DNA from: Candidatus Faecousia faecavium
GTDB lineage: Bacteria > Bacillota > Clostridia > Oscillospirales > Oscillospiraceae
Length of the DNA: 64,000 nt
NCBI GenBank assembly: GCA_018712645.1
Contig: DVGO01000013.1
Location: 1 to 64,000, forward strand
Reading direction: 5' to 3'
In this document: positions 1 to 64,000 of the stretch, piece after piece
Layout: the number at the start of each line of letters is the position of its first letter
Position numbering within the stretch: position 1 is the stretch's first letter
Translations under genes and position numbers: made by a program
Notes under the pieces: generated by a model
Databases searched by the model: none
What the model saw: only the letters and a program-made list of their open reading frames with translations
Told to the model about the DNA's origin: nothing

Positions 1-59
1 TTTTGCAGCCAGGTGCCTTTTTTCAAAAAAGCTGGTATAATAGCTTCCGAGGTGATCCC

Positions 60-1121
60 ATGCAGTTTTTTCCCCTGAAACTTTCCGACGGCATTTTTAC
101 CTTGCTGACACTGATTGCCACCTTCTTTGTCAATCTGGTTTTGCAGAAGCTGTTTGATACCCAGAGCCTGATTCCCATGATTTTTGTGCTGGGGGTATTT
201 CTGGTTTCCTGGCGCACCCAGGGATATTTCTGGGGCATTGCCGCTTCCTTGGTCAGCGTGCTGGCGGTGAATTTTGCTTTTACTTACCCGTACTGGGCCT
301 TTGATCTGATTTCTCCGGAGTGCATTGCCTCTGCTGTGGTGATGCTGGTGGTGGCCATAATGACCGGCACCCTGACCACCCAGCTGAAACGCCAGGAAAA
401 GCTGAAGGCCGAAGCGGAGACCGAACGGATGCGGGGCAATCTGCTCCGGGCAGTATCCCACGATCTGCGCACCCCCCTGACCGCCATTTACGGTGCCTGC
501 TCGGCCATGCGGGAAAATTACGATTCCTTCTCCCGGGAGAAACACCTGCAAATGCTGGAAGGGGTCTCCAACGATGCCCAGTGGCTGGTGCGGATGGTGG
601 AGAATCTGCTCTCCATCACCCGGATTGATTCCGGCACGGTGCAGCTGAAAATGAAAAGCACGGTGCTGGAAGAGCTGATCGACGATGTGCTGGTGAAATT
701 TTACAAGCACTATCCCAACCAGCCGGTAGAGGTTACGCTGCCGGAAGAGTTCATTCTGATTCCCATGGATGCTATGCTCATTGAGCAGGTGCTGATGAAT
801 CTGCTGGAAAATGCTGTGCTCCACGGAGAGGGGATGCAGCATCTGTGGCTGAACGTGGATGTGAAAGGCAGCCAGGCCATTTTCCGGGTGGAAGATGACG
901 GCAAAGGCATTGACCCCCAGCGGATGGGCCAGCTGTTTACCACCCAGCTGTCCGGCCAGGCCCCTACGGACACCAGCCGCAGCAGCATGGGCATCGGATT
1001 AAGCGTCTGCGACACCATTGTCCGGGCCCATGGCTCCCGGATTTACGCCCAGAACCGTCCCCAAGGCGGTGCGGCATTCTATTTTGCACTGGAAATGGAG
1101 GAAGAAAACCGTGTCGAATAA
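60..1121 (+). CDS. KdpD-like sensor histidine kinase (short form)
   Basis: Membrane sensor kinase of 353 residues that would phosphorylate the response regulator encoded next. Residues about 10-105 hold several hydrophobic segments typical of the DUF4118 membrane region of KdpD. Then follow the H-box SHDLRTPLT (His near 134), an N-box NLLENAVLHG, and the ATP-binding boxes DDGKGI and GIGLSV. The long N-terminal KdpD and universal-stress sensor domains are absent, so this is a short KdpD-like protein, not full KdpD. I chose ATG 60 because GAGGTG lies 5 nt upstream; a TTG at position 3 is in frame but has no visible Shine-Dalgarno. The gene overlaps the regulator by 11 nt. No kdpFABC genes are in view, but the left flank is outside the window. 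Confidence 0.85.
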   Translation: MQFFPLKLSDGIFTLLTLIATFFVNLVLQKLFDTQSLIPMIFVLGVFLVSWRTQGYFWGIAASLVSVLAVNFAFTYPYWAFDLISPECIASAVVMLVVAIMTGTLTTQLKRQEKLKAEAETERMRGNLLRAVSHDLRTPLTAIYGACSAMRENYDSFSREKHLQMLEGVSNDAQWLVRMVENLLSITRIDSGTVQLKMKSTVLEELIDDVLVKFYKHYPNQPVEVTLPEEFILIPMDAMLIEQVLMNLLENAVLHGEGMQHLWLNVDVKGSQAIFRVEDDGKGIDPQRMGQLFTTQLSGQAPTDTSRSSMGIGLSVCDTIVRAHGSRIYAQNRPQGGAAFYFALEMEEENRVE

Positions 1122-1812
1122 TAAATACAAAGTTCTGGTTGTGGAGGATGACCACAACATTGCCAGCTTTATCCAGGCTATTCTGGAGGCCAACGATTTT
1201 CAGGTGCTTACTGCCCAGCGCTGCCGGCAGGGAATGCTGATGGTAAATTCCCACATGCCGGATCTGGTGGTGCTGGATCTGGGTCTGCCGGACCTGGACG
1301 GGGAGGAATTTATCCGGGTAGTCCGCCAGGACAGTATGGTGCCCATTCTGGTGCTTTCTGCCCGGAGCGAGGAACAGGACAAGGTTTCCGCCCTGGATCT
1401 GGGAGCCAATGACTACATTACCAAGCCCTTCGGCACCGCCGAGCTGCTGGCCCGGGTCCGGGCCGCCCTGCGGGTGAGCCGGCACCGGCTTGAGGCCGCC
1501 GCCTCCAGCGGCACCTTTGCGGTGGATGATCTGCTGATTGATTATGACCGCCGCCAGGTTACCGTAGGGGGAAAGCTGGTGCATCTGACCCAGACGGAAT
1601 TCAACATTCTGGCCCTGCTGAGTCAGCACACCGGAAAAGTGATGACCTATTCCGCCATTATCCGCTCCATCTGGGGGGCCATGGACGATGGCAGCATCAA
1701 AAAGCTCCAGGTGAATATGGCCAACATCCGCAAGAAACTGGGCTGCCGCCCGGGAGACAACCGCTACGTCACCAACGAATTGGGCGTAGGCTACCGGATG
1801 CTGGATGAATAG
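1111..1812 (+). CDS. OmpR/KdpE-family response regulator
   Basis: DNA-binding response regulator of 233 residues, partner of the kinase it overlaps. The N-terminal receiver domain shows the acidic pair at residues 13-14 (VVEDD), the phosphoacceptor Asp near 56 in VVLDLGLPD and the conserved Lys in ITKPFG. The C-terminal winged helix (about residues 130-233) ends in GVGYRM, as in the OmpR/PhoB group. The start is GTG 1111, with GGAGG 9 nt upstream inside the kinase gene; longer in-frame starts would add unrelated residues before the receiver domain. Overlap and order indicate translational coupling. KdpE-like is the best label, but the target genes are not visible. Confidence 0.88.
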   Translation: MSNNKYKVLVVEDDHNIASFIQAILEANDFQVLTAQRCRQGMLMVNSHMPDLVVLDLGLPDLDGEEFIRVVRQDSMVPILVLSARSEEQDKVSALDLGANDYITKPFGTAELLARVRAALRVSRHRLEAAASSGTFAVDDLLIDYDRRQVTVGGKLVHLTQTEFNILALLSQHTGKVMTYSAIIRSIWGAMDDGSIKKLQVNMANIRKKLGCRPGDNRYVTNELGVGYRMLDE

Positions 1813-1815
1813 AAA

Positions 1816-1850
1816 ATTCCCGCAGCTTACGCTGCGGGAATCATTTTTTA
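1816..1850 (+). terminator. Rho-independent terminator after the KdpDE-like pair
   Basis: An 11-bp perfect stem (1816-1826 with 1831-1841, loop TTAC) is followed by a T-rich stretch. It lies between convergent genes and may serve both strands. Confidence 0.8.
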
Positions 1851-1856
1851 CCGATT

Positions 1857-3161
1857 TTATACGCCGTAAACCAGCCAGATATAGATGTAGGCGGGAATGA
1901 CCGCGGAGAGGGTGAAGGGGATACCGATGCGGAAGAAATCCTTGTTTGCCACTTCGTAGCCTTCCCGGCGGAGAATGCCGATGGCGGTAATGTTGGCGGA
2001 AGCGCCGATGGGGGTGATGTTGCCGCCCAGGGTAGCGCCGGAGAGCAGGCCGAAGTACAGGGGGATACCCACCAGCACCGGGTCCACACCCAGACCGGGG
2101 GCCAACTGGGCAGCCAGGCCGCCGATGACGGGAATCATGGTTGCCACATAGGGGATGTTGTCAATAAAGGCGGAAATCAGCACGGAAGCCCAGACAATGA
2201 TGGTAAACATCAGCAGCAGGTTGCCGCCGCCCAGCTTGGCCAGCAGTCCAGCCAGAGCATCGATGACGCCCATGTTGGAAATGCCGCCGATCATCAGAAA
2301 CAGTCCCACCAGCAGGCCCAAGGTTTCAAAGTCAATGGCCTTCAGCGGGCCAACCACGGACTCCACAGTCTTATTGCGCAGGTAGTTGTAAATCAGACCC
2401 ACCACCAGCAAAGAGCAGCAGATGATGCCGTTGATTTCCGCGGGCAGGTTCCAGCTGTCGGGAGCGAAGGAGGCACAAATCAGCAGACCGATGGCACCCA
2501 GCAACAGGAAGGTGGGAACATAGTCGGAAACCTCGGTCAGGGAAGCAGCCTTGGGAATCTGGCCCTTTTCCTTCCGGAAAATCCAGTAGACAATGCAGGC
2601 AGACAGCACAGCTCCCAGTTCCACGGCAAAGAAGATGGAGGGCTTGCCGAAGTACCAGAAGAAGTCCATAAAGCTCATGTTCAGAGCAGAGCCCAGCATA
2701 ATGGCGGTGGTGTCACCTACCAGAGTCGCGGCGCCCTGGAGGTTGGAGGAAACAGCGATGGCAACGAGAATGGGGATGGGATTGGTTTTCAGCTTCTTGC
2801 AGATTTCCAAAGCCACCGGCGCCACCATCAGCACCGTTGCCACGTTGTCCACAAAGGCAGAGATCACACCAGCAAACAGGGACAGGCACACCGCCGCCCA
2901 CTGAATGGTGGGAACTTTGGCCATAATCATATCAGCCAGGCGCTCGGGCATGTGGCTGTCAATAAACAGCTGCACCAGACCCATGGTGCCGCCGATCATC
3001 AGCAGAACGTTAAAGTCCAGAGAGGGAATAATATCGCCCAGCGGCAGCATACCGGTAACGATAAAAATCAGACCGGAGCACAGGGCGATGTAGGGACGGT
3101 ATTTGCTGAATGTCAGCATGAGGACATAGGTTGCGGCGAACAGTAAGATGGCAGGGATCAT
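1857..3161 (-). CDS. ArsB/NhaD-type (SLC13-like) ion transporter
   Basis: Polytopic inner-membrane transporter of 434 residues with about 11-12 hydrophobic segments. Two internally related halves each carry the family hallmark, SAFVDNVATVLMVAP in the first and SAFIDNIPYVATMIP in the second. A GATLGGNITPIGASANI loop lies near the C-terminus. These fit the ArsB/NhaD (ion transporter) superfamily, which moves arsenite, Na+/H+ or dicarboxylates; the substrate cannot be read from sequence. ATG 3161 follows an AAAGGA-type Shine-Dalgarno. It is transcribed alone from the promoter at 3195-3223. Being next to a sodium-pump decarboxylase subunit suggests Na+ coupling, but that is inference. Confidence 0.85.
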   Translation of the reverse strand: MIPAILLFAATYVLMLTFSKYRPYIALCSGLIFIVTGMLPLGDIIPSLDFNVLLMIGGTMGLVQLFIDSHMPERLADMIMAKVPTIQWAAVCLSLFAGVISAFVDNVATVLMVAPVALEICKKLKTNPIPILVAIAVSSNLQGAATLVGDTTAIMLGSALNMSFMDFFWYFGKPSIFFAVELGAVLSACIVYWIFRKEKGQIPKAASLTEVSDYVPTFLLLGAIGLLICASFAPDSWNLPAEINGIICCSLLVVGLIYNYLRNKTVESVVGPLKAIDFETLGLLVGLFLMIGGISNMGVIDALAGLLAKLGGGNLLLMFTIIVWASVLISAFIDNIPYVATMIPVIGGLAAQLAPGLGVDPVLVGIPLYFGLLSGATLGGNITPIGASANITAIGILRREGYEVANKDFFRIGIPFTLSAVIPAYIYIWLVYGV

Positions 3162-3194
3162 TTCTCATTTCCTTTCGTTATGCAATATCGCTTT

Positions 3195-3223
3195 ATTATA
3201 CCGAGGCGCCCTTTTCTGGTAAA
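3195..3223 (-). promoter_or_regulatory. Sigma-A promoter of the ion transporter gene
   Basis: On the minus strand, TTTACC (3218-3223) and a perfect TATAAT (3195-3200) are separated by 17 nt, about 34 nt upstream of the start codon at 3161. Confidence 0.7.
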
Positions 3224-3256
3224 GAGCAGCAGCGGCAAAGATTCAGTTAAGAATCA

Positions 3257-3282
3257 GTAAGGAGGGCTTTCGCCCTCCTTAC
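3257..3282 (-). terminator. Hairpin terminating the oadB/oadG-like unit
   Basis: An 11-bp perfect stem with a 4-nt loop lies 4 nt past the stop of the small OadG-like gene. Its T tract on the minus strand is weak, so it may be an inefficient terminator. Confidence 0.6.
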
Positions 3283-3286
3283 AGTT

Positions 3287-3418
3287 TTATTTACCCTCGG
3301 TCAGCTTGTTCAGCAGGCTGACAACTGCAATGATCACGCCGGTGACAATGAAGATGCCCAGCATGCCATTGCCCATAATGGGCAGGGCTTCCATCAAATA
3401 ATCAAGATGCAGCTGCAT
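3287..3418 (-). CDS. Mini OadG-like decarboxylase gamma subunit (43 aa)
   Basis: A 43-residue ORF reads out as a single membrane helix preceded by a short polar segment and followed by the sequence LLNKL. The core GMLGIFIVTGVIIAVVSLLN resembles the membrane anchor of OadG/MmdD gamma subunits of sodium-pump decarboxylases. Those subunits assemble the beta subunit with the carboxyltransferase and biotin carrier. The ATG at 3418 lies 4 nt after the oadB stop codon. Its Shine-Dalgarno AGGAGG is embedded in the last codons of oadB, so it is translationally coupled. Usual gamma subunits are longer and have a variable C-terminal tail, so this would be a minimal version. Functional assignment rests mainly on position. 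Confidence 0.7.
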   Translation of the reverse strand: MQLHLDYLMEALPIMGNGMLGIFIVTGVIIAVVSLLNKLTEGK

Positions 3419-3422
3419 AACA

Positions 3423-4520
3423 TTAACCTCCTACCAAAGCCAGGATCAGGCCGCCGGCAATAACGGAGGCGATCTGACCGGAAACGTTGACGCCGATGGA
3501 GTGCATCAGCAGGAAATTCTGGTTGTCCTCCTCCAGGCCCAGCTTATGTACCACACGGGCAGACATGGGGAAGGCGGAAATACCGGCAGCGCCGATCATG
3601 GGGTTGATCTTCTCCTTGACGAACAGGTTCATGATCTTGGCGATCATCACGCCGCCGAAGGTGTCCACAATGAAGGCAACCAGGCCCAGGCCCATAATCA
3701 GCAGGGTCTCAAAGCGCAGGAATTCTTCTGCGCTCATCCGGGAAGCGATGGTGATGCCCAGCAGAATGGTAATCAGGTTTGCCAGCACATTCTGAGCGGT
3801 CTCAGACAGGGAGTTCAGCACGCCGCACTCCCGGATCAGGTTGCCGAACATCAGGAAGCCGATCAGGACAACGGCATCGGGAGCCACCAGGCCCACAATG
3901 ATGGTAACCACAATGGGGAAGAGGATCTTGGTCCGCTTGGACACGGGCTTGCCCTTATACTGCATCCGGATCTTCCGTTCGGCCTTGGTGGTGCACAGCT
4001 TGATGATGGGCGGCTGCACCATGGGAACCAGAGCCATGTAGGAATAGGCGGCCACCATGATGGCAGCAGTATAGTTGGACTTGAGCATCTGGGAGACGAA
4101 AATCGAGGTGGGGCCGTCGGCAGCGCCGATGATGGCAATGGAAGCAGCATCATTGAGCTGGAATCCGAACAGGGAAGCCATGCACAATGTGAAGAAAATA
4201 CCGAACTGGGCCGCTGCGCCGAAAATCATCAGCTTGGGGTTGGTCAGCAGGGGCTGGAAATCGATCATGGCGCCGATGCCGATGAACAGCAGCAGCGGGA
4301 ACAGCTCGTGCTGGTTGATGCCGATTTCAAACAGGTGCTCAATCACTGCCGCAGCGCCGGAGTTGGGCAGGTTTACCAGGATGGCGCCGAAGCCCATAGG
4401 CAGCAGCAGGGTCGGTTCCATCTCCTTGACGATGGCCAGATAGATCAGCACACCGCCGATGACCCACATGACCATTTGCTGCCATGTGATGTCATACAGA
4501 TTCTGAATCAATACTTCCAT
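3423..4520 (-). CDS. oadB: Sodium ion-translocating decarboxylase beta subunit
   Basis: Integral membrane protein of 365 residues from the OadB/MmdB/GcdB family. It couples decarboxylation of carboxybiotin to Na+ export. The diagnostic stretch GIGAMIDFQPLLTNPKLMIFGAAAQFGIF and the later IIGAADGPTSIFV, with the conserved Asp thought to bind Na+, are both present. Many hydrophobic segments span the whole protein. GGAGG precedes ATG 4520. No carboxyltransferase alpha subunit or biotin carrier lies in this window, so the substrate acid (oxaloacetate, methylmalonyl-CoA or glutaconyl-CoA) is unknown. A minus-strand TATAAT sits at 4554-4559, but no well-spaced -35 accompanies it. Confidence 0.9.
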   Translation of the reverse strand: MEVLIQNLYDITWQQMVMWVIGGVLIYLAIVKEMEPTLLLPMGFGAILVNLPNSGAAAVIEHLFEIGINQHELFPLLLFIGIGAMIDFQPLLTNPKLMIFGAAAQFGIFFTLCMASLFGFQLNDAASIAIIGAADGPTSIFVSQMLKSNYTAAIMVAAYSYMALVPMVQPPIIKLCTTKAERKIRMQYKGKPVSKRTKILFPIVVTIIVGLVAPDAVVLIGFLMFGNLIRECGVLNSLSETAQNVLANLITILLGITIASRMSAEEFLRFETLLIMGLGLVAFIVDTFGGVMIAKIMNLFVKEKINPMIGAAGISAFPMSARVVHKLGLEEDNQNFLLMHSIGVNVSGQIASVIAGGLILALVGG

Positions 4521-4734
4521 AGTTTCCTCCGTTTGTCAAAATATAACGAAAACATTATAGCGCCCCCCTGGTAAAGATAGGGTAAAACTTTTGGCCCTTC
4601 TACAATTTTTTCTTGCTCTTATCTCTGCACCCTTCCTTTTTTCTTTTGCGGACAATGATGCACAGACAGCGGACAGTTGCGGCAGGTGATGGAGATTTTG
4701 CCCCATTCCTTGCAAATTTTCGTCACTTTACAGC

Positions 4735-4763
4735 TTGACCCTGTAGAAAAGCTATGCTAAAAT
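4735..4763 (+). promoter_or_regulatory. Sigma-A promoter for the YitT-family gene
   Basis: TTGACC (4735-4740) is separated from TAAAAT (4758-4763) by exactly 17 nt. The rest of the 4521-4829 intergenic stretch shows only the minus-strand -10-like element of oadB and no RNA gene that I recognise. Confidence 0.72.
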
Positions 4764-4829
4764 TTATGATTAAGAAACGGAATGTTTTGTATCTTTCCAA
4801 TTTTTTCTTTTATCCTGGGAGCATATGGT

Positions 4830-5750
4830 ATGCATACTGCAAAAAAGATCTGGACCTATCTTGTCATTGCCTTCGTCGCTCTGTTGGGCGCAGTGAATTA
4901 CGAGCTGTTCGTCTTTCCCAACCAATTCGCCCCGGCGGGTCTGAATGGTATCTGCACCATGATTCAGCACATCACCGGCATCAGCGTGGGTTATCTGAGC
5001 CTGTTCATCAATATCCCGCTGGCACTGTGGTGCTACTATGAAGTGAGCAAGCCCTTGGCAGTGCGCAGTATGGTGTATGTGGTGGTTTTCTCCGTGGGCT
5101 TGCTGCTGTTGGAAAAAATCGACATCTCCGCCATTGCATATTCCACCGACAGCGGCACCAGCAAAATTCTGGGACCCATGGTGGCCGGCATCATCCAGGG
5201 CTTTGTCTATTCCATTTTGGTGAAAGCCAGCGCCTACACCGGTGGCACGGATTTCATTTCTGCCATTGTCCACAAGCGCAGCCCGGAGAAATCCTTCTTC
5301 AGTATGAGCTTCGCCATTAACTCCTTCATCGCCATCAGCAGCTACTTTGTCTATGGATTCCAGATGGAGCCGGTGATTCTGTGCATCCTGTACTGCTTCC
5401 TGTCCTCCACCGTGGGTGAGCGGCTGATGAAGTCCGGCCGGGAGGCCATCTCCTTTGAAATCATTACCGACTATCCCGAGGACATTTCCAAGGAGCTGAT
5501 TAACAATCTGCACCATTCCACCACTTTGATTCCCGCCAAGGGCATGTACTCCGGCCGGGAAACCAGCGTGCTGATCTGTGTGGTGAACAAAACCCAGGCT
5601 CCGGCGGTTGCCCGGATTGTCCGCAAATACCCCCATACCTTCGCCATTGTGGACCCGGTCAGCGAGATTCTGGGCAACTTCAAGCACTTGAGCAGTGACG
5701 GCAAGGTTGTCCGGGAAGTGTTGGACGCAGGTGACGGTGAAACGTTGTAA
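4830..5750 (+). CDS. YitT-family membrane protein (DUF161/DUF2179)
   Basis: Membrane protein of 306 residues from ATG 4830. Five to six hydrophobic segments fill residues about 1-200, followed by a soluble C-terminal DUF2179-like domain from about 210 (EIITDYPEDISKELIN onward) ending near 290. The conserved glycine-rich AYTGGTDFIS motif of YitT proteins is present. The family is common and multicopy in Firmicutes; its transport role is unsettled. I prefer ATG 4830, with GGGAGC upstream, over an in-frame ATG at 4782 that would leave almost no leader after the 4735-4763 promoter. It lies 40 nt before guaB in the same direction, with no terminator between them. Confidence 0.82.
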   Translation: MHTAKKIWTYLVIAFVALLGAVNYELFVFPNQFAPAGLNGICTMIQHITGISVGYLSLFINIPLALWCYYEVSKPLAVRSMVYVVVFSVGLLLLEKIDISAIAYSTDSGTSKILGPMVAGIIQGFVYSILVKASAYTGGTDFISAIVHKRSPEKSFFSMSFAINSFIAISSYFVYGFQMEPVILCILYCFLSSTVGERLMKSGREAISFEIITDYPEDISKELINNLHHSTTLIPAKGMYSGRETSVLICVVNKTQAPAVARIVRKYPHTFAIVDPVSEILGNFKHLSSDGKVVREVLDAGDGETL

Positions 5751-5790
5751 GCTTTTTTCAAATCTATATATATATTAGGAGGAACTACCC

Positions 5791-7296
5791 ATGGCGTACT
5801 ATTATCCGGAACCCAGTCACACCTTCAGCGAGTATCTGCTGATTCCCGGCTATACCTCTGAAGATTGCATTCCCGATCGTGTCAGCCTGAGAACGCCCCT
5901 GGTCAAGTACCGCAAGGGTGTGGAAGAGCCTGCCCTGTCTTTGAATGTACCCCTGACCTCCGCCGTCATGCAGTCCGTTTCCAACGATACCCTGGCCATT
6001 GCCCTGGCCAAGGAAGGCGGCATCAGCTTTATCTTCGGTTCCCAGACCATTGAGAATCAGGCCGCCATGGTTGCCAAGGTAAAGGGCTACAAGGCCGGCT
6101 TTGTTACCTCCGCTTCCAACCTGACCCCGGATGCCACTTTGGCAGACGTGCTGGAGCTGAAGGCCAAGAAGGGCTTCTCCACCATGGCTATCACCGACGA
6201 CGGCACCGCCAACGGTAAACTCCTGGGCATTGTCACCAGCCGTGACTACCGGGTTTCCCGGATGAGCGCCGACGAGAAGGTCCGGGATTTCATGACTCCC
6301 CGGGAAAAGCTGATTACTGCTCCCGCTTCCACCACGCTGAAGGAAGCCAACGACATTATCTGGGAGCACAAGCTCAACAGTCTGCCCATTGTGGATGAAA
6401 ACGATCACCTGATGTACTTCGTATTCCGCAAGGACTACTCTTCCCACAAGGAAAATCCCCTGGAACTGTTGGACAGCAAGAAGCGCTACCTGGTAGGCGC
6501 GGGCATCAACACCCGGGACTACGCCACCCGGATTCCTGCTCTGCTGGAGGCCGGCGCAGATGTGCTGGTCATCGACTCCTCCGAAGGCTACACCTGCTGG
6601 CAGAAAAAGACCATCGAATGGGTTCGTCAGAACTACGGCGACAAGGTCAAAATCGGCGCCGGTAACGTGGTAGACAAGGATGGCTTCCGGTTCCTGGCAG
6701 AGGCCGGTGCGGACTTTGTGAAGGTGGGCATCGGCGGCGGCTCCATCTGCATCACCCGTGAGACCAAGGGCATCGGCCGTGGTCAGGCAACTGCTTTGAT
6801 TGAGGTTGCCGCAGCCCGGGATCAGTACTTCCGTGAGACCGGCATCTATGTGCCCATCTGCTCCGACGGCGGTATTGTCCACGATTACCACATGACCCTG
6901 GCTCTGGCTATGGGCGCAGACTTCCTGATGCTGGGCCGGTACTTTGCCCGGTTCGACGAAAGCCCCACCAACAAGGTGATGATCAACGGCGCTTATATGA
7001 AGGAGTACTGGGGCGAAGGCTCCAACCGTGCCCGGAACTGGCAGCGCTACGACCTGGGCGGCTCCGCCAAGCTGAGCTTCGAAGAGGGCGTTGACTCCTA
7101 CGTCACCTACGCAGGTTCTCTCCACGACAATGTGGAAGCATCCCTGTACAAGGTCAAGTCCACCATGTGCAATGTCGGCGTGACCAACATCCCCGACCTG
7201 CAGCGCGATGCCAAGCTGACGCTGGTTTCCTCTGTCTCCATCGTAGAAGGCGGCGCCCACGACGTGACCCTGCGTTCTACCTCCAATGTAAAATAA
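5791..7296 (+). CDS. guaB: IMP dehydrogenase
   Basis: Cytosolic enzyme of 501 residues that oxidises IMP to XMP with NAD+, the committed step of guanine nucleotide synthesis. The N-terminal barrel shows [12 protein letters not shown] and EGGISFIFG. Two CBS motifs occupy about residues 105-225, for example [12 protein letters not shown] and NSLPIVDEN. The catalytic Cys sits in the loop [12 protein letters not shown]. The downstream SDGGI and [12 protein letters not shown] motifs bind the phosphate. [12 protein letters not shown] and GAGIN replace the more usual GxGxGSICxT and GAAVG, so this belongs to a divergent IMPDH branch. GGAGG precedes ATG 5791, and a strong terminator follows. Confidence 0.93.
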
Positions 7297-7306
7297 ACTA
7301 TGGCAA

Positions 7307-7337
7307 AACCCGGCTGAAGCATCAGCCGGGTTTTTTC
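7307..7337 (+). terminator. Terminator after guaB
   Basis: An 11-bp perfect GC-rich stem (7307-7317 with 7322-7332) is followed by six T residues. Confidence 0.88.
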
Positions 7338-7419
7338 TTTCCACAGTGGGGCGTTTCCTCAGAAGGGTGTGGGGAAAATTCCTCTTCTTTCTGGCGGGGA
7401 ATGGGAATTGTCCGGTTTT

Positions 7420-7445
7420 TATGTAAAGTATAATTCCTTTACATA
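7420..7445. promoter_or_regulatory. 9-bp perfect inverted repeat around a TATAAT
   Basis: TATGTAAAG (7420-7428) and CTTTACATA (7437-7445) form a perfect dyad with an 8-nt centre that contains TATAAT. It looks like an operator over a -10 box. A TTGTCC at 7408-7413 would give a short 15-nt spacer. No gene follows on the plus strand before 7661, so the promoter call is weak. Confidence 0.4.
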
Positions 7446-7485
7446 CTTTTCTGGATTTAATGCTTTTTCTGTGAATTCCGGGGAG

Positions 7486-7561
7486 TTATCCACAGGCTGA
7501 GGCCGATTTTCCCGGAATTTCACTGAATTTTTTCCACATCCTGTGAAAAGACTGTGGAAAA
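7486..7561. other. DnaA-box cluster in the guaB-nfnB intergenic region
   Basis: Within 76 nt there are a perfect TTATCCACA (7486-7494), a TTTTCCACA (7530-7538), an inverted TGTGGAAAA (7553-7561) and a near-match TGTGAAAAG in between. The whole 7297-7661 gap holds no gene that I can support. It contains the guaB terminator, the inverted repeat at 7420-7445, this cluster and the nfnB terminator. It lies about 14 kb left of oriC. Confidence 0.6.
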
Positions 7562-7616
7562 ACGGCTTTTTTCACTACCCCCCTGTGGGATTCTAGCTCG
7601 ACCTATTCTGAAGGCA

Positions 7617-7656
7617 AAAAAATTCCACAGCCTCTTACAAGGCTGTGGAATTTTTT
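7617..7656 (-). terminator. Terminator after nfnB
   Basis: A perfect 12-bp stem (7621-7632 with 7641-7652) is flanked by A/T runs. On the minus strand it ends in a long T tract. Confidence 0.85.
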
Positions 7657-7661
7657 ATCGT

Positions 7662-9050
7662 TTACTTATTTTCCTGCAGGAACTTGTGGATAGCGGCAGC
7701 GCCCTTCTTGCCGGCGCCCATAGCCAGGATGACGGTGGCAGCGCCGGTAACGGCATCACCGCCAGCAAACACACCCTGACGGGTGGTCATCTCATTTTCA
7801 TCCACAATCAGGCAGCCCTTTCGGTTGGTATCCAGACCGGGGGTGGTGGAGCGGATCAGGGGGTTGGGGCTGGTGCCCAGGGACATAATCACGGTGTCCA
7901 CATCCAGCTCAAACTCGGAGCCGGGAACTTCCACAGGACGGCGGCGGCCGGAAGCATCAGGCTCGCCCAGCTCCATTCGGATGCACTTGATGGCCTTCAC
8001 GCGGCCGTTCTCATCGCCCAGGATTTCCACAGGATTGCACAGAGTCTTGAACTCGATGCCCTCTTCCTTGGCGTGATGCTGCTCTTCCAGACGGGCAGGC
8101 ATCTCGGCTTCGCCCCGGCGGTAGACAACATACACATTGTCAGCGCCCAGACGCATAGCGCAGCGGGCTGCGTCCATGGCCACGTTGCCGCCGCCTACCA
8201 CGGCCACAGCCTTGGAGCGGATCACGGGGGTGTCGGCCTCTTCGTTGTATGCCTTCATCAGGTTGGTACGGGTCAGGTACTCGTTGGCGGACATAACACC
8301 CTTCAGGGACTCACCGGGGATGTTCATAAACATGGGCAGACCGGCGCCGGAACCGACGAACACAGCCTTGTAGCCCATCTCGAACAGCTCGTCGATGGTC
8401 AGAACCCGGCCGATAACCATGTTGGTCATCACTTCCACACCCTGAGCCTGGAGCTTGGTGATCTCGTTGGCCACAATGGCCTTGGGCAGACGGAACTCGG
8501 GGATGCCGTAAACCAGCACGCCGCCGGCGGTATGCAGAGCTTCAAACATGGAAACTGCATAGCCCATACCAGCCAGGTCGGAAGCACAGGTCATGCCGGC
8601 AGGGCCGGAACCAACCACAGCCACCTTGATGCCATTGGATTCCGGCTTGGTAGGCATGGCGTTGACGTTCTCCCGGTACCAGTCGGCAACGAACCGTTCC
8701 AGACGGCCGATGGCAACAGGCTCACCCTTGATACCGCGGACGCAGCGGGCTTCGCACTGGGTTTCCTGGGGGCAGACACGACCGCTCAGAGCGGGCAGGG
8801 CATTGGTGGAGGTGATGATTTCATAAGCGGCCTTGAAGTCGCCTTCCTGCACCTTTTTGATAAACTCAGGAATCCGGACATTCACCGGGCAGCCTTCCAC
8901 ACACTTGGGGTTCTTGCAGCTCAGGCACCGGTTTGCTTCTTCCACAGCCTGCTCAGCGGTGTAGCCCAGGGTGACTTCCTGGAAGTTCCGGGCACGAACC
9001 TTGGGGTCCTGCTCAGGCATGGGGACTTTCTTCAAAGACATGTTAGCCAT
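7662..9050 (-). CDS. nfnB: NfnB-type NADP oxidoreductase, glutamate synthase small-subunit family
   Basis: Cytosolic flavo-iron-sulfur subunit of 462 residues. The N-terminal Fe-S domain has Cys at about 42, 45, 50 and 54 (CLSCKNPKC..GC) and a second set in CPQETQCEARC. The FAD dinucleotide fold is at about 150 (VGSGPAGMTCASDL) and the NAD(P) fold at VGGGNVAMDAARC. A GltD-like protein directly downstream of a 2Fe-2S flavoprotein is the layout of NfnAB. That complex couples reduced ferredoxin plus NADH to NADPH formation by electron bifurcation. Alternative readings are a sulfide dehydrogenase (SudA) or a stand-alone GltA. The start follows AGGAGGA, 17 nt after the upstream gene. Confidence 0.82.
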   Translation of the reverse strand: MANMSLKKVPMPEQDPKVRARNFQEVTLGYTAEQAVEEANRCLSCKNPKCVEGCPVNVRIPEFIKKVQEGDFKAAYEIITSTNALPALSGRVCPQETQCEARCVRGIKGEPVAIGRLERFVADWYRENVNAMPTKPESNGIKVAVVGSGPAGMTCASDLAGMGYAVSMFEALHTAGGVLVYGIPEFRLPKAIVANEITKLQAQGVEVMTNMVIGRVLTIDELFEMGYKAVFVGSGAGLPMFMNIPGESLKGVMSANEYLTRTNLMKAYNEEADTPVIRSKAVAVVGGGNVAMDAARCAMRLGADNVYVVYRRGEAEMPARLEEQHHAKEEGIEFKTLCNPVEILGDENGRVKAIKCIRMELGEPDASGRRRPVEVPGSEFELDVDTVIMSLGTSPNPLIRSTTPGLDTNRKGCLIVDENEMTTRQGVFAGGDAVTGAATVILAMGAGKKGAAAIHKFLQENK

Positions 9051-9067
9051 TTTGCAATTCCTCCTGT

Positions 9068-9922
9068 TTATTTAATCAGAGCCTTGCCCATGGCTTCCAT
9101 GCGGCAGGTATGGGTTTCGCTGACCTTGGCTTCCCGATCCCGGTATGTACCGTTACGGCTCATCAGCTCGGCAAAGTCAACCTTGTGACCGTCGAACTCG
9201 GGGCCGTCCACGCAGGCAAACTTAGTCTCGCCGCCCACGGTGACACGGCAGCCGCCGCACATGCCTGTGCCGTCGATCATGATGGGGTTCAGGGAGACGC
9301 TGGTATGGACACCGAAAGGCTCGGTGGTCTTGCAGACGAACTTCATCATGGGCACGGGGCCGATGGCCAGAACTTCGTCAAACTGCTCGCCGGCTTCCAG
9401 CAGTTCCTGCAGAGGCTGGGTAACCAGACCATGACGGCCGTAGGTGCCGTCGTCGGTCATCAGAATCATGCGATCGGCAACAGCCTTGAATTCGTCCTCC
9501 AGAATCACAATGTCCTTGCTCCGGAAGCCAACGATCACGGTGACTTCTGCACCGGCTTCCTTGAAAGCAGCAGCAGAGGGCAGGGCAATGGCGCAGCCTA
9601 CACCGCCGCCAACCACGCAGACCTTCTTCTTGCCTTCCACAGGAGTGGGCTTGCCCAGAGGGCCAACGAAGTCGTGGATGTAGTCGCCCTCGTTCAGAGC
9701 GCCCAGGGCGTTGGTGGAGAAACCAACCTTCTGGAAAATGATGGTCACGGTACCGGCTTCCCGGTCGTAACCAGCGATGGTCAGGGGTACACGCTCGCCC
9801 ATTTCATCAATGCGGAAGATGATGAACTGTCCGGCCTTGGCCTTCCGGGCGACAAAGGGGGCTTCCACTTCCATCAGGGTGACGGAGGAGTTCAGCTCCT
9901 TCTTGCGAACGATTTTATACAT
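9068..9922 (-). CDS. nfnA: NfnA-type ferredoxin-NAD(P) reductase subunit
   Basis: Flavoprotein of 284 residues in the dihydroorotate-dehydrogenase electron-transfer-subunit family. An FAD barrel occupies residues about 1-95, with RVPLTI as the FAD motif. The NAD fold begins at VCVVGGGVGCAIAL. The 2Fe-2S cysteines are in TGMCGGCRV and the later FACVDGPEFDGHKVDF. I start at ATG 9922 (MYKIVRKKEL): homologous proteins begin there, and an AAGGA lies upstream. In-frame upstream starts extend to 10093 but overlap the promoter. It is the first gene of a two-gene nfnAB operon. NADPH supply and ferredoxin balancing fit with the Rnf operon at 58-63 kb. Confidence 0.82.
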   Translation of the reverse strand: MYKIVRKKELNSSVTLMEVEAPFVARKAKAGQFIIFRIDEMGERVPLTIAGYDREAGTVTIIFQKVGFSTNALGALNEGDYIHDFVGPLGKPTPVEGKKKVCVVGGGVGCAIALPSAAAFKEAGAEVTVIVGFRSKDIVILEDEFKAVADRMILMTDDGTYGRHGLVTQPLQELLEAGEQFDEVLAIGPVPMMKFVCKTTEPFGVHTSVSLNPIMIDGTGMCGGCRVTVGGETKFACVDGPEFDGHKVDFAELMSRNGTYRDREAKVSETHTCRMEAMGKALIK

Positions 9923-9982
9923 GTTCTGATCCGTCCTTTTCAGAATTTTCATAGCATCCGGGCTTTTTGCCCGTACAAATTC

Positions 9983-10011
9983 ATTATATCGCTTATGACA
10001 GGTTTTGTCAA
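9983..10011 (-). promoter_or_regulatory. Consensus sigma-A promoter of nfnAB
   Basis: TTGACA (10006-10011) and TATAAT (9983-9988), both perfect, are separated by 17 nt on the minus strand. Confidence 0.88.
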
Positions 10012-10063
10012 ATAGTATAACGGCTGTTTGGGTGGTTTTTCCATTTTTTACCCTATTTTTGCA

Positions 10064-10095
10064 AAAAAGGGGAGAGCCGAAGCTCTCCCGCATTT
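10064..10095 (-). terminator. Terminator after serS
   Basis: An 8-bp GC-rich stem (10070-10077 with 10082-10089) with a stable tetraloop is followed by six T residues on the minus strand. Confidence 0.82.
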
Positions 10096-10096
10096 T

Positions 10097-11386
10097 TTAC
10101 TTCTTTTCAATGACCTCGATGCCGCCCAGATACTTTCTCAGCACTTCCGGCACCACGATGGAGCCGTCGGCACGCTGGTTCTGTTCCACCATGGCGGGGA
10201 AGATCCGGGAAGTTGCCAGGCCGGAGCCGTTCAGGGTGTGCAGGAATTCGGGCTTGCCGGTTTCCTCCCGACGGAAGCGGATGTTGCCCCGGCGTGCCTG
10301 GTAATCCCGGGCGTTGGAGACGGAGGAAACTTCCTTGTAGCCGTTCATGGAAGGAATCTGGATTTCAATGTCATAGGTTCTGGCCATGGAAGCGGAGCAG
10401 TCGCCGGCAGCCAGCTTCACAGTACGGAAGTGGAAGCCCAGACCCTTGACCAGGTTTTCTGCCTTGCGGACCAGTTCTTCAAATGCCTCGTCGGAATCTT
10501 CGGGGCGGGTGAACTGGAACATCTCCACCTTGTTGAACTGATGGCCTCGGACCATGCCCCGCTCGTCGGCACGATGAGAACCGGCCTCCCGGCGGAAGCA
10601 GGGAGTGTAGGCGAAGTACTTCTTGGGCAGCTGGTTCTCCGGCAGAATCTCATCCCGGAAGATAGAGCACAGAGCAGCTTCTGCGGTGGGCAGCATGTAG
10701 TGAATCCGATCGTCGGTGGGGTTGGCGATCTTGTAAACTTCGTCGGCAAACTTGGGGAACTGACCGGCAGTCTCACCGCACTGGTACTCCAGCATGTGGG
10801 GCGGCAGGATGAAGTCGTAGCCGTCGGCGATGTGGGTATCAATGAAATAGTTCAGCAGAGCCCACTCCAGACGGGCGCCCATGCCGGTATACATCCAGTT
10901 GCCGGAACCGGCCAGCTTCACGCCCCGCTCGTAGTCGATCAAGCCCAGGTCCAGACACAGGTCCACATGGTGCTTGGGCTCGAAGTCAAACTTGTGAGGC
11001 TCGCCGAAGTAGCGCAGAGGTTCGTTGTTTTCCTTTCCGCCGGGCTTCAGGTCGGGATCGGGGAGGTTGGGCAGGCTCAGCATGGCGGTGCGCAGTTCTG
11101 CCTGGCAGGCATCCAGCTTTTCTGCATCCTCGGCAAGGCCCTTTTTCAGCTCTGCCATCTCGGCAAAGATAGCGGACACGTCCTTGCCCTGCTTTTTCAG
11201 CAGAGGAATCTCCTTGGAGACCTTGTTCTGCTGGGCTTTCCGGGCTTCGGTGTCGGCAATCAGCTGACGGCGCAGCTCGTCCAGTTCCAGAATCCGGTCA
11301 ACGGTGGCATCGCAGTCCACTTCCTTGGCCCGCAGGCCGGCCTTGACGGCATCGGGATTTTCTTTGATTTTCTTGATATCCAGCAT
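10097..11386 (-). CDS. serS: Seryl-tRNA synthetase
   Basis: Class II aminoacyl-tRNA synthetase of 429 residues that charges tRNA-Ser (and tRNA-Sec if present). The N-terminal coiled-coil arm spans about residues 1-110 and is rich in Lys, Glu and Gln. Motif 2 appears as PCFRREAGSHRADERGMVRGHQF, and motif 3 as LHTLNGSGLATSRIFPAMVEQ. AAGGAG precedes ATG 11386. No T-box leader fits in the 40-nt gap upstream. It follows the PspC-domain gene in the same direction, so it may be co-transcribed with parA-parB-pspC. Length and motifs are normal for the family. Confidence 0.95.
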   Translation of the reverse strand: MLDIKKIKENPDAVKAGLRAKEVDCDATVDRILELDELRRQLIADTEARKAQQNKVSKEIPLLKKQGKDVSAIFAEMAELKKGLAEDAEKLDACQAELRTAMLSLPNLPDPDLKPGGKENNEPLRYFGEPHKFDFEPKHHVDLCLDLGLIDYERGVKLAGSGNWMYTGMGARLEWALLNYFIDTHIADGYDFILPPHMLEYQCGETAGQFPKFADEVYKIANPTDDRIHYMLPTAEAALCSIFRDEILPENQLPKKYFAYTPCFRREAGSHRADERGMVRGHQFNKVEMFQFTRPEDSDEAFEELVRKAENLVKGLGFHFRTVKLAAGDCSASMARTYDIEIQIPSMNGYKEVSSVSNARDYQARRGNIRFRREETGKPEFLHTLNGSGLATSRIFPAMVEQNQRADGSIVVPEVLRKYLGGIEVIEKK

Positions 11387-11426
11387 GGTTTTCTTACTCC
11401 TTCACTTTTTCCAATTCTATCATCAT

Positions 11427-11621
11427 TTAATAATACATGGGATTTTCCGGGATAATCACGGCGCAGATCAGATACAGCAGCAGTCCCGTGCCTCCAAACA
11501 GGCAGAACAGCGCCCAGATGATCCGAATCACCGTGGGATCGAGGGTCAGATATTCTCCCAGTCCGCCGCAGACACCGGCCAGCATCCGATTGTTCTGGGA
11601 GCGGTAGAGTTTTTTCACCAT
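11427..11621 (-). CDS. PspC-domain small membrane protein
   Basis: A 64-residue protein that is almost entirely a PspC domain. The motif RMLAGVCGGLGEYLTLDPTVIRIIWALF is followed by one hydrophobic helix and a short tail ending IIPENPMYY. PspC proteins sit in the cytoplasmic membrane and are linked to envelope-stress responses in several groups, but free-standing versions like this have no defined role. The start has GAGGAG just upstream. It lies 7 nt after parB and 40 nt before serS on the same strand. Confidence 0.88.
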   Translation of the reverse strand: MVKKLYRSQNNRMLAGVCGGLGEYLTLDPTVIRIIWALFCLFGGTGLLLYLICAVIIPENPMYY

Positions 11622-11628
11622 AATCTCC

Positions 11629-12489
11629 TCACTTTTCCAGGCGCATCAGGATTTCCAGCAAATGCTGCAGATCCTCCTGGCCGTAAAATTCCAGTTCAAA
11701 CCGGCCCTTGCGTTTGCCGTTGACGATTTTCACGCCCCGGCCCAGGTGCTTGGACAGGTTTTTCTCACACTCTGCCACATAATCCACAGCAAAGACCGTT
11801 TGCTTTTCCGGCTGGGGTTCCTTGTTCATATTTTTGCACAGGGTTTCCGCCTGCCTTACGGACAGTGCCAGGGCAATGATTTTCTGGGCAGCTTCCAGCT
11901 GCTTTTTCTCAGTTTTCAGGGTGAGGATTGCCCGGGCATGTCCGGCGGACAGCTCCCCTTTCTTTACCTTTTCCAGCACTTCCGGGCACAGCCCCAGAAG
12001 CCGGAGGGAATTTGCCACGGCGGGGCGGGATTTTCCCACCCGGGAGGCCGCTTCCTCCTGGGTCAGACCGTATTGCTCCATCAGAACCTGATAGCCAAGA
12101 GCTTCTTCCACGGGATTCAGGTCCTGCCGCTGCAAATTCTCAATCAGCGCCAGCTCCATGGCCTTTTTATCATCAGCTTCCATCACCACCACCGGGACTT
12201 CGTTGATATTTGCCAGCCGTGCCGCCCGCCAGCGCCGTTCACCGGCGATGATCTGGTAGTAGCCGCTGGGAAGCTGCCGCACGGTCAGGGGCTGAATCAC
12301 CCCGTGCACCGTGATGGAATCCGCCAGCGCCTGGAGTTCTTCTTCGTCAAAGTCCTGCCGGGGCTGGTCGGGATTGGGTTCTACTTTATATATTGGCAAA
12401 AGCTGATAGGCGCTGTTTTCTGCGGTCTCTTCTGCAAAGTCACCCAACAGAGCCCCCAAGCCCTTGCCCAGACCTTTGTTTGATGCCAA
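11629..12489 (-). CDS. parB: Chromosome-partitioning protein ParB (Spo0J)
   Basis: A 286-residue CTPase and DNA clamp that loads at parS and spreads to organise the origin region. The N-terminal MASNKGLGKGLGALLGD matches the ParA-interacting peptide of Spo0J. It is followed by PNPDQPRQDFDEEELQALADSI and the CTP-binding GERRWRAARLA (about residues 80-90). The HTH is LTQEEAASRVGKSRPAVANSLRLL, and a C-terminal dimerisation region ends the protein. The start is TTG 12489, with AAGGA 8 nt upstream. It is co-directional with parA, 40 nt downstream of it. The rsmG gene often found next to soj-spo0J is not seen here. Confidence 0.95.
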   Translation of the reverse strand: MASNKGLGKGLGALLGDFAEETAENSAYQLLPIYKVEPNPDQPRQDFDEEELQALADSITVHGVIQPLTVRQLPSGYYQIIAGERRWRAARLANINEVPVVVMEADDKKAMELALIENLQRQDLNPVEEALGYQVLMEQYGLTQEEAASRVGKSRPAVANSLRLLGLCPEVLEKVKKGELSAGHARAILTLKTEKKQLEAAQKIIALALSVRQAETLCKNMNKEPQPEKQTVFAVDYVAECEKNLSKHLGRGVKIVNGKRKGRFELEFYGQEDLQHLLEILMRLEK

Positions 12490-12529
12490 TCAAACCATCC
12501 TTTCCTTATCTCTAACACATTACACTGTA

Positions 12530-13285
12530 TTACAGCTTTTTCACAATTTCCTCCGCCATGGCCCGATAGGCAACGCTGCCCCGGCTGCTGCGGTCGTAGG
12601 ATGTCACGGGAATGCCGTGACTGGGGGCCTCTGCCAGTCGGATATTCCGGGGAACCACCGTGGCAAAGACCTTTCCGGGGAAATGCCGCCGGACTTCCTG
12701 AGCCACCTGGGTAGAGAAGTTAGTACGGCCGTCAAACATGGTCAGGGCCACGCCGAAAATCTCCAGACGGGGGTTGAGCCGCTTTTTTACCATCCGCAGT
12801 GTGGACATGAGATCGCTCAAGCCTTCCAGCGCATAGTATTCGCACTGCACCGGCACCAGAATCCCATCGGCGGCACACAGGCCGTTCAATGTCAGCAATT
12901 CCAGGGAAGGGGGGCAGTCCACGAAAATCACATCGTAGTTGGCTTTTACCTTCTGCAATGCTTTTTCCAGCTGCAATTCCCGGTGCTGTGCAGAAATCAG
13001 CTCCACTGCCGCACCTGCCAGGTCTGCCGAAGCGGGCAGCACGTCACCGTAGTTGGTGGAGACGATGGCTTCTTCCGGCGCTACCTCATTGATGACCACA
13101 TCGTAGATGGAGTATTTGATTTTCCGCTTGTCCAGACCCATGCCGGAGGTGGCATTGGCCTGAGGGTCAAAGTCACAGAGCAGAACCTTCTGTCCCAGTT
13201 CCTTCAGGGCAGCCGTCAGGTTCACGGCGGTGGTGGTTTTGCCCACGCCGCCTTTTTGATTGACTACGGCAATTATTTTACCCAT
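12530..13285 (-). CDS. parA: Chromosome-partitioning ATPase ParA (Soj)
   Basis: A 251-residue deviant Walker ATPase. NQKGGVGKTTTAVNL near the N-terminus carries the signature lysine of the ParA/MinD group. FVDCPPSLELLTLNGL is the Walker B region. It interacts with ParB and with DnaA to control origin segregation and initiation. ATG 13285 has AAGGAG upstream. Two perfect parS sites lie 24-80 nt upstream. There are no plasmid replication genes nearby and dnaA is 6.6 kb away, so this is the chromosomal copy. Confidence 0.95.
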   Translation of the reverse strand: MGKIIAVVNQKGGVGKTTTAVNLTAALKELGQKVLLCDFDPQANATSGMGLDKRKIKYSIYDVVINEVAPEEAIVSTNYGDVLPASADLAGAAVELISAQHRELQLEKALQKVKANYDVIFVDCPPSLELLTLNGLCAADGILVPVQCEYYALEGLSDLMSTLRMVKKRLNPRLEIFGVALTMFDGRTNFSTQVAQEVRRHFPGKVFATVVPRNIRLAEAPSHGIPVTSYDRSSRGSVAYRAMAEEIVKKL

Positions 13286-13308
13286 TTCTCTCTCCTTATG
13301 TACTTGAA

Positions 13309-13324
13309 TGTTTCACGTGAAACA
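13309..13324. promoter_or_regulatory. parS site 1
   Basis: A perfect 16-bp palindrome TGTTTCACGTGAAACA, the canonical ParB/Spo0J binding site, lies upstream of parA. Confidence 0.96.
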
Positions 13325-13348
13325 CTTGGATAGGGGAGGGGTAGCGTA

Positions 13349-13364
13349 TGTTTCACGTGAAACA
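13349..13364. promoter_or_regulatory. parS site 2
   Basis: A second identical 16-bp parS palindrome lies exactly 40 nt from the first, about four helical turns, so both face the same side of the DNA. It ends 2 nt before the stop codon of the neighbouring gene. Confidence 0.96.
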
Positions 13365-13365
13365 T

Positions 13366-13731
13366 TCACTGCATTTCCACCTCAGAGGTTTCCACAGTGG
13401 TGGTCATGACCACACTGCGGTAATTCTGTCCTCGTGGGAACTGATACCGCTGATATACCAACGCCACCGTGAAAATCATGGCAGCCACCAGTGCAAACAT
13501 CAATATCGTCAGCACCGTCAGCAGCCGCACCTTACGCTTCAGTTTCAGAACTTGTTCTTCCGGGGAGCGCTGGCGTTTGCGGGGTGATTTCTTCTGATTG
13601 GCGGATGTTCCGGCCTTGGGAACAAACACCACCGCATTGGGATCAACCGGGTGCCTGCCCATATCCAGCAAGCAATCCTGGCAGAAAACCTGGCCTTCTT
13701 CCATCTCCCGCCCACATTTCAGGCAGTGCAT
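13366..13731 (-). CDS. Zinc-ribbon single-pass membrane protein, unknown function
   Basis: Protein of 121 residues that I cannot name. The N-terminus has a zinc ribbon (MHCLKCGREM..GQVFCQDCL: two CxxC pairs). A basic segment SPRKRQRSPEEQVLKLKRKVR follows, then one membrane helix at about residues 75-97 and a short extracytoplasmic tail. The topology suggests a cytoplasmic metal-binding head on a membrane anchor. ATG 13731 has GGGAGG 6 nt upstream; an in-frame start at 13773 lacks one. It lies upstream of the parS-parA-parB segment on the same strand and has its own promoter at 13762-13790. Confidence 0.72.
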   Translation of the reverse strand: MHCLKCGREMEEGQVFCQDCLLDMGRHPVDPNAVVFVPKAGTSANQKKSPRKRQRSPEEQVLKLKRKVRLLTVLTILMFALVAAMIFTVALVYQRYQFPRGQNYRSVVMTTTVETSEVEMQ

Positions 13732-13761
13732 ACCCACACCTCCCATTTTCTGATATGGTGT

Positions 13762-13790
13762 ATTGTACAACACTTTTTCCCATTCGTAAA
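13762..13790 (-). promoter_or_regulatory. Promoter of the zinc-ribbon protein gene
   Basis: TTTACG (13785-13790) and TACAAT (13762-13767) are spaced by 17 nt on the minus strand, upstream of the start at 13731. Confidence 0.6.
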
Positions 13791-13889
13791 GACCAAAAAA
13801 CGCCCCTCCGGGAAAAAGAAGTCTGCATTATTTCTACAATTTCCAAAAAATGGGAGTATAAGAAATCATACAAAATCTTATAATCCCTA

Positions 13890-13918
13890 TTGACAATCAC
13901 TTAACCATATGGTATTAT
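13890..13918 (+). promoter_or_regulatory. Promoter with an internal palindrome, upstream of the DUF1836 gene
   Basis: A perfect TTGACA (13890-13895) and TATTAT (13913-13918) have a 17-nt spacer. The 10-bp palindrome ACCATATGGT (13904-13913) lies inside the spacer, the position where MerR-type regulators bind. Confidence 0.78.
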
Positions 13919-13986
13919 CATTTTACCCAAAGATGCAGCCTAAAAACCAAAATCACTAAGTTATTTTTTACAAAGGAGGGATTGCT

Positions 13987-14529
13987 GTGCAGTGGACCAT
14001 ACCCGGTACCACCCTAAGTGCCCAGCGGCAGGAAGCAGATCAGGTTGACAAACTCTTTCAGTCTATGTTTCTTGCCGGGGGACTGACCCTGAGCCAGGTG
14101 GCCAGCATTACCGGACTGGAGCCTTACACCATTCAGAACTGGGTCAAGCGGGGATTTCTCCCCCCACCTCAGGGAAAACGCTATTGCATGGAGCAGCTTT
14201 GCCGGATCGTCAACATGAACATCCTGAAAGGCAACATGAACCTGGATCAGAATGTCCGGCTGATGGGCTACCTCAATGGCGACCTGGCGGACGAAAGCGA
14301 CGATCTGGTGGATGACACTATGCTGTTTTTCTGCTTTGTCCGGCTGGCAGCCCGGATTCCCGATCTGCGGGAGAACTGGGACCAGGCGCTGGAAGCAGTC
14401 ACCTCCACCTACCGGGAGCCCATTCCCGGCGCCCGGGAAAAACTGGAGAAAGTTCTGAAAATCATGCTCACCACCTGGCGTGCCAATCAGCTCAAAGCCC
14501 AGGCAGAGCAAATGTTGGCGGAATTATAA
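13987..14529 (+). CDS. DUF1836 family MerR-like DNA-binding protein
   Basis: Predicted regulator of 180 residues. The N-terminal half has a MerR-like helix-turn-helix (LTLSQVASITGLEPYTIQNWVKRGFLPPP at about 34-62) with the wing motif KRYCMEQLCRIVNMNILK. The C-terminal half is helical and of unknown role. This fits the DUF1836 family found in Firmicutes. The start is GTG 13987 after AAAGGAGG. It heads a five-gene run through hflK and hflC. The palindrome in its promoter spacer suggests autoregulation, but that is inference. Confidence 0.75.
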   Translation: MQWTIPGTTLSAQRQEADQVDKLFQSMFLAGGLTLSQVASITGLEPYTIQNWVKRGFLPPPQGKRYCMEQLCRIVNMNILKGNMNLDQNVRLMGYLNGDLADESDDLVDDTMLFFCFVRLAARIPDLRENWDQALEAVTSTYREPIPGAREKLEKVLKIMLTTWRANQLKAQAEQMLAEL

Positions 14530-14538
14530 GGAGAAACA

Positions 14539-14757
14539 ATGAGAAGAACCTTAACCTGTCCCAAATGCGGCAGCCATGATATTCTGAAAATTCCAGGATA
14601 TTCCGGTGCCTACGGCTCCGGAAATAACATTCCACTGACCTTCTCCGCCGTAAAGGTACACCGTTACCTTTGCTGCGGCTGTGGATTCAGCGAAGAATGG
14701 ATTGATGAAGAGGATATCCCCCGGCTGAAGAAAAAATATCAAACGGACAAATTTTGA
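14539..14757 (+). CDS. Small zinc-ribbon protein
   Basis: A 72-residue protein with two cysteine pairs, LTCPKCGSHDILKIPG near the N-terminus and YLCCGCGFSEEW in the middle. This is a zinc ribbon that may bind nucleic acid or act as a small metal-binding adaptor. It has AAGGAG before ATG 14539. It lies 9 nt after the DUF1836 gene and 15 nt before hflK, so it is part of the same operon. No specific function can be assigned. Confidence 0.7.
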   Translation: MRRTLTCPKCGSHDILKIPGYSGAYGSGNNIPLTFSAVKVHRYLCCGCGFSEEWIDEEDIPRLKKKYQTDKF

Positions 14758-14772
14758 AAGGAGACAACAACC

Positions 14773-15783
14773 ATGAATGAAGACGGAACCTACAGCTGGC
14801 CGGGAAACCAGCCGCCCAAGAAGAAAAAAATGCCCGATTTCAAAAAAGCGGGCCGGAATGCAGGTCTGATCATCCTGGCACTGATTGTGGTGGGCCTGGC
14901 GGCAACCTGCTTCTACACCGTAGATGACAAACAGCAGGCCGTGGTCACCACCTTTGGCAAGGTAACCGATGTTACCGACGCCGGCGTGCACTTCAAACTG
15001 CCCCTGGGAATCCAGAGCGTGCAGAAGGTGGATGTAAACGTCTATCAGAAAATCGAACTGGGTTACGATCAGAACGGCGAAGAAATGACCGTCAATCCGG
15101 GAGAAAGCGCCATGATTACCGGCGATTACAACATCGTCAACGTGGATTTCTTTGTGGAATACAAGATTTCCGACCCGGTGCAGTATCTGTATTCTTCCAA
15201 CAATCCGGAGCTGATTCTGCGCAATCTGATTCAGAGCCAGGTGCGCAATGTGGTAGGCTCCTCCACGGTAGATGCGGTGCTTACCGACGGCAAGGAAAAC
15301 ATTCAGATGCAGGTAAAAGATCTGGTTTCCCAGATTCTGGAAGAATACCAGATTGGTCTGACCCTGGTGGATGTGAAGATTCAGGACGCTGAGCCGCCCA
15401 CGCAAGATGTGATTGAAGCCTTCAAAGCGGTGGAAACTGCCAAACAGCAGGCGGAGACTGTGATCAACGACGCCAAAGCTTACCAGAATGCCCAGCTGCC
15501 CGATGCCCAGGCCCGGGCGGACAAGCTGATTCAGAATGCCGAATATCTGCGGCAGAAGCGAATCAACGAAGCCAAGGAGCAGGTGGCCATGTTCCAGGCC
15601 ATGTATGCAGAGTACGCCCAGAACCCGGCCATTACCCGGTCCCGGATGTACTATGAAACCATTTCCCAGGTGCTGCCCGGTGTGAAGCTGTACATTAACT
15701 CCGGCTCCGGCAGCAATTCTGATGTGCAGATGCTGCTGCCGCTGGAATCTCTGGTGAGCAACAATGGAGGTAACGCCCAATGA
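14773..15783 (+). CDS. hflK: HflK, SPFH-domain modulator of FtsH
   Basis: Membrane-anchored SPFH (band 7) protein of 336 residues. A short basic, proline-rich cytoplasmic N-terminus precedes one membrane helix at about residues 34-54. Next comes the prohibitin domain (DDKQQAVVTTFGKVTDVTDAGVHFKLPLGIQSVQKVD), then a long coiled coil rich in Ala, Gln and Glu. HflK and HflC form a cage complex around FtsH in other bacteria and limit its proteolysis. It overlaps hflC by 4 nt, as expected for an obligate pair. No ftsH is in this window. Confidence 0.9.
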   Translation: MNEDGTYSWPGNQPPKKKKMPDFKKAGRNAGLIILALIVVGLAATCFYTVDDKQQAVVTTFGKVTDVTDAGVHFKLPLGIQSVQKVDVNVYQKIELGYDQNGEEMTVNPGESAMITGDYNIVNVDFFVEYKISDPVQYLYSSNNPELILRNLIQSQVRNVVGSSTVDAVLTDGKENIQMQVKDLVSQILEEYQIGLTLVDVKIQDAEPPTQDVIEAFKAVETAKQQAETVINDAKAYQNAQLPDAQARADKLIQNAEYLRQKRINEAKEQVAMFQAMYAEYAQNPAITRSRMYYETISQVLPGVKLYINSGSGSNSDVQMLLPLESLVSNNGGNAQ

Positions 15784-16655
15784 AAAAAAGCGGTTTGATT
15801 ATCATCGTGGTATTTTTGCTGGCAATTCTTGCCATGAATGCCACCTTTACCGTCCGGGAGGATGAATACGCCTGCACCGTCCGCTTCTCCAAGATCATCG
15901 GCACCACCGATCAGGCGGGACTGCACTTCAAGATTCCCTTCCTGGACAATGTGAAATATTTCAACAAAGCCACCCAGTTTTATGATATCCCGCCTTCCGA
16001 AGTGCTGACCTCCGACAAGCAGAACATGACCGTGGACTGCTACATTCTCTGGAGCATCTCCGACCCCAAGCTGTTCTACCAGACTTTGGGCAGTAAGACC
16101 GTTGCCGAGCAGCGGCTGGATGCTCTGACATACAATGAGCTGAAAACCGTCATGGGCACCCTGGCTCAGTCGGACATCATCAACATGGAAGACGGAGCCA
16201 AGCGCAATGAAATCTATGAAAACATCGCCACCGATGTGGATGCTCTGGCAAAAACCTACGGCATCCGGGTGGAAGATGTGAAGATCAAGCAGTTCGACCT
16301 GCCGGAGAGCAACCTGAATGCCGTTTACAACCGGATGATCTCCGAGCGGAACCAGATGGCGGAAAAGTACACCGCCGACGGCAATTACGAAGCATCCATC
16401 ATCCGCAACGATGTGGACAAGCAGGTGAACATCATCGTCTCCGACGCAGAAGCGGAAGCGGCCAAGCTGGAAGCAGAAGGCGAAGCCGAGTATATGCGAC
16501 TGCTTGCGGAAGCTTACGATACCCAGGACAAGAAGGACTTTTATGAATTCACCCTTGCTCTGGACGCTCTGAAATCCAGCCTGGATGGCAGCGAAAAGAC
16601 CGTGATTCTGGACGCCAATTCGGAACTGGCTCAGATTCTCATGGGGGCAGGGTAA
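15780..16655 (+). CDS. hflC: HflC, SPFH-domain modulator of FtsH
   Basis: SPFH-domain protein of 291 residues, partner of HflK. An N-terminal membrane helix (about 5-22) is followed by REDEYACTVRFSKIIGTTDQAGLHFKIPFLDNVKYF. A coiled coil with alternating Ala, Glu and Lys (SDAEAEAAKLEAEGEAEYMRLLAEA) follows. It shares an ATGA overlap with hflK, indicating translational coupling and equal production. It lies 29 nt before the next membrane protein gene. Confidence 0.9.
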   Translation: MKKSGLIIIVVFLLAILAMNATFTVREDEYACTVRFSKIIGTTDQAGLHFKIPFLDNVKYFNKATQFYDIPPSEVLTSDKQNMTVDCYILWSISDPKLFYQTLGSKTVAEQRLDALTYNELKTVMGTLAQSDIINMEDGAKRNEIYENIATDVDALAKTYGIRVEDVKIKQFDLPESNLNAVYNRMISERNQMAEKYTADGNYEASIIRNDVDKQVNIIVSDAEAEAAKLEAEGEAEYMRLLAEAYDTQDKKDFYEFTLALDALKSSLDGSEKTVILDANSELAQILMGAG

Positions 16656-16684
16656 TCCTGCCCCAAGCAGAAGGAGAAACGCAT

Positions 16685-17155
16685 ATGAAAAATCTGTGGA
16701 AAGTCCCTGTTTTATGTTTGGCAGGCAGTTGGGTAGGATTTTACTTGAGCGTGTATATGCAACGGTTCTTCTTCCTGGTAAAAACCGTGGGAGAGAACGG
16801 TATCCCGGAAATTTCCGTCGACCCGGTGCGCAGTTCCATTTTCAGTTGGGTGTTGTTTTTCCTGATTCTGGTTGCAGGAGGGCTTTTCCTTCTGCGGGGC
16901 ATGACAAAAAAAGAAATTGCCCTGTCTGCTGCCATCATATCAGGAGTTTACCTGATTCTCACTGTAGTGCAGATAAATTTTCAGCTGTACTTCGGCAATA
17001 TCAATGGAAATGCGCTCCTTTCCATATTTCAGACTTGGCCAAATACCCTAACCAAAATACTGTGCCAAATCACAGGTAATGCGACAATTTTATTCACCTT
17101 TCTGTGCTGCTTCAGTCCCTTCCTGTTTGTGTTCTTCGGAAAGTCCAAAGAATAA
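16685..17155 (+). CDS. Four-helix membrane protein, unknown function
   Basis: A 156-residue hydrophobic protein with about four membrane segments (near residues 7-27, 52-72, 79-99 and 131-150). I do not recognise the family, and no catalytic motif is visible. AAGGAG lies before ATG 16685. It is the last gene of the DUF1836-zinc ribbon-hflK-hflC operon and is followed at once by a strong terminator. By position it might assist membrane protein quality control, but nothing in its sequence proves that. Confidence 0.65.
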   Translation: MKNLWKVPVLCLAGSWVGFYLSVYMQRFFFLVKTVGENGIPEISVDPVRSSIFSWVLFFLILVAGGLFLLRGMTKKEIALSAAIISGVYLILTVVQINFQLYFGNINGNALLSIFQTWPNTLTKILCQITGNATILFTFLCCFSPFLFVFFGKSKE

Positions 17156-17166
17156 ATACATAGTAA

Positions 17167-17205
17167 AACCCCCGGAAAGCAATGCTTTCCGGGGGTTATT
17201 CTGCA
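17167..17205 (+). terminator. Terminator after the hflKC operon
   Basis: A stem of about 14 bp (around 17167-17180 with 17184-17197) lies between convergent genes. The A-rich left side makes it suitable for either strand. Confidence 0.82.
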
Positions 17206-17218
17206 TTATTTTGAAAAA

Positions 17219-18139
17219 TTACTTCCAAAGACCGTCAGGGTATTTGCCCTCATCGGTCATCTTTTTCAGTTCGGCAACCACCACCGGCTTATCTGCGGCG
17301 TAGGTCACGCCAAACCAGCGGTCGGGGGAGGTCAGCACCTTGACGGAAGCCTTCTTCTCCTGAATCAGCTGAGCAATGGGAATTGGCAGGAAATACTCGC
17401 ACTTGAGAGGATTCTCAGGCAATGCCTTGTCCAGGAATGCGGAGAACCGGGCATTGATTTCCTCCAGGAAGCTGGGCATAAAGCCCCACATGTTCATAGA
17501 TACAGTGGTGTTTGCCGGCACGTCCACCCAGTTTTCCCCATCTTCGGTGAAGTGGATGCCGCCGGAATACTTCTCAATCCGGGTCCGCTCGGTGATTCCT
17601 GCCAGGAAACCTTCGCCATCGGTTTCACAGACTCCCCGGGCAACACTGCCATGCTCAGTAACCGTGTTGCCCAGTTCATAACCCACCATGCAGTAGCCGT
17701 AGGGGTCGGTGTTCTGGGACAGATAATCATACATGACTTTGTAAGCGGATGCGCCGTAATAGTCATCGGAATTGATAACCGCAAAAGGCGCTCCGTCGAT
17801 TGCTTCCGCTGCACAGAGCACTGCATGGCTGGTGCCCCAGGGTTTGGTCCGGCCTTCGGGAACGGCATAACCGGCAGGCAGCTTGTCCAGTTCCTGGAAG
17901 GCATACCGGATTTCCACAGGAGCGTTTTTCAGCCGCTTGCCCACAGTCTCCATAAAGTCCTTCTCAATGGCCTTCTTAATGATAATGACCACGGTATCAA
18001 AACCGGCCCGATGGGCGTCATAAATGGAGTAGTCCAGAATGGCCTCTCCCTGCACACCAACAGGGTCGATCTGCTTCAGCCCGCCATAGCGGCTGCCCAT
18101 ACCGGCGGCCAATACAACGAGCACAGGTTTTTTTCCCAT
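17219..18139 (-). CDS. Sugar-phosphate nucleotidyltransferase
   Basis: A 306-residue GT-A-fold nucleotidyltransferase. The N-terminal VLVVLAAGMGSRYGGLKQIDPV is the NTP-binding signature, and INSDDYYGASAY supplies the metal-binding Asp pair. PWGTSHAVLCA is the usual base-recognition region. The enzyme would make an NDP-sugar from a sugar-1-phosphate. This subgroup, with a long C-terminal insert, differs from classical GalU, so the sugar is not assigned. The gene has its own promoter and AAGGAG before ATG 18139. Confidence 0.8.
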   Translation of the reverse strand: MGKKPVLVVLAAGMGSRYGGLKQIDPVGVQGEAILDYSIYDAHRAGFDTVVIIIKKAIEKDFMETVGKRLKNAPVEIRYAFQELDKLPAGYAVPEGRTKPWGTSHAVLCAAEAIDGAPFAVINSDDYYGASAYKVMYDYLSQNTDPYGYCMVGYELGNTVTEHGSVARGVCETDGEGFLAGITERTRIEKYSGGIHFTEDGENWVDVPANTTVSMNMWGFMPSFLEEINARFSAFLDKALPENPLKCEYFLPIPIAQLIQEKKASVKVLTSPDRWFGVTYAADKPVVVAELKKMTDEGKYPDGLWK

Positions 18140-18177
18140 GTCTATATCTCCTTATGTTTTTTTTAATGGATACCTAC

Positions 18178-18206
18178 AGTATACCCCGGATTCGACCCAA
18201 TAGCAA
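18178..18206 (-). promoter_or_regulatory. Promoter of the nucleotidyltransferase gene
   Basis: TTGCTA (18201-18206) and TATACT (18178-18183) are spaced 17 nt apart on the minus strand. Confidence 0.6.
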
Positions 18207-18251
18207 GAGACAGTCTGCACAAAAAGTCAGTTTTCCGCTTTTTCAGCAAAA

Positions 18252-19193
18252 TTACCGGATTACAGCCCAGGTATTTTTATCAAAAAGGGAAGCATCCAGG
18301 CATATATCTGTTTTTTTCACCTTTTCCCAGGAAAATTCTCCTACCAATTCCCGGGCGCTGACCTTACATGGCCGATCAATCACCCCGGCGGCATGGGCCA
18401 GGGTGCCCAAAATCTGCTCCGGCTGGAAGTGCAGTTTCAGCTGTCCCAAGTCCAGATCTTTGTCCCGTTTGCTCAGCCGCCGCCCGTCGGGGGCCAGCAG
18501 CATGGGCACATGGGCATAAACCGGATGGGAAAATCCGAACAGCTCCTGCAAATACATCTGCCGGGGTGCGGAGCTGAGCAAATCCATCCCCCGCACCACT
18601 TCCGTGACTCCCGCTTCTCCATCGTCCACCGTGACCGCCAGCTGGTACACATACACCCCATCCGCCCGGCGCACCACCATGTCGCCGCAGTCGGTGGCAA
18701 GGTTCAGAGAATATTCCCCCTGAACAAAATCCGTAAACCGCCAGATCTTATCCGGAACCATTACCCGCCAGGCAGGACTTCTGGAAAATGCCGCCCGCTG
18801 CCCATCCGTCAGATTCCGGCAGGTGCCGGGGTAGACATAGGTTCCGTCAGACAGGTGAGGGGCATTGACGCTGTGCAGCTGACTGCGGGTACAGTAGCAC
18901 GGATACAGAAGCCCCAAATCCCGCAGTTTTTCAAAATATCCGTCATATACCCGGCTTCTGCTGCTTTGGGCCGGGGTCTCCCGGTCATAAGTAAGGCCCA
19001 GCCAGGCAAGATCCTCCCGCAGAATCCGGGCATTTTCTTCGCTGGTGCGCAGAGTGTCCAGATCTTCCATCCGCAGCACCATTTCTCCATTCTGAGCACG
19101 CACCGACAGCCATGCCAGCAGCGCCGCAAACACATTGCCCAGATGCATCCGCCCGGAGGGGGTGGGGGCAAATCGTCCCGTTATCCCAGCCAT
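18252..19193 (-). CDS. gluQ: Glutamyl-Q tRNA(Asp) synthetase-like protein
   Basis: A 313-residue paralogue of the glutamyl-tRNA synthetase catalytic core, without the anticodon-binding domain. RFAPTPSGRMHLGNVFAALLAW is the HIGH region. A Cys/Tyr cluster (YPCYCTRSQL) with a distant Cys is the zinc-binding area. RLSKRDKDLDL is the KMSKS counterpart. The family attaches glutamate to queuosine at position 34 of tRNA-Asp. ATG 19193 has GGTGG upstream; GTG 19205 is an alternative. The 5' end overlaps the acidic protein gene by 13 nt. Confidence 0.88.
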   Translation of the reverse strand: MAGITGRFAPTPSGRMHLGNVFAALLAWLSVRAQNGEMVLRMEDLDTLRTSEENARILREDLAWLGLTYDRETPAQSSRSRVYDGYFEKLRDLGLLYPCYCTRSQLHSVNAPHLSDGTYVYPGTCRNLTDGQRAAFSRSPAWRVMVPDKIWRFTDFVQGEYSLNLATDCGDMVVRRADGVYVYQLAVTVDDGEAGVTEVVRGMDLLSSAPRQMYLQELFGFSHPVYAHVPMLLAPDGRRLSKRDKDLDLGQLKLHFQPEQILGTLAHAAGVIDRPCKVSARELVGEFSWEKVKKTDICLDASLFDKNTWAVIR

Positions 19194-19651
19194 TGAATCC
19201 ACCACCGTACCACCGCCAGAATGCCGATAATTTCCAGAATCGCCAAAAAAACCAGACCGCCGATGCCTTTTTCCTTATAGTCATCGTCAAAGACCGCCGC
19301 ATCCTCGTCCAGCTGCTCGTATTCTTCCTCTTCGTATACCGAACGTTTCTTTGCTTTCTTTTCCTTCTTCTTGGAAGCTTGGGAAGCTTTCTTCCGGGGC
19401 GCTTCCATTCGGGTGCCGTAGCCGTTGGCGTGATTGCGCACCTCCGGTTCTTCCGACAGAAGTTCGTCTAAGTTATCCACCCATCCCTGGTCGGAGCCAT
19501 AGAGGGCATTGTTCAGATCCTCCTCGTCAAAGAATTCATCATATTCGCCGTATTCGTCTTCTTCGCTTTGCTCAAATTCTTCTTCCTCTTCTTCTTCCGC
19601 CAGCAGCTCTTCTTCCAGCCGGCGCAGTTCCCTGCTCGGATCATCAAACAT
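19181..19651 (-). CDS. Highly acidic single-pass membrane protein, unknown function
   Basis: Protein of 156 residues with an extreme charge pattern. Residues about 10-45 are nearly all Glu/Asp, followed by a basic stretch at about 85-102 (RKKASQASKKKEKKAKKR). A second acidic patch and one C-terminal membrane helix (about 130-153) follow. No enzymatic motif is visible. The start follows AGGGAGG. It overlaps gluQ, suggesting co-translation. It lies 270 nt from dnaA on the opposite strand. The acidic tract could mimic DNA or bind cations, but this is speculation. Confidence 0.68.
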   Translation of the reverse strand: MFDDPSRELRRLEEELLAEEEEEEEFEQSEEDEYGEYDEFFDEEDLNNALYGSDQGWVDNLDELLSEEPEVRNHANGYGTRMEAPRKKASQASKKKEKKAKKRSVYEEEEYEQLDEDAAVFDDDYKEKGIGGLVFLAILEIIGILAVVRWWIQWLG

Positions 19652-19815
19652 AGACTTTCCCTCCTTTGCTGGCTATTTTACCCGATTGGGTGGGGAAAGT
19701 AAAGAGAATTCCGCCCTGGAATCAGAATTTCTCCGCCGGTTGGGCTGCCCATTACCCTTTCGGCAAAATACTGAATCTTTCCCATTGCTATTCTTGGAAT
19801 ATTACCAAAAACCAC

Positions 19816-19844
19816 TTGTCTTTTATAGTAAAATGTGATAAAAT
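19816..19844 (+). promoter_or_regulatory. dnaA promoter
   Basis: TTGTCT (19816-19821) and TAAAAT (19839-19844) are spaced 17 nt apart, about 80 nt upstream of the dnaA start codon. No consensus DnaA box was seen in the leader. Confidence 0.75.
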
Positions 19845-19925
19845 TTAAGGTGATATATTATGTACAAACAGAAGCCGCCTGTTTTCATTTTTTGGCTTGT
19901 GAGAGAGATGGAAAGGAGCCATAGT

Positions 19926-21239
19926 ATGTATTCATCCGCCTACGTCTGGGCCAAGGTGCTGAGCCATATGGAAGAACGCCTGGGCGCCGTTACCGTGTCG
20001 GCCTGGTTCGACGATGCCGAGGTGGTGGAGCTGAACGAGAACAATCTGATTCTCTATTCCCCCTCGGACTTTCGCCGGGAGATCATCCGCCGCCGCTGCA
20101 CCGACTACATCCATGACGCCCTGAAAGAGATTTTCAATTCCGACGCCAAGCTGCTGGTTTTCGGTGACGAAGAGCTGGCCGCCCGGAAAAATAAGGGTAC
20201 TCCTCCCACGTCTATGGATTTTAACCCCCAGTTTACCTTTGACAATTTTGTGGTGGGCCCCTCCAACCGGTTTGCCCATTCCGCTGCCATTGCCGTCAGC
20301 AAGACCCCGGGCCAGGTGTACAACCCCCTGTTCCTCTATGGCCCTCCCGGCGTGGGCAAAACCCATCTTCTGTACGCCATTGCCAACGGCATCCGCAAGG
20401 AAAATCCCAATGCCAACATTGTCTACATCAAAGGCGACCAGTTTACCAACGAGCTGATTGACGCCATTAAAAATGGTAAAAATATTGAATTCCGCTCCAA
20501 ATACCGGGAAGCAGATCTGTTTCTGGTGGATGATATTCAGTTTATTGCCGGTAAGGAATCCACCCAGGAGGAATTTTTCCATACCTTCAATAAGCTCTAC
20601 GAAGAGCACAAGCAGATTGTGCTGACATCCGACCGCAAGCCTGACGACATGCTCACCCTGGAAGAGCGTCTTCGCAGCCGTTTCCTCTGGGGTCTGATTG
20701 CGGACATCAACCCGCCGGATTATGAGACCCGGATGGCCATCATCAAGAACAAGGCCAAGCAGCTGGGCCTGAACCTCAGCGATGAAGTGTGCAACTACAT
20801 TGCAGTGAACATCACCTCCAACGTCCGTCAGATTGAAGGCACGGTGAAAAAGATTCTGGCCTATCGGGATTTGAACAACATGCCTCTGGATCTTCCCAAC
20901 ATTTCCCGGGCCATTGACGACATGTTCAAGTCCGAAGGCAACGCCGTACCCACGCCCGCACTGATTATCACCCAGGTCAGCAAGTTCTATAATGTAGATG
21001 AGCAGGTGCTGCGGGGCACCCAGAAGAACAAGGGCACTGCCGAAGCCCGGCAGGTTGCCATGTATCTGATCCGCAAGCTGACCAATCTGTCTTTACCGGA
21101 CATTGGCAAGGAGTTTGGCCGGGATCACTCCACGGTACTCTACGCCATCCGGAAAGTGGAGGTTGCTCTGAAAAACGGCGACGCCAACATGCAGAACAAC
21201 GTCCGGGACGTTACCTCCAACATTAACTCCAGCCTTTAA
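19926..21239 (+). CDS. dnaA: Chromosomal replication initiator DnaA
   Basis: A 437-residue AAA+ initiator. Domain I (about 1-80) begins YVWAKVLSHMEERL, and domain II is short. Domain III has the Walker A GPPGVGKTHLLYA, Walker B ADLFLVDDIQFIAGK and the sensor region RFLWGLIADINPPDYETR. Domain IV ends with the DnaA signature GRDHSTVLYAIRKVE, which reads the 9-mer boxes. ATG 19926 has AAGGAG 8 nt upstream; an in-frame ATG at 19860 would add 22 non-homologous residues. Downstream are the oriC boxes and dnaN. Confidence 0.97.
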   Translation: MYSSAYVWAKVLSHMEERLGAVTVSAWFDDAEVVELNENNLILYSPSDFRREIIRRRCTDYIHDALKEIFNSDAKLLVFGDEELAARKNKGTPPTSMDFNPQFTFDNFVVGPSNRFAHSAAIAVSKTPGQVYNPLFLYGPPGVGKTHLLYAIANGIRKENPNANIVYIKGDQFTNELIDAIKNGKNIEFRSKYREADLFLVDDIQFIAGKESTQEEFFHTFNKLYEEHKQIVLTSDRKPDDMLTLEERLRSRFLWGLIADINPPDYETRMAIIKNKAKQLGLNLSDEVCNYIAVNITSNVRQIEGTVKKILAYRDLNNMPLDLPNISRAIDDMFKSEGNAVPTPALIITQVSKFYNVDEQVLRGTQKNKGTAEARQVAMYLIRKLTNLSLPDIGKEFGRDHSTVLYAIRKVEVALKNGDANMQNNVRDVTSNINSSL

Positions 21240-21248
21240 CTTCTTTTT

Positions 21249-21337
21249 CTTGAAAGAAAAAGAAGCAAAAAGAACTTTAATGGCGCACGGGGTTTGGCGG
21301 TTCGTTGGGCTTGGTGCCCGGTAACCATGGATGGTGC
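21249..21337 (+). repeat. Direct repeat downstream of dnaA, copy 1
   Basis: An 89-nt unit begins with an A-rich segment containing CTTGAAAGAAA and ends with GGTAACCATGGATGGTGC. A second, about 90% identical copy starts 113 nt later. It begins 9 nt after the dnaA stop codon. Confidence 0.85.
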
Positions 21338-21361
21338 TACGGGGAAGGCTTTGGAACCTTC

Positions 21362-21448
21362 CTTGAAAGAAAAGAAGCAAAAAAACTTTCATGGCGCACG
21401 GGGTCTGGTGGTTCGTTGGGCTTGGTGCCCGGTAACCATGGATGGTGC
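21362..21448 (+). repeat. Direct repeat downstream of dnaA, copy 2
   Basis: The second copy of the dnaA-distal repeat, 87 nt long, is slightly diverged in its A-rich part but identical over the last 35 nt or so. The two copies separate dnaA from the DnaA-box region. ORFs running through them are not convincing genes. Confidence 0.85.
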
Positions 21449-21451
21449 GTT

Positions 21452-21498
21452 AGAGGTGCTTTGCTTCACTCGCACCTCTTCTTCCTCTCTTTTTTTTA
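21452..21498 (+). terminator. Probable dnaA terminator
   Basis: An 8-bp perfect inverted repeat, AGAGGTGC (21452-21459) and GCACCTCT (21472-21479), is followed within about 10 nt by a run of eight T residues. Confidence 0.6.
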
Positions 21499-21499
21499 C

Positions 21500-21720
21500 G
21501 CTGAATTTTTTCCACAGGGGCTGTGGAATGTGGAAAACGAAACTGTGGAAAAGTTTCGACGAAATTTCGCTTCCACAGGCGTTGTGGAAAAGTTTCGGAA
21601 AATACACATTACCCTGTGGAGAAAAAATCCTTGGGGCCGTAAGGGAAATCCCAGTTTTCCACATAAGTTTCTACTACCCCTATTACCACTACCTTAACTT
21701 ACGATAGATATATAGATCTG
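21500..21720. other. Chromosomal origin oriC (dnaA-dnaN intergenic)
   Basis: DnaA boxes of the TTTTCCACA type occur at 21508-21516, 21529-21537 (inverted), 21544-21552 (inverted), 21583-21591 (inverted) and 21655-21663, with weaker matches near 21571 and 21615. The last box is followed after 7 nt by a CTACTA..CTATTA..CTA run (21671-21690) and then an AT-rich stretch to about 21735. This matches the box/DnaA-trio/unwinding order of Firmicute basal origin unwinding systems. Confidence 0.9.
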
Positions 21721-21750
21721 TATATTCTCTAACAAGAAAGGAACTTGACT

Positions 21751-22860
21751 ATGCGTTTTACCTGTGAAAAAAGCATGCTGGTAACGGGTCTGAATATTGC
21801 CGGCCGTACCGTAGCACAGAAAAGCAGTCTTTCCGTCATCGAAGGCATCCTCTGCAAGGCAGGACACTACCTGACTTTGACAGGATATAATATGGAGACC
21901 GCCATCAGCTACGAAATTGAAGCGGACATTTCCGATCCCGGCGAGTGCATTCTCCCTGCCAAGCTGTTCGGTGACATTATCCGCCGTTTGCCCGAAGGGC
22001 CGGTGACGGTGGTGGTAGACGATAGCTTCAAGGTTTCCATCCGTTCCGGTTACGCTTCATTTACCATTTCTGCCGAAACAGCAGAGGACTATCCGGAGCT
22101 GCCTGATGTCAATTCCGGAAGGGCCATTTCCATCCCCCAGAACCAGCTGAAGGAGCTGATCTCCGGCACCATCTTTGCCGTTTCAGAAAATCAGGGCCGT
22201 CCCATTCACACCGGCGTCAAGTTTGAGGTCACCAACGAAACCATTACTGCGGTAGCGGTGGATGGATTCCGTCTGGCCCGCCGGACGTATCATCCGGAAG
22301 AAGGCACCGGACGGGAGATGAATTTCGTTGTCCCCGCACCGGGACTGAAGGAAGTGGAAAAGATTCTGACCGATACGGAAGACAACGCTGCCTTTACCCT
22401 GGGCCCCAAGCACATCCTGTTCCAGATCGGTCGGGCAACCCTGGTCTGCCGGCTGCTGGAAGGCGAATTTTTGGATTGGCGGCGGGTGGTGCCCACCGAC
22501 TGTCCCATCAAGCTCATTGCCAATGTTTCGGAACTGGCCTCTTCCGTGGAGCGTGTCGGCCTGATTGTTTCGGAAAAATACAAAAGCCCGGTGCGCTGCA
22601 TCTTCTCCAATCAGGAATTGCAGATGCGCACCAACACCACCATCGGCGCTGCCGAGGACCGGTGCAGTTTCGCCGGTGACGGAAAAGAGCTGGAAATCGG
22701 ATTCAATGTCCGCTACCTGGCCGACGCCCTCCGTGTGGTGCCTGCTCAGGAAGTGACCCTGGAGCTGACCAACGGCTTAAGCCCCATTGTGCTGACCCCC
22801 GTGGATGACAAATACGACTTTGCCTATATGGTACTGCCGGTTCGGATCAAGAATGGTTAA
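21751..22860 (+). CDS. dnaN: DNA polymerase III beta sliding clamp
   Basis: A 369-residue clamp subunit that forms a ring dimer tethering polymerase to DNA. Three repeated clamp domains fill the length, and the C-terminus ends AYMVLPVRIKNG, as expected for the family's MPMR-type end. ATG 21751 has AAAGGA upstream, after the unwinding region; a TTG at 21745 is in frame but less likely. It is followed 10 nt later by yaaA in the standard dnaN-yaaA-recF order. Confidence 0.96.
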   Translation: MRFTCEKSMLVTGLNIAGRTVAQKSSLSVIEGILCKAGHYLTLTGYNMETAISYEIEADISDPGECILPAKLFGDIIRRLPEGPVTVVVDDSFKVSIRSGYASFTISAETAEDYPELPDVNSGRAISIPQNQLKELISGTIFAVSENQGRPIHTGVKFEVTNETITAVAVDGFRLARRTYHPEEGTGREMNFVVPAPGLKEVEKILTDTEDNAAFTLGPKHILFQIGRATLVCRLLEGEFLDWRRVVPTDCPIKLIANVSELASSVERVGLIVSEKYKSPVRCIFSNQELQMRTNTTIGAAEDRCSFAGDGKELEIGFNVRYLADALRVVPAQEVTLELTNGLSPIVLTPVDDKYDFAYMVLPVRIKNG

Positions 22861-22870
22861 GAGGTAGTCT

Positions 22871-23116
22871 ATGAAAGTAATTGTAAAGAAGAAAGATGGC
22901 GCCGTTCCCGTTGCCATCGGTACGGAATACATCAAGCTTCAGGACGCCATGAAGCTGGCAAACCTGGTTGCCACCGGCGGCGAAGCCAAGGCCCTGATTC
23001 AGGAGGGCCAGGTGGAGGCGAATGGAGAGGTCTGCACCATGCGGGGCAAAAAACTCTATCCCGAGGATACCTTCACCTTCCAGGGTCAGACCTACCGGAT
23101 TGTGCACCAGGTATGA
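22871..23116 (+). CDS. yaaA: S4-domain RNA-binding protein YaaA
   Basis: An 81-residue S4-domain protein. The stretch IKLQDAMKLANLVATGGEAKALIQEGQVEANGEVCTMRGKKLYPEDTFTF is the S4 fold used for RNA binding. In Firmicutes this small gene lies invariably between dnaN and recF, as here. Its function is not settled; ribosome assembly has been suggested. It overlaps recF by 4 nt. Confidence 0.9.
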   Translation: MKVIVKKKDGAVPVAIGTEYIKLQDAMKLANLVATGGEAKALIQEGQVEANGEVCTMRGKKLYPEDTFTFQGQTYRIVHQV

Positions 23117-24216
23117 ATCTGGAATCTGTTGCATTGCGAAGCTTCCGAAACTATCAGGAAGCCCAGCTTACCTTTAACCCCGGGGTCAATCTGATCGTGG
23201 GAGACAACGCTCAGGGAAAGACCAATCTTCTGGAGGCCATTGCCTACCTTGGCAGCGGCAAAAGCTTCCGGGCCCAGAAAACGGCAGAACTGATCCGCTT
23301 CGGAGCAGAGTTCGGGGAAGTGGAAGGGACGGTTTTTGCCCAGCAGCGCAAGCAAACCCTGCGCTTTGTCCTTTTTCCCGGCAGCCGGGCTAGACAGATC
23401 TGGCGAAACGGAGCGAAACAGAAAACTGCTGCCGACATTGCCGGAGTGCTGCCCACGGTGCTGTTCTGCCCCGAGGATCTGCTCATGCTCAAAGCCGGAG
23501 CCGCCCAGCGGCGGCGGTTTGGGGACAGTGCGTTATGTCAACTCAGGCCCAATTATGACGCGGCCCTGACCCAGTACAATCGCATTCTGGAGCAGAAAAG
23601 CCGGATTCTAAAGGATCATTTTACCGACTCCCGGGTGCTGGACATTCTGCCGGAATATAATCTCCGGCTGTGCCAGGTGGGAGCGCTGTTGATTTCCTAC
23701 CGGGCCCGGTTCTATGAAGCCCTGGGCGCAGCGGCGGCGGAGTTTCACGGCCAGTTTTCCGGAGGAAAAGAGGAGTTTTCCCTGGAATACCGGACGGTGT
23801 CCACGGTGAAAGACCCTTTTGCACCGGTCAGTCAGCTCACCGAAGACTTACAAGAGCATTTGCAGCAGCACAGCCGGGCAGAACTGGAAAGCGGCCAGTG
23901 CCTGACCGGCCCTCACAAGGATGATTTTACCGTAGCCCTTTCCGGCATCGATCTGAAGGCCTACGGCTCCCAGGGGCAGACCCGGACCAGCGCCATCAGC
24001 CTGAAGCTGGCTCAGCGGGAATTGATGCGCCGGGAGTGGGGAGAAGAGCCGGTGCTGCTGCTGGACGACGTGCTGTCCGAACTGGACCCGGGGCGGCAGG
24101 ATTTCGTACTGAACAAAATCGTCTCCGGACAGGTGTTCATCACCTGCTGCGAGCCGGGACGGTTTACCAAATTGGGAAAAACCATGCACATCAACCAAGG
24201 AAATGTGATGATATAA
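23113..24216 (+). CDS. recF: DNA replication and repair protein RecF
   Basis: A 367-residue SMC-like ATPase that binds gapped DNA and helps load RecA. Walker A is VGDNAQGKTNLLEA near residue 31. The ABC signature region is SQGQTRTSAISLKLAQ, and Walker B is PVLLLDDVLSELD. It begins MNLESVALRSFRNYQEAQL, typical of RecF. It is translationally coupled to yaaA by an ATGA overlap and lies 24 nt upstream of gyrB. Confidence 0.95.
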   Translation: MNLESVALRSFRNYQEAQLTFNPGVNLIVGDNAQGKTNLLEAIAYLGSGKSFRAQKTAELIRFGAEFGEVEGTVFAQQRKQTLRFVLFPGSRARQIWRNGAKQKTAADIAGVLPTVLFCPEDLLMLKAGAAQRRRFGDSALCQLRPNYDAALTQYNRILEQKSRILKDHFTDSRVLDILPEYNLRLCQVGALLISYRARFYEALGAAAAEFHGQFSGGKEEFSLEYRTVSTVKDPFAPVSQLTEDLQEHLQQHSRAELESGQCLTGPHKDDFTVALSGIDLKAYGSQGQTRTSAISLKLAQRELMRREWGEEPVLLLDDVLSELDPGRQDFVLNKIVSGQVFITCCEPGRFTKLGKTMHINQGNVMI

Positions 24217-24240
24217 ACGGCGCAATTTCAGGAGGATTTT

Positions 24241-26169
24241 ATGTCTGAGGAAACGAAAGTAACACAGGAATACGGCGCGGAACAAATTCAGGTTCTGGAA
24301 GGATTGGAGGCAGTCCGGAAACGTCCGGGCATGTATATCGGCTCCACTTCCAGCAGCGGCCTGCACCACCTGGTCTATGAGATCGTGGACAACGCCATTG
24401 ACGAAGCGCTGGCCGGATACTGTAGACATATTACCGTCACCATCAATCCCGGCGATTCCATCACCGTCACCGACGACGGCCGTGGCATCCCCGTGGATAT
24501 CCAGCCCCAGACCGGACGGCCTGCCCTGGAAGTGGTGTACACCGTTCTGCATGCCGGCGGCAAATTCGGCGGCGGCGGCTACAAGGTCTCCGGTGGTCTC
24601 CACGGCGTGGGCGCTTCTGTTGTCAATGCCTTGAGCCAGTGGCTGAAAGTCCGGGTGCACAAGAACGGCAATATCTACGAAATGAAATTTGCCCGGGGCC
24701 ACATCACCCAGGAAATGACCATCGTGGGCAAGACGGAAAAAACCGGTACGGAAGTCACCTTCCAGCCCGACCCGGAGATGTTCGACACCCTGGTTTACGA
24801 CTACGAAACCCTCCACGAGCGGATGCGGGAAGAGGCTTTCCTCAATGCAGGCTTGTCCATCACCATCACCGACAACCGCACCGCCGACGACATTTCCGAT
24901 GTGATGTGCTACGAAGGGGGCATCCGGGAATTTGCCGCCTGGTGCAACCGAAACAAAACCCCTCTTCATGAGGATATCATCTATATGCGCAGCACCAAGG
25001 GAGACGCCTCCGCGGAAGTCGCCCTGCAATACAACGACGGCTACAACGAATTTTTGATGTCCTTTGCCAACGACGTGCGCACCCCGGAAGGCGGCATGCA
25101 CGAAACCGGCTTCAAAACCGCTCTGACCCGGGTGCTCAACGCCTACGGCGTGAAAAACGGCATCATCAAAGGCGACGACAAGGTCTCCGGTGAGGACTGC
25201 CGGGAGGGCATCACCGCCATCATCTCCGTCAAGCTCACCGACGCCCAGTTTGAAGGCCAAACCAAGGCCAAACTTGGAAACGCCTATATCCGCACGTTGG
25301 TTGACCAGGTGGTGAACGAGCAGCTGGCGGTGTACTTTGAAGAACATCCCCAGACCGCCAAGGCCATTCTGGACAAGGCCATGATGGCCAACCGGGCCAG
25401 AGAAGCCGCCCGGAAGGCCCGGGAATCCATCCGCCGGAAAACCGGCCTGGAATCCGGCCAGATGCCCGACAAGCTGCAGGACTGCAACGAACGCAACCCG
25501 GAACTGTGCGAAATTTACATCGTCGAGGGTGACTCCGCAGCCGGCTCCGCCATCCAGGGCCGGGACTCCCGGTTCCAGGCCATCCTGGCCATGTGGGGTA
25601 AAATGCTCAACGTGGAAAAGGCCAGAGCCGACAAGATTTACGGCAACGACAAGCTCTACCCCCTGATCGTGGCCCTGGGCGGCGGCATCGGTGAGGAATT
25701 CGACATCGAAAAGCTGCGCTACCACAAGGTCATCATCATGTCCGATGCGGACGTGGACGGTGCCCATATCCGTACCCTGCTTCTGACCTTCTTCTTCCGC
25801 TACATGCGGCCCATGATCGAAAACGGCTACGTCTACTCTGCCGTGCCGCCCCTTTACAAGCTGACCCGGGGCAAGACCGTGAAGGTTGCCTACTCCGACG
25901 AGCAGCGGGACCAGGTTTCCGCTCTGCTCCGGGCAGACAACCCCAACGCCAAGGTAGAGATCTCCCGGTTCAAAGGCTTGGGCGAAATGGACGCCCACGA
26001 ACTGTGGGAGACCACCATGGACCCGGAAAAGCGTACCCTGCGCCGGATTACCCTGGAAGATGCCCGCCGGGCGGACGAAATCTTCACCGTCTTAATGGGC
26101 GAGCAGGTGGAACCGAGAAAAGAATGGATCGAGCGCAACGCAAAGTATGCGGTCAACATTGATATTTGA
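24241..26169 (+). CDS. gyrB: DNA gyrase subunit B
   Basis: A 642-residue ATPase subunit of DNA gyrase. The GHKL fold is seen in VRKRPGMYIGSTSSSGLHHLVYEIVDNAIDEA and VTDDGRGIPVD, with GGLHGVGASVVNALS as the ATP lid. The TOPRIM domain has YIVEGDSAAGSAIQGRD and the metal site IIMSDADVDGAHI. The C-terminus ends ERNAKYAVNIDI, as usual for GyrB. GGAGG precedes ATG 24241. It lies 59 nt before gyrA. Confidence 0.97.
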   Translation: MSEETKVTQEYGAEQIQVLEGLEAVRKRPGMYIGSTSSSGLHHLVYEIVDNAIDEALAGYCRHITVTINPGDSITVTDDGRGIPVDIQPQTGRPALEVVYTVLHAGGKFGGGGYKVSGGLHGVGASVVNALSQWLKVRVHKNGNIYEMKFARGHITQEMTIVGKTEKTGTEVTFQPDPEMFDTLVYDYETLHERMREEAFLNAGLSITITDNRTADDISDVMCYEGGIREFAAWCNRNKTPLHEDIIYMRSTKGDASAEVALQYNDGYNEFLMSFANDVRTPEGGMHETGFKTALTRVLNAYGVKNGIIKGDDKVSGEDCREGITAIISVKLTDAQFEGQTKAKLGNAYIRTLVDQVVNEQLAVYFEEHPQTAKAILDKAMMANRAREAARKARESIRRKTGLESGQMPDKLQDCNERNPELCEIYIVEGDSAAGSAIQGRDSRFQAILAMWGKMLNVEKARADKIYGNDKLYPLIVALGGGIGEEFDIEKLRYHKVIIMSDADVDGAHIRTLLLTFFFRYMRPMIENGYVYSAVPPLYKLTRGKTVKVAYSDEQRDQVSALLRADNPNAKVEISRFKGLGEMDAHELWETTMDPEKRTLRRITLEDARRADEIFTVLMGEQVEPRKEWIERNAKYAVNIDI

Positions 26170-26228
26170 TGGGAAAGGGCATGTTCTGACCTTCCCAATG
26201 GGAAAAACACACACTGGAGGTGTCCTTT

Positions 26229-28730
26229 TTGGCACATAACCGCAGCTATCAACCCGAGGATATCCGCTTCCCCGACCAGGTGATCACCGAGAGCAACCTG
26301 GTGGAGGAGATGGAAAAATCCTACATCGAATATGCCATGTCCGTCATCGTCGGCCGTGCCCTGCCTGACGTGCGGGACGGCCTGAAGCCGGTACACCGCC
26401 GGATTCTGTACACCATGTACGAAAGCGGCCTGACCTCGGACAAGCCCTTCAAAAAGTCTGCCACCTGCGTCGGTGACGTGCTGGGTAAATACCATCCCCA
26501 TGGCGACAGCTCTGTCTACGACGCCATGGTCCGGCTGGCCCAGAATTTCTCTATGCGCTACCTGCTGGTGGACGGCCACGGCAACTTCGGTTCCGTGGAC
26601 GGCGACCCCCCGGCAGCTTACCGTTATACCGAAGCCCGTCTGTCCAAAATGTCCAACGAAATGCTTCGCGACATTGACAAGGACACGGTAGACTGGGACC
26701 CCAACTTTGACGAAAGCCGGAAAGAACCCCGGATTCTGCCCAGCCGGTTCCCCAACCTGCTGGTCAACGGCTCCTCCGGCATCGCCGTGGGCATGGCCAC
26801 CAATATCCCGCCCCACAATCTGACGGAGGTCATCAACGCCTGCGTGGCTGTGCTGGATGACCCGGAGGCCACATTGCCCGATCTGATGGAGCACATCAGC
26901 GGCCCGGATTTCCCCACCGGCGGCATCATCATGGGCCGCAGCGGCATCCGGGCAGCCTACGCCACCGGACGGGGCAAGGTGGTGGTGCGGGCCAAAACCG
27001 AGTTTGAGGAATTCGGCAAGGACCGGATGCGGATTATCGTTTCCGAACTGCCTTACCAGGTCAACAAGCGCCAGCTGATCAAAAACATTGCCGACCAGGT
27101 CAAGGACAAGCGCCTGGATGGCATCTCCGACCTCCGGGACGAAACCGACCGCAACGGCATGCGGATGGTCATTGAACTGAAAAAAGACGCTAACCCCCAG
27201 GTTGTGCTGAATAATCTGTTCAAGCAGACCGCCCTGCAGTCTAGCTTCGGCATCATCATGCTGGCTCTGGTGGACGATCAGAAGCAGCCGAAGATTCTGT
27301 CCCTGCGGCAGATTATCGACGAGTACCTGGCCCATCAGGAGCAGGTTCTGACCCGCCGGACCCAGTATGAACTGAAAAAAGCCCGGGAGCGGGCACACCT
27401 GTTGGAAGGCCTGCTCATTGCCCAGGATAATATCGACGAGGTCATCCACATCATCCGTACCGCCTACGACGACGCCAAGCAGCGTCTGATGGACCGGTTT
27501 AACCTGGATGATGTCCAGGCCCAGGCCATCCTGGATATGCGCCTGAAAGCCCTCCAGGGCCTGGACCGGGAGAAGCTGCAGAACGAATACGACGAACTGC
27601 TGGAGAGAATCAACTACTATCTGGAGCTGCTGTCCGATGAGAACAAGCTCAAGGGCGTGCTCCGGGAAGAGCTGATTGAGATCCGGGATAAGTTCGGCGA
27701 CGAGCGCAAGACTCTGATTCAGGATGTAGAGGACGAGATCGACATTGAAGATCTCATCGAAGAGGAAACCTGCGCCTTCACCCTGTCCAACGAAGGCTAC
27801 ATCAAGCGGATGCCCGTGGATACCTACCGGACCCAGAGCCGGGGCGGCCGGGGCGTCAACGCCCAGAATCTGAAGGAGGAGGACTACGTCAAGTCTCTGA
27901 CCATTGCCTCCACCCATGACCATATGCTCTTCTTTACCGATCTGGGCCGGGTGCATCACCGCAAGGGCTACCAGATTCCCGAGGCAGGCCGTACCGCCCG
28001 TGGTACAGCCATTGTCAACGTGCTGCCTCTGGAGCCAGGCGAGTCCGTCACCGCCATGGTCATTACCCGGGAGTTCAGCGAGGACGATTACCTGATGATG
28101 GTCACCCGGAAGGGTACGGTCAAGCGGGTGCCCTTCCTGTCTCTCAAGACCAACCGCAAGGGCGGCATCCGGGCCATTACCCTGGACGAGGACGATCATC
28201 TGATCAATGTGATTCACACCAATGGCAGCGACAACATTCTGCTGGCCACCGCCCAGGGCTACGCCATCTGCTTCAGCGAAACCGACGTCCGGCCCATGGG
28301 ACGGGACGCCGCCGGTGTCAAGGGCATCACCCTCAGCCCCGGAGACTTCGTTGTTGGCGCGGAAAAGGCGGAAGAGGGTAAGACCCTGCTCACCGTAACG
28401 GAAAAGGGCTACGGCAAGCGTACGGAGCTGACGGAATATCTGCGCACCGGCCCCAACGGGGAAAAGTGCGCCCAGAGCCGGGGCGGCAAGGGCCTGAAGA
28501 ACTACAACATCACCGCCAAGACCGGCAACGTAGCCGGCTGCCGGGTAGTGGGTGAAAATGACGACGTGATGCTGATTGAAAACGGCGGCGTCATCATCCG
28601 GATTCCTGCCTCCTCCATCAACGTCTACAAGCGGGACGTTCAGGGCGTGATTGTCATGCGGATTGAAGAAGGCAATCAGGTGGTATCCCTGGAGCGGGTG
28701 GAGAACATGGAAGAGGAAGCCCAGCAGTGA
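26229..28730 (+). CDS. gyrA: DNA gyrase subunit A
   Basis: An 833-residue breakage-reunion subunit. The quinolone region shows [41 protein letters not shown], with the catalytic Tyr in [13 protein letters not shown]. The C-terminal beta-pinwheel carries a GyrA-box, QSRGGRGV, near residue 535 and a second QSRGGKGL. I chose the TTG at 26229: GGAGG ends about 8 nt upstream, whereas the GTG at 26220 overlaps that ribosome site. It overlaps rnhA by 4 nt. Confidence 0.96.
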
Positions 28731-29167
28731 AAACCATCACCCTATACTCCGACGGCGCCTGCTCCGGCAACCCCGGCCCGGGAGGCTGGGGGGCCATCTT
28801 AGAGTGGGAAGGCCATGAAAAGGAACTTTCCGGCGGCGAGGACAGCACCACCAACAACCGGATGGAGCTGACCGCCGTGATCCGGGGGCTGGAAGCGCTG
28901 AAAGAGCCTTGTATCGTGGAATTGTACTCCGACAGCAAGTATGTCATCGACGCTCTGGAAAAGGGCTGGGCCTGGGGCTGGAAAAAGCGGGGCTGGGTCA
29001 AGTCTGACAAAAAGCCCGCCCTGAACCCGGACCTGTGGCAACGGCTGCTGGAACTGACCCAGGTGCATACCTTGCACTATCACTGGGTCAAGGGCCACGC
29101 CGACAACCCCAAGAACAACCGCTGCGACGAACTGGCGGTACAGCAGTGGAAATTGCGGAAGAGGTGA
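28727..29167 (+). CDS. rnhA: Ribonuclease HI
   Basis: A 146-residue enzyme that degrades RNA in RNA-DNA hybrids. The fold begins [21 protein letters not shown] with the first catalytic Asp. Conserved Glu and Asp follow in [16 protein letters not shown] and [13 protein letters not shown], and the His/Asp end motif is [21 protein letters not shown]. The start is GTG 28727, within the gyrA stop region. Coupling to gyrA is plausible, since both deal with topological or hybrid problems near the origin. Confidence 0.94.
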
Positions 29168-29171
29168 AACC

Positions 29172-29414
29172 ATGTATCTTTCCATCGGCAACGACATGGC
29201 GGTGCGGGAAAAGTGCATTGTGGGCATTTTTGACCTGGACAACACCTCAACCTCCAAGCGCACCCGGGAGTTTCTGAGCAAAAGCGAGGAAGCAGGAGAA
29301 GTGGTTCCCTGTGACGATCTGCCCAAGTCCTTTGTGGTGACATCGGAATACGGCTTCGACCGGGTCTACCTCACATCCCTCAACGCCGCAACCTTGGAAA
29401 AACGACTGAAATAA
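29172..29414 (+). CDS. remB: RemB/YaaB-like DUF370 protein
   Basis: An 80-residue protein of the DUF370 family (MYLSIGNDMAVREKCIVGIFDLDNTSTSKRTREFL). In Bacillus the equivalent gene lies between recF and gyrB and affects matrix gene control. Here it follows rnhA by 4 nt and ends the replication operon. The family folds as a ring-forming DNA-binding protein related to RemA; the role in this organism is inferred only by family. A clear terminator follows. Confidence 0.82.
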   Translation: MYLSIGNDMAVREKCIVGIFDLDNTSTSKRTREFLSKSEEAGEVVPCDDLPKSFVVTSEYGFDRVYLTSLNAATLEKRLK

Positions 29415-29416
29415 GC

Positions 29417-29452
29417 CAAAAGACCCAGGCAATTCGCCTGGGTCTTTCCGTA
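29417..29452 (+). terminator. Terminator of the dnaN-remB operon
   Basis: A perfect 13-bp stem built on AGACCCAGGC and GCCTGGGTCT, with a short loop, ends in TTTCC. Confidence 0.85.
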
Positions 29453-29465
29453 AGGAGAAAAAAGG

Positions 29466-29672
29466 ATGATTCAACTGGATGTTTTGCGGCTGCTGCAAGA
29501 GCAGGGAAAGAGCAAATACTGGTTGTACAAGCAGTTGGGGATGAGCTATCAGAATTTCAGCAAAATGGTCAACAACGAGACAAAATCCATCCGCTATGAA
29601 AACATTGAAGCTATGTGCCAGCTATTAAATTGCACCCCCAATGATCTGTTCCGGTTTACTGAGGAAATGTAA
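29466..29672 (+). CDS. Small Xre/Cro-family regulator
   Basis: A 68-residue protein consisting of one Cro/CI-type helix-turn-helix (KYWLYKQLGMSYQNFSKMVNNETKSIRYENIEAMCQLLNCTPNDLF). It has AAGGAG before ATG 29466 and its own terminator. There is no partner toxin or membrane protein next to it, so it is a solitary regulator. Targets are unknown. Confidence 0.82.
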   Translation: MIQLDVLRLLQEQGKSKYWLYKQLGMSYQNFSKMVNNETKSIRYENIEAMCQLLNCTPNDLFRFTEEM

Positions 29673-29705
29673 AACGCCGCCGAAGTTTTCGGCGGCGTTT
29701 TTGTA
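29671..29705 (+). terminator. Terminator after the Xre regulator
   Basis: A 12-bp stem (AAACGCCGCCGA with TCGGCGGCGTTT) is followed by a run of T residues. It lies between convergent genes. Confidence 0.88.
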
Positions 29706-29718
29706 GTTTTGGCAGCGG

Positions 29719-31542
29719 CTATTGTGGGCTGCCCAGTGGATAGAGAACTGTACCATCCATGAGAACCAGATGGTCTACTTCGTCCAGGGGGATCAGGGTA
29801 TTTTCCTTTTCGGAATAATAAATGCTGGAATAAACCATATTGGAATAACCGATTAATTTGATTTCTGTTCCGTCTTTCAATACCACCGTGGGGAATTTTC
29901 TGGCAGGGAAATCGATAAAATCCAGATTGCCATGTTCCTGTGTGCCGGTAAAGGTTCCGCTGAATCCTTTGAGTGTCACAGCGGTAATGGTCACGTCCTG
30001 GAATATGGTGTTGCCGCTCTCATCCCGGCCGGCGTTTGATTTTGTGGTGATGGGGTCGCTGATAAATTCCAGTGCCCGCCAGTCTCCTTCATCCAGGGTA
30101 ATGTCGAAATTCCAGATACCTTCCATGGACCAAAGCATTTCAAATTGGCGAGATTCTTCATTCCGGACCTCCACAAACAGGTCTTGCAGGTATAGATTGC
30201 AGACAGTGCCTTCCGGAAATGCGATACCGTTTTCCACATTTCCCTGTATGATGATAGAAAAGTCAACCGTGTTGGCCTTGCCATCATTGTCTGCTTTGAC
30301 AATGTAGTTGGTACTTCCGCCAAAAAATTGGGAATCTGTGAGGGGGGTAAAACGCAAAGAATAAAAAGAAATATGGCTATCAGACCCGACCTCTGGCAAA
30401 TATTGTTCCAGGTTCACATCTTCCGGAGCCGTCATTCCCAGGGTAATGGACAGTTGATTGCCGTCTGTGATGACCTGCTTTACTTCAACGGTATAGCCAT
30501 TCTGGGTCTGGGACAGATTGATGCTGGATTTCTGACCTTTCAGAATGGACGGGTCACCGGGATGCGGTTCCAGGTTAAAGTTTATGGTATCCAGAATCTG
30601 ATTGAGCTGTTCATCGGTCATGGGAGTTTCCATCATTTCCGGATATCCGTTTTGATCCGTACCTACCTGATGAATGGTTTCCAGCCGAAGTGCAACGGTA
30701 GCATCGCCGACATCGCAGAACACCCAGCTTGCCCAATTGGAGGGAGAGCGGAGAATCAAAACCTCCCGCCCGGATTTTGTCAGGTAGTTCCGCTCCTGCC
30801 AGTCATCGCCGGTCAAATGATACAGCTCATTGTTGAAGCAATCCTTGGGACAGTAGATGTAACTGAGCAGACTCTGGAAGGGCCATGCGTCTTCACCCTC
30901 GGTCATTTGGAAGGTTATATCTGTGTAGAAGTAACCAACTTCATAGTAGGATGCAGTGTCAACAGACGCCTGGGCAGGCGCATCTGGCAGCAGAATGCTG
31001 TCAATTCCCAAGTACTCCAGCAAGACTCTCGTATTTTGCGCTGCTACTGGATTATCAATAAGCTTTAAATTGTATTTACTGCAGATTCCATCAATTTTGT
31101 CCACCATTTCCTGGGAATAGGGGCTGTAGAAATCGTATTTTTCCGGGAACTCCGGAATATTGCCCCATATGGAATTGATGATCTCGTGATTTGGGTCATA
31201 GGTCTGTTCAAATTCGTACCATTCCTGGGCTGCCTGATAGCTGGGGGTGCCTTTCAGGCCGCTGAGGGTCAGGGTCTGCTGGGAAAGCGTCTGCTCCACC
31301 ATGGTATGCTGCTCCTTATCCCAACGCTGCTCGGTGACTTGGGACTGACCAAGTTTCAGATTCTGCATTTTCAGCATGTACACAACACCGCATCCCACAA
31401 GCAGCAGCATCAGGGCAATGAGGGCCGCCAGCAGCAGGGGGCGGCGGATTCTGGGGGAAGCGGGGAGGGTGTCATTTTCTGCTTCCATGTAGAATTTTTC
31501 ATGGATGTTTCCCAGCTCTGTGAGCAAATCTTTTCCGTTCAT
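29719..31542 (-). CDS. Anti-sigma factor with a large extracellular domain
   Basis: A 607-residue membrane protein paired with an ECF sigma factor. The cytoplasmic N-terminus (about 1-30) would hold the sigma, one membrane helix lies at about 31-55, and about 550 residues are extracytoplasmic. The C-terminal 300 residues have repeated beta-strand patterns, reminiscent of the DUF4179/DUF5643-type anti-sigma factors of Firmicutes. ATG 31542 overlaps the sigma stop codon by 4 nt (ATGA), the usual coupling. Longer in-frame starts would read inside the sigma gene. The signal sensed is unknown. Confidence 0.75.
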   Translation of the reverse strand: MNGKDLLTELGNIHEKFYMEAENDTLPASPRIRRPLLLAALIALMLLLVGCGVVYMLKMQNLKLGQSQVTEQRWDKEQHTMVEQTLSQQTLTLSGLKGTPSYQAAQEWYEFEQTYDPNHEIINSIWGNIPEFPEKYDFYSPYSQEMVDKIDGICSKYNLKLIDNPVAAQNTRVLLEYLGIDSILLPDAPAQASVDTASYYEVGYFYTDITFQMTEGEDAWPFQSLLSYIYCPKDCFNNELYHLTGDDWQERNYLTKSGREVLILRSPSNWASWVFCDVGDATVALRLETIHQVGTDQNGYPEMMETPMTDEQLNQILDTINFNLEPHPGDPSILKGQKSSINLSQTQNGYTVEVKQVITDGNQLSITLGMTAPEDVNLEQYLPEVGSDSHISFYSLRFTPLTDSQFFGGSTNYIVKADNDGKANTVDFSIIIQGNVENGIAFPEGTVCNLYLQDLFVEVRNEESRQFEMLWSMEGIWNFDITLDEGDWRALEFISDPITTKSNAGRDESGNTIFQDVTITAVTLKGFSGTFTGTQEHGNLDFIDFPARKFPTVVLKDGTEIKLIGYSNMVYSSIYYSEKENTLIPLDEVDHLVLMDGTVLYPLGSPQ

Positions 31543-32093
31543 AAATAGACTCCTTCCTGCTGCAAAAAGCTGCGCAGCTTCCCACGGGTGCGGTGCAGCC
31601 GGGTTTTGACATTGTTTTCGCTGAGACCGTACCGGGCGGCGATTTCCGCAATGGTGTCCATGTACAGATACCGCCGCAGGAAAATCAGCCGGTGTTCCTT
31701 GGGAAGGGAGTCCAGGAAGTTTTCCAGCACCTGCCGCAGCTGCCGGGATTCCATGTGATCTTCCTGCCGTCTGTCCGGAATGCACAGCTCCATTTCCTGG
31801 CTTAAGGATACTACTTCCGCCTTTCGCTTGGCGGCCAGATTCCAGTCCAGGCGGTTCAGGGAGAGGTTGCGGCAGATGGCTGCCAGAAACCCATAAAAAT
31901 ACCGGGGCTTCTGGGGCGGAATGCTGCGCCAGGTTTGCAGGTAAGTATCGTTTACGCTCTCCTGGGCATCTTCCCGGCTGTTCAGAATCCGCTGGGACAG
32001 GGAATGGAGCTTTCGGCCATAGGTTTGGTCGGTTTCCCGGATGGCCTGCTCATCCCGGGCAAAAAACAAACGAAGAATATTCGCATCGTCCAC
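31539..32093 (-). CDS. ECF-type RNA polymerase sigma factor
   Basis: Sigma-70 family ECF protein of 184 residues. Region 2 is seen in SQRILNSREDAQESVNDTYLQTWRSIPPQKPRYFYGFLAAICRNLSLNRL. Region 4 is LPKEHRLIFLRRYLYMDTIAEIAARYGLSENNVKTRLHRTRGKLRSFL. I prefer GTG 32093, with AAGGA about 10 nt upstream, over GTG 32102, where the ribosome site would be only 1 nt away. It is the first gene of a two-gene operon with its anti-sigma. A TGTAACC element upstream on the minus strand could be an ECF-type -35, but this is not firm. Confidence 0.85.
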   Translation of the reverse strand: MDDANILRLFFARDEQAIRETDQTYGRKLHSLSQRILNSREDAQESVNDTYLQTWRSIPPQKPRYFYGFLAAICRNLSLNRLDWNLAAKRKAEVVSLSQEMELCIPDRRQEDHMESRQLRQVLENFLDSLPKEHRLIFLRRYLYMDTIAEIAARYGLSENNVKTRLHRTRGKLRSFLQQEGVYL

Positions 32094-32213
32094 GGTTGTC
32101 ACGTCCTTTCATTTTGTTGCTCACCCTGAAAGTAAGTTTGGGAAGGAGAAAGGTTACACCTATCCTAACATTTTTCCAAAAAAAAGAAAATACCCGGAAA
32201 AATCCGGGCAGGC

Positions 32214-32408
32214 TGTGGAAAAACGGAAATTAGCAGTTTTCACCAGATTTCCCTGGGAAAAGACTGGAAGTAACTGGAAAATGTATGTACGAAATGTACA
32301 AATGACCGCCATTTCCGGGCACTATGAGTTAACATAACGCATTTTCTCCGCAAGGGGCATTTCAGTTATTCACAGGAGTTTTCCACAATCTCCACAGGTT
32401 TTTCCACA
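32214..32408. other. DnaA-box cluster upstream of the ECF sigma gene
   Basis: Boxes are an inverted TGTGGAAAA (32214-32222), TTATTCACA (32366-32374), TTTTCCACA (32379-32387) and TTTTCCACA (32400-32408), with a TCTCCACAG between the last two. The 32094-32524 intergenic stretch otherwise holds the thioesterase terminator, and no gene is supported. It lies about 10.8 kb right of oriC. Confidence 0.6.
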
Positions 32409-32457
32409 GCTGTCGACAGAAAAACCCTTGGAAAATCCTGGGTTCTAACCTGCCTGT

Positions 32458-32500
32458 CGAAAAAACTCCACAGCTTCGACAAAAGCTGTGGAGTTTCGCG
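32458..32500 (-). terminator. Terminator after the thioesterase gene
   Basis: A perfect 13-bp stem (32463-32475 with 32484-32496) is followed on the minus strand by a run of T residues. Confidence 0.82.
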
Positions 32501-32524
32501 TAATTTACATAACAACGAAAAATA

Positions 32525-33262
32525 TCAGTCAAACAAAATCCGGGCGGAGAAGATGCGCTCGTCCTTGTCCTCGGTATTTTTCCGGTGAGCGTCCACCTGG
32601 AGAGCGCCGCCGTCTACAAAATCCCATTGCAGATTCAGGTTCTGACCCTCCCGGGCCTCGCTTAAATAGCAAACGGTGCATTCTTTCATGGTGTGCTCTG
32701 CATGGAAGGGACTGGGCAGCAGATCGTCAATCCAGTCTAAGTAGCGGGTGTTGTTCATGTGGCCGTTTCGGTCCAGATCGGTAAAGCATACCGGCCGCTG
32801 GCGATGGCTGCCCAAAGGCTTTGCCATCAGCCCCGTGGGGCTGGCCAGTTCATTGCCCCGGAGGGTGCCCACCACACTGATGCCGCTCTTTCCGGGCAAA
32901 ATCATGTTCCGGGTGTCCAGATTCATCAGTACCCACAGGCTGATGGAGCGGAAGCACTCCCGGCCTTGGCTGTCATAGGCCACCATGCTCCGGGGATAAG
33001 CCACCCGGGTGGTGGGCATGGGCCAGGTTTCAATGTGCAGCGTTTCGCCCACCATGGGCATCCGGCTGACCTGCACCCGATGCCGGGTCACGGCCCAGAA
33101 CAGCCGCTGCCGGGCCAGAGTTTCATAGTCCAGTGCCAGCTCCATACAGTGCTGTCCGGCTACCTCCTGGGCAAAGTACAAAATGGTGGAGGGCTTCAGC
33201 CGGCCGTAGCGGTCCACATAGGCGTCGGTGATTTCAAAATCCTGTTGATAAATTGGTTCCAT
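32525..33262 (-). CDS. Acyl-ACP thioesterase
   Basis: A 245-residue double hot-dog enzyme that releases free fatty acids from acyl-ACP in the cytosol. The first hot-dog domain starts YQQDFEITDAYVDRYGRLKPSTILYFAQEVAGQHC. The active-site region of the second shows DLDRNGHMNNTRYLDWIDDLLP, with the conserved Asn and His of the FatA/FatB and bacterial acyl-ACP thioesterase family. It lies 35 nt downstream of htrA on the same strand and has GAGG before ATG 33262, so it is probably the last gene of the kinase-htrA operon. Confidence 0.88.
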   Translation of the reverse strand: MEPIYQQDFEITDAYVDRYGRLKPSTILYFAQEVAGQHCMELALDYETLARQRLFWAVTRHRVQVSRMPMVGETLHIETWPMPTTRVAYPRSMVAYDSQGRECFRSISLWVLMNLDTRNMILPGKSGISVVGTLRGNELASPTGLMAKPLGSHRQRPVCFTDLDRNGHMNNTRYLDWIDDLLPSPFHAEHTMKECTVCYLSEAREGQNLNLQWDFVDGGALQVDAHRKNTEDKDERIFSARILFD

Positions 33263-33297
33263 ACTCTAACCTCGATTGTTTCGCAAAAATAGCGTTT

Positions 33298-34548
33298 CTA
33301 TCCTCTGTCCTCTTCCAGGGTCAGTTCCAGCAGATACTGCTGCCCGCCCCGGTAGATGGTAACCTGTACCGTCTGGCCGACTTCGCAGCTGAAGATGGTG
33401 GATTTCAGATCGTCCATGCTGGTAACAGGGGTGTCGTTGATGCTCAGAAGCAGGTCTCCTTCTTCCACGCCTTTTTCGTAGGCTTCGCTGGACTGGGAAA
33501 CCTGGGTGATATACAGACCTGCAGGCATCCGGTAATAGTGCTGGTAAAAACTGGAAAGTCCTTCGCCGCTGATGCCCAGAGTAGGCCGTCCGGAGACGTA
33601 GCCCTGGGAAATCAGCTGATCGACAATGGTTTTTACCGTGGTGCTGGGAATGGCGAAGCCCAGACCCTCTACACCGGCTTTGTCGGTAAAGGCGCCGATT
33701 TTCATGGTGTTTATGCCGATAACCTGACCGTAGCAGTTAATCAGAGGGCCGCCGGAGTTGCCGGAGTTCAGAGCAGCATTGGTTTGCAGCAATGTCATGG
33801 TCCGTCCGTCCATATCCACATCCCGGTCAATTCCGGAGATAATGCCGTCGGTATAGGTACCCCGGAATTCCACGCCCAGAGGATCGCCGATGGCCACCAC
33901 GGTGTCGCCAACCCGCAGGCTGGAGGAATCTCCAAACTGGGCGGGGGTCAGACCGGAGGCGGAAATTTTCAGCACCGCCAGGTCAGAAAGCTCATCGGTG
34001 CCGATGACCTGGGCCTGGAAAATATCCTGATCCGTCAGCTGTACGGAAATGGCGGCGGCATTTTCCACCACATGGGCATTGGTGACAATGTAACCGTCCT
34101 CTGTCAGAATCACGCCGGTGCCGGTGGAACTGCCGCCGGTGAGAATGGCGTTGATGGATACCACGCTTTTGATGTTGCGCTCATAGATTTCCTGCAGAGA
34201 AAGTCCGCCTTCGGTGGGAACATTTTCCACACTGGCAGGGGAGCTTTGCAGATTGATGGTGTCAGCCTGACGGGACGAGGAGATCTTAGGCTGGGTTTCC
34301 ACAGCTGCCGTTTCCTGGGGCTGGGTTTCCACATCCCGGAAGGAAATGGCCAGTTCTGCCGGGTCCTGATTCTGCAGCTGCTGAAACAGCCTTACATTCA
34401 GAATACCCAGTACGGTAATGATACCGCACAGAAAGATAATGAGGATCAGCATCATGGCAAGCAGCCCGCTGCGGTGCTTGGGCGGCTCCGTCCGGCCGGT
34501 GCCGTAGACACTGTCATCCCAGTCTGTGTAATTGTAGCGTTGTTCCAT
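33298..34548 (-). CDS. htrA: HtrA/DegP-like membrane-anchored serine protease
   Basis: A 416-residue protease of the S1C family with one N-terminal membrane helix (about 29-52), so the body faces outside. The catalytic triad is visible: His in TNAHVVENA, Asp in SDLAVLKI and Ser in LNSGNSGGPLIN. A single PDZ domain fills the last 90 residues (GLYITQVSQSSEAYEKGVEEGDLLLSIND). ATG 34548 has GGAGG 7 nt upstream. It follows the sensor kinase by 33 nt. In many Firmicutes a WalRK-type two-component pair lies near htrA close to oriC, the same arrangement as here. Confidence 0.92.
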   Translation of the reverse strand: MEQRYNYTDWDDSVYGTGRTEPPKHRSGLLAMMLILIIFLCGIITVLGILNVRLFQQLQNQDPAELAISFRDVETQPQETAAVETQPKISSSRQADTINLQSSPASVENVPTEGGLSLQEIYERNIKSVVSINAILTGGSSTGTGVILTEDGYIVTNAHVVENAAAISVQLTDQDIFQAQVIGTDELSDLAVLKISASGLTPAQFGDSSSLRVGDTVVAIGDPLGVEFRGTYTDGIISGIDRDVDMDGRTMTLLQTNAALNSGNSGGPLINCYGQVIGINTMKIGAFTDKAGVEGLGFAIPSTTVKTIVDQLISQGYVSGRPTLGISGEGLSSFYQHYYRMPAGLYITQVSQSSEAYEKGVEEGDLLLSINDTPVTSMDDLKSTIFSCEVGQTVQVTIYRGGQQYLLELTLEEDRG

Positions 34549-34581
34549 AGAGATACCTCCCAATCCGGGGATCAAACATGC

Positions 34582-36006
34582 TTAGGTGACCAAAGGCATG
34601 GTAAAGGTGAATTCGGTTTTGCCATCCTTGGAGCTGACGGAGATATTCTCCCCGTGGCTGCACACGATGGTTTTGACGATGTAAAGTCCCAGACCCCAGC
34701 CGTCCCGGTTCCGGGAACGGGATTTGTCCAGTTTGTGGAACCGGTCAAATACCAGGGGCAGCTCCTCCGGCGGGATGGTATCGCCGTCGTTGGAGACGGA
34801 AACATAGGCTTTGCTGCCCCCTTCCCGGATTTTCAGGCCCAGGGTTCCGCCCCGGGGACAGAATTTAACGGCGTTGTCAATCAGGTTGTAGATCACCTGG
34901 GTGATGGAGTCCTGATTGGCCACGGTGAATACCGGATGGGGCGGGAAGTCCACATCCACATTGATGCCCTTATCGTTAATCTTCTTTTCGAAGGTAATCA
35001 GCACCTGTCCGGCGCATTCTTCCAGATCAAAGTGGATCTTCTGCTCTTCGGGGATGCCCTGTTCCTGCTGCAGCTGGCTGATGTCCAGCATGCTGCGCAC
35101 AAGGCGGCTCAGGCGTTTGGTTTCATCGGAGACGATCTGCAAATAGTGTGCCCGGCGCTCCGGGGGGATCGTACCGTCGAGAATGCCGTCAATGTAGCCG
35201 GAAATGGTGGTCATGGGGGTTTTCAGCTCATGGGAAACATTGGCCACAAATTCCTGCCGGCGGTATTCGCTTTTTTGCAGGGAAGAGGCCATGTTGTTAA
35301 AGGCCAGAGCCAGCTCCTCCACTTCTTCGGAGTAATCTTCTTCCACCCGAACCCGGGCTTCCAGGTTGCCGTGGGCGAAATCGTTGGCGGCTTTCGCCAT
35401 GTCCCGCAGGGGTTTGCTTTCCCGCCGGGCAAAGGCCGTCACTGCCAGAACGGAGATCAGCACTACAAACACGGCGGCGGTGAGGAAGATGTTGGAAATC
35501 CGGTTCAGGGTTTTTCCTGTGGTCAGAGTGGGCACGGAGACAATTACCAGCCCGGTGGCTGTGTCATTGCTGACAATGGGGGCGGAGACCACATATCGTT
35601 CTTCTTCATACAGTCCATCAATGTGACCGGTGGCCGAGTCAGAGCCGTTTTCAAATACCTTCTGCAAATATTCCTGGTTCAGCTGCAAGCCCTGATGCTG
35701 ACACCCGGACAGGGCGTCGGAGCAAAGGATGATGTAGCCGTCACTGTCGCAGATGACCACATCCGCATTGGTGACCTGAGACACCACATTCAGATTCAGA
35801 AGCAGTTCCCGATTGGAAAGGGTTCCGCCTACGTTGTAGGCCGCAGCCAGATTGGAAATGACCTGGGCATCCTGCTCCAGACTGGAAACGGTAGCCCCCA
35901 CCAGATATTCCTTTACCTGGTACTGAAAGGAGGCACCCAGAATGGTCAGTGCCAGCAGCAAAATGGTGGCAGCGGTGGTGAAGCTGCGGGTGAAGGAGGA
36001 TTTCAT
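34582..36006 (-). CDS. WalK-like sensor histidine kinase without an adjacent regulator
   Basis: A 474-residue kinase. Membrane helix 1 lies at about 11-30, an extracellular sensor of about 140 residues follows, and helix 2 is at about 172-192. A HAMP segment follows. The H-box is NVSHELKTPMTTI with His near 259. The ATP-binding domain shows NLIDNAVKFC, VSNDGDTIP and a DGWGLGLYIVK end. No response regulator gene is next to it; the only candidate in the region is at 53894-54580, same strand, 18 kb upstream. Directly upstream is an 18-codon ORF that looks like the tail of a response regulator. It has its own promoter at 36191-36219 and is co-directional with htrA. Confidence 0.9.
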   Translation of the reverse strand: MKSSFTRSFTTAATILLLALTILGASFQYQVKEYLVGATVSSLEQDAQVISNLAAAYNVGGTLSNRELLLNLNVVSQVTNADVVICDSDGYIILCSDALSGCQHQGLQLNQEYLQKVFENGSDSATGHIDGLYEEERYVVSAPIVSNDTATGLVIVSVPTLTTGKTLNRISNIFLTAAVFVVLISVLAVTAFARRESKPLRDMAKAANDFAHGNLEARVRVEEDYSEEVEELALAFNNMASSLQKSEYRRQEFVANVSHELKTPMTTISGYIDGILDGTIPPERRAHYLQIVSDETKRLSRLVRSMLDISQLQQEQGIPEEQKIHFDLEECAGQVLITFEKKINDKGINVDVDFPPHPVFTVANQDSITQVIYNLIDNAVKFCPRGGTLGLKIREGGSKAYVSVSNDGDTIPPEELPLVFDRFHKLDKSRSRNRDGWGLGLYIVKTIVCSHGENISVSSKDGKTEFTFTMPLVT

Positions 36007-36008
36007 CC

Positions 36009-36065
36009 TTACAGCACCTCGAACCTATCGCCCATTCCGGGAGTTCTCTGTTGTTTCTTTCCCAT
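36009..36065 (-). pseudogene. Remnant of a response-regulator 3' end, now a leader ORF
   Basis: An 18-codon ORF with GAGG upstream stops 2 nt before the kinase ATG. Its last nine residues, GMGDRFEVL, align with GVGYKFEVL, the exact C-terminus of the response regulator at 53894-54580. Eighteen of the last 24 nt are identical by eye. I read it as the displaced 3' end of a regulator gene that once abutted the kinase. It may now act as a coupling leader peptide. The match is short, so chance cannot be excluded. Confidence 0.5.
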
Positions 36066-36190
36066 GTTGATTACCTCATTTCTCTGCACCTGTTTATCGG
36101 CATCGTCACTGGTGCGGCAGTTATAGAAGAACCCAAGATGCATGATCTATATGATTTCCAGATCACGGACGCTTCCGAATCGTTACCGTA

Positions 36191-36219
36191 ATTATATCCA
36201 TCTCGAAATCAGAAAGCAA
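36191..36219 (-). promoter_or_regulatory. Promoter of the kinase-htrA unit
   Basis: TTGCTT (36214-36219) and a perfect TATAAT (36191-36196) are spaced 17 nt apart on the minus strand, giving a leader of about 180 nt. Confidence 0.68.
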
Positions 36220-36314
36220 TATTTCAGCCCCAAAATTTACACTTGGGTAACATTCGCCCGGGTTATCGGCACATTGCCATGGGGAAAGAAGGAAAAAAAC
36301 GTGGGCATCTGTCC

Positions 36315-37352
36315 TTAGCCGGAATGAAAAATCACTGAGAAAATCCTGTCGCAAAAAGAAAAAATACGCCTTCGGATATGCCAAATGGGAATATCCGAAG
36401 GCGTATGGTGTGCTGGAATTTTGATTATGGACTTTCTCTGTTTGCTCAGAAAGTCCAGAGTTTCTTTTCTGGTGGGCATGGCTTCAATGACACCGTAACG
36501 GGTAACGCTGAGTGCAGCCGCTGCGGCGGCGAAGCGGGCGGCTTCTTTCAGTGTGGCCCCTTCCGATACTGCGGTGGCAAGGGCGGCGGTAAAGGTATCC
36601 CCGGCACCGGTGGTGTCTACTGCCTGTACGGGGAAAGCGTCTACCAGTTCCCACCGGCCGTTTTCCATCACAAGTACCCCACGCTTTCCCAGGGTAATGG
36701 CGCAGCGGTGTACGCCGGCCTTGTCCAAGGCAAGTCCCAGCGTCTGGGGATCTGCAGGTTCCGCAGCAGACATTCCCAGCATCAGTTTTGCTTCCGTTTC
36801 GTTGGGGGTGACAATGGATGCCAGGGCGATGTCCTGGGGAGAAAGGGGACGATAGGGCGCCGGATTCAAAATGGAGAGCACATGATGTTTCTTTGCCGTC
36901 TCCAGTGCCGCATGGATGGTTTCCACAGGAATTTCCATCTGCATCAGCAATGCATCAGCTTGGGAGATTGGTTCTTCCCACAGGGCAATGTCTGCCGGCT
37001 TCAGCAGATTGTTTGCCCCAAAATCAATGACAATTTCATTTTCTCCCGTGGCGTCCATCGTAATCAGTCCCACTCCGGTAGGGTGACCTTTGGCGATGCG
37101 GATCATATCAGTCTGTACGGATTCCGCGTGAAACAGCTCCATGGCCCGCTGACCATACAAATCGTCACCAATACAGGCAATCAGGCTGGTGTCGGCGTCC
37201 TGACGGGCACATTCCACGGCCTGGTTGGAACCTTTTCCGCCATGAAATGCGGAAAAGCCAAAGCCTTCCACGGTTTCGCCGGGGGATGGAAACCGGGCGG
37301 CCTGGATGGTAAGCCCGGCGGCATAACTTCCTACTACCACAATTTTGGACAT
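36315..37352 (-). CDS. PfkB-family sugar kinase (ribokinase-like), 3' readthrough
   Basis: Cytosolic kinase of 345 residues that would phosphorylate ribose or a related sugar with ATP. It begins IVVVGSYAAGLTIQAARFPSPGETV and has FHGGKGSNQAVECAR. The C-terminal signature DTTGAGDTFTAALA carries the catalytic Asp. GGAGGG precedes ATG 37352. Typical ribokinases end at about 305 residues. Here the frame continues about 40 residues through the hairpin at 36365-36405, so the normal stop codon seems to be lost. It is the last gene of the gntR-FGE-hydrolase-kinase unit; the hydrolase stops 2 nt upstream. Confidence 0.85.
   Translation of the reverse strand: MSKIVVVGSYAAGLTIQAARFPSPGETVEGFGFSAFHGGKGSNQAVECARQDADTSLIACIGDDLYGQRAMELFHAESVQTDMIRIAKGHPTGVGLITMDATGENEIVIDFGANNLLKPADIALWEEPISQADALLMQMEIPVETIHAALETAKKHHVLSILNPAPYRPLSPQDIALASIVTPNETEAKLMLGMSAAEPADPQTLGLALDKAGVHRCAITLGKRGVLVMENGRWELVDAFPVQAVDTTGAGDTFTAALATAVSEGATLKEAARFAAAAAALSVTRYGVIEAMPTRKETLDFLSKQRKSIIKIPAHHTPSDIPIWHIRRRIFSFCDRIFSVIFHSG
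36352..36406 (-). terminator. Strong terminator inside the end of the PfkB ORF
   Basis: A perfect 15-bp stem (36365-36379 with 36391-36405) is followed by a T-rich run on the minus strand. It lies inside the 3' end of the kinase reading frame. Confidence 0.85.
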
Positions 37353-37353
37353 G

Positions 37354-39132
37354 TTAGTTCCCTCCGTTTTTCCAGTCAATGCGCACCATGGAAACTGCAT
37401 CCGGGGATACGCTTCCACTCAACACAGTCCCATTCCAAGAAATTTCCTGACCCAGCAGGGTCAGCATCCCCTGAATGTCCTGCAAAGCCAGAAGGTCACC
37501 GGTGAATACCTGATCGGTGGTATTGCAGAACGTAAAAATGCTGACGCTGCCGTCGTCTGCGTCGAATCGGTTGCAAAGCACCGTGGTGTGCAGCGTGGGA
37601 TACAAAGGCGTCGGATGCATGCCCAGGAAGATTTCCTGGTTGTCCAGCCAGATTTTTTTGTATTTCTTTATTCTTTCTTTCTGGGGGACAGAGTAGGGCA
37701 GCCATGCTCCAAATACATCCTGCCAGATCACCAGACCGGTGCCGGAAAAAATGGCCCGCTCAATCAGACGGGTTTTTCCTTCTCCGGTTGCCCAGCGGGA
37801 AATGATGGGGGCAGGGTGCTCCGGCAGCAAAAAACGCATATAGTCCAGCCGTTCAATGGGGTCGGATGCCTTTGATTTGCCCCAGGAGCTGGTGATATCC
37901 TCCACTGCAGAGCAGGTAGAGGGGTGAACCTCAGAGCAAAATACCACTCCCGGCTTTACGGAATCCAGCGCCGGACGGAATGTGGCAGGTACGCTGTCCA
38001 TGGTATCCAGGAAAAAACCGTCAATTCCGGTATCCACCACCAGCTGGCGAACCTGATCCGATGTTTCGTTCATGGACTGGTCGTTTCCGATGTCCCAAGG
38101 TTTATAAGGAAGGAATACCTTGACACCCTTTTGATGGGCGGCGTCTGCAATGCTGCGCAGACCGTCCCGTCCGCCGGGGAAATCGTCAAAAAAGTCCCAC
38201 TGAGTTCTGCTGTCTACGCCCAGTCTGGGATACTGATGCCAAAGAGTCAGGGTATCATATCCGCCGAATGCTTCCCCGTCTTTCAGCAGCTTGTCCATAG
38301 CAACCTGTCCGTTTTTTTCGTCCCAGCTTTCTTTGGAGTACAGATAGGTGAAGTGATGCAAAACAGTATGCCGCATCCATTGCAGATCCGGGCGGCTGTA
38401 CGCGCATAAATCAAATCGGCTCCGCTGCTGCCGGCGGTACTGAGCAAAAGCCTCCCGCCAGCCTTCCGCCAGGGCGGAAATTTCCAGCTCAAAGGTATCA
38501 CTGAGTACACGGCCCAGACGCAGTGGCATACGATGATTTTCCAGTTCTTTTCTGCTGGAAATCTTTTTCAGATCCACATTCCGGTTTTGAACCGCAGGGG
38601 CAATTTCCGATAGGGTAGGGAAGGCAACGGAAAATCCATACCGGTCATTGTGATCGGTGAGAACATAGGGGAAGGTAAAAAGCGGATGGGCGCGGAACAG
38701 GGAATTGTTGGGATAATATCTGCGCTCTTGCGGATCGGGCAACGTCAGATTTGCCAGGAACGGACAGCATACCCACAGTTCCTCCGGACACTCCCGGTCG
38801 GAAGCGCTCTGCAGCAGAATGTGCACAGCGTCATTTTCCCCCAGAATCAGGGAAAGACGCACATGCAGGGACTGTTCTTCACAGGAGGCATAGACGGAAA
38901 CCAGCTGCTCTGTCTCGTCCTGAAGAATGTCAACACGCTCCACACAAAAGTGGTCAATCTCTCCCCGGCGGGTGGAAAAGCGGAAGAATTTCCCGGTTTC
39001 CGGGCCGTAATTCACTGCCGTACCCTGTCCCAGATGGGTAAGGATTTCACAATGGATTCCGTCATCGAGACGGACTTTCATACGGATTGCCCGGTTTTCA
39101 AGGACAAGTACCTGGCCTTCTTTTTCAATCAT
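37354..39132 (-). CDS. TIM-barrel glycoside-hydrolase-like protein
   Basis: A 592-residue protein. The first 230 residues look like a beta-rich substrate-shaping domain. The centre is a barrel with LWHQYPRLGVDSRTQWDFFDDFPGG, GVKVFLPYKPWD, DTGIDGFFLDTMDS (a candidate nucleophile Asp) and VVFCSEVHP (a candidate acid/base Glu). A C-terminal beta domain closes it. The pattern resembles the GH31/GH36-like and DUF6259 groups, but I cannot assign a substrate. No signal peptide is seen, so it acts inside the cell. It overlaps the FGE-like gene by 4 nt. Confidence 0.68.
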   Translation of the reverse strand: MIEKEGQVLVLENRAIRMKVRLDDGIHCEILTHLGQGTAVNYGPETGKFFRFSTRRGEIDHFCVERVDILQDETEQLVSVYASCEEQSLHVRLSLILGENDAVHILLQSASDRECPEELWVCCPFLANLTLPDPQERRYYPNNSLFRAHPLFTFPYVLTDHNDRYGFSVAFPTLSEIAPAVQNRNVDLKKISSRKELENHRMPLRLGRVLSDTFELEISALAEGWREAFAQYRRQQRSRFDLCAYSRPDLQWMRHTVLHHFTYLYSKESWDEKNGQVAMDKLLKDGEAFGGYDTLTLWHQYPRLGVDSRTQWDFFDDFPGGRDGLRSIADAAHQKGVKVFLPYKPWDIGNDQSMNETSDQVRQLVVDTGIDGFFLDTMDSVPATFRPALDSVKPGVVFCSEVHPSTCSAVEDITSSWGKSKASDPIERLDYMRFLLPEHPAPIISRWATGEGKTRLIERAIFSGTGLVIWQDVFGAWLPYSVPQKERIKKYKKIWLDNQEIFLGMHPTPLYPTLHTTVLCNRFDADDGSVSIFTFCNTTDQVFTGDLLALQDIQGMLTLLGQEISWNGTVLSGSVSPDAVSMVRIDWKNGGN

Positions 39133-39833
39133 ACAAGATCCCTCACACAGCGAAAACCAACGGTTTCATTTCGATTGATTCCTTCATTGAGCAGCGGCAT
39201 TTTCAGATGATAATCATTGCGATGGGGGCCGCCCTCTGCATGCCAGAAGTGGGGGGCTTTGTACCAGCTGCCGCCCCGGAGAAAGGTAAACACATGATCC
39301 CCGTCGTCAATGACATCGGCAACCCATTCCCAGGCATTGCCGCACAGATCCAGGCACCCACAGGGGCTTTTACCCTCCGGAAATGCGTCTACCGGACTGA
39401 GGGTTTCCGTGGCGCAGCGGGTTTTGTCAAACGCATTTCCCCAGGGATATGCCAGCTTTTTGGGTCCACCGGCCAGGTACTGCCACTCCCAGTCAAAAGG
39501 GAGCCGCATGCCATAGTAGCTGGCAAAGGCGTTAGCATCCTTCTGGCTCACCCACACCACCGGACAATCCAAAAGTTCTTCCGGGCAGCGTCCCTGTTCC
39601 CAGTGCCGCAGAAAATTGGTTGTATCTTCGGGATGATATCCGCTTTCCTGCAGAAACTGGAAAAACTGCCTGTTGGTCACAGGATAGCGTCCGGCATAAA
39701 TCGGGGGAGAGGAAACTTCCCGGGGACCATGGTCATACTGACAATCTCCTTCCATGATGCGGTGGCGCACCCGATAAATATAACGAAATGCCTCCACATA
39801 AACCATATCATCGGCGTAAGCTGATTTTCTCAT
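39129..39833 (-). CDS. Formylglycine-generating-enzyme-fold protein
   Basis: A 234-residue protein with the FGE/SUMF1 fold. Signs are GRYPVTNRQFFQFL, RLPFDWEWQYLAGG, YPWGN, CGNAWEWVADV, FLRGGSWYK and NETVGFRCVRD. It is translationally coupled to the hydrolase. The paired active-site cysteines of true FGE (after RGGSW) are not present; the equivalent segment reads HFWHAEGGPHRNDYH. No sulfatase gene is nearby. A role in sulfatase activation is therefore unlikely; it may be a lectin-like or C-S-bond-forming relative. ATG 39833 has AAGGAG upstream. Confidence 0.72.
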   Translation of the reverse strand: MRKSAYADDMVYVEAFRYIYRVRHRIMEGDCQYDHGPREVSSPPIYAGRYPVTNRQFFQFLQESGYHPEDTTNFLRHWEQGRCPEELLDCPVVWVSQKDANAFASYYGMRLPFDWEWQYLAGGPKKLAYPWGNAFDKTRCATETLSPVDAFPEGKSPCGCLDLCGNAWEWVADVIDDGDHVFTFLRGGSWYKAPHFWHAEGGPHRNDYHLKMPLLNEGINRNETVGFRCVRDLV

Positions 39834-39866
39834 GTTGACACTCCTTGTCTGTATGCTGTGCATGGG

Positions 39867-40589
39867 TTATCGTTCCAAAATAGATACAATATCAAACCGC
39901 TCGGAATTGATCCATACACTGGAACACTCCAGGGGACGAGATTTTGCGTCGTATATGATCTGCTCCAGATAGAGTACGGGAGTTCCCGGGGCGAGCCCCA
40001 GATTCTGGGAAACCTCCCCCCAGGCGGGAACGGCTTTGAAATATCTCCGGCCCCACTGGATTTTCTGACCATATTTTCGTTCCAGCAAGGAGAAAATATC
40101 CTGATTTTCAAAATCATTTTCCGCAAAGCCGGGGCAGACTTTTTCCGGAATGATATTGCGCAGGTAGATAACCGGGTTATTCTGGACAAGCCGTACCCGC
40201 TCGATGATACTGACCTGTTCATTTTTCTCAAGCTCCAGATAGGCTGCGACTTTCATATCCGCAGCGGCAATTTCCTGCTTCAGCACAACGGTTTTGTAGC
40301 GCAGTCCCTGCTGCTTCATGGACTCGGCAAAAGAAATCAGCTTGCTGGCCAGATGCTGCTCCAGGGTATTGGATACCACAAATGTTCCCCGCCCCCGGAT
40401 CTGGGTGAGAACGCCCTGGTCAATCAGGTCTTTCAGCGCCCGGCGAAGCGTTCCCCGGCTGATTCCCAGCTGCTGGGACAGGACGATTTCATCCGGCAGT
40501 TTGGTATGCACGGGCCATTTCCCGGATTCAATGTTGCTGCGGATGATTTGAGCAACCTGCTGATAAATTGGTTCACCTTCACGGTACAT
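39867..40589 (-). CDS. GntR-family (HutC/UTRA) transcription regulator
   Basis: A 240-residue regulator. The GntR winged helix is IYQQVAQIIRSNIESGKWPVHTKLPDEIVLSQQLGISRGTLRRALKDLIDQGVL. The C-terminal UTRA ligand domain contains YLRNIIPEKVCPGF and VLYLEQIIYDAKSRPLECSSVW, which usually bind sugar phosphates. I start at ATG 40589, with GGAGG 5 nt upstream. It is divergent from the URO-D-like gene, with GTACAT dyads between them, so it probably controls both and itself. Confidence 0.88.
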   Translation of the reverse strand: MYREGEPIYQQVAQIIRSNIESGKWPVHTKLPDEIVLSQQLGISRGTLRRALKDLIDQGVLTQIRGRGTFVVSNTLEQHLASKLISFAESMKQQGLRYKTVVLKQEIAAADMKVAAYLELEKNEQVSIIERVRLVQNNPVIYLRNIIPEKVCPGFAENDFENQDIFSLLERKYGQKIQWGRRYFKAVPAWGEVSQNLGLAPGTPVLYLEQIIYDAKSRPLECSSVWINSERFDIVSILER

Positions 40590-40610
40590 ACGTTCCTCCA
40601 TTGTTTATAT

Positions 40611-40673
40611 AGGTACATTATATGTATATATATGATGTACTTATAATATACTGCTGCAATCAACGGTTGTCAA
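40611..40673 (-). promoter_or_regulatory. gntR promoter with GTACAT/ATGTAC operator
   Basis: On the minus strand, a perfect TTGACA (40668-40673) and TATATT (40645-40650) are spaced 17 nt apart. Just downstream, 40611-40642 reads as an interrupted dyad of GTACAT and ATGTAC flanking an AT-rich centre. Confidence 0.78.
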
Positions 40674-40718
40674 GGATATATCCATGGAAAAATCCAGTAT
40701 TTCTTGAAAAAATCTGTG

Positions 40719-40778
40719 TTGACACAGGGCTGTGCTTATACTATAATACAAGCAAATAATATGTACAAATATGTACAT
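40719..40778 (+). promoter_or_regulatory. URO-D-like gene promoter with GntR-type operator
   Basis: TTGACA (40719-40724) and TATAAT (40742-40747), both perfect, are spaced 17 nt apart. TATGTACAAATATGTACAT (40760-40778) begins around the start of transcription and repeats the TGTACA element also seen in the gntR operator. Confidence 0.85.
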
Positions 40779-40795
40779 GAAGGAGATGGATTCTT

Positions 40796-42007
40796 ATGAG
40801 CAGCACCAGCAGACAGCGGGTTGTGGATGCACTGCATCATCGCCAGCCGGATTTACTACCCATTGATTTTGCTTCCACCCGCTCAACCGGCATCAACGCG
40901 TATGCCTACCGGGCTCTGACGGAATATCTGGGATTGGAGGAACCAATCTATCTTTTTGATTTCAAGCAGTGCCTGGCCCAGCCCAGTCTCAAGGTATTGG
41001 AGCTGCTGGGAAGTGACTGTCTGCCCCTTTACCGGCAGGCCCCCTCGGGGATTCCCATTGACCGGTACAAAGAGGTGGTCATGGCAGACGGCAAGGTTTA
41101 CATGCTGCCGGAAGGGTATTCTCCCCAAAAAGCCGCAGACGGGTCGGAATATCTTTATGCCAATGGCATCCCCATTCTCAAACGACCCTCCGGCGGGATG
41201 TATTTTGACGATTGTTTTCACCCTTTGGCCCAGGTAGAGGAGGAGCTGCCTGCGTTTCCATTGCCCAAAATGACAGCCCAGGAAAAACACGATTTGGCAG
41301 AGCGCGCCAAGCATCTTTTCACCACCACAGACAAAGCCCTGGTGGCCTCTTCCGGCATCAGCATCTTCGAGCGGGGAATCAAGGACTGGGGTTACGAAGA
41401 ATTCCTGGTGCGCATTTACACCGAGCCCGAACTTGTCTGCAGATATCTGGAAATCCTGACGGATGCGTATCTGCAATTTCTGGATGATTATCTGGATGCG
41501 GTGGGGCCTTATGTTCAGGTGATTCAGTGCAATGATGATCTTGGCATGCAGACAGGTCCGCTGATTGCGCCAAAGGTGTATCAAGACATATTCAAGCCCT
41601 TCCATAGTCGTATTTTCGAGTATATCCACAAAAAGGCTCCCGGCGTGTCCATTTTGCTGCACTCCTGCGGCGGTATTTTTGATCTCATACCCGACCTGAT
41701 CGATGCCGGGGTGGATGCCCTGAATCCGGTTCAGACGGATGCTGCGAATATGGACCCGGCTGCTCTGAAAAGAGAATTCGGCAAAGACATCACCTTCTGG
41801 GGAGGCGGCTGCAGTACCCAGAAAACCCTCACCTTTGCTGCGCCGGAAGAGATCCGAAAGGAAGTTTACAAAATGGCGGAAATCTTCTCACCGGGTGGCG
41901 GCTTTGTCTTTAACCAGGTGCATAATATCCAGAGCAATATTTCTCCCGACCGGGTGCTTACCCTGTACAGGGCAATTCTGGAGTGGAGAGAAACCCACAG
42001 AAGCTGA
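40796..42007 (+). CDS. Uroporphyrinogen-decarboxylase-fold protein (MtaA/CmuA-like)
   Basis: A 403-residue protein with the URO-D fold. Signs are RVVDALHHRQPDLLPIDF at the N-terminus, HSCGGIFDLIPDLIDAGVDALNPVQTDAANMDP and FWGGGCSTQKTL. These are typical of the catabolic methyltransferase-like branch (corrinoid:methyl transfer) and not of haem synthesis HemE. The His-Cys pair in LHSCGG is a possible zinc ligand. AAGGAG precedes ATG 40796. It is transcribed alone, divergent from gntR. Its substrate is unknown. Confidence 0.82.
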   Translation: MSSTSRQRVVDALHHRQPDLLPIDFASTRSTGINAYAYRALTEYLGLEEPIYLFDFKQCLAQPSLKVLELLGSDCLPLYRQAPSGIPIDRYKEVVMADGKVYMLPEGYSPQKAADGSEYLYANGIPILKRPSGGMYFDDCFHPLAQVEEELPAFPLPKMTAQEKHDLAERAKHLFTTTDKALVASSGISIFERGIKDWGYEEFLVRIYTEPELVCRYLEILTDAYLQFLDDYLDAVGPYVQVIQCNDDLGMQTGPLIAPKVYQDIFKPFHSRIFEYIHKKAPGVSILLHSCGGIFDLIPDLIDAGVDALNPVQTDAANMDPAALKREFGKDITFWGGGCSTQKTLTFAAPEEIRKEVYKMAEIFSPGGGFVFNQVHNIQSNISPDRVLTLYRAILEWRETHRS

Positions 42008-42027
42008 CCCGACATTCAAAATAACAC

Positions 42028-42068
42028 AGCCGCCATCTCCGTGCTGCATTGGGAAGATGGCGGCTTAT
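42028..42068. terminator. Bidirectional terminator between the URO-D-like gene and citF
   Basis: An 11-bp perfect stem (42028-42038 with 42055-42065) is followed by TATTTTG. It lies between convergent genes. Confidence 0.75.
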
Positions 42069-42078
42069 TTTGCTTTCT

Positions 42079-43647
42079 TCAGGGTTCTGTTTTGATCTGC
42101 CGGATCACGTCCACTACGCTGCCGTCCCGATATTCCACAACGGCCACCACCCGGTCGGTGGTGGGGATGGGCTTTGGGGTTCCGGTCAGGGATTCTGCCA
42201 GGGACTGAAGTTCCTGGATGGAAACGATTTTCAGATTGGTTTTCTCCAAATCCGCTTTCAGCATGGCGTAGTGCTTATGCTTCGGATTCAGTGCCACACC
42301 GGCTTGGGTAACCACACAGGCTACCGATTCCCCGGGGGTACAGCAGGTAAACACACGCTTTACAACCGACGGCGTCCGTCCCCGGATAATGGGCAGCGCA
42401 ACAATGGAAATGTCAGCGCCCGCTGCCACATCCGGGCCGCCGCCCAGACCGCCCATCATCTGACCGGAGGAACCTGTGAGGATATTCACGTTGAAATCTG
42501 TATCCACTTCCAATGCCGCCAGCACACCGAAGGTCAGATGATTCAGATAGCAGCCTTTGCTGTAGGGGTTTGCATAGTCAGCATTGTCGATTTCCACCAC
42601 GCCGGGACGGTCATAAATGGCTTTTGCCGCCGCCGCGTCAAAGGACTGACTGCAAGCCAGGGTTTTCACCAGACCCTCGTCGTACATTTCCAGAATGGCC
42701 GCGGTAATGCCGCCCAGGGCAAAGCTGGCGGTTACCTGCCGTTCTTTGCTGGTTTTCGCCAGGAACTTTGTACAGGCGATGCTGATGGCGCCGGCGCCGG
42801 TTTGGAAGGAGTAGCCGTTTTTGTATAACCGGGAGGCGGTAATCACCTGGGCTGCCCGCTGGGCGATCAGAAGATCCCGGGGATTTTTGGTCACACGGGC
42901 GGCGCCTTTTCCGATTTTTTCCGGGTCGCCGATCTGATCCACCTGCACCACATAGTCCACATACTGCTGGCTGATGCTTGTGGGGCAGCAGGGGTAATCC
43001 ACAAGGGTATCTGTAATCACCACAACCTTTGCGGCGTAGTGGGCATCAACAAAGGAGTAGCCCAAACTGCCGCAGGGATTTTTTCCAATCTGGCCGGTGC
43101 AGTTGCCAAATTCATCCGAGGCAGAGGCGGCAATAAAAGACACATCGATTTTCAGTTCTCCGGACTCAATGGCCCGGGGACGGGCGCCATGGGGACGAAG
43201 AATCACCGGATGCTCCATCTGAATCTCGCCGCTCATCAGTGCGTCACCCAGCTCTCCCCGGATGCCGCTGGCTTCGATTCGGGAGATGGTGCCGTTTTTT
43301 ACATAGTCCGACAGGCGGAATCCCTGCAAATTCACCACGGCGCTGGGAGCGAAAACCAGATTCCGGATTCCCAATCGGGCAATGACTTCCATGACCATGC
43401 CAACGGTAAAATCTCCTTCCCGGAAACTGTGGTGGAAGGAAATGGTCATTCCATCTTTCAGGCCGGATGCAAGGATAGCGTCTTCAATGCTTGGCAGAAG
43501 TTTGGTGTCGCCTGCTTTGGTATGTCCGGCCTTACGCTGGCTTACGATGCAGCCGCAGTAGGGCTGATCCTGGTCAAGTCCCATGTAAGGACGAACCTGA
43601 TACGCTCCCACCGTTTCCGGCAGTTCAATTCCCAGTTGATTGCGCAT
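42079..43647 (-). CDS. citF: Citrate lyase alpha subunit
   Basis: A 522-residue CoA-transferase-type subunit that swaps citrate onto the acyl carrier arm. Regions such as GMTISFHHSFREGDF, GALMSGEIQ-like and MMGGLGGGPDVAAGADISIVALPIIRGRTPSVV match CitF. It cleaves citrate together with CitE and CitD in fermenting bacteria. The order citD-citE-citF on one strand is standard. citC, citX and citG, needed to make and attach the prosthetic group, are not present nearby. The start follows GGAGAGGA and lies 3 nt after citE. Confidence 0.9.
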   Translation of the reverse strand: MRNQLGIELPETVGAYQVRPYMGLDQDQPYCGCIVSQRKAGHTKAGDTKLLPSIEDAILASGLKDGMTISFHHSFREGDFTVGMVMEVIARLGIRNLVFAPSAVVNLQGFRLSDYVKNGTISRIEASGIRGELGDALMSGEIQMEHPVILRPHGARPRAIESGELKIDVSFIAASASDEFGNCTGQIGKNPCGSLGYSFVDAHYAAKVVVITDTLVDYPCCPTSISQQYVDYVVQVDQIGDPEKIGKGAARVTKNPRDLLIAQRAAQVITASRLYKNGYSFQTGAGAISIACTKFLAKTSKERQVTASFALGGITAAILEMYDEGLVKTLACSQSFDAAAAKAIYDRPGVVEIDNADYANPYSKGCYLNHLTFGVLAALEVDTDFNVNILTGSSGQMMGGLGGGPDVAAGADISIVALPIIRGRTPSVVKRVFTCCTPGESVACVVTQAGVALNPKHKHYAMLKADLEKTNLKIVSIQELQSLAESLTGTPKPIPTTDRVVAVVEYRDGSVVDVIRQIKTEP

Positions 43648-43650
43648 GGC

Positions 43651-44541
43651 TTAATCCTCTCCTTTCCACATTCCGGCGGCTTCCGCCTGTGCCAAAATTG
43701 TTTTTGCCCGGATTTCCATAGGCTTGTCAATCATGCTTCCGTCCAGAGATACCACGCCGGTGGACTGTTTTTCCCCGTCACGCAGCGCTGCCAAAACTCT
43801 TTCGGCGTAGCGGATTTCCTTCTTGCTGGGAGTAAACGCGGCATTGACCAGATCAATTTGGGAGGGATGAATCACGGTTTTTCCGTCAAAGCCCAGGGTC
43901 CTGGTTGTTTTCAGATCCTCTTTCAGTCCCTCCATATCCCGGAAATCACTGAATACCGCATCCTGGGCGGAGATACCTGCCAGCCGGCAGGCCTGGAGCA
44001 CCTGCATTCTGGCGTAGAAAATCTCCGGACCTGCTTTGGTTCGCAGGGCTCCCATGCTGGCGGTGTAATCTTCTGCACCCAAAGCCAGCGCCACCACCCG
44101 GAGACTGGCGGTTGCGATGCTCTGGGCATTGACCGCACCCAGGACCGATTCAATATTGCACCACAATTCCGTAGTTCCCACGGGAATCCCGGCGGCCTTT
44201 TCAATTTCGGAGATTTTCTGATCAATCCGCTGCACTTCCTCGGGATGCTCTACCTTGGGCAGCCGGATGGCGTCCGGACGGGCACGGACGGCTGCCTGCA
44301 AATCTTCTTCAATATACGCAGAATACAGCCCGTTGACCCGAATGAGGACATACTGATTGTCAGGCTTGTGGTAGCGCACGGTTTGGTAGACCAGAAACCG
44401 TGCCGCGTCTTTTTCCCCCTGGGATACAGAGTCCTCCAAATCGTAAACAATGCAATCCTGGTTGTAAAACCGGGCTTCCAGCATCTTTGCGGCACTGGAG
44501 CCGGAAGCATACAAGCTTGTTCGTTTCAGCTGCTTTTTCAT
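43651..44541 (-). CDS. citE: Citrate lyase beta subunit
   Basis: A 296-residue CitE-type lyase that cleaves citryl-thioester to acetyl-thioester and oxaloacetate. Signs are RTSLYASGSSAAKMLEAR, DCIVYDLEDSVSQGEKDAAR, VLIRVNG, AIRLPKVEH and GFDGKTVIHPSQI, all part of the metal and substrate site. ATG 44541 has GGAGGA 9 nt upstream and overlaps citD by 4 nt; longer in-frame starts read into citD. CitE-like proteins can also act on malyl- or citramalyl-CoA, but the citD neighbour argues for a lyase complex. Confidence 0.9.
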   Translation of the reverse strand: MKKQLKRTSLYASGSSAAKMLEARFYNQDCIVYDLEDSVSQGEKDAARFLVYQTVRYHKPDNQYVLIRVNGLYSAYIEEDLQAAVRARPDAIRLPKVEHPEEVQRIDQKISEIEKAAGIPVGTTELWCNIESVLGAVNAQSIATASLRVVALALGAEDYTASMGALRTKAGPEIFYARMQVLQACRLAGISAQDAVFSDFRDMEGLKEDLKTTRTLGFDGKTVIHPSQIDLVNAAFTPSKKEIRYAERVLAALRDGEKQSTGVVSLDGSMIDKPMEIRAKTILAQAEAAGMWKGED

Positions 44542-44840
44542 GGCGTATTGTCCTCCCAGGCCCAATTGTACGGCTGCTGTGCGGATCTGCATATGGCACA
44601 CTGCATTCTGGCCCGAATGACACAGTCCAGTGCCCCTTTATCCACAAGCCGTACATCGGCTTCTGTTACATCCATTTGCTGCAGAACCTGATGAATTGTG
44701 TCCAGAATGGCGTCTCCAAACTGGGCTTTTACCACACTTTCCAATTCAATCTGAATGCCTTGACCGGGGTTTGGCGCAATGGTGATCTGGATATCGCTGG
44801 ATTCCAGTGTCCCTGCAATGGCTGGTTTTATCAATTTCAT
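44538..44840 (-). CDS. citD: Citrate lyase acyl carrier (gamma) subunit
   Basis: A 100-residue acyl carrier protein. MKLIKPAIAGTLESSDI places Ser exactly at residue 14, the attachment site of phosphoribosyl-dephospho-CoA in CitD. The tail RLVDKGALDCVIRARMQCAICR is also typical. ATG 44840 has a GGGGGA ribosome site; an in-frame upstream start at 44912 would cross the hairpin at 44877-44903. The gene is coupled to citE. The carrier needs CitX/CitG-type maturation, whose genes are not in this window. Confidence 0.9.
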   Translation of the reverse strand: MKLIKPAIAGTLESSDIQITIAPNPGQGIQIELESVVKAQFGDAILDTIHQVLQQMDVTEADVRLVDKGALDCVIRARMQCAICRSAQQPYNWAWEDNTP

Positions 44841-44876
44841 TGTGGATTCCCCCTGCGTTGTATTGGCCTCATAATC

Positions 44877-44905
44877 AAAGCGGGCCGTGTAACGGCCCGC
44901 TTTTG
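44877..44905 (-). terminator. Hairpin between the ARH-fold gene and citD
   Basis: A perfect 12-bp GC-rich stem (44877-44888 with 44892-44903) has only a short T stretch on the minus strand. It may attenuate read-through from the transporter genes into citDEF. Confidence 0.6.
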
Positions 44906-44923
44906 TGTTCACCTGGCGGCCAA

Positions 44924-45913
44924 TCAGCCTTCCATGATAATGTCGGTAATTTTTTCTGCGAAATCTTTGATATCAATGCCCTTGGTAAACTTCAGGCAGG
45001 TTCCGGTGGGATAGCGGGTTTTCTCAATCCAGTGGGCTGGCATCTGGCTTGCGCCGTATTTGGCACCCAGAATCACGCCGGCCACTGCACCGATGGTGTC
45101 CGCGTCACGGCCAAAGTTTCCTGCTACGGTAACACCGCTGCGGAAATCTTTGTTGACTGCTTTCAGACAGACAAAGGCGGAGGGAATGGCTTCGGCGGTG
45201 GTTGCCCAGGAACTGGTCCATAAGTAATCGTGCAAATCCATCCAGGCGTCCAGCAGACTGCCCGCTTCTTCCAGAATCCGGAATGCACCGGTCATATTGT
45301 GATACAGCCAAGAATCCTCAGGGATTGCAGACATTGCCGCAGCGATGATCTCATCCATGGTGCCGTCTACCATTGCCACAGACACGGCGGCGGCCACTGC
45401 CTGTGCGCCCCAGATGCCGTCACGGTAATGGCTGATGCTGGATTCGATTTCTGCCAAACGCTTTGCCTCTTCCGGATCGCCTGCACACAGAATGCCCACA
45501 GGACCAATGCGCATGGAAGAACCGTCGCTCATGTGGAAGGCATTGAACTTGCCCGACAGGGGAGGCAGCAGGCCCTTGCGCAGGTTGTTGGCCGCCTCAA
45601 TTTCGCTGGCGCCGCCCCGCTTGTATTCGTCCTGGGTTACCACGTCTTCCATCCAGGATTTCACAACTTCTTCGGTGGTAAGCTTGCCATGGCAGCGAAT
45701 AATGGTTTTGGCGGTCAACAGGGCAAACTCCGTGTCATCGGTGCTCCAGGACGCCCCTTTGTTAAAATCTGTGGTAACCGCGTAATTTACACGGTTTTCC
45801 TGCTTCCGAGAGGCATCACCAAAGGAATCGCCAATGGCCAATCCGGAAAGCGCACCATAAACTTTGTCAAAGACTTTGTTGCGATCTTTAACGAATTCTT
45901 GTCTTGTCAGCAT
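44924..45913 (-). CDS. ADP-ribosylglycohydrolase-fold protein (ARH1-like)
   Basis: A 329-residue all-helical ARH family protein. The two metal-binding motifs are intact: SWSTDDTEFALLTAK near residue 56 and GRDADTIGAVAGVILGA near 270. It also has KVYGALSGLAIGDSFGD at the N-terminus. ARH enzymes cleave N- or O-glycosidic bonds to ADP-ribose, but many bacterial members act on small glycosides. Position in a sugar ABC transporter operon argues for a small-molecule ribosyl-type substrate. GAGG precedes ATG 45913. It is 32 nt downstream of the solute-binding protein gene. Confidence 0.85.
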   Translation of the reverse strand: MLTRQEFVKDRNKVFDKVYGALSGLAIGDSFGDASRKQENRVNYAVTTDFNKGASWSTDDTEFALLTAKTIIRCHGKLTTEEVVKSWMEDVVTQDEYKRGGASEIEAANNLRKGLLPPLSGKFNAFHMSDGSSMRIGPVGILCAGDPEEAKRLAEIESSISHYRDGIWGAQAVAAAVSVAMVDGTMDEIIAAAMSAIPEDSWLYHNMTGAFRILEEAGSLLDAWMDLHDYLWTSSWATTAEAIPSAFVCLKAVNKDFRSGVTVAGNFGRDADTIGAVAGVILGAKYGASQMPAHWIEKTRYPTGTCLKFTKGIDIKDFAEKITDIIMEG

Positions 45914-45945
45914 TATTTCAACCTCTGCTTATTTTTTATAATTGG

Positions 45946-47445
45946 TTAGCCAAATGTTTCCTGCAGCAAATCATGGAACTCGTTACCGCCGGCTTCGTTC
46001 CACTTCTGCACAAATTCATCAAACGAATCAATGGGCTTGACGCCGCGGACGATATCGGATGCATATTCATTGTACAGATTGGTCATGGCGTCCCACTGGG
46101 GAGTCAGTTCTTCGGGAATCAGCAGATTGGTGTCCATCACCATGTATTCGTTGACCTTTGCCAGAGAATCTTCGGCGGCAGGAGTCAGAACAGGCTCGGC
46201 CAGAGAGGGGTTCTGAGGATTGAAGTTATTTGTGGTATCCCAGAAGCGAGCCCACCAGCTGTCAAACTTATCGGTGAAAACAATTTGGTTATCCACCACA
46301 TTGTACTGCACGCCTTCGATGCCGACCTTGTCCAGAATACGGCCTTCGGGGCTTGCCATGAACTCCAGAACGGCCCAGGCAGCGTCCTTGACTTCAGAAT
46401 CCACATTGATGGCGAAGCCGCGGCTTTCCTTGGTGACGTCCACAGAAGTATAGGACTGAGAAACGCCCTTGGCAGGAGGCAGAACGGTCAGTGCAGCATC
46501 TTCGCCGTACAGGGAGGTCATCTTGGTATCATAAACCTGGATGGTACCGCCGGCGGTACCGGCAATGATTGCCGTCTCACCGTCATAGAAACGCTGCTCT
46601 ACCACGTCCCAGGTCAGGGTCAGGAAGTCGGGGTCCAGCAGGCCTTCTGCATACAGCTCGGCATAGAAAGCCAGCTTTTCCTTTTCAGCCTGAGAAGCCT
46701 TGGAGAAGATCCATTCGCCATTTTCCTCAATCACGGTACCGGTAACGCCGAAAGCGTGGTTGAAGATGGAATCCAGCTTGTCAAAATTGCCGTAAATCGT
46801 CATGGCGTACTTTGCGCCGTTGGCTTCCTTCAGTTCCTTAAAGAATGCCTTGTAGTTTTCCACAGTGGGGTCAGCCAGCAGGGTTTCATAGGAGGCCAGA
46901 CCTTCTACCCAGTCAGTACGGACCACAGGGGTGTTGATACGAGGAGGAGCCAGCCACAGAAGATAGGGATAGCTCTCCATCTTCTTGACGTTGGACTCGT
47001 CCATGAGCTGCTTGACGTAAGTGGAGTTTTCAATGTAGGGGGTCAGATCCTCCAGCAGACCCTGGTCTGCCAAAGGCTTGTCACCGCCCTGGAAGTAAAT
47101 GATGTCCGCTTCGGTTTCGCCGTTCATAACTGCCAGAGGCATGGCGGTTGCATAGTCGGAGGCAGGGGGTTCCACAAACTGCACATCCACATACATTCCC
47201 TGCTCAGCCATTTTTTCGTTGATGGCAGCGCACAGGTTGATAACATCTTCTTCGGTGGGGAACAGGTCCTTGTTCACGACCTTGACCGTTACGGGTTCTT
47301 CCGGTGTGCCGATTTGGGTGGCTGCACCGGCTTGGGCATTGGAGCTCTGGCCCTGAGTGGACTGGGGCTGCTCATTCCCACTGCCACAGGCAACCAGGCC
47401 GAATACCATGGAAAGACATAGTACGAGTGCCAACAGTTTTTTCAT
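45946..47445 (-). CDS. ABC transporter solute-binding lipoprotein
   Basis: A 499-residue lipoprotein. The signal peptide MKKLLALVLCLSMVFGLVACG ends in the lipobox LVAC. The mature part has the mixed alpha/beta pattern of family 1 (oligosaccharide) binding proteins of the LplA/YtcQ type. It would catch the substrate outside the membrane and hand it to the two permeases encoded upstream. A GGAGG site precedes ATG 47445. No ATPase is encoded here; such importers often share a MsiK-like ATPase. Confidence 0.88.
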   Translation of the reverse strand: MKKLLALVLCLSMVFGLVACGSGNEQPQSTQGQSSNAQAGAATQIGTPEEPVTVKVVNKDLFPTEEDVINLCAAINEKMAEQGMYVDVQFVEPPASDYATAMPLAVMNGETEADIIYFQGGDKPLADQGLLEDLTPYIENSTYVKQLMDESNVKKMESYPYLLWLAPPRINTPVVRTDWVEGLASYETLLADPTVENYKAFFKELKEANGAKYAMTIYGNFDKLDSIFNHAFGVTGTVIEENGEWIFSKASQAEKEKLAFYAELYAEGLLDPDFLTLTWDVVEQRFYDGETAIIAGTAGGTIQVYDTKMTSLYGEDAALTVLPPAKGVSQSYTSVDVTKESRGFAINVDSEVKDAAWAVLEFMASPEGRILDKVGIEGVQYNVVDNQIVFTDKFDSWWARFWDTTNNFNPQNPSLAEPVLTPAAEDSLAKVNEYMVMDTNLLIPEELTPQWDAMTNLYNEYASDIVRGVKPIDSFDEFVQKWNEAGGNEFHDLLQETFG

Positions 47446-47488
47446 TTTTGCTTCCTCCTAAAGTATTTTTTCATATGGGGATACGGGG

Positions 47489-48382
47489 TTATTCCTTCAC
47501 GCCGCCAGCCATAACATCCTTGTTGTAGTACTTCAGAACCAGAGGATACACAAGCAGGATGGGAATGATGGCGACGACGATGGTTGCATATTGGAGCGCC
47601 GTGTAGTCCAGCTGGGCAAGCTGGTTATACTCCATAAGGTTTTGGGCGCCCACCAGATTGGTAACATCTCCGTTCACAACAAACTTGCGCAGAATGACCT
47701 GCAGGGGAACTTCTGTGATGGAAGAGATATAGATACCGGCACGGTAATATTCGTTCCAACGAACCACACCATAGAACATGGTCAGCGTGGCGATTCCGGC
47801 TTTGGACAGCGGCGCCATGATCCGGAACAAAATATTGAAATGTCCGGCTCCGTCAATGGTGGCTGCTTCGCACAGTGTTTTGGGAACGGATTCAAAATAG
47901 CGCATCATAATGACCAGGTAGTATACATTGCAGGCCTGGCTGAGTATGACGGACCATTTGGTTCCCATCAACCCCAGCTGCCGGATGACGATGTATTCCG
48001 GAACGATACCCGGGTCAAACAGCATCATCACAATGAAAAAGGCCATCAGGATTTTCTTTCCCACCAGATTCGGACGGGTAAGCACATAAGCGGCGCACAT
48101 GGTTAAGAGCATGTTGATCAGCGTACCCACCGTGGTGATGAAGATAGAGTTAAAAATCGACGGTACAATATACTGGTTGCTGAACAGCACCTGGTAGTTA
48201 ATCAAAGAGAATCCGTTGGGGATGATATCCAGTCCGTTCATAGAACCCGACTGCGCCGGATCTGACAAAGATCTTGCCAGAATATGAAGCAGGGGAACAA
48301 TCATGGTCAAGGTCAGTGCGAACAGGAAAATCATCAGAATCCACTGCATGATGCCCAGGCTTTTTTTACTCAGTCTTCCCAT
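47489..48382 (-). CDS. ABC sugar-type permease (LplC/YtcP-like)
   Basis: A 297-residue permease with six hydrophobic segments. The cytoplasmic EAA loop reads CEAATIDGAGHFNILFRIMAPLSKAGIATL, which contacts the ATPase. It pairs with the permease gene 3 nt upstream. This is the carbohydrate-type (CUT1-like) group. The C-terminal end PLVLKYYNKDVMAGGVKE is typical of MalG/LplC proteins. Confidence 0.9.
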   Translation of the reverse strand: MGRLSKKSLGIMQWILMIFLFALTLTMIVPLLHILARSLSDPAQSGSMNGLDIIPNGFSLINYQVLFSNQYIVPSIFNSIFITTVGTLINMLLTMCAAYVLTRPNLVGKKILMAFFIVMMLFDPGIVPEYIVIRQLGLMGTKWSVILSQACNVYYLVIMMRYFESVPKTLCEAATIDGAGHFNILFRIMAPLSKAGIATLTMFYGVVRWNEYYRAGIYISSITEVPLQVILRKFVVNGDVTNLVGAQNLMEYNQLAQLDYTALQYATIVVAIIPILLVYPLVLKYYNKDVMAGGVKE

Positions 48383-48385
48383 AAA

Positions 48386-49330
48386 TTACCACACACCCTC
48401 TCCAGTCAATTTCTTCGACGTAATATGCGTAAAGTAAACCAAAATCACACCAACTACACCTTTAATCAGGGAAACGGCGGTACCCAGAGAATACTGGCTG
48501 TTTTCGATACCGATTCGGTTCACATAGGTATCGAGAATATCGATGGTGCTGTTGACGGACGAGTTGGTGAAGTTGTAGACCTGATCGAAACCGGCGGACA
48601 TGAAGAAGCCCAGATTCAGGATAAACACAGTGGTCATAGGAATCAGCAGTTCCGGAAGGATGATGTGAAAGATAATGTCTTTTCTGCTGGCTCCGTCCAG
48701 AGCGGCGGCTTCGTAAATATCGGAACTGATGCTGATAATGGCGGTGTAGAAGATAATGGAGTCCCAGCCAAGGCTTCGCCAGGCTTCACAGAACATCAGT
48801 ACCCAACGAATGGCTCCTTTGTCGGTGAGCAAATCCACGGCATCATGTCCGAACAGGCCAATGATAATGTTGATTGCGCTGTTGTCGCTGGGCGCCAGGA
48901 AAGATTTCCAGATACCGGCAATCACAACCCAGCTCAGAAAATGGGGCAGATAGGAAACCACCTGCACATATTTTCTGAATTTCTGTACCCGCAGCTCGTT
49001 GAGAACCAGTGCAAAAATGACGAAAGCGGGGAACAGCAGCACATACTTCATAAAGCTGATAATGACGGTGTTCGTCAAAATCTGGGCGAAGGCAGGGCTT
49101 TTGAAGAGCATCTCAAAGTACTTCAGTCCTGCAAACTCCCAAGGCCCTCTTGCTTTGTAATCGTAAAAAGCCAATCGCATATTCAGGATGGGCCATACCC
49201 GGAAAATGAAAAAGTAAATCAATGTGGGCAGCAGCATCAGATACAAGATCTTATCCCGCCAGATTTTTTCCGCCGCTGCACCCAGCCGGCCGGAACCCAA
49301 ACGTAAGCTATGCGCGTTGTTTTTCATCAT
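48386..49330 (-). CDS. ABC sugar-type permease (LplB-like)
   Basis: A 314-residue permease with six membrane segments and the EAA loop YEAAALDGASRKDIIFHIILPELLIPM. It is the first gene of the permease-permease-binding protein-ARH operon. ATG 49330 (or 49327) has GGGGAGG upstream. The promoter and LacI operator lie at 49351-49401. Confidence 0.9.
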   Translation of the reverse strand: MMKNNAHSLRLGSGRLGAAAEKIWRDKILYLMLLPTLIYFFIFRVWPILNMRLAFYDYKARGPWEFAGLKYFEMLFKSPAFAQILTNTVIISFMKYVLLFPAFVIFALVLNELRVQKFRKYVQVVSYLPHFLSWVVIAGIWKSFLAPSDNSAINIIIGLFGHDAVDLLTDKGAIRWVLMFCEAWRSLGWDSIIFYTAIISISSDIYEAAALDGASRKDIIFHIILPELLIPMTTVFILNLGFFMSAGFDQVYNFTNSSVNSTIDILDTYVNRIGIENSQYSLGTAVSLIKGVVGVILVYFTHITSKKLTGEGVW

Positions 49331-49349
49331 ATTTTTTCCTCCCCAAGAG

Positions 49350-49418
49350 AGTAACCGGTTTCTTTAATTAGGATTATACATTTTCTAAATTATCATTTCA
49401 AGCTGTGATTCTTCACAG
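49350..49418 (-). promoter_or_regulatory. ABC/ARH operon promoter with LacI operator and upstream dyad
   Basis: On the minus strand, TTGAAA (49396-49401) and a perfect TATAAT (49373-49378) are spaced 17 nt apart. Downstream lies GAAACCGGTTAC (49351-49362). Upstream of the -35 is a perfect dyad CTGTGA-N4-TCACAG (49403-49418). Confidence 0.85.
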
Positions 49419-49519
49419 ATTTTCTTTTCCGAATTTAGTAAAGTGGCACAGACAGTCCGGCAGCCGTCTGATTGTGGTTTTGACTGCTTGCCTTTATTAT
49501 GTCATGAAAATTCAATCCG

Positions 49520-49566
49520 CATAAAAAGAAAACAGGCATGGAAACCGGGAATGGTTTCCATGCCTG
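49520..49566 (-). terminator. Terminator after lacI-type gene
   Basis: A perfect 14-bp stem (49533-49546 with 49553-49566) is followed on the minus strand by TTTTCTTTTT. Confidence 0.88.
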
Positions 49567-49579
49567 GGGGCAGGGTGGT

Positions 49580-50599
49580 TTATACACTTCGTGTGGTTTC
49601 CCGCAATACCAGGGTTGGCTCTACCACGGTATGGGGCAAAGCAATGGTTTGGCCTTGAATAATGCGGATCAGCTGCTCGGAAATATGCTGGGCCATTTCA
49701 TAATGGGGCTTGGAAACAGTGGATAACGTGGGATGAAAGACGGTTGTCAATCCAATATTGTCATATCCGATTACTTCCACATCGTCAGGAATACGGACGC
49801 CGTTTTTCAGCAATTCCGTGACGATTCCGATGGCGATCAAATCGCTTCCTGTCATAATGGAATCCAACTTCATACCACTTTTCAGCAGGTTTTTTGCCAC
49901 ATATCTGCCAAAATCAATACTATAATCCCCGCTGATGATCAATTCCTCCTGAATGGGAATGCCATATTCCAGATGGGCCTGCTGATATCCCTGCAGCCGT
50001 TGCTGAGAGCCTGTGACCTTTGGATTTCCTTCCACATAGACAACGCGCCTGCTTCCTGTCTTTAATAAATGGGAGGCAGAGATATAGCCGCCGCGAATGT
50101 TGTCACCGGAAATGCTGGTATCGCTGAGGGAATAGTCGTTGCGTCTGCCGATCAGACCCAGAGGAATGTTGTATTTCCGAAAATCGGTGAGAAATTCCTT
50201 ATTGGATACCCCAGAAAACAGCAAAATTCCGTCTACTCGCCGATCAATCAGACGCATCAGCTGCTGGGCTTCCTGTTCCGGGCTGTAATCAGAGTTGCCC
50301 ACAATGACGGAATACCCGCAGGTATCCAGATAATCCGTGACGCCGCGTATCATTTTTGGATAGAAAAAGTTGGATACATCCGGGATAATCAGTCCGATTG
50401 TGCCACTTTTGGAGGTAGCAACACTCCGGGCCAGGGCGTTGGGACGGTAATTCAGATCCTGAATGGTTTTTAAGATTTTCTCTCTGGTTTTGGGCCCGAC
50501 TCCTTGGGGATTGGCGTTGATCACACGAGATACGGTGGCTTTGGAGACACCACAAATTTGAGCAATTTCGGCGATAGAATAGCTTTTTTTCTCTGCCAT
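49580..50599 (-). CDS. LacI-family transcription regulator
   Basis: A 339-residue repressor. The N-terminal LacI helix-turn-helix and hinge are SIAEIAQICGVSKATVSRVINANPQGVGPKTREKILKTIQDLNYRPNALARS. The C-terminal periplasmic-binding-like domain starts GTIGLIIPDVSNFFYPKMIRGV. It lies between the ABC/ARH operon and the ARH-kinase operon. The shared AAACCGGTTAC sites at both promoters fit its typical palindromic target. GAGG precedes ATG 50599. Confidence 0.9.
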   Translation of the reverse strand: MAEKKSYSIAEIAQICGVSKATVSRVINANPQGVGPKTREKILKTIQDLNYRPNALARSVATSKSGTIGLIIPDVSNFFYPKMIRGVTDYLDTCGYSVIVGNSDYSPEQEAQQLMRLIDRRVDGILLFSGVSNKEFLTDFRKYNIPLGLIGRRNDYSLSDTSISGDNIRGGYISASHLLKTGSRRVVYVEGNPKVTGSQQRLQGYQQAHLEYGIPIQEELIISGDYSIDFGRYVAKNLLKSGMKLDSIMTGSDLIAIGIVTELLKNGVRIPDDVEVIGYDNIGLTTVFHPTLSTVSKPHYEMAQHISEQLIRIIQGQTIALPHTVVEPTLVLRETTRSV

Positions 50600-50706
50600 G
50601 TTTTTCTACCTCGTTTCCCAGAAGCGTATGAAACATTTCTTAAATGTATCATATCACAAGGGTTCACGTCCTGGCAACTGTTTTTCCAATTTTTTTCCCG
50701 GCTATC

Positions 50707-50764
50707 TTGAAATCTTAAAAAAAGTATGCTATTATCGAGTAAACCGGTTACCTTCCGGTTTACA
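50707..50764 (+). promoter_or_regulatory. ARH2-kinase operon promoter with LacI operator
   Basis: TTGAAA (50707-50712) and TATTAT (50730-50735) are spaced 17 nt apart. GTAAACCGGTTACC (50739-50752) follows at once, and a half-site CCGGTTTAC lies just after it. Confidence 0.85.
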
Positions 50765-50797
50765 TCAATATCACATTTAATGGGGAAGGTGTCTGTC

Positions 50798-52897
50798 ATG
50801 CTGACAAATTACTTGGAAAAAGTGTATGCTGGCTTTTTGGGAATGAACATCGGAATCCGGCTGGGTGCCCCGGTAGAGCCCACAATCTGGTCCTATGAAC
50901 GAATCTATAAAACCTACGGAGATATCCGGGGCTATGTCAAAGAATATAAAAACTTCGCAGCAGACGACGATGCCAACGGTCCTGTGTACTTCCTGCGAGC
51001 CTTGCTGGACGATGCCGTTGACAGACCCCTGACACCCCAGGATGTGGCCCGGGCTTGGCTTAACTATGCCCGGGAAGGTTTGGGTATGTTCTGGTGGGGC
51101 GGATATGGCAGAAGCACGGAACACACCGCCTATCTGAACCTGAAGCATGGCATTCCTGCTCCCCAGTCTGGTTCCATTGCCCAAAATGGAAAAATCATTG
51201 CAGAACAGATCGGCGGACAGATCTTCATTGATACCTGGGGCCTGGTCAATCCCTGCAATCCCAAGCGTGCTGCGGATTATGGACAGGCTGCCGCCTCGGT
51301 TTCCCATGACGGGGACGGCGTTTGGGGCGCGCGGTTTATGTGCGCTGCCATTGCCAAAGCCTTTGAAACCGGGGATGTAATGGAAATTGTTGCCGCAGGT
51401 CTTGCAGAAATCCCCGAAGACAGCACTTACCATAAGGTCTGTGATGCAGTATTGGATTTCTACAAGAAGCACCCCGAGGATTGGCGCGCATGCTATCAGA
51501 TGCTGGTGGCAGATTGGGGCTACGACAAATATCAGGGCGTGTGCCACATTATCCCCAACGCCGGTGTATGCATGATGGCTTTGGCCTACGGCCAGGGCAA
51601 CTTCTGCCGTACCATTGAGATTGCTACCATGGCCGGTTGGGATACAGACTGCAACGCGGGCAATGTGGGCACGATTATGGGCGTGGCCTGCGGCATGGAG
51701 GGCCTGCCCCGGCATTATCTGGACCCCATCAACGACGGCATCGTCTGCTCCGGCATTTCCGGATACCTCAACATCATTGACATTCCTTCCTTCTGCCGGG
51801 AAGTTGCCATGCTGGGCTATCGGCTGAACCAGGAGCCCATGCCGGAAGATCTGCGCAATGCCTATCGTCCCGGAGAAATCTACTTCGACTTTGAACTGCC
51901 CGGCTCTACCCACAATATCCGCGTTTCGGACAGCTTCCTGTGCCGGGTGACCCACAGCACAAAGAAGGCATATCGGGGAACCGGTTCTCTGGAAATTCTC
52001 ATGGACCGGATGCTTCGGGGACAGAACTGCAAGGTATTTTACAAGCCCTTCTATATCCGTCAGGATTTCTCCGACGAGCGGTACAGTCCTGTGTTTACGC
52101 CTACGGTATATCCCGGCATGACGGTTTCCATGAAGCTGTGCCTGGACCAGTGGAACGGAAACGAAACCCCTGCGGTTGCGCCTTATATCCGTACCTGCAG
52201 TGATAAGGTTGATCATGTTCAGGGGTACATCAAGCTGCAGCAGGACAAGTGGATTGACGTTACCTTCACCATTCCGGATACCAACGGCGATATGATCGAC
52301 GAAGTTGGCTTCCTGCTGGAAAGCTACACGCCCAAGGACAAGACCCTGGGCGTGGTGTACCTGGACGAGTTCTGCATTTCCGGCAAAACAGCCTATACCA
52401 TTGATATGGCAAAACAGCATAACGATTTTGCTGCCATTACCCCCTTCTCCCTGGACCATGGAGCCTGGGATCTGTACGGCGGCACCCTGAATCTGATGCG
52501 CTGCGAACCTTCCTTTGCCTACACCGGTCACTATTATGCTGCGGACTATGTGTGCTCCGCTCCGGTCACACCCTTGAATGGAACCAGCCACCTGCTGATT
52601 GCCCGGGCCCAGGGCGCCATGCGCTGCTATGCCGGCGGTTTGGGCAGTGAAGGAAAACTGGTGCTGATGAAGAACGATTTTGGTTTCCAGACTCTGGCAG
52701 AATGTGCATTTGACTGGCAGCCCAATCAGACCTACCAGATTACCCTGACCTGCAAGGGCAATCATATCAGTCTGCAGGTCGATGGCGTAGACTATCTGCA
52801 AGTGGAAGACGATTCGTTCCGGTATGGCATGTACGGCTGTGGTTCTCTGGAAACCGGACGGACCGCCTTTGGCAACTTTGCATATCGTGACCTGTAA
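50798..52897 (+). CDS. Large ARH-fold glycohydrolase with C-terminal beta-sandwich domains
   Basis: A 699-residue two-part protein. The N-terminal 350 residues or so form an ADP-ribosylglycohydrolase fold. Signs are KVYAGFLGMNIGIRLGAP, the first metal motif region FAADDDANGP, SHDGDGVWGARFM and the second motif GWDTDCNAGNVGTIMGV. The remaining 340 residues are beta-rich, with two domains that resemble carbohydrate-binding or LamG-like sandwiches. There is no signal peptide. ATG 50798 has GGGGAAGG upstream. It is co-transcribed with a sugar kinase 15 nt downstream, so it likely releases the sugar that the kinase uses. Confidence 0.82.
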   Translation: MLTNYLEKVYAGFLGMNIGIRLGAPVEPTIWSYERIYKTYGDIRGYVKEYKNFAADDDANGPVYFLRALLDDAVDRPLTPQDVARAWLNYAREGLGMFWWGGYGRSTEHTAYLNLKHGIPAPQSGSIAQNGKIIAEQIGGQIFIDTWGLVNPCNPKRAADYGQAAASVSHDGDGVWGARFMCAAIAKAFETGDVMEIVAAGLAEIPEDSTYHKVCDAVLDFYKKHPEDWRACYQMLVADWGYDKYQGVCHIIPNAGVCMMALAYGQGNFCRTIEIATMAGWDTDCNAGNVGTIMGVACGMEGLPRHYLDPINDGIVCSGISGYLNIIDIPSFCREVAMLGYRLNQEPMPEDLRNAYRPGEIYFDFELPGSTHNIRVSDSFLCRVTHSTKKAYRGTGSLEILMDRMLRGQNCKVFYKPFYIRQDFSDERYSPVFTPTVYPGMTVSMKLCLDQWNGNETPAVAPYIRTCSDKVDHVQGYIKLQQDKWIDVTFTIPDTNGDMIDEVGFLLESYTPKDKTLGVVYLDEFCISGKTAYTIDMAKQHNDFAAITPFSLDHGAWDLYGGTLNLMRCEPSFAYTGHYYAADYVCSAPVTPLNGTSHLLIARAQGAMRCYAGGLGSEGKLVLMKNDFGFQTLAECAFDWQPNQTYQITLTCKGNHISLQVDGVDYLQVEDDSFRYGMYGCGSLETGRTAFGNFAYRDL

Positions 52898-52912
52898 TAG
52901 GGGGGAGACGGT

Positions 52913-53800
52913 ATGAAAATTTTGTGTTTTGGTTCTCTTAATCTGGACAAAGTCTACTCTGTTACCCATTTTGTACGGGCAGGAGAAACCCTCTCCTCTA
53001 CCAAAATGCAGGAATTCTGCGGCGGCAAGGGCCTGAACCAATCGGTTGCCCTGGCCCGGGCGGGGGCGGAAACCTACCACGCCGGCTGCGTAGGCCAGGC
53101 AGATGGAGAGCCTCTGCTGGCCATGCTCCGCTCCAGCGGCGTGGACACCACACTGGTGCGGATGCTGCCCTGTCCCAGCGGTCATGCCATTATTCAGGTC
53201 AATGAACAGGGGCAAAACTGCATCCTCCTGTACGGTGGTGCCAACCAGGAGGTAACCAAGGAGCAAATTGACGCAGTGCTGGAGCAGTTCCAGCCTGGGG
53301 ATATGCTGGTTTTGCAGAATGAAATCAACAATCTTCCTTACCTCATGGAAACCGCCGGGAAAAAGGGTATGGAGATTGTGCTGAATCCTTCTCCCATGAA
53401 CGATGCCATTTTAAAGCTCCCTCTGGAATATGTTCGTTATTTTATTCTCAACGAAGTGGAAGCGAGGGATTTGTGCGCTGAAGAAGGGCCGGAGGAAGCT
53501 TTTGCCGACAAACTGCTGCGCAGATTCCCCAACAGCAAAATTGTGCTGACTTTGGGAAGCAAAGGCTCCATCTATGTGGATCAGAAGCAGCGCGTCATCC
53601 AGCCGGCCTACCGGGTGGAAGCTGTTGATACCACTGCCGCGGGAGATACCTTTACCGGGTATTTCCTGGCAGGGATCGCCGGAGGAATGGATGTGAAAGC
53701 GGCTTTGCAGCAGGCTGCAAAAGCTGCAGCCATCGCAGTCAGCCGAAAAGGCGCAGCGCCCAGCATCCCCACATTGGAAGAAACCCAGGCTTTCCGGTAA
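52913..53800 (+). CDS. PfkB-family sugar kinase (ribokinase-like)
   Basis: A 295-residue kinase. It begins ILCFGSLNLDKVYSVTHFVRAGETL, has CGGKGLNQSVALARAG, and ends with the phosphotransfer signature DTTAAGDTFTGYFLAG containing the catalytic Asp. The ribokinase group, possibly a ribose or nucleoside kinase, fits best. It follows ARH2 by 15 nt with GGGGGG near ATG 52913. Its partner enzyme and the LacI operator suggest phosphorylation of a sugar released from a glycoside. Length is normal, unlike the copy at 36315-37352. Confidence 0.88.
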   Translation: MKILCFGSLNLDKVYSVTHFVRAGETLSSTKMQEFCGGKGLNQSVALARAGAETYHAGCVGQADGEPLLAMLRSSGVDTTLVRMLPCPSGHAIIQVNEQGQNCILLYGGANQEVTKEQIDAVLEQFQPGDMLVLQNEINNLPYLMETAGKKGMEIVLNPSPMNDAILKLPLEYVRYFILNEVEARDLCAEEGPEEAFADKLLRRFPNSKIVLTLGSKGSIYVDQKQRVIQPAYRVEAVDTTAAGDTFTGYFLAGIAGGMDVKAALQQAAKAAAIAVSRKGAAPSIPTLEETQAFR

Positions 53801-53848
53801 GAATTTTTTTACAGAACCCTTTTCTTTGAAAAATCCTCCTAAAACAAG

Positions 53849-53880
53849 AAAAAAGTGCTTGCAGCGCAAGCACTTTTTTC
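53849..53880. terminator. Bidirectional terminator between the kinase and the response regulator
   Basis: A perfect 10-bp stem AAGTGCTTGC with GCAAGCACTT and a 3-nt loop is flanked by A and T runs on both sides. Confidence 0.85.
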
Positions 53881-53893
53881 TTTCTATCGCTAG

Positions 53894-54580
53894 TTACAGG
53901 ACTTCAAACTTATACCCAACGCCCCAGACGGTTTTCAGGCTCCAGCTTTCGCTGACCCCTTCCAGCTTTTCCCGCAGCCGCTTGACGTGTACGTCTACGG
54001 TACGGCTGTCGCCGAAGTAGTCAAAGCCCCAGACCTCGTCCAGCAGCTGGTTACGGGTGTAGACCCGGTTGGGAGAGGAGGCCAGGTAGTAAAGCAGCTC
54101 CATCTCCTTGGGGGGTGTGTCGATTTTCTTGCCGTCCACGGTCAGCTCAAAGGCGTCCATGTCAATAATCAGCTTGTCAAAGACCAGACGGCGGGCTTTC
54201 TTTTCCGCGGTGACACCGCTGCTGCGGCGCAGAACCGCTTCAATTCTGGCCAGAACTTCCTTCATTTCAAAGGGTTTGGTGATGTAATCATCGGCGCCGG
54301 ATTTGAGACCCGACACCTTGTCGTCGGTTTCTCCCTTGGCGGTGAGCATAATCACCGGGGTCTGGGATTCGGCCCGGATGGTCTTGCAAACCGTCCAGCC
54401 ATCCATCACCGGCATCATCACGTCCAGCAGTACCAGATCGGGCTTGATGGCCCGGAACTTGCTCAGACCCTGACCGCCATCGGCGGCAACGGTAACGGCG
54501 TAGCCCTCCTTTTCCAGGTACATCTGCAAAAGTTCTGCAATATTACGGTCGTCCTCAACAATCAAAACGGAGACAGCCAT
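53894..54580 (-). CDS. WalR-like OmpR-family response regulator, orphan
   Basis: A 228-residue regulator. The receiver domain has VEDDRNIAELL at the N-terminus, the phosphoacceptor Asp near 53 in LVLLDVMMPVMDGW and the conserved Lys in ITKPFE. The winged helix has TRNQLLDEVWGFDYFGDSRTVDVHVKRLREKLE and ends WGVGYKFEVL. No kinase is adjacent. The kinase-htrA operon on the same strand begins 18 kb downstream and is preceded by a fragment matching this C-terminus. GGGAGG precedes ATG 54580. Confidence 0.92.
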   Translation of the reverse strand: MAVSVLIVEDDRNIAELLQMYLEKEGYAVTVAADGGQGLSKFRAIKPDLVLLDVMMPVMDGWTVCKTIRAESQTPVIMLTAKGETDDKVSGLKSGADDYITKPFEMKEVLARIEAVLRRSSGVTAEKKARRLVFDKLIIDMDAFELTVDGKKIDTPPKEMELLYYLASSPNRVYTRNQLLDEVWGFDYFGDSRTVDVHVKRLREKLEGVSESWSLKTVWGVGYKFEVL

Positions 54581-54783
54581 GAGAAAATTCCTCCCTTTCT
54601 ATTTCTTTTCTTTTTACCCTATTATACCGCAAAAATGGATTGGGGAGTGAACAATTTGTAAAGAGTAAGCCGGTAATTTGTGAACACAAACTTCTGCTTG
54701 CAAATTAGCCCGTTTCGGGGTATGATGATTCCGTTGGGAAAGGTTTTTCCAAAATTTGAATTTTCCATGGGAAAGGAACGATT

Positions 54784-55626
54784 ATGGTCGAATTACTCAA
54801 AGCGGTCCTGTTTGGCATTGTGGAGGGCGTTACCGAATGGCTGCCCATCTCCTCTACGGGCCACCTGATTCTGCTCAATGAATTTATCAATCTGAATGTG
54901 TCCGAGGAATTTCGGAGCATGTTCGACGTGGTTATCCAGCTGGGAGCCATTCTGGCAGTGATTGTGCTGTTCTTCCACAAGCTCAACCCCTTCTCTCCCA
55001 GCAAAAACGGGAAGGAAAAGCGCCAGACCTGGGATCTGTGGTTCAAGGTTGTGGCTGCCATCATCCCCTCCGGCGTGGTGGGCGTGCTCTTTGACGATTG
55101 GATGGACGAGCACCTGCACAACGGCATTGTGGTGTCCATTGCTCTGATTGTCTACGGTATCGCCTTCATTCTGGTGGAGCGGCGCAACCAGGGCAAGCAT
55201 TGCCGGGTGATTCAGGACGTTCACGAAATTGATTATAAAACCGCTCTGATGATCGGCGTTTTTCAGTGCCTGAGCCTGATTCCCGGTACCTCCCGGTCCG
55301 GCTCCACCATTCTGGGCGCCATTCTGATTGGCGTGGGCCGCAGCGCCGGCGCAGAGTTCAGCTTCTTCATGGCCATTCCCACCATGCTGGGTGCTTCCGC
55401 CATCAAGCTGCTGAAGTTCCTGGCCAGCGGGGTCAGCGCCACTTCCACGGAAATCTGGGTTCTCATTATCGGCAGTGTGGTGTCCTTCCTGGTGAGCCTG
55501 CTGGTAATCAAGGCCCTGATGGAATACGTCCGCAAGCACTCGTTCTCCGCCTTCGGCGTCTACCGGATTGTGCTGGGCACGGTGGTGCTGATTTACTTTG
55601 CCGCAAAAGCCTTTATTTTGGCCTAA
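54784..55626 (+). CDS. uppP: Undecaprenyl-diphosphate phosphatase UppP
   Basis: A 280-residue membrane phosphatase that recycles the lipid carrier for peptidoglycan. The N-terminal motif GIVEGVTEWLPISSTGHLILL holds the catalytic Glu-rich and SSTGH parts. The second motif is FQCLSLIPGTSRSGSTILGA with the catalytic Arg/Ser. Seven to eight hydrophobic segments are evident. ATG 54784 follows AAAGGA. Bacitracin resistance is a usual side effect of this family. It precedes the epimerase by 18 nt. Confidence 0.95.
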   Translation: MVELLKAVLFGIVEGVTEWLPISSTGHLILLNEFINLNVSEEFRSMFDVVIQLGAILAVIVLFFHKLNPFSPSKNGKEKRQTWDLWFKVVAAIIPSGVVGVLFDDWMDEHLHNGIVVSIALIVYGIAFILVERRNQGKHCRVIQDVHEIDYKTALMIGVFQCLSLIPGTSRSGSTILGAILIGVGRSAGAEFSFFMAIPTMLGASAIKLLKFLASGVSATSTEIWVLIIGSVVSFLVSLLVIKALMEYVRKHSFSAFGVYRIVLGTVVLIYFAAKAFILA

Positions 55627-55644
55627 CGTAAGGAGGAACATAGT

Positions 55645-56523
55645 ATGGAATACACCATCGAAAATGAGTACCTGAAAGCAACTGTTACCACCTGGGGTGC
55701 TCAGGTGAAAAGCGTGATTCGCAAATGCGACGGCGTGGAGCATATGTGGCAGGCAGACCCGGCAGTCTGGGGCTACCATGCCCCCATCCTCTTCCCCCAT
55801 GCGGGAAAGGTTGTGGATAACAAAATCGTGGCCAAGGGAAAGACCTTTGAAGCCACCCAGCACGGCTTTGCCCGGAACATGGAGCATACCCTGGTAGACC
55901 GGGACGAAACCACCGTAGTGCTGGAACTGTGCGCCAATGCTGAGACACTGGAAAGATTCCCCTACGATTTCCGGCTGGTGTCCACCTTCACCCTGGAAAA
56001 TGATACCCTGCATCATACCCTGACAGTGGAAAACCTGGACGAAGAGAAGATGCCATTTGGCATCGGCTACCACCCGGCTTTCACTGTTCCCTTTGACGAC
56101 AAGCACCAGGCTACCGACTATGAGCTGCGGTTTTCCCAGATGGAGTCTCCCATCTGCATCAACAACCTGCCCTACGGCCTGATGCACGGGGACTATTATC
56201 AGCTGGGGGCCAACATCCAGACCCTGGCTGTGGATGAAAACCTGTTCCAGGATGACAGCCACTGCATGGTCAACCTCCAGTCCCAGACCCTGGGCCTGTA
56301 TGAAAAGGGCACCGGCCGTGGTGTGGTGTGCAACATCGGAGAGTTCCCCTACACCCTGCTGTGGAGCAAGCCCGGTATGCCCAAATTCATCTGCATCGAG
56401 CCCTGGCACAGCCTGCCCAGCAGCGAAAACGGCAGCACCAACTGGGACGAAAAGCCCGCCGCCGCCATTTTGCTGCCGGGAGAAAGCTGGAGCTGCACCT
56501 TGAGCACTTCCTTTGTGCGATAA
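55645..56523 (+). CDS. Aldose 1-epimerase-like protein
   Basis: A 292-residue beta-sandwich protein of the GalM/LacX (YeaD-like) family. Signs are TWGAQVKSVI, HAPILFPHAGKV, QHGFARNMEHTL, FGIGYHPAF and a C-terminal CIEPWHSLP. These fit sugar mutarotases with conserved His residues, here in HGFAR and GYHP. The LacX-type branch often acts on hexoses or hexose-6-phosphates. GGAGG precedes ATG 55645. It lies in one direction with uppP and the SdpI-like gene. Confidence 0.82.
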   Translation: MEYTIENEYLKATVTTWGAQVKSVIRKCDGVEHMWQADPAVWGYHAPILFPHAGKVVDNKIVAKGKTFEATQHGFARNMEHTLVDRDETTVVLELCANAETLERFPYDFRLVSTFTLENDTLHHTLTVENLDEEKMPFGIGYHPAFTVPFDDKHQATDYELRFSQMESPICINNLPYGLMHGDYYQLGANIQTLAVDENLFQDDSHCMVNLQSQTLGLYEKGTGRGVVCNIGEFPYTLLWSKPGMPKFICIEPWHSLPSSENGSTNWDEKPAAAILLPGESWSCTLSTSFVR

Positions 56524-56535
56524 CGGGAGGCCGTT

Positions 56536-56928
56536 ATGGGGTTTTGGCTCTTCATGCTGGCAACCAACCTGCTGGTTCCAGTGATTATGATCGGCATTGG
56601 CTGGTATTTTCTCAAAAAACCGCCGAAGAAGATTAACCCCCTCTTTGGCTACCGCACTACCAGATCCATGAAAAATGTGGATACCTGGGCCTTTGCCCAC
56701 CAGATTTGTGGAAAAATCTGGGTGCGCTGGGGTTGGGCAGTGCTGGTTGTTTCGGTGATTCCCATGCTGGTGGTGCTGGGCAAGGACGAGGATACCATCG
56801 GATGGGTTTCCACAGCCATTTGTCTGCTGCAGCTGATTCCGCTGCTGGGCTCCATTGTGCCGGTGGAACGGGCTCTGAAGAAAACCTTTGACGAGTCCGG
56901 AAACAGAAGGCAGAAGCTTCCACAATGA
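56536..56928 (+). CDS. SdpI-family small membrane protein
   Basis: A 130-residue protein with three hydrophobic segments and the SdpI core KINPLFGYRTTRSMKNVDTWAFAHQICGKIW. SdpI proteins in Bacillus act as immunity factors against the SDP toxin, but most homologues have no toxin gene nearby, as here. GGGAGG precedes ATG 56536. The gene lies 12 nt after the epimerase. Confidence 0.82.
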   Translation: MGFWLFMLATNLLVPVIMIGIGWYFLKKPPKKINPLFGYRTTRSMKNVDTWAFAHQICGKIWVRWGWAVLVVSVIPMLVVLGKDEDTIGWVSTAICLLQLIPLLGSIVPVERALKKTFDESGNRRQKLPQ

Positions 56929-56929
56929 A

Positions 56930-56960
56930 AACAGGCAGAGATTTTTTTCTGCCTGTCCCT
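56930..56960 (+). terminator. Hairpin between the SdpI-like and MFS genes
   Basis: ACAGGCAGA and TCTGCCTGT form a 9-bp stem with a T-rich loop, but no T run follows directly. It may weaken read-through. Confidence 0.45.
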
Positions 56961-56992
56961 ATGTAAAAAATAAAAATCTACGGGAGAATGTT

Positions 56993-58153
56993 ATGTATTT
57001 GCTGCTTCTTTCACTCATTTATCTGGCATTTATCAGCTTGGGACTGCCGGATTCTCTGCTGGGTTCCGGCTGGCCTACTATGCGGGAAGCTTTTTCCGTT
57101 CCCATTTCCTATATGGGCATTGTGTCCATGATTATCAGCGGCAGCACCATCTGCTCCAGTCTTTTGTCCGAGCGGCTGACCAAGAAATTTCGCACCCAGT
57201 ATGTGACCGTGGCCAGCGTAATGCTGACGGCCATTTCTCTGTGGGGCTTTTCCACCGCCAGCGCTTTCTGGATGCTCTGCCTCTGGGCCATTCCCTACGG
57301 CCTGGGTGCCGGGGCCATTGACGCAGCCCTGAATAACTACGTTGCCCTGCACTACAGCTCCCGGCATATGAGCTGGCTGCACTGCTTCTGGGGTGTGGGC
57401 ACCATTGTTAGTCCCTATGTGATGAGTTGGGCCTTGATGCACAGCGTCTGGCAGACCGGCTACCGGATGGTGGGCGGGATTCAGTTTGCCATCGCCCTGG
57501 TGCTGATTCTGACTTTGCCGGTGTGGAAAATTCATCAAAAAGGCGAAGCCCAGGAAGAAAACGGGAAAATTCTTGGCATTTCCGGTGCTCTGAAAATCCG
57601 GGGCGTGCCCAGCCTTCTGATTGGCTTCTTCGCCTACTGCGCCGCCGAGAGCACCACCATGCTTTGGGCCAGCAGCTTTTTGGTGGAGGCCCGGGGCATT
57701 ACCAAGGAAGTGGCTGCCGCTTTTGGTGCGTTGTTTTATATCGGCATCACCGCCGGGCGGTTCCTGTCCGGTCTGGTGTCGGAAAAACTGGGAGACAGAA
57801 CCATGATCCGCCTGGGCGCCGCCGTGATGGGGGTGGGCATCGCCTGTGTGCTGCTGCCCTGGGGCGGCAATCTTCCGGCCCTGGCGGGTCTGGTGATCAT
57901 CGGTCTGGGCTGCGCCCCGGTGTATCCCAGCATCATCCACGCCACTCCGGGAAATTTTGGAGCGGAAAATTCCCAGGCCATCATCGGCATCCAGATGGCC
58001 AGCGCCTACGTCGGCTCTACCTTCGTGCCGCCGGTGTTCGGTTTGATTGCCAACCATGTGAGCATCCGGCTGTTTCCGGTGTACATTCTGCTCTTTGGCA
58101 TTCTGATGATCGCCATGACGGAAACCACCTTCCGTAAGGTGCAAAGAAGATAA
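56993..58153 (+). CDS. MFS transporter (fucose-permease-like group)
   Basis: A 386-residue major facilitator with about 12 membrane helices. The first half has LGLPDSLLGSGWPTMREAFSVPISYMGIV and the A-like motif SERLTKKFRT. The centre has GAGAIDAALNNYVALHYSSRHMSWLHCFWGVG, a hallmark of the FHS-type sugar permeases. GGGAGA lies 6 nt before ATG 56993; in-frame starts further up lie in the previous gene. The substrate is unknown. A strong terminator follows. Confidence 0.85.
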   Translation: MYLLLLSLIYLAFISLGLPDSLLGSGWPTMREAFSVPISYMGIVSMIISGSTICSSLLSERLTKKFRTQYVTVASVMLTAISLWGFSTASAFWMLCLWAIPYGLGAGAIDAALNNYVALHYSSRHMSWLHCFWGVGTIVSPYVMSWALMHSVWQTGYRMVGGIQFAIALVLILTLPVWKIHQKGEAQEENGKILGISGALKIRGVPSLLIGFFAYCAAESTTMLWASSFLVEARGITKEVAAAFGALFYIGITAGRFLSGLVSEKLGDRTMIRLGAAVMGVGIACVLLPWGGNLPALAGLVIIGLGCAPVYPSIIHATPGNFGAENSQAIIGIQMASAYVGSTFVPPVFGLIANHVSIRLFPVYILLFGILMIAMTETTFRKVQRR

Positions 58154-58170
58154 CAATATTTCCTTATGAA

Positions 58171-58212
58171 AAAACGTGGAACAAGAATCGCACTTGTTCC
58201 ACGTTTTCTTTT
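58171..58212. terminator. Bidirectional terminator between the MFS gene and rnfB
   Basis: A perfect 15-bp stem (58171-58185 with 58193-58207) has A/T runs on both sides and serves convergent genes. Confidence 0.88.
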
Positions 58213-58218
58213 TCCTGT

Positions 58219-59094
58219 TTACGCCTGAATTACCGGGCCGTTCCGGGACTGAACCACCGGGTCGCCCAGGTCTTCTACCTTGGAGTCCTTAATCAGATGC
58301 TTGGGACAGACCGTGGCGCACAGACCGCAGTTATCGCACTTGCTGTAGTCGATGGTGGCCAGGTTGTTTTCCACCGTGATGGCCTCTTTGGGGCAGATCT
58401 TCTTACACAGGCCGCAGCCGATGCAGCCGACGGTGCAGCTGCGGGTGGTGACGGCACCCTTGGCTAACGATGCGCAGGCGATGACCACATTCCGGTCCGG
58501 CTCCACCGGCACAATCAGATGCCGGGGACATACCGTGGCACAGGCCATACAGCCTACGCACAGGTCTTCGTCCACATGAGCAACACCGTTGACGATCTTC
58601 ATGGCGCCGTACTTGCAGGCCTTCACGCAGCTGCCGTAGCCCAGACAGCCGTACTTACAGGACAGGGGGCCGCTGCCGCCCACCTTGGAAGCTGCCAGAC
58701 AGTTCTTGAAGCCTTCGTAATTGGCCTTGACCTTGGCACCCTTGGTCAGGTTGCCGTCGGCGTCGTAGATCTTTTCACCGGAGCAGCGCACCAGGGCAAC
58801 TTTCCGGGTGACGGTCTGGGCCTTTACGCCCATAATGGCAGCCATGGCCTGGGCGCAGTCGTTGCCGCCGGAGGCGCACTTGCCGATTTCCGCCTCGCCG
58901 TTAAACACGGCTTCTGCGTAAGCACCGCAGCCGGCATAGCCGCAGCCGCCGCAGTTGGCGCCGGGCAGGCATTCGTTCAGCTGATCCAGCCGGGGGTCGC
59001 TCTCTACATAAAATACCTTGGAAGCGGCAGCCAGAACCAGACCGAAAATCAGGCCCAGGCCGCCCAGAATTGCAACCGCAATCAAAATTTCCAT
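58219..59094 (-). CDS. rnfB: Rnf complex subunit RnfB (ferredoxin-type)
   Basis: A 291-residue Fe-S subunit with one N-terminal membrane helix (about 2-24). The four-Cys domain is LPGANCGGCGYAGCGAYAEAV plus a Cys further on. Several ferredoxin-like motifs follow, such as CVGCMACATVCP, CIGCGLCKKICP and CDNCGLCATVCP. It accepts electrons from reduced ferredoxin and passes them to the membrane arm. It is the last gene of rnfCDGEAB, 13 nt after rnfA. Confidence 0.95.
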   Translation of the reverse strand: MEILIAVAILGGLGLIFGLVLAAASKVFYVESDPRLDQLNECLPGANCGGCGYAGCGAYAEAVFNGEAEIGKCASGGNDCAQAMAAIMGVKAQTVTRKVALVRCSGEKIYDADGNLTKGAKVKANYEGFKNCLAASKVGGSGPLSCKYGCLGYGSCVKACKYGAMKIVNGVAHVDEDLCVGCMACATVCPRHLIVPVEPDRNVVIACASLAKGAVTTRSCTVGCIGCGLCKKICPKEAITVENNLATIDYSKCDNCGLCATVCPKHLIKDSKVEDLGDPVVQSRNGPVIQA

Positions 59095-59107
59095 TCTTTC
59101 GCCCTCC

Positions 59108-59686
59108 TTAGAAAATGCTCAGACCGGAGAAGCCCATGAAGGAAAGAGCCAGCAAACCGGCGGCAATCAGTGCAATGGGGAAGCCCTTGAAGCACTCGGG
59201 GCACTCGCTCCGGTTCACCCGTTCCCGGATGGAAGCGAACAGCACAATGGCCAGGGTAAAGCCCAGACCACCGGCAGCGCCGTTGATGGTGCTCAGCAGG
59301 AAGTTGTAGCCCTGCTGCACGTTTACCAGCACCACGCCCAGCACGGCGCAGTTGGTGGTAATCAGAGGCAGGAACACGCCCAGAGCTTTGTACAGGGCGG
59401 GAACACTCTTTTTCAGGAACATTTCCACCACCTGCACGATGGAGGCAATGGCCAGAATGAACACCACCGTCTGCATGTACTCCAGATTCAGAGCGATGAG
59501 GATCAGGTTAATGCCGTAGCAGGCGGCAGAGGCCAGAGCCATGACGAAGGTAACCGCCAGACCCATGCCCAGAGCGGTGTCGATTTTCTTGGACACGCCC
59601 ATGAAGGGGCAGATGCCGTAGAACTTCACCAGAATGAAGTTCTGGGTCAGCAAAGCGCTGATGAGAATACCCAAAATCGCTTCCAT
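59108..59686 (-). CDS. rnfA: Rnf complex subunit RnfA
   Basis: A 192-residue membrane protein with six helices. [37 protein letters not shown] and [16 protein letters not shown] are typical of RnfA, with Cys residues for the 2Fe-2S cluster it shares with RnfE. Its start overlaps the rnfE stop by 1 nt (TAATG). Confidence 0.95.
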
Positions 59687-60330
59687 TATTTGGCAGCCTC
59701 CTTCTTCTTATTCTTGATGTCCAGATGCTTCATCAGCCACTGAGAACCGGCGATGACAAAGCCCAGAGTCAGGAAGCCGCCCACAGGCATGACCATCTGC
59801 ATGGCGGGGAACTGGGAAGGAATCAGCCGGATACCTTCGCCGCCGTTGAGCAGACCGCCGCCGAAGGTGCCGCTGCCCAGCAGTTCCCGGATAATGCACA
59901 TAATCATCAGCGCTACGGTGTAGCCGATGCCCTGGCAGATGCCGTCCACGGCGGAAGCCAGCACGGTATTTTTGGAGGCAAAGCCTTCTGCCCGGCCCAG
60001 AATGATGCAGTTCACCACGATCAAGGGGATGAACACGCCCAGGCTCTGGCTCAGAGCGGGGATGAAGGCCTTCAGCAGCAGGTCAACCACGGTGACGAAG
60101 CCGGCGATGATGGTGATGTAGGCAGCAATGCGGATCTGCGAGGGGATGAAGTTCCGCAGTGCGGCAATGAGAATATTGGAGCAGGTCAGAATGGCGGTAA
60201 CCGCCAGACCCATGCCGATGCCGTTAAACAGGCTGGTGGTGATGGCCAGGGTGGAGCACATGCCCAGCAGCTGCACGGTAACCGGGTTCTTGGTCAGCAG
60301 ACCTTCCCGGAATTGTCTTTTGAAATTCAT
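59686..60330 (-). CDS. rnfE: Rnf complex subunit RnfE
   Basis: A 214-residue membrane protein homologous to Rnf[28 protein letters not shown] and [22 protein letters not shown] carry the Cys residues of the shared cluster. It is translationally coupled to rnfA. The C-terminal KKKEAAK tail is short and basic. Confidence 0.95.
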
Positions 60331-60341
60331 ACGCTACCTCC

Positions 60342-60896
60342 TTAGCCCAGATTCCCGGCGCAGGCCAGGGCGGCGTTGACACCGGTGCAGACAGCCCGGG
60401 AGGTGATGGTGGCGCCGGTGAGGGCATCCACCTCGCCGCCGTCCTTGGTCACGGACACCGAGCCGGATTTTCCAACAAACTGACCCCGGAAGGCTTCACC
60501 GGCAGCGGTGGAAGCGGCAGCCACAGCGCCCAGACCGGAGGTTTCGGTGTGGGACACAATGGAGATGCCCAGAACCTTGCCTTCCAGATCCACGCCCACC
60601 ATCATGGTGATGGTGTTGTCAAAGCCGCTGGGGGTAACTTCAAAGGCATAGCCGTTTGCACCGGCGTAGACCTTGCTTACCAGGCCGGTATCATCGGTAA
60701 AGTCGGTGATTTCCTGGTCAAAGCCGCCGGGCAGCACCGCTTCAATGGCCTGCTGGGTCTTTTCTGCGTTGAGCTGGGCGATTTTCGGAGCAGTGATGGC
60801 GTTGACTCCGGCCAGAGCCACGGCAACCACCGAGGTGATAATCAGCAATGTCAGGGCCAGCCGAAGCACGTATTTTGCAGTTGTTTCGGTTTTCAT
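60342..60896 (-). CDS. rnfG: Rnf complex subunit RnfG (FMN-binding)
   Basis: A 184-residue protein with one N-terminal membrane helix. The FMN-binding domain ends with the covalent flavin motif VDALTGATITSRAV, whose Thr links FMN phosphate. It carries electrons on the outer side of the membrane between the RnfA/E cluster and RnfD. The start overlaps the rnfD stop by 1 nt. Confidence 0.94.
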   Translation of the reverse strand: MKTETTAKYVLRLALTLLIITSVVAVALAGVNAITAPKIAQLNAEKTQQAIEAVLPGGFDQEITDFTDDTGLVSKVYAGANGYAFEVTPSGFDNTITMMVGVDLEGKVLGISIVSHTETSGLGAVAAASTAAGEAFRGQFVGKSGSVSVTKDGGEVDALTGATITSRAVCTGVNAALACAGNLG

Positions 60897-61891
60897 TATT
60901 TGGCCGCCTCCTTCCTGGGAGCGCCGAACTTCACGGGACGGCCGATTCTGTCCAGCAGCACCACGCAGCAGTTCATAACCAGAATGGCGTAGGAAACGCC
61001 TTCATTGTAGCCGCCGAAGTAGCGGATCATCACGGTCAGCACGCCGCAGCCTACGCCGTAGACGATCTGACCCAGCTTGGTCACCGGGGAGGTGACGTAG
61101 TCGGTAGCCATGAAGATGGCGCCCAGCATCAGGCCGCCGCCGCATACCTGGGCGCACATCCAGGCGATGCGGTCATTGCCCAGGGGGAACAGGAAGGTCA
61201 GCACAGCCACGGTGCCGATGTAGGCCACAGGAATACGGGGGGTGATGACCTTGCGGACCAGCAGATAACCAAAGCCAATGAGCAGCAGAAGAGCGGAGGT
61301 TTCGCCCAGACAGCCGCCCACATTGCCCAGGAACATGTCCATAATGGAATCGGTGGGCATCATACCCTGGTGCATGTTGGCCAGGGGGGTAGCGGAGGTG
61401 ACGATGTCGGCAGTGGACAGCAGGCCCGGCGCATTTTCGTAGCCTACACTCACCCAGGTACTCATAATCACCGGCCAGCTGAACAGGAAAGCACGTCCGG
61501 CCAGAGCGGGGTTGACGATGTTCTTGCCCAGACCGCCGAAGAGCATCTTGACGATGACAATGGCGAACAGGGCGCCCAGAATGATGGTCCAGTAAGGGAT
61601 GGTCACCGGGCAGACAAAGGCCAGCAGCGCACCGGTAACACAGGCGGACAGGTCGTAGATTTTGCAATGGGCTTTGGTGATCTTGCAGTAAGCCCACTCA
61701 AAGAACACGCAGGCAGCCACACTCACCAGCGTCACAGCCAGTGCCCGGAAGCCGAAGAAATAAATGCCTCCCAGCAGGGCAGGGGCCAGGGCGATGAGGA
61801 CGTCGCGCATAATGGTCTGGGTGGTGATGGGGGTGTGGGCGTGGGGGGAGCTGGAAATGGTCAGCTCATAAAAATATTTCATCTGTGCCAT
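60896..61891 (-). CDS. rnfD: Rnf complex subunit RnfD
   Basis: A 331-residue membrane protein with about nine helices. TADIVTSATPLANM is the covalent FMN region, and GKNIVNPALAGRAFLFSWPVIMSTWV and ATDYVTSPVT are conserved RnfD/NqrB parts. It binds flavin within the ion-moving core. It lies between rnfC and rnfG. A Shine-Dalgarno with GGAGG precedes ATG 61891. Confidence 0.94.
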   Translation of the reverse strand: MAQMKYFYELTISSSPHAHTPITTQTIMRDVLIALAPALLGGIYFFGFRALAVTLVSVAACVFFEWAYCKITKAHCKIYDLSACVTGALLAFVCPVTIPYWTIILGALFAIVIVKMLFGGLGKNIVNPALAGRAFLFSWPVIMSTWVSVGYENAPGLLSTADIVTSATPLANMHQGMMPTDSIMDMFLGNVGGCLGETSALLLLIGFGYLLVRKVITPRIPVAYIGTVAVLTFLFPLGNDRIAWMCAQVCGGGLMLGAIFMATDYVTSPVTKLGQIVYGVGCGVLTVMIRYFGGYNEGVSYAILVMNCCVVLLDRIGRPVKFGAPRKEAAK

Positions 61892-61906
61892 AGGTTCTCC
61901 CCCTCC

Positions 61907-63229
61907 TTACTTCTTCGCCGCAGCGGCGGCGTTGCGGATGTGCTGTTTGCCCACCCGGAAGCCCAGAACCAGAGGAACGCTGGCGGGGCAGGTGTAGGCG
62001 CAGCAGCCGCACTCGATGCAGTCCATGATGTTGTTGGCCTTCATGTCCTCCACGTCGCCGGACTGTATTGCCTTGTACATCAGTACCGGCATCAGCTTCA
62101 TGGGGCAGGCGTCGATGCACTTGCCGCAGCGCAGACAGTGGTGCTCTTCCACCGCAAATTCATTGCGCTTGCCCAGCACCGTCACGGCGTTGACGCCCTT
62201 GATGGTGGGAACATTCAGGTCATACTGGGCAGTGCCCATCATGGGACCACCGGAGAGAACTTTGTAAGGATTCTCACTGTGGCCGCAGGCTTCCAGCAGA
62301 TCGTTGAAGGCGGTGCCGATGGGAACCAGCAGGTTCTTCGGCTCCATGATGATGTCGCCGGAAACAGTCACGATCCGGGAAATCAGGGGCATACCGTCAT
62401 ACACTACGTCATGGATGGCCTTGCAGGTAGCGGCGTTGAACACGGCGCAGCCCACTGCAGCGGGCAGACCGCCGGAGGGAACTTCCCGTCCGGTGATGGC
62501 GTAGATCAGCTGCTTTTCTGCGCCCTGGGGGTACTTGGCAGGCAGAATGTCTACGCTGATGTCGTCGGAAGCGTCCAGATTGGCAATCAGGGATTTGATT
62601 GCCTCGGGCTTGTTGTCCTCAATGCCGATGTGGCCTTCCTTCAGGCCGAAGATTTTCATAATGATCTTCAGACCGGAGATCAGCTCCGCCGGGTGCTCCC
62701 GGCACAGTCGGTCGTCGGCAGTTATGTAGGGTTCACACTCGCCGGCATTGATAATGACGGTATCCACTTTGCCGATACCGCCGGAGAGCTTGACATGGGT
62801 AGGGAAGGTAGCGCCGCCCATACCGACGATGCCGCCTTCGTGAATAATATCGATCAGCTCTTCCACACTCAGGGCATCCACCTGTTCCTGGGTGCGCTTG
62901 TGGATGTCCGGGCACAGGGTGTCCAAGTGATCGTTTTCGATGACTACACTCATCATGGTGGTGCCGCTGGTATGGGCTCTGGCCTCTACGGCCTTGACCT
63001 TACCGGAAACGGAAGAATGAACAGGAACACACAAGCCCTGGTTGTCACCGATTTTCTGACCTACGGTAACCAAATCCCCTTTTTTCACCAGGGGCTTGCA
63101 GGGGGCGCCGATATGCTGGGACATGGGAATCACCACGATATCCGGAGCAGGGAATACCTGGGTTTCCTTGTCGCAGGCATACCACTTATTTTCTTTGGGA
63201 TGGACCCCTCCGAAAAAAGAAAACGCCAT
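61907..63229 (-). CDS. rnfC: Rnf complex subunit RnfC (NADH-side)
   Basis: A 440-residue cytoplasmic subunit that exchanges electrons with NAD. The NADH/FMN-binding region contains GMGGATFPTHVKLS and NAGECEPYITADDRL. Two 4Fe-4S motifs, CLRCGKCIDACP and CIECGCCAYTCP, follow. It is the first gene of the operon after the promoter at 63286-63314. With RnfABDEG it couples ferredoxin oxidation to Na+ or H+ export. Confidence 0.95.
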   Translation of the reverse strand: MAFSFFGGVHPKENKWYACDKETQVFPAPDIVVIPMSQHIGAPCKPLVKKGDLVTVGQKIGDNQGLCVPVHSSVSGKVKAVEARAHTSGTTMMSVVIENDHLDTLCPDIHKRTQEQVDALSVEELIDIIHEGGIVGMGGATFPTHVKLSGGIGKVDTVIINAGECEPYITADDRLCREHPAELISGLKIIMKIFGLKEGHIGIEDNKPEAIKSLIANLDASDDISVDILPAKYPQGAEKQLIYAITGREVPSGGLPAAVGCAVFNAATCKAIHDVVYDGMPLISRIVTVSGDIIMEPKNLLVPIGTAFNDLLEACGHSENPYKVLSGGPMMGTAQYDLNVPTIKGVNAVTVLGKRNEFAVEEHHCLRCGKCIDACPMKLMPVLMYKAIQSGDVEDMKANNIMDCIECGCCAYTCPASVPLVLGFRVGKQHIRNAAAAAKK

Positions 63230-63285
63230 AGTTACTTCACCTCTTTCAAAATTCGCGGAACCAAGCCGCTTGTATTACGTATCCT

Positions 63286-63314
63286 ATCATAACCCAGGAA
63301 TCGGAATTTGTCCA
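63286..63314 (-). promoter_or_regulatory. rnf operon promoter
   Basis: TGGACA (63309-63314) and TATGAT (63286-63291) are spaced 17 nt apart on the minus strand. The 63230-63607 gap is otherwise AT-rich. A TTGACA at 63332-63337 on the plus strand has no good -10 partner, and no gene or RNA was recognised there. Confidence 0.7.
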
Positions 63315-63607
63315 CCAGTTTTTAGATAAGATTGACAAAAAATGTAGTATAAAACTATTCATATCGATACAATAAGACGGAATAAATTCATCCTCAGCCA
63401 TATTGCCCCTCGGAACCACGGAAAAGCAAAAGCAGTGAGGCAGGGGAAGGTTTTACCGTCAGAAGGAAAGCTCTCGGGAAAACCAGGCCAAAAAAGAATG
63501 AAATTATCATTACAAATTACCAAAATGCTTAAAATATCACAAACCAGAAAAGGAAAACTGTGCTACCATGTTGATAACTTAATATATAACGAAAGGAAAT
63601 CATAAAA

Positions 63608-64000
63608 ATGAACATGAAGCAATGGTTGGAAGATCTGAAAAACGCGCCTTGCAAGAAGGCATTGCCGGTATTGTCCTTTCCCTGCATTCATCTGATGGGG
63701 ATCACCGTCCGGGAATTGATTGCTGACAGCGACCTGCAGGCCAAGGGCATGAAGCTGGTGGCAGACCGGGTGGATGCCGCTGCTTCGGTGAGCATGATGG
63801 ATCTTTCCGTGGAGGCGGAGGCCTTCGGCGCCCGGATTCAGGTCAGCGATGACGAGGTGCCTACCGTGGTAGGAGCCCTGGTTACCGATGAGGAGGCTGC
63901 CCAGGCCCTGGCGGTTCCTGCCGTGGGCGCCGGACGGACGGGAAAATATGTCCAGGCCATCGAAAAGGCTTGCAGGCTCATCACCGACCGGCCTGTATTT
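63608..64000 (+). CDS. Uroporphyrinogen-decarboxylase-family protein, cut by the window end
   Basis: The first 131 codons of a gene continue past the window. ATG 63608 has AAAGGA upstream, and the frame is open to the last base. The segment SFPCIHLMGITVRELIADS and VDAAASVSMMDLSVEAEAFGA with later VGAGRTGKYVQAIE match the URO-D-like (MtaA/methyltransferase) family. The C-terminal motifs are out of view. It is divergent from the rnf operon. It is a different branch from the copy at 40796-42007. Confidence 0.75.
   Translation, partial: MNMKQWLEDLKNAPCKKALPVLSFPCIHLMGITVRELIADSDLQAKGMKLVADRVDAAASVSMMDLSVEAEAFGARIQVSDDEVPTVVGALVTDEEAAQALAVPAVGAGRTGKYVQAIEKACRLITDRPVF

Follow-up and report, generated by a model that had tools for sequence, protein, structure and literature searches.

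A probable mobile island between a response-regulator gene and its kinase gene in Candidatus Faecousia faecavium

Integration into the 3′ end of a gene usually spares that gene. Three papers (PMC4701971, PMC5704250, PMC5357655) describe integrative mobilizable and integrative conjugative elements (IMEs and ICEs) whose tyrosine integrases direct them to the ends of genes. The locus described here is like those elements in that a conserved gene is entered at its 3′ end, in the direct repeats at the ends and in the integrase that lies at one end beside the target gene, here in three related genomes (G030, G497 and G512). In contrast to them, the target is a two-component response-regulator gene that heads an operon. 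The terms ‘response regulator’ and ‘two-component’ are absent from the main texts of those papers, and no title found in the open literature searched reports the 3′ end of a response-regulator gene as an integration site. The island of the genome studied here (G000) differs further in having neither integrase nor relaxase.

In E. coli, prophage HK022 sits between torS and torT (PMC6814406). There too, a mobile element lies between a sensor-kinase gene and the region that natively controls it, and the kinase is driven by a promoter within the element; the activity of that promoter was measured, whereas the one at the kinase of G000 is predicted. The tor genes point away from each other, and torS is cut off from its own promoters. 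In G000, by contrast, the cut falls inside an operon, after the regulator gene and ahead of the kinase gene; the regulator gene receives a new 3′ end, and a leader ORF extends to the kinase.

How is the present locus arranged? Our window is the whole 64-kb stretch of DNA that was analysed. On its − strand it reads regulator, 17,865 bp of other genes, kinase and HtrA-like protease (table 1). Our preferred reading, to which we give a probability of about 0.85, is that a mobile island, at a site of a family of tyrosine-integrase elements, split the operon, that the regulator end was remade and the kinase rewired, and that the two were kept as a pair.

Table 1. Features of the split locus, in window positions.
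Feature	Position	Strand	Basis or remark
Island, 17,865 bp, missing from G020	36029..53893		comparison with G020; ends exact to within the ~10-nt core
Left junction core (attL-like) ATAAGTTTGAAGT	53901..53913	−	one of only two sites in the window
Right junction core (attR-like) ATAGGTTCGAGGT	36016..36028	−	comparison with G020; core scan of the window
OmpR/PhoB-type response regulator	53894..54580	−	Response_reg and Trans_reg_C
Terminator-like hairpin past regulator stop	53848..53880	−	sequence; resembles the G030 hairpin
PfkB-family sugar kinase (cargo)	52913..53800	+	family match
ADP-ribosylglycohydrolase-domain protein, 723 aa (cargo)	50726..52897	+	family match
LacI-family regulator (cargo)	49580..50599	−	family match
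ABC permease (cargo)	48386..49330	−	family match
ABC permease (cargo)	47489..48382	−	below curated cut-off; assigned by neighbour context
Solute-binding protein (cargo)	45946..47445	−	family match
ADP-ribosylglycohydrolase family protein (cargo)	44924..45913	−	family match
CitE-like lyase (cargo)	43651..44601	−	match below NCBIfam cut-off
Citrate lyase alpha subunit CitF (cargo)	42079..43647	−	family match
URO-D/methyltransferase-like protein (cargo)	40796..42007	+	family match
GntR-UTRA regulator (cargo)	39867..40601	−	family match
Formylglycine-generating-enzyme-like (FGE-like) protein (cargo)	39129..39863	−	family match
592-aa protein (cargo)	37354..39132	−	without Pfam or NCBIfam match
PfkB-family sugar kinase (cargo)	36315..37418	−	family match
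Candidate promoter of the kinase: TGTAAATTTT box and TATAAT, with starts 45 nt apart	36191..36241	−	pattern match
18-codon leader ORF MGKKQQRTPGMGDRFEVL and stop, GAGG ahead of ATG	36009..36065	−	sequence; tail RFEVL is the old regulator end
Sensor histidine kinase	34582..36006	−	HAMP, HisKA, HATPase_c
HtrA-like serine protease, still adjoining the kinase	33298..34575	−	Trypsin_2 and PDZ; scores below NCBIfam cut-offs

The pair and its empty site

The original prediction had described a WalR-like regulator, a WalK-like kinase and htrA facing the same way, and coordinates, strand and domains agree with that description. Its labels stand as to resemblance and fall short as assignments. The best NCBIfam matches lie with WalR–WalK (YycFG) and MtrA–MtrB, the regulator matching MtrA and then YycF and the kinase matching WalK, and all scores are below the equivalog cut-offs (236 of 340 bits against YycF, 267 of 725 bits against WalK). 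WalR and WalK are essential and have YycH and YycI as partners; the neighbour of the kinase here is htrA.

Do the separated genes still belong together? In three close relatives (G020, G505 and G507) only the stop codon and 2 nt lie between regulator and kinase, that is 5 nt where gap lengths are counted from the last sense codon; G020 was compared over 34 kb, G505 and G507 at the junction region alone. The regulator of G000 is 99.6–100% identical to theirs at the protein level, and the kinase 98%. Since regulator and kinase are no longer in one operon, the kinase might now be paired with a different regulator, leaving the separated one an orphan, and G000 does have a further OmpR-type regulator, with 43% identity. 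Yet in the relatives a virtually unchanged regulator stands directly before a kinase that is 98% identical, and we regard such re-pairing as very unlikely. Judging from these relatives, the two most likely still act as a pair.

The 34-kb contig of G020 aligns with positions 12549–29704 and 32213–36028 of the window and, on the other side of the island, with 53894–63386, at 92.7–98.1% identity on both flanks and in the same orientation, small breaks aside. It also lacks a separate 2.5 kb at 29705–32212, downstream of htrA. The last 13 nt of the regulator gene carry three silent differences between G000 and G020, the preceding 125 nt none; on the kinase side the two are identical from 36024 into the kinase (first 45 nt). 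The end now borne by the regulator is thus foreign, and the end stranded beside the kinase is the old one.

Counting both strands, the 64 kb contain the degenerate 13-nt core RTARRTTYGARGT at two sites and no more, with starts at 53913 and 36028, which are the junctions; an estimate for equal bases puts the chance expectation at about 0.06. The direct repeats of a tyrosine-integrase IME or ICE are therefore present, the cores at both ends matching the empty target site, and the 3′ end of the target is restored: the regulator is complete, and its last codons come from the element. The split might also be due to a rearrangement, either translocation or inversion, in place of an insertion; in G494 and G497 the two genes are indeed on opposite strands, at distances of 12.4 and 12.9 kb. 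For G000 such a rearrangement is largely refuted by flanks that are collinear with G020 in the same orientation and by the core at both island ends, and we hold it to be exceedingly improbable.

The original prediction had an island entering at the 3′ end of a gene, with a new 3′ end on the regulator and the old one left by the kinase; the empty site, the cores at both junctions and the comparison with G020, collinear on both flanks without 36029–53893, all support it. It had named in advance a contiguous regulator–kinase operon in relatives as its check, and separation with no trace of contiguity as what would speak against it: G020, G505 and G507 have the former. Recounting the final 24 nt of the small ORF and of the regulator again gave 18 identities. 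It had also seen no integrase, and none is found among the 14 main ORFs of the G000 island, so the integrase of a typical tyrosine-integrase IME or ICE is lacking there; nor does tblastn with the integrase of a relative find a remnant of one there (best E 0.19). Its statement that all intervening genes are accessory and catabolic is right for most of them, one 592-aa protein having no family match. The 14 main ORFs include no relaxase or other mobilization gene, and the other 59 relatives searched contain no near DNA match to the island, bar two pieces of 65–69% in G001.

Integrases and repeated splits at the same junction

If G000 has no integrase, where are integrases found? In a genus sample of 136 genomes, G000 included, tyrosine integrases like P0003 (E ≤ 1e-40) occur in G030, G497 and G512 only. 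All three lie at this site, starting 125 nt (G497, G512) or 141 nt (G030) after the regulator stop, so that the related elements of G030 and G497/G512 do have the integrase at one end. The genes of G497 and G512 are near-identical, both 99.8% to P0044, and the independent cases therefore number two at most. In G030 the 15.7-kb gap runs from the regulator through a hairpin, tyrosine integrase P0003, a coupling protein, two Ser/Thr protein kinases and a relaxase to a kinase-side end about 0.7 kb ahead of the kinase.

The protein database holds 140 homologues of P0003 at E ≤ 1e-20 (7999 candidates scored, 120 listed), and 32 clusters among the matches listed cover at least 98% of the query with an identity of 70% or more. 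No P0003-type integrase at E ≤ 1e-60 was found in 394 genomes sampled from the order, a result that shows little, the sample being without a known positive. Viral contigs scanned with the regulator 3′ end gave no match, and in viruses the integrase has distant relatives, with about 23–31% identity except for one 45% stretch of 40 residues; a phage origin is thus unsupported.

How often is the junction split? Both genes were present at E ≤ 1e-100 in 121 of the 136 genomes, giving 123 regulator–kinase pairs; G032 and G498 contribute two pairs each, the second of G498 being a distant paralogue (42%). In 81 pairs the two genes adjoin (gaps of −1 to 38 nt), and in 32 they are separated by 49–3343 nt. 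Five more pairs are either widely separated, in G000 (17.9 kb), G030 (15.7 kb) and G516 (39.4 kb), or oppositely oriented, in G494 and G497. A further five are split over different contigs, a total of 42 non-adjacent pairs in 123. One of the different-contig genomes (G488) has an additional regulator, cut by a contig end, 249 nt before its kinase. A regulator truncated by a contig end also precedes the kinase in two of the four kinase-only genomes (G443, G461), and in a regulator-only genome (G523) the sequence continues from the regulator directly into the beginning of a kinase gene.

To explain the distribution of the split state, a 60-row kinase tree requires 14 changes, of which well-supported branches force 11; a 101-row tree, from which two short rows were dropped and in which split loci, included deliberately, are over-represented, requires 19. 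As a control, the two gaps of the operon were compared in 60 loci, with alignment-based gene starts. Regulator and kinase are more than 250 nt apart at 15 of the 58 loci where this gap was measured, the largest distance being 17.9 kb; kinase and htrA are so at 5 of 45, the largest being 1.5 kb. No htrA was found in 15 of the 60, six of these with 10 kb examined after the kinase, and htrA is therefore not an invariable neighbour of the kinase. An Rfam scan of six loci returned two tRNAs only, both in L078. We conclude that the regulator–kinase junction is an insertion hotspot.

Could the island be older, already carried by the common ancestor of the G000 group, and precisely excised in G020, G505 and G507? 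Precise excision would give an identical empty site, and some clades elsewhere in the genus are split as a whole (101-row tree). However, G000 and these three form one clade of the kinase tree (SH-aLRT 99), and an ancestral island would need at least two losses among three adjacent relatives, against one gain in G000; in the next relatives (G429, G508 and G524) the two genes are adjacent as well. We consider an ancestral island unlikely and favour an insertion in G000.

Leader ORF, hairpin and candidate promoters

What does the island place in front of the kinase? The leader ORF stops 2 nt before the kinase ATG, where the regulator ends in the intact operon. Ten islands, that of G000 among them, align there as AAATGAGGTnA..ATG, about 35 nt, followed by ATAAGTTCGAGGTGCTGTAA; this alignment omits L077, L099, L216 and L269 of the fourteen ends. 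The core is present at 13 of the 14 kinase-side ends, L099 being without it, and 11 of the 13 cored ends have a start and a Shine–Dalgarno-like stretch in the regulator frame (further up in G030). The L216 end has in-frame starts and no Shine–Dalgarno; the L077 end is out of frame. The G000 leader has only the tail and start region in common with the other leaders, and folding of the leader region upstream of the kinase is nothing unusual (z 0.53). From this arrangement we infer translational coupling of the leader to the kinase. Misassembly of the metagenome bin could also have put a foreign stretch into the operon, the G000 assembly being incomplete (89% complete, 82 contigs), but the island ends exactly at the hotspot, its kinase-side end matches islands in other assemblies and host sequence continues on both sides, which makes such an artefact highly improbable.

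The hairpin that follows the regulator is 88% identical between G000 and G030 over 34 nt (E 1.6e-5), and is missing from the list of a generic scan. At the other end, the candidate kinase promoter is the only match to its pattern in the G000 genome. Its −35 is poor, and a generic sigma-70 scan found no promoter at 36191..36241. TGTAAA[CT]TTT upstream of TATAAT, with starts 43–45 nt apart, precedes 20 of 42 split kinases, G000 included; even the TGTAAA box within 260 nt is found at 0 of 61 adjacent kinases, a weak control, since the sequence upstream of those is regulator coding sequence. Genome-wide, 12 chosen genomes (six split, known beforehand to carry the pattern, and six adjacent) contain eight matches, six of them at a split kinase, and none to the reversed pattern. 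The two others are not kinase promoters; one of them precedes, by eye, an apparent toxin–antitoxin pair. Ten leader-type short islands are all without the TGTAAA promoter, and only G000 has leader and promoter together at the kinase; the promoter is therefore not characteristic of the elements in general. Apart from box, −35 and −10, the clades differ in sequence by eye, which suggests either repeated acquisition or strong constraint.

As to the regulator's own promoter, 115 loci were surveyed and 105 have TATAAT; TTTACAA stands 36 nt before it in 65 of the 105, and 37 nt before it in one more. This promoter contains TTTACA-N5-TTCAC, which resembles the WalR box, and the TGTAAA of the split kinases is the inverse of its TTTACA. 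It is a guess that the regulator might bind both boxes, TGTAAA and TTTACAA.

Proposed course of events

How might this arrangement have arisen? An integrase-less relative of a mobilizable element would have entered the regulator gene at its last codons (YKFEV). Recombination in the common core ATARGTTYGA would then have supplied the regulator with an element-borne 3′ end, followed by a terminator-like hairpin, and the former 3′ end of the host gene would have stayed beside the kinase, where the G020 comparison places it. Since the G000 island has catabolic cargo and no integrase, it would have been moved by an integrase in trans or have lost its own. With a Shine–Dalgarno and a start codon from the island end, the stranded regulator tail becomes the 18-codon leader ORF. 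The TGTAAA...TATAAT candidate about 125 nt further up would probably transcribe kinase and htrA, and the kinase would on this evidence be expressed from the island.

A broader reading, which we advance tentatively and would sooner doubt than accept, is that an element family of the genus lands at the regulator 3′ end with an operon-repair kit, the operon being repeatedly cut and rewired and the pair brought back under common control. Under it the regulator would get a new 3′ end and a terminator, and the kinase its start signals together with a leader ORF; a promoter with a box possibly bound by the regulator itself may belong to the kit in other splits, perhaps older ones.

The gene that is hit at this locus heads an operon, so that, unless a promoter is provided by the element or by the host, the kinase and protease that follow it are left without one. 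With 42 of 123 pairs not adjacent, the genus provides many natural before-and-after pairs, which makes the survival of a cut two-component system directly testable.

Contents of the junction and its surroundings

What do other relatives carry where the regulator and its kinase part company? The features located are collected in the table. Judged by eye, the recurring short insert resembles a toxin-antitoxin pair of type I; Rfam returned no match to it in loci L069, L072 and L074. Long inserts or rearrangements were seen in two genomes: G009 (L070, L071) has genes of URO-D, transporter and corrinoid-activator type, and G516 (L247, L248) has 39 kb of genes. The regulator and kinase of genomes G494 (L249) and G497 (L250) are separated by 12.4 and 12.9 kb, respectively. 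Because the two genes lie on opposite strands in both, one breakpoint of an inversion may fall at the junction itself. Within the window, a 2.5-kb stretch downstream of htrA (29705-32212) is also absent from the close relative G020, which lacks the island.

Features of the window and of loci in relatives
Feature	Location	Strand	Remark
MmeI-like restriction-modification protein, complete	L098:6783-9569		between regulator and kinase
Recurring short insert	L069:17150-17420		also L072, L074, L087, L254, L264
Small-ORF array with hairpin series	L073:963-2079		
Small-ORF array with hairpin series	L187:5970-7230		
Small-ORF array with hairpin series	L188:3420-4040		
688-aa ORF	window 29719-31785	-	inside 2.5-kb stretch absent from G020
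Long open frame antisense to regulator	window 53987-54661	+	codon-aligned with regulator

The end of the regulator gene

In three short islands (L076, L077, L092) an 11-bp inverted repeat is formed at the regulator end, its 7-bp spacer containing the regulator stop codon (AAATTCGAAGT-7-ACTTCGAATTT). This arrangement resembles the core site of a recombinase. Inspection by eye of the inserts of L072, L133 and L153 showed that about 60-90 nt from the 3' end of the regulator gene recur ahead of the kinase, the repeated stretches beginning at about the same codons in all three; L133 and L153 come from distant relatives, with a kinase identity of 44-45%.

Hairpin series behind small ORFs and behind the regulator

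Each small ORF in the arrays of L073, L187 and L188 is followed on its 3' side by a hairpin series of about 165 nt, which begins at the stop codon of its ORF (AACTAAGTTTGCC) and whose hairpins have the spacer GTGAAGTT, then AACTTCAC. One array ORF in L073 and one in L188 is PF05635, the 23S rRNA-intervening-sequence protein. Such ORF-plus-hairpin units are cassette-like in their organization. Clusters of GTGAAGTT numbered 81 across 41 loci, a count that overlapping loci enter more than once, and 0 in reversed sequence. Weaker copies of the series are found in the order-level relatives G046 and G059.

A second version of the series was observed 3' of the regulator stop in L274 and L275, both from the cluster scan, and in L270, recognized by eye. 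Its repeated word is ATGAAATC and its start differs as well (AAATCCACC vs AAGTTTGCC). It is as if word and start switch jointly between the two versions.
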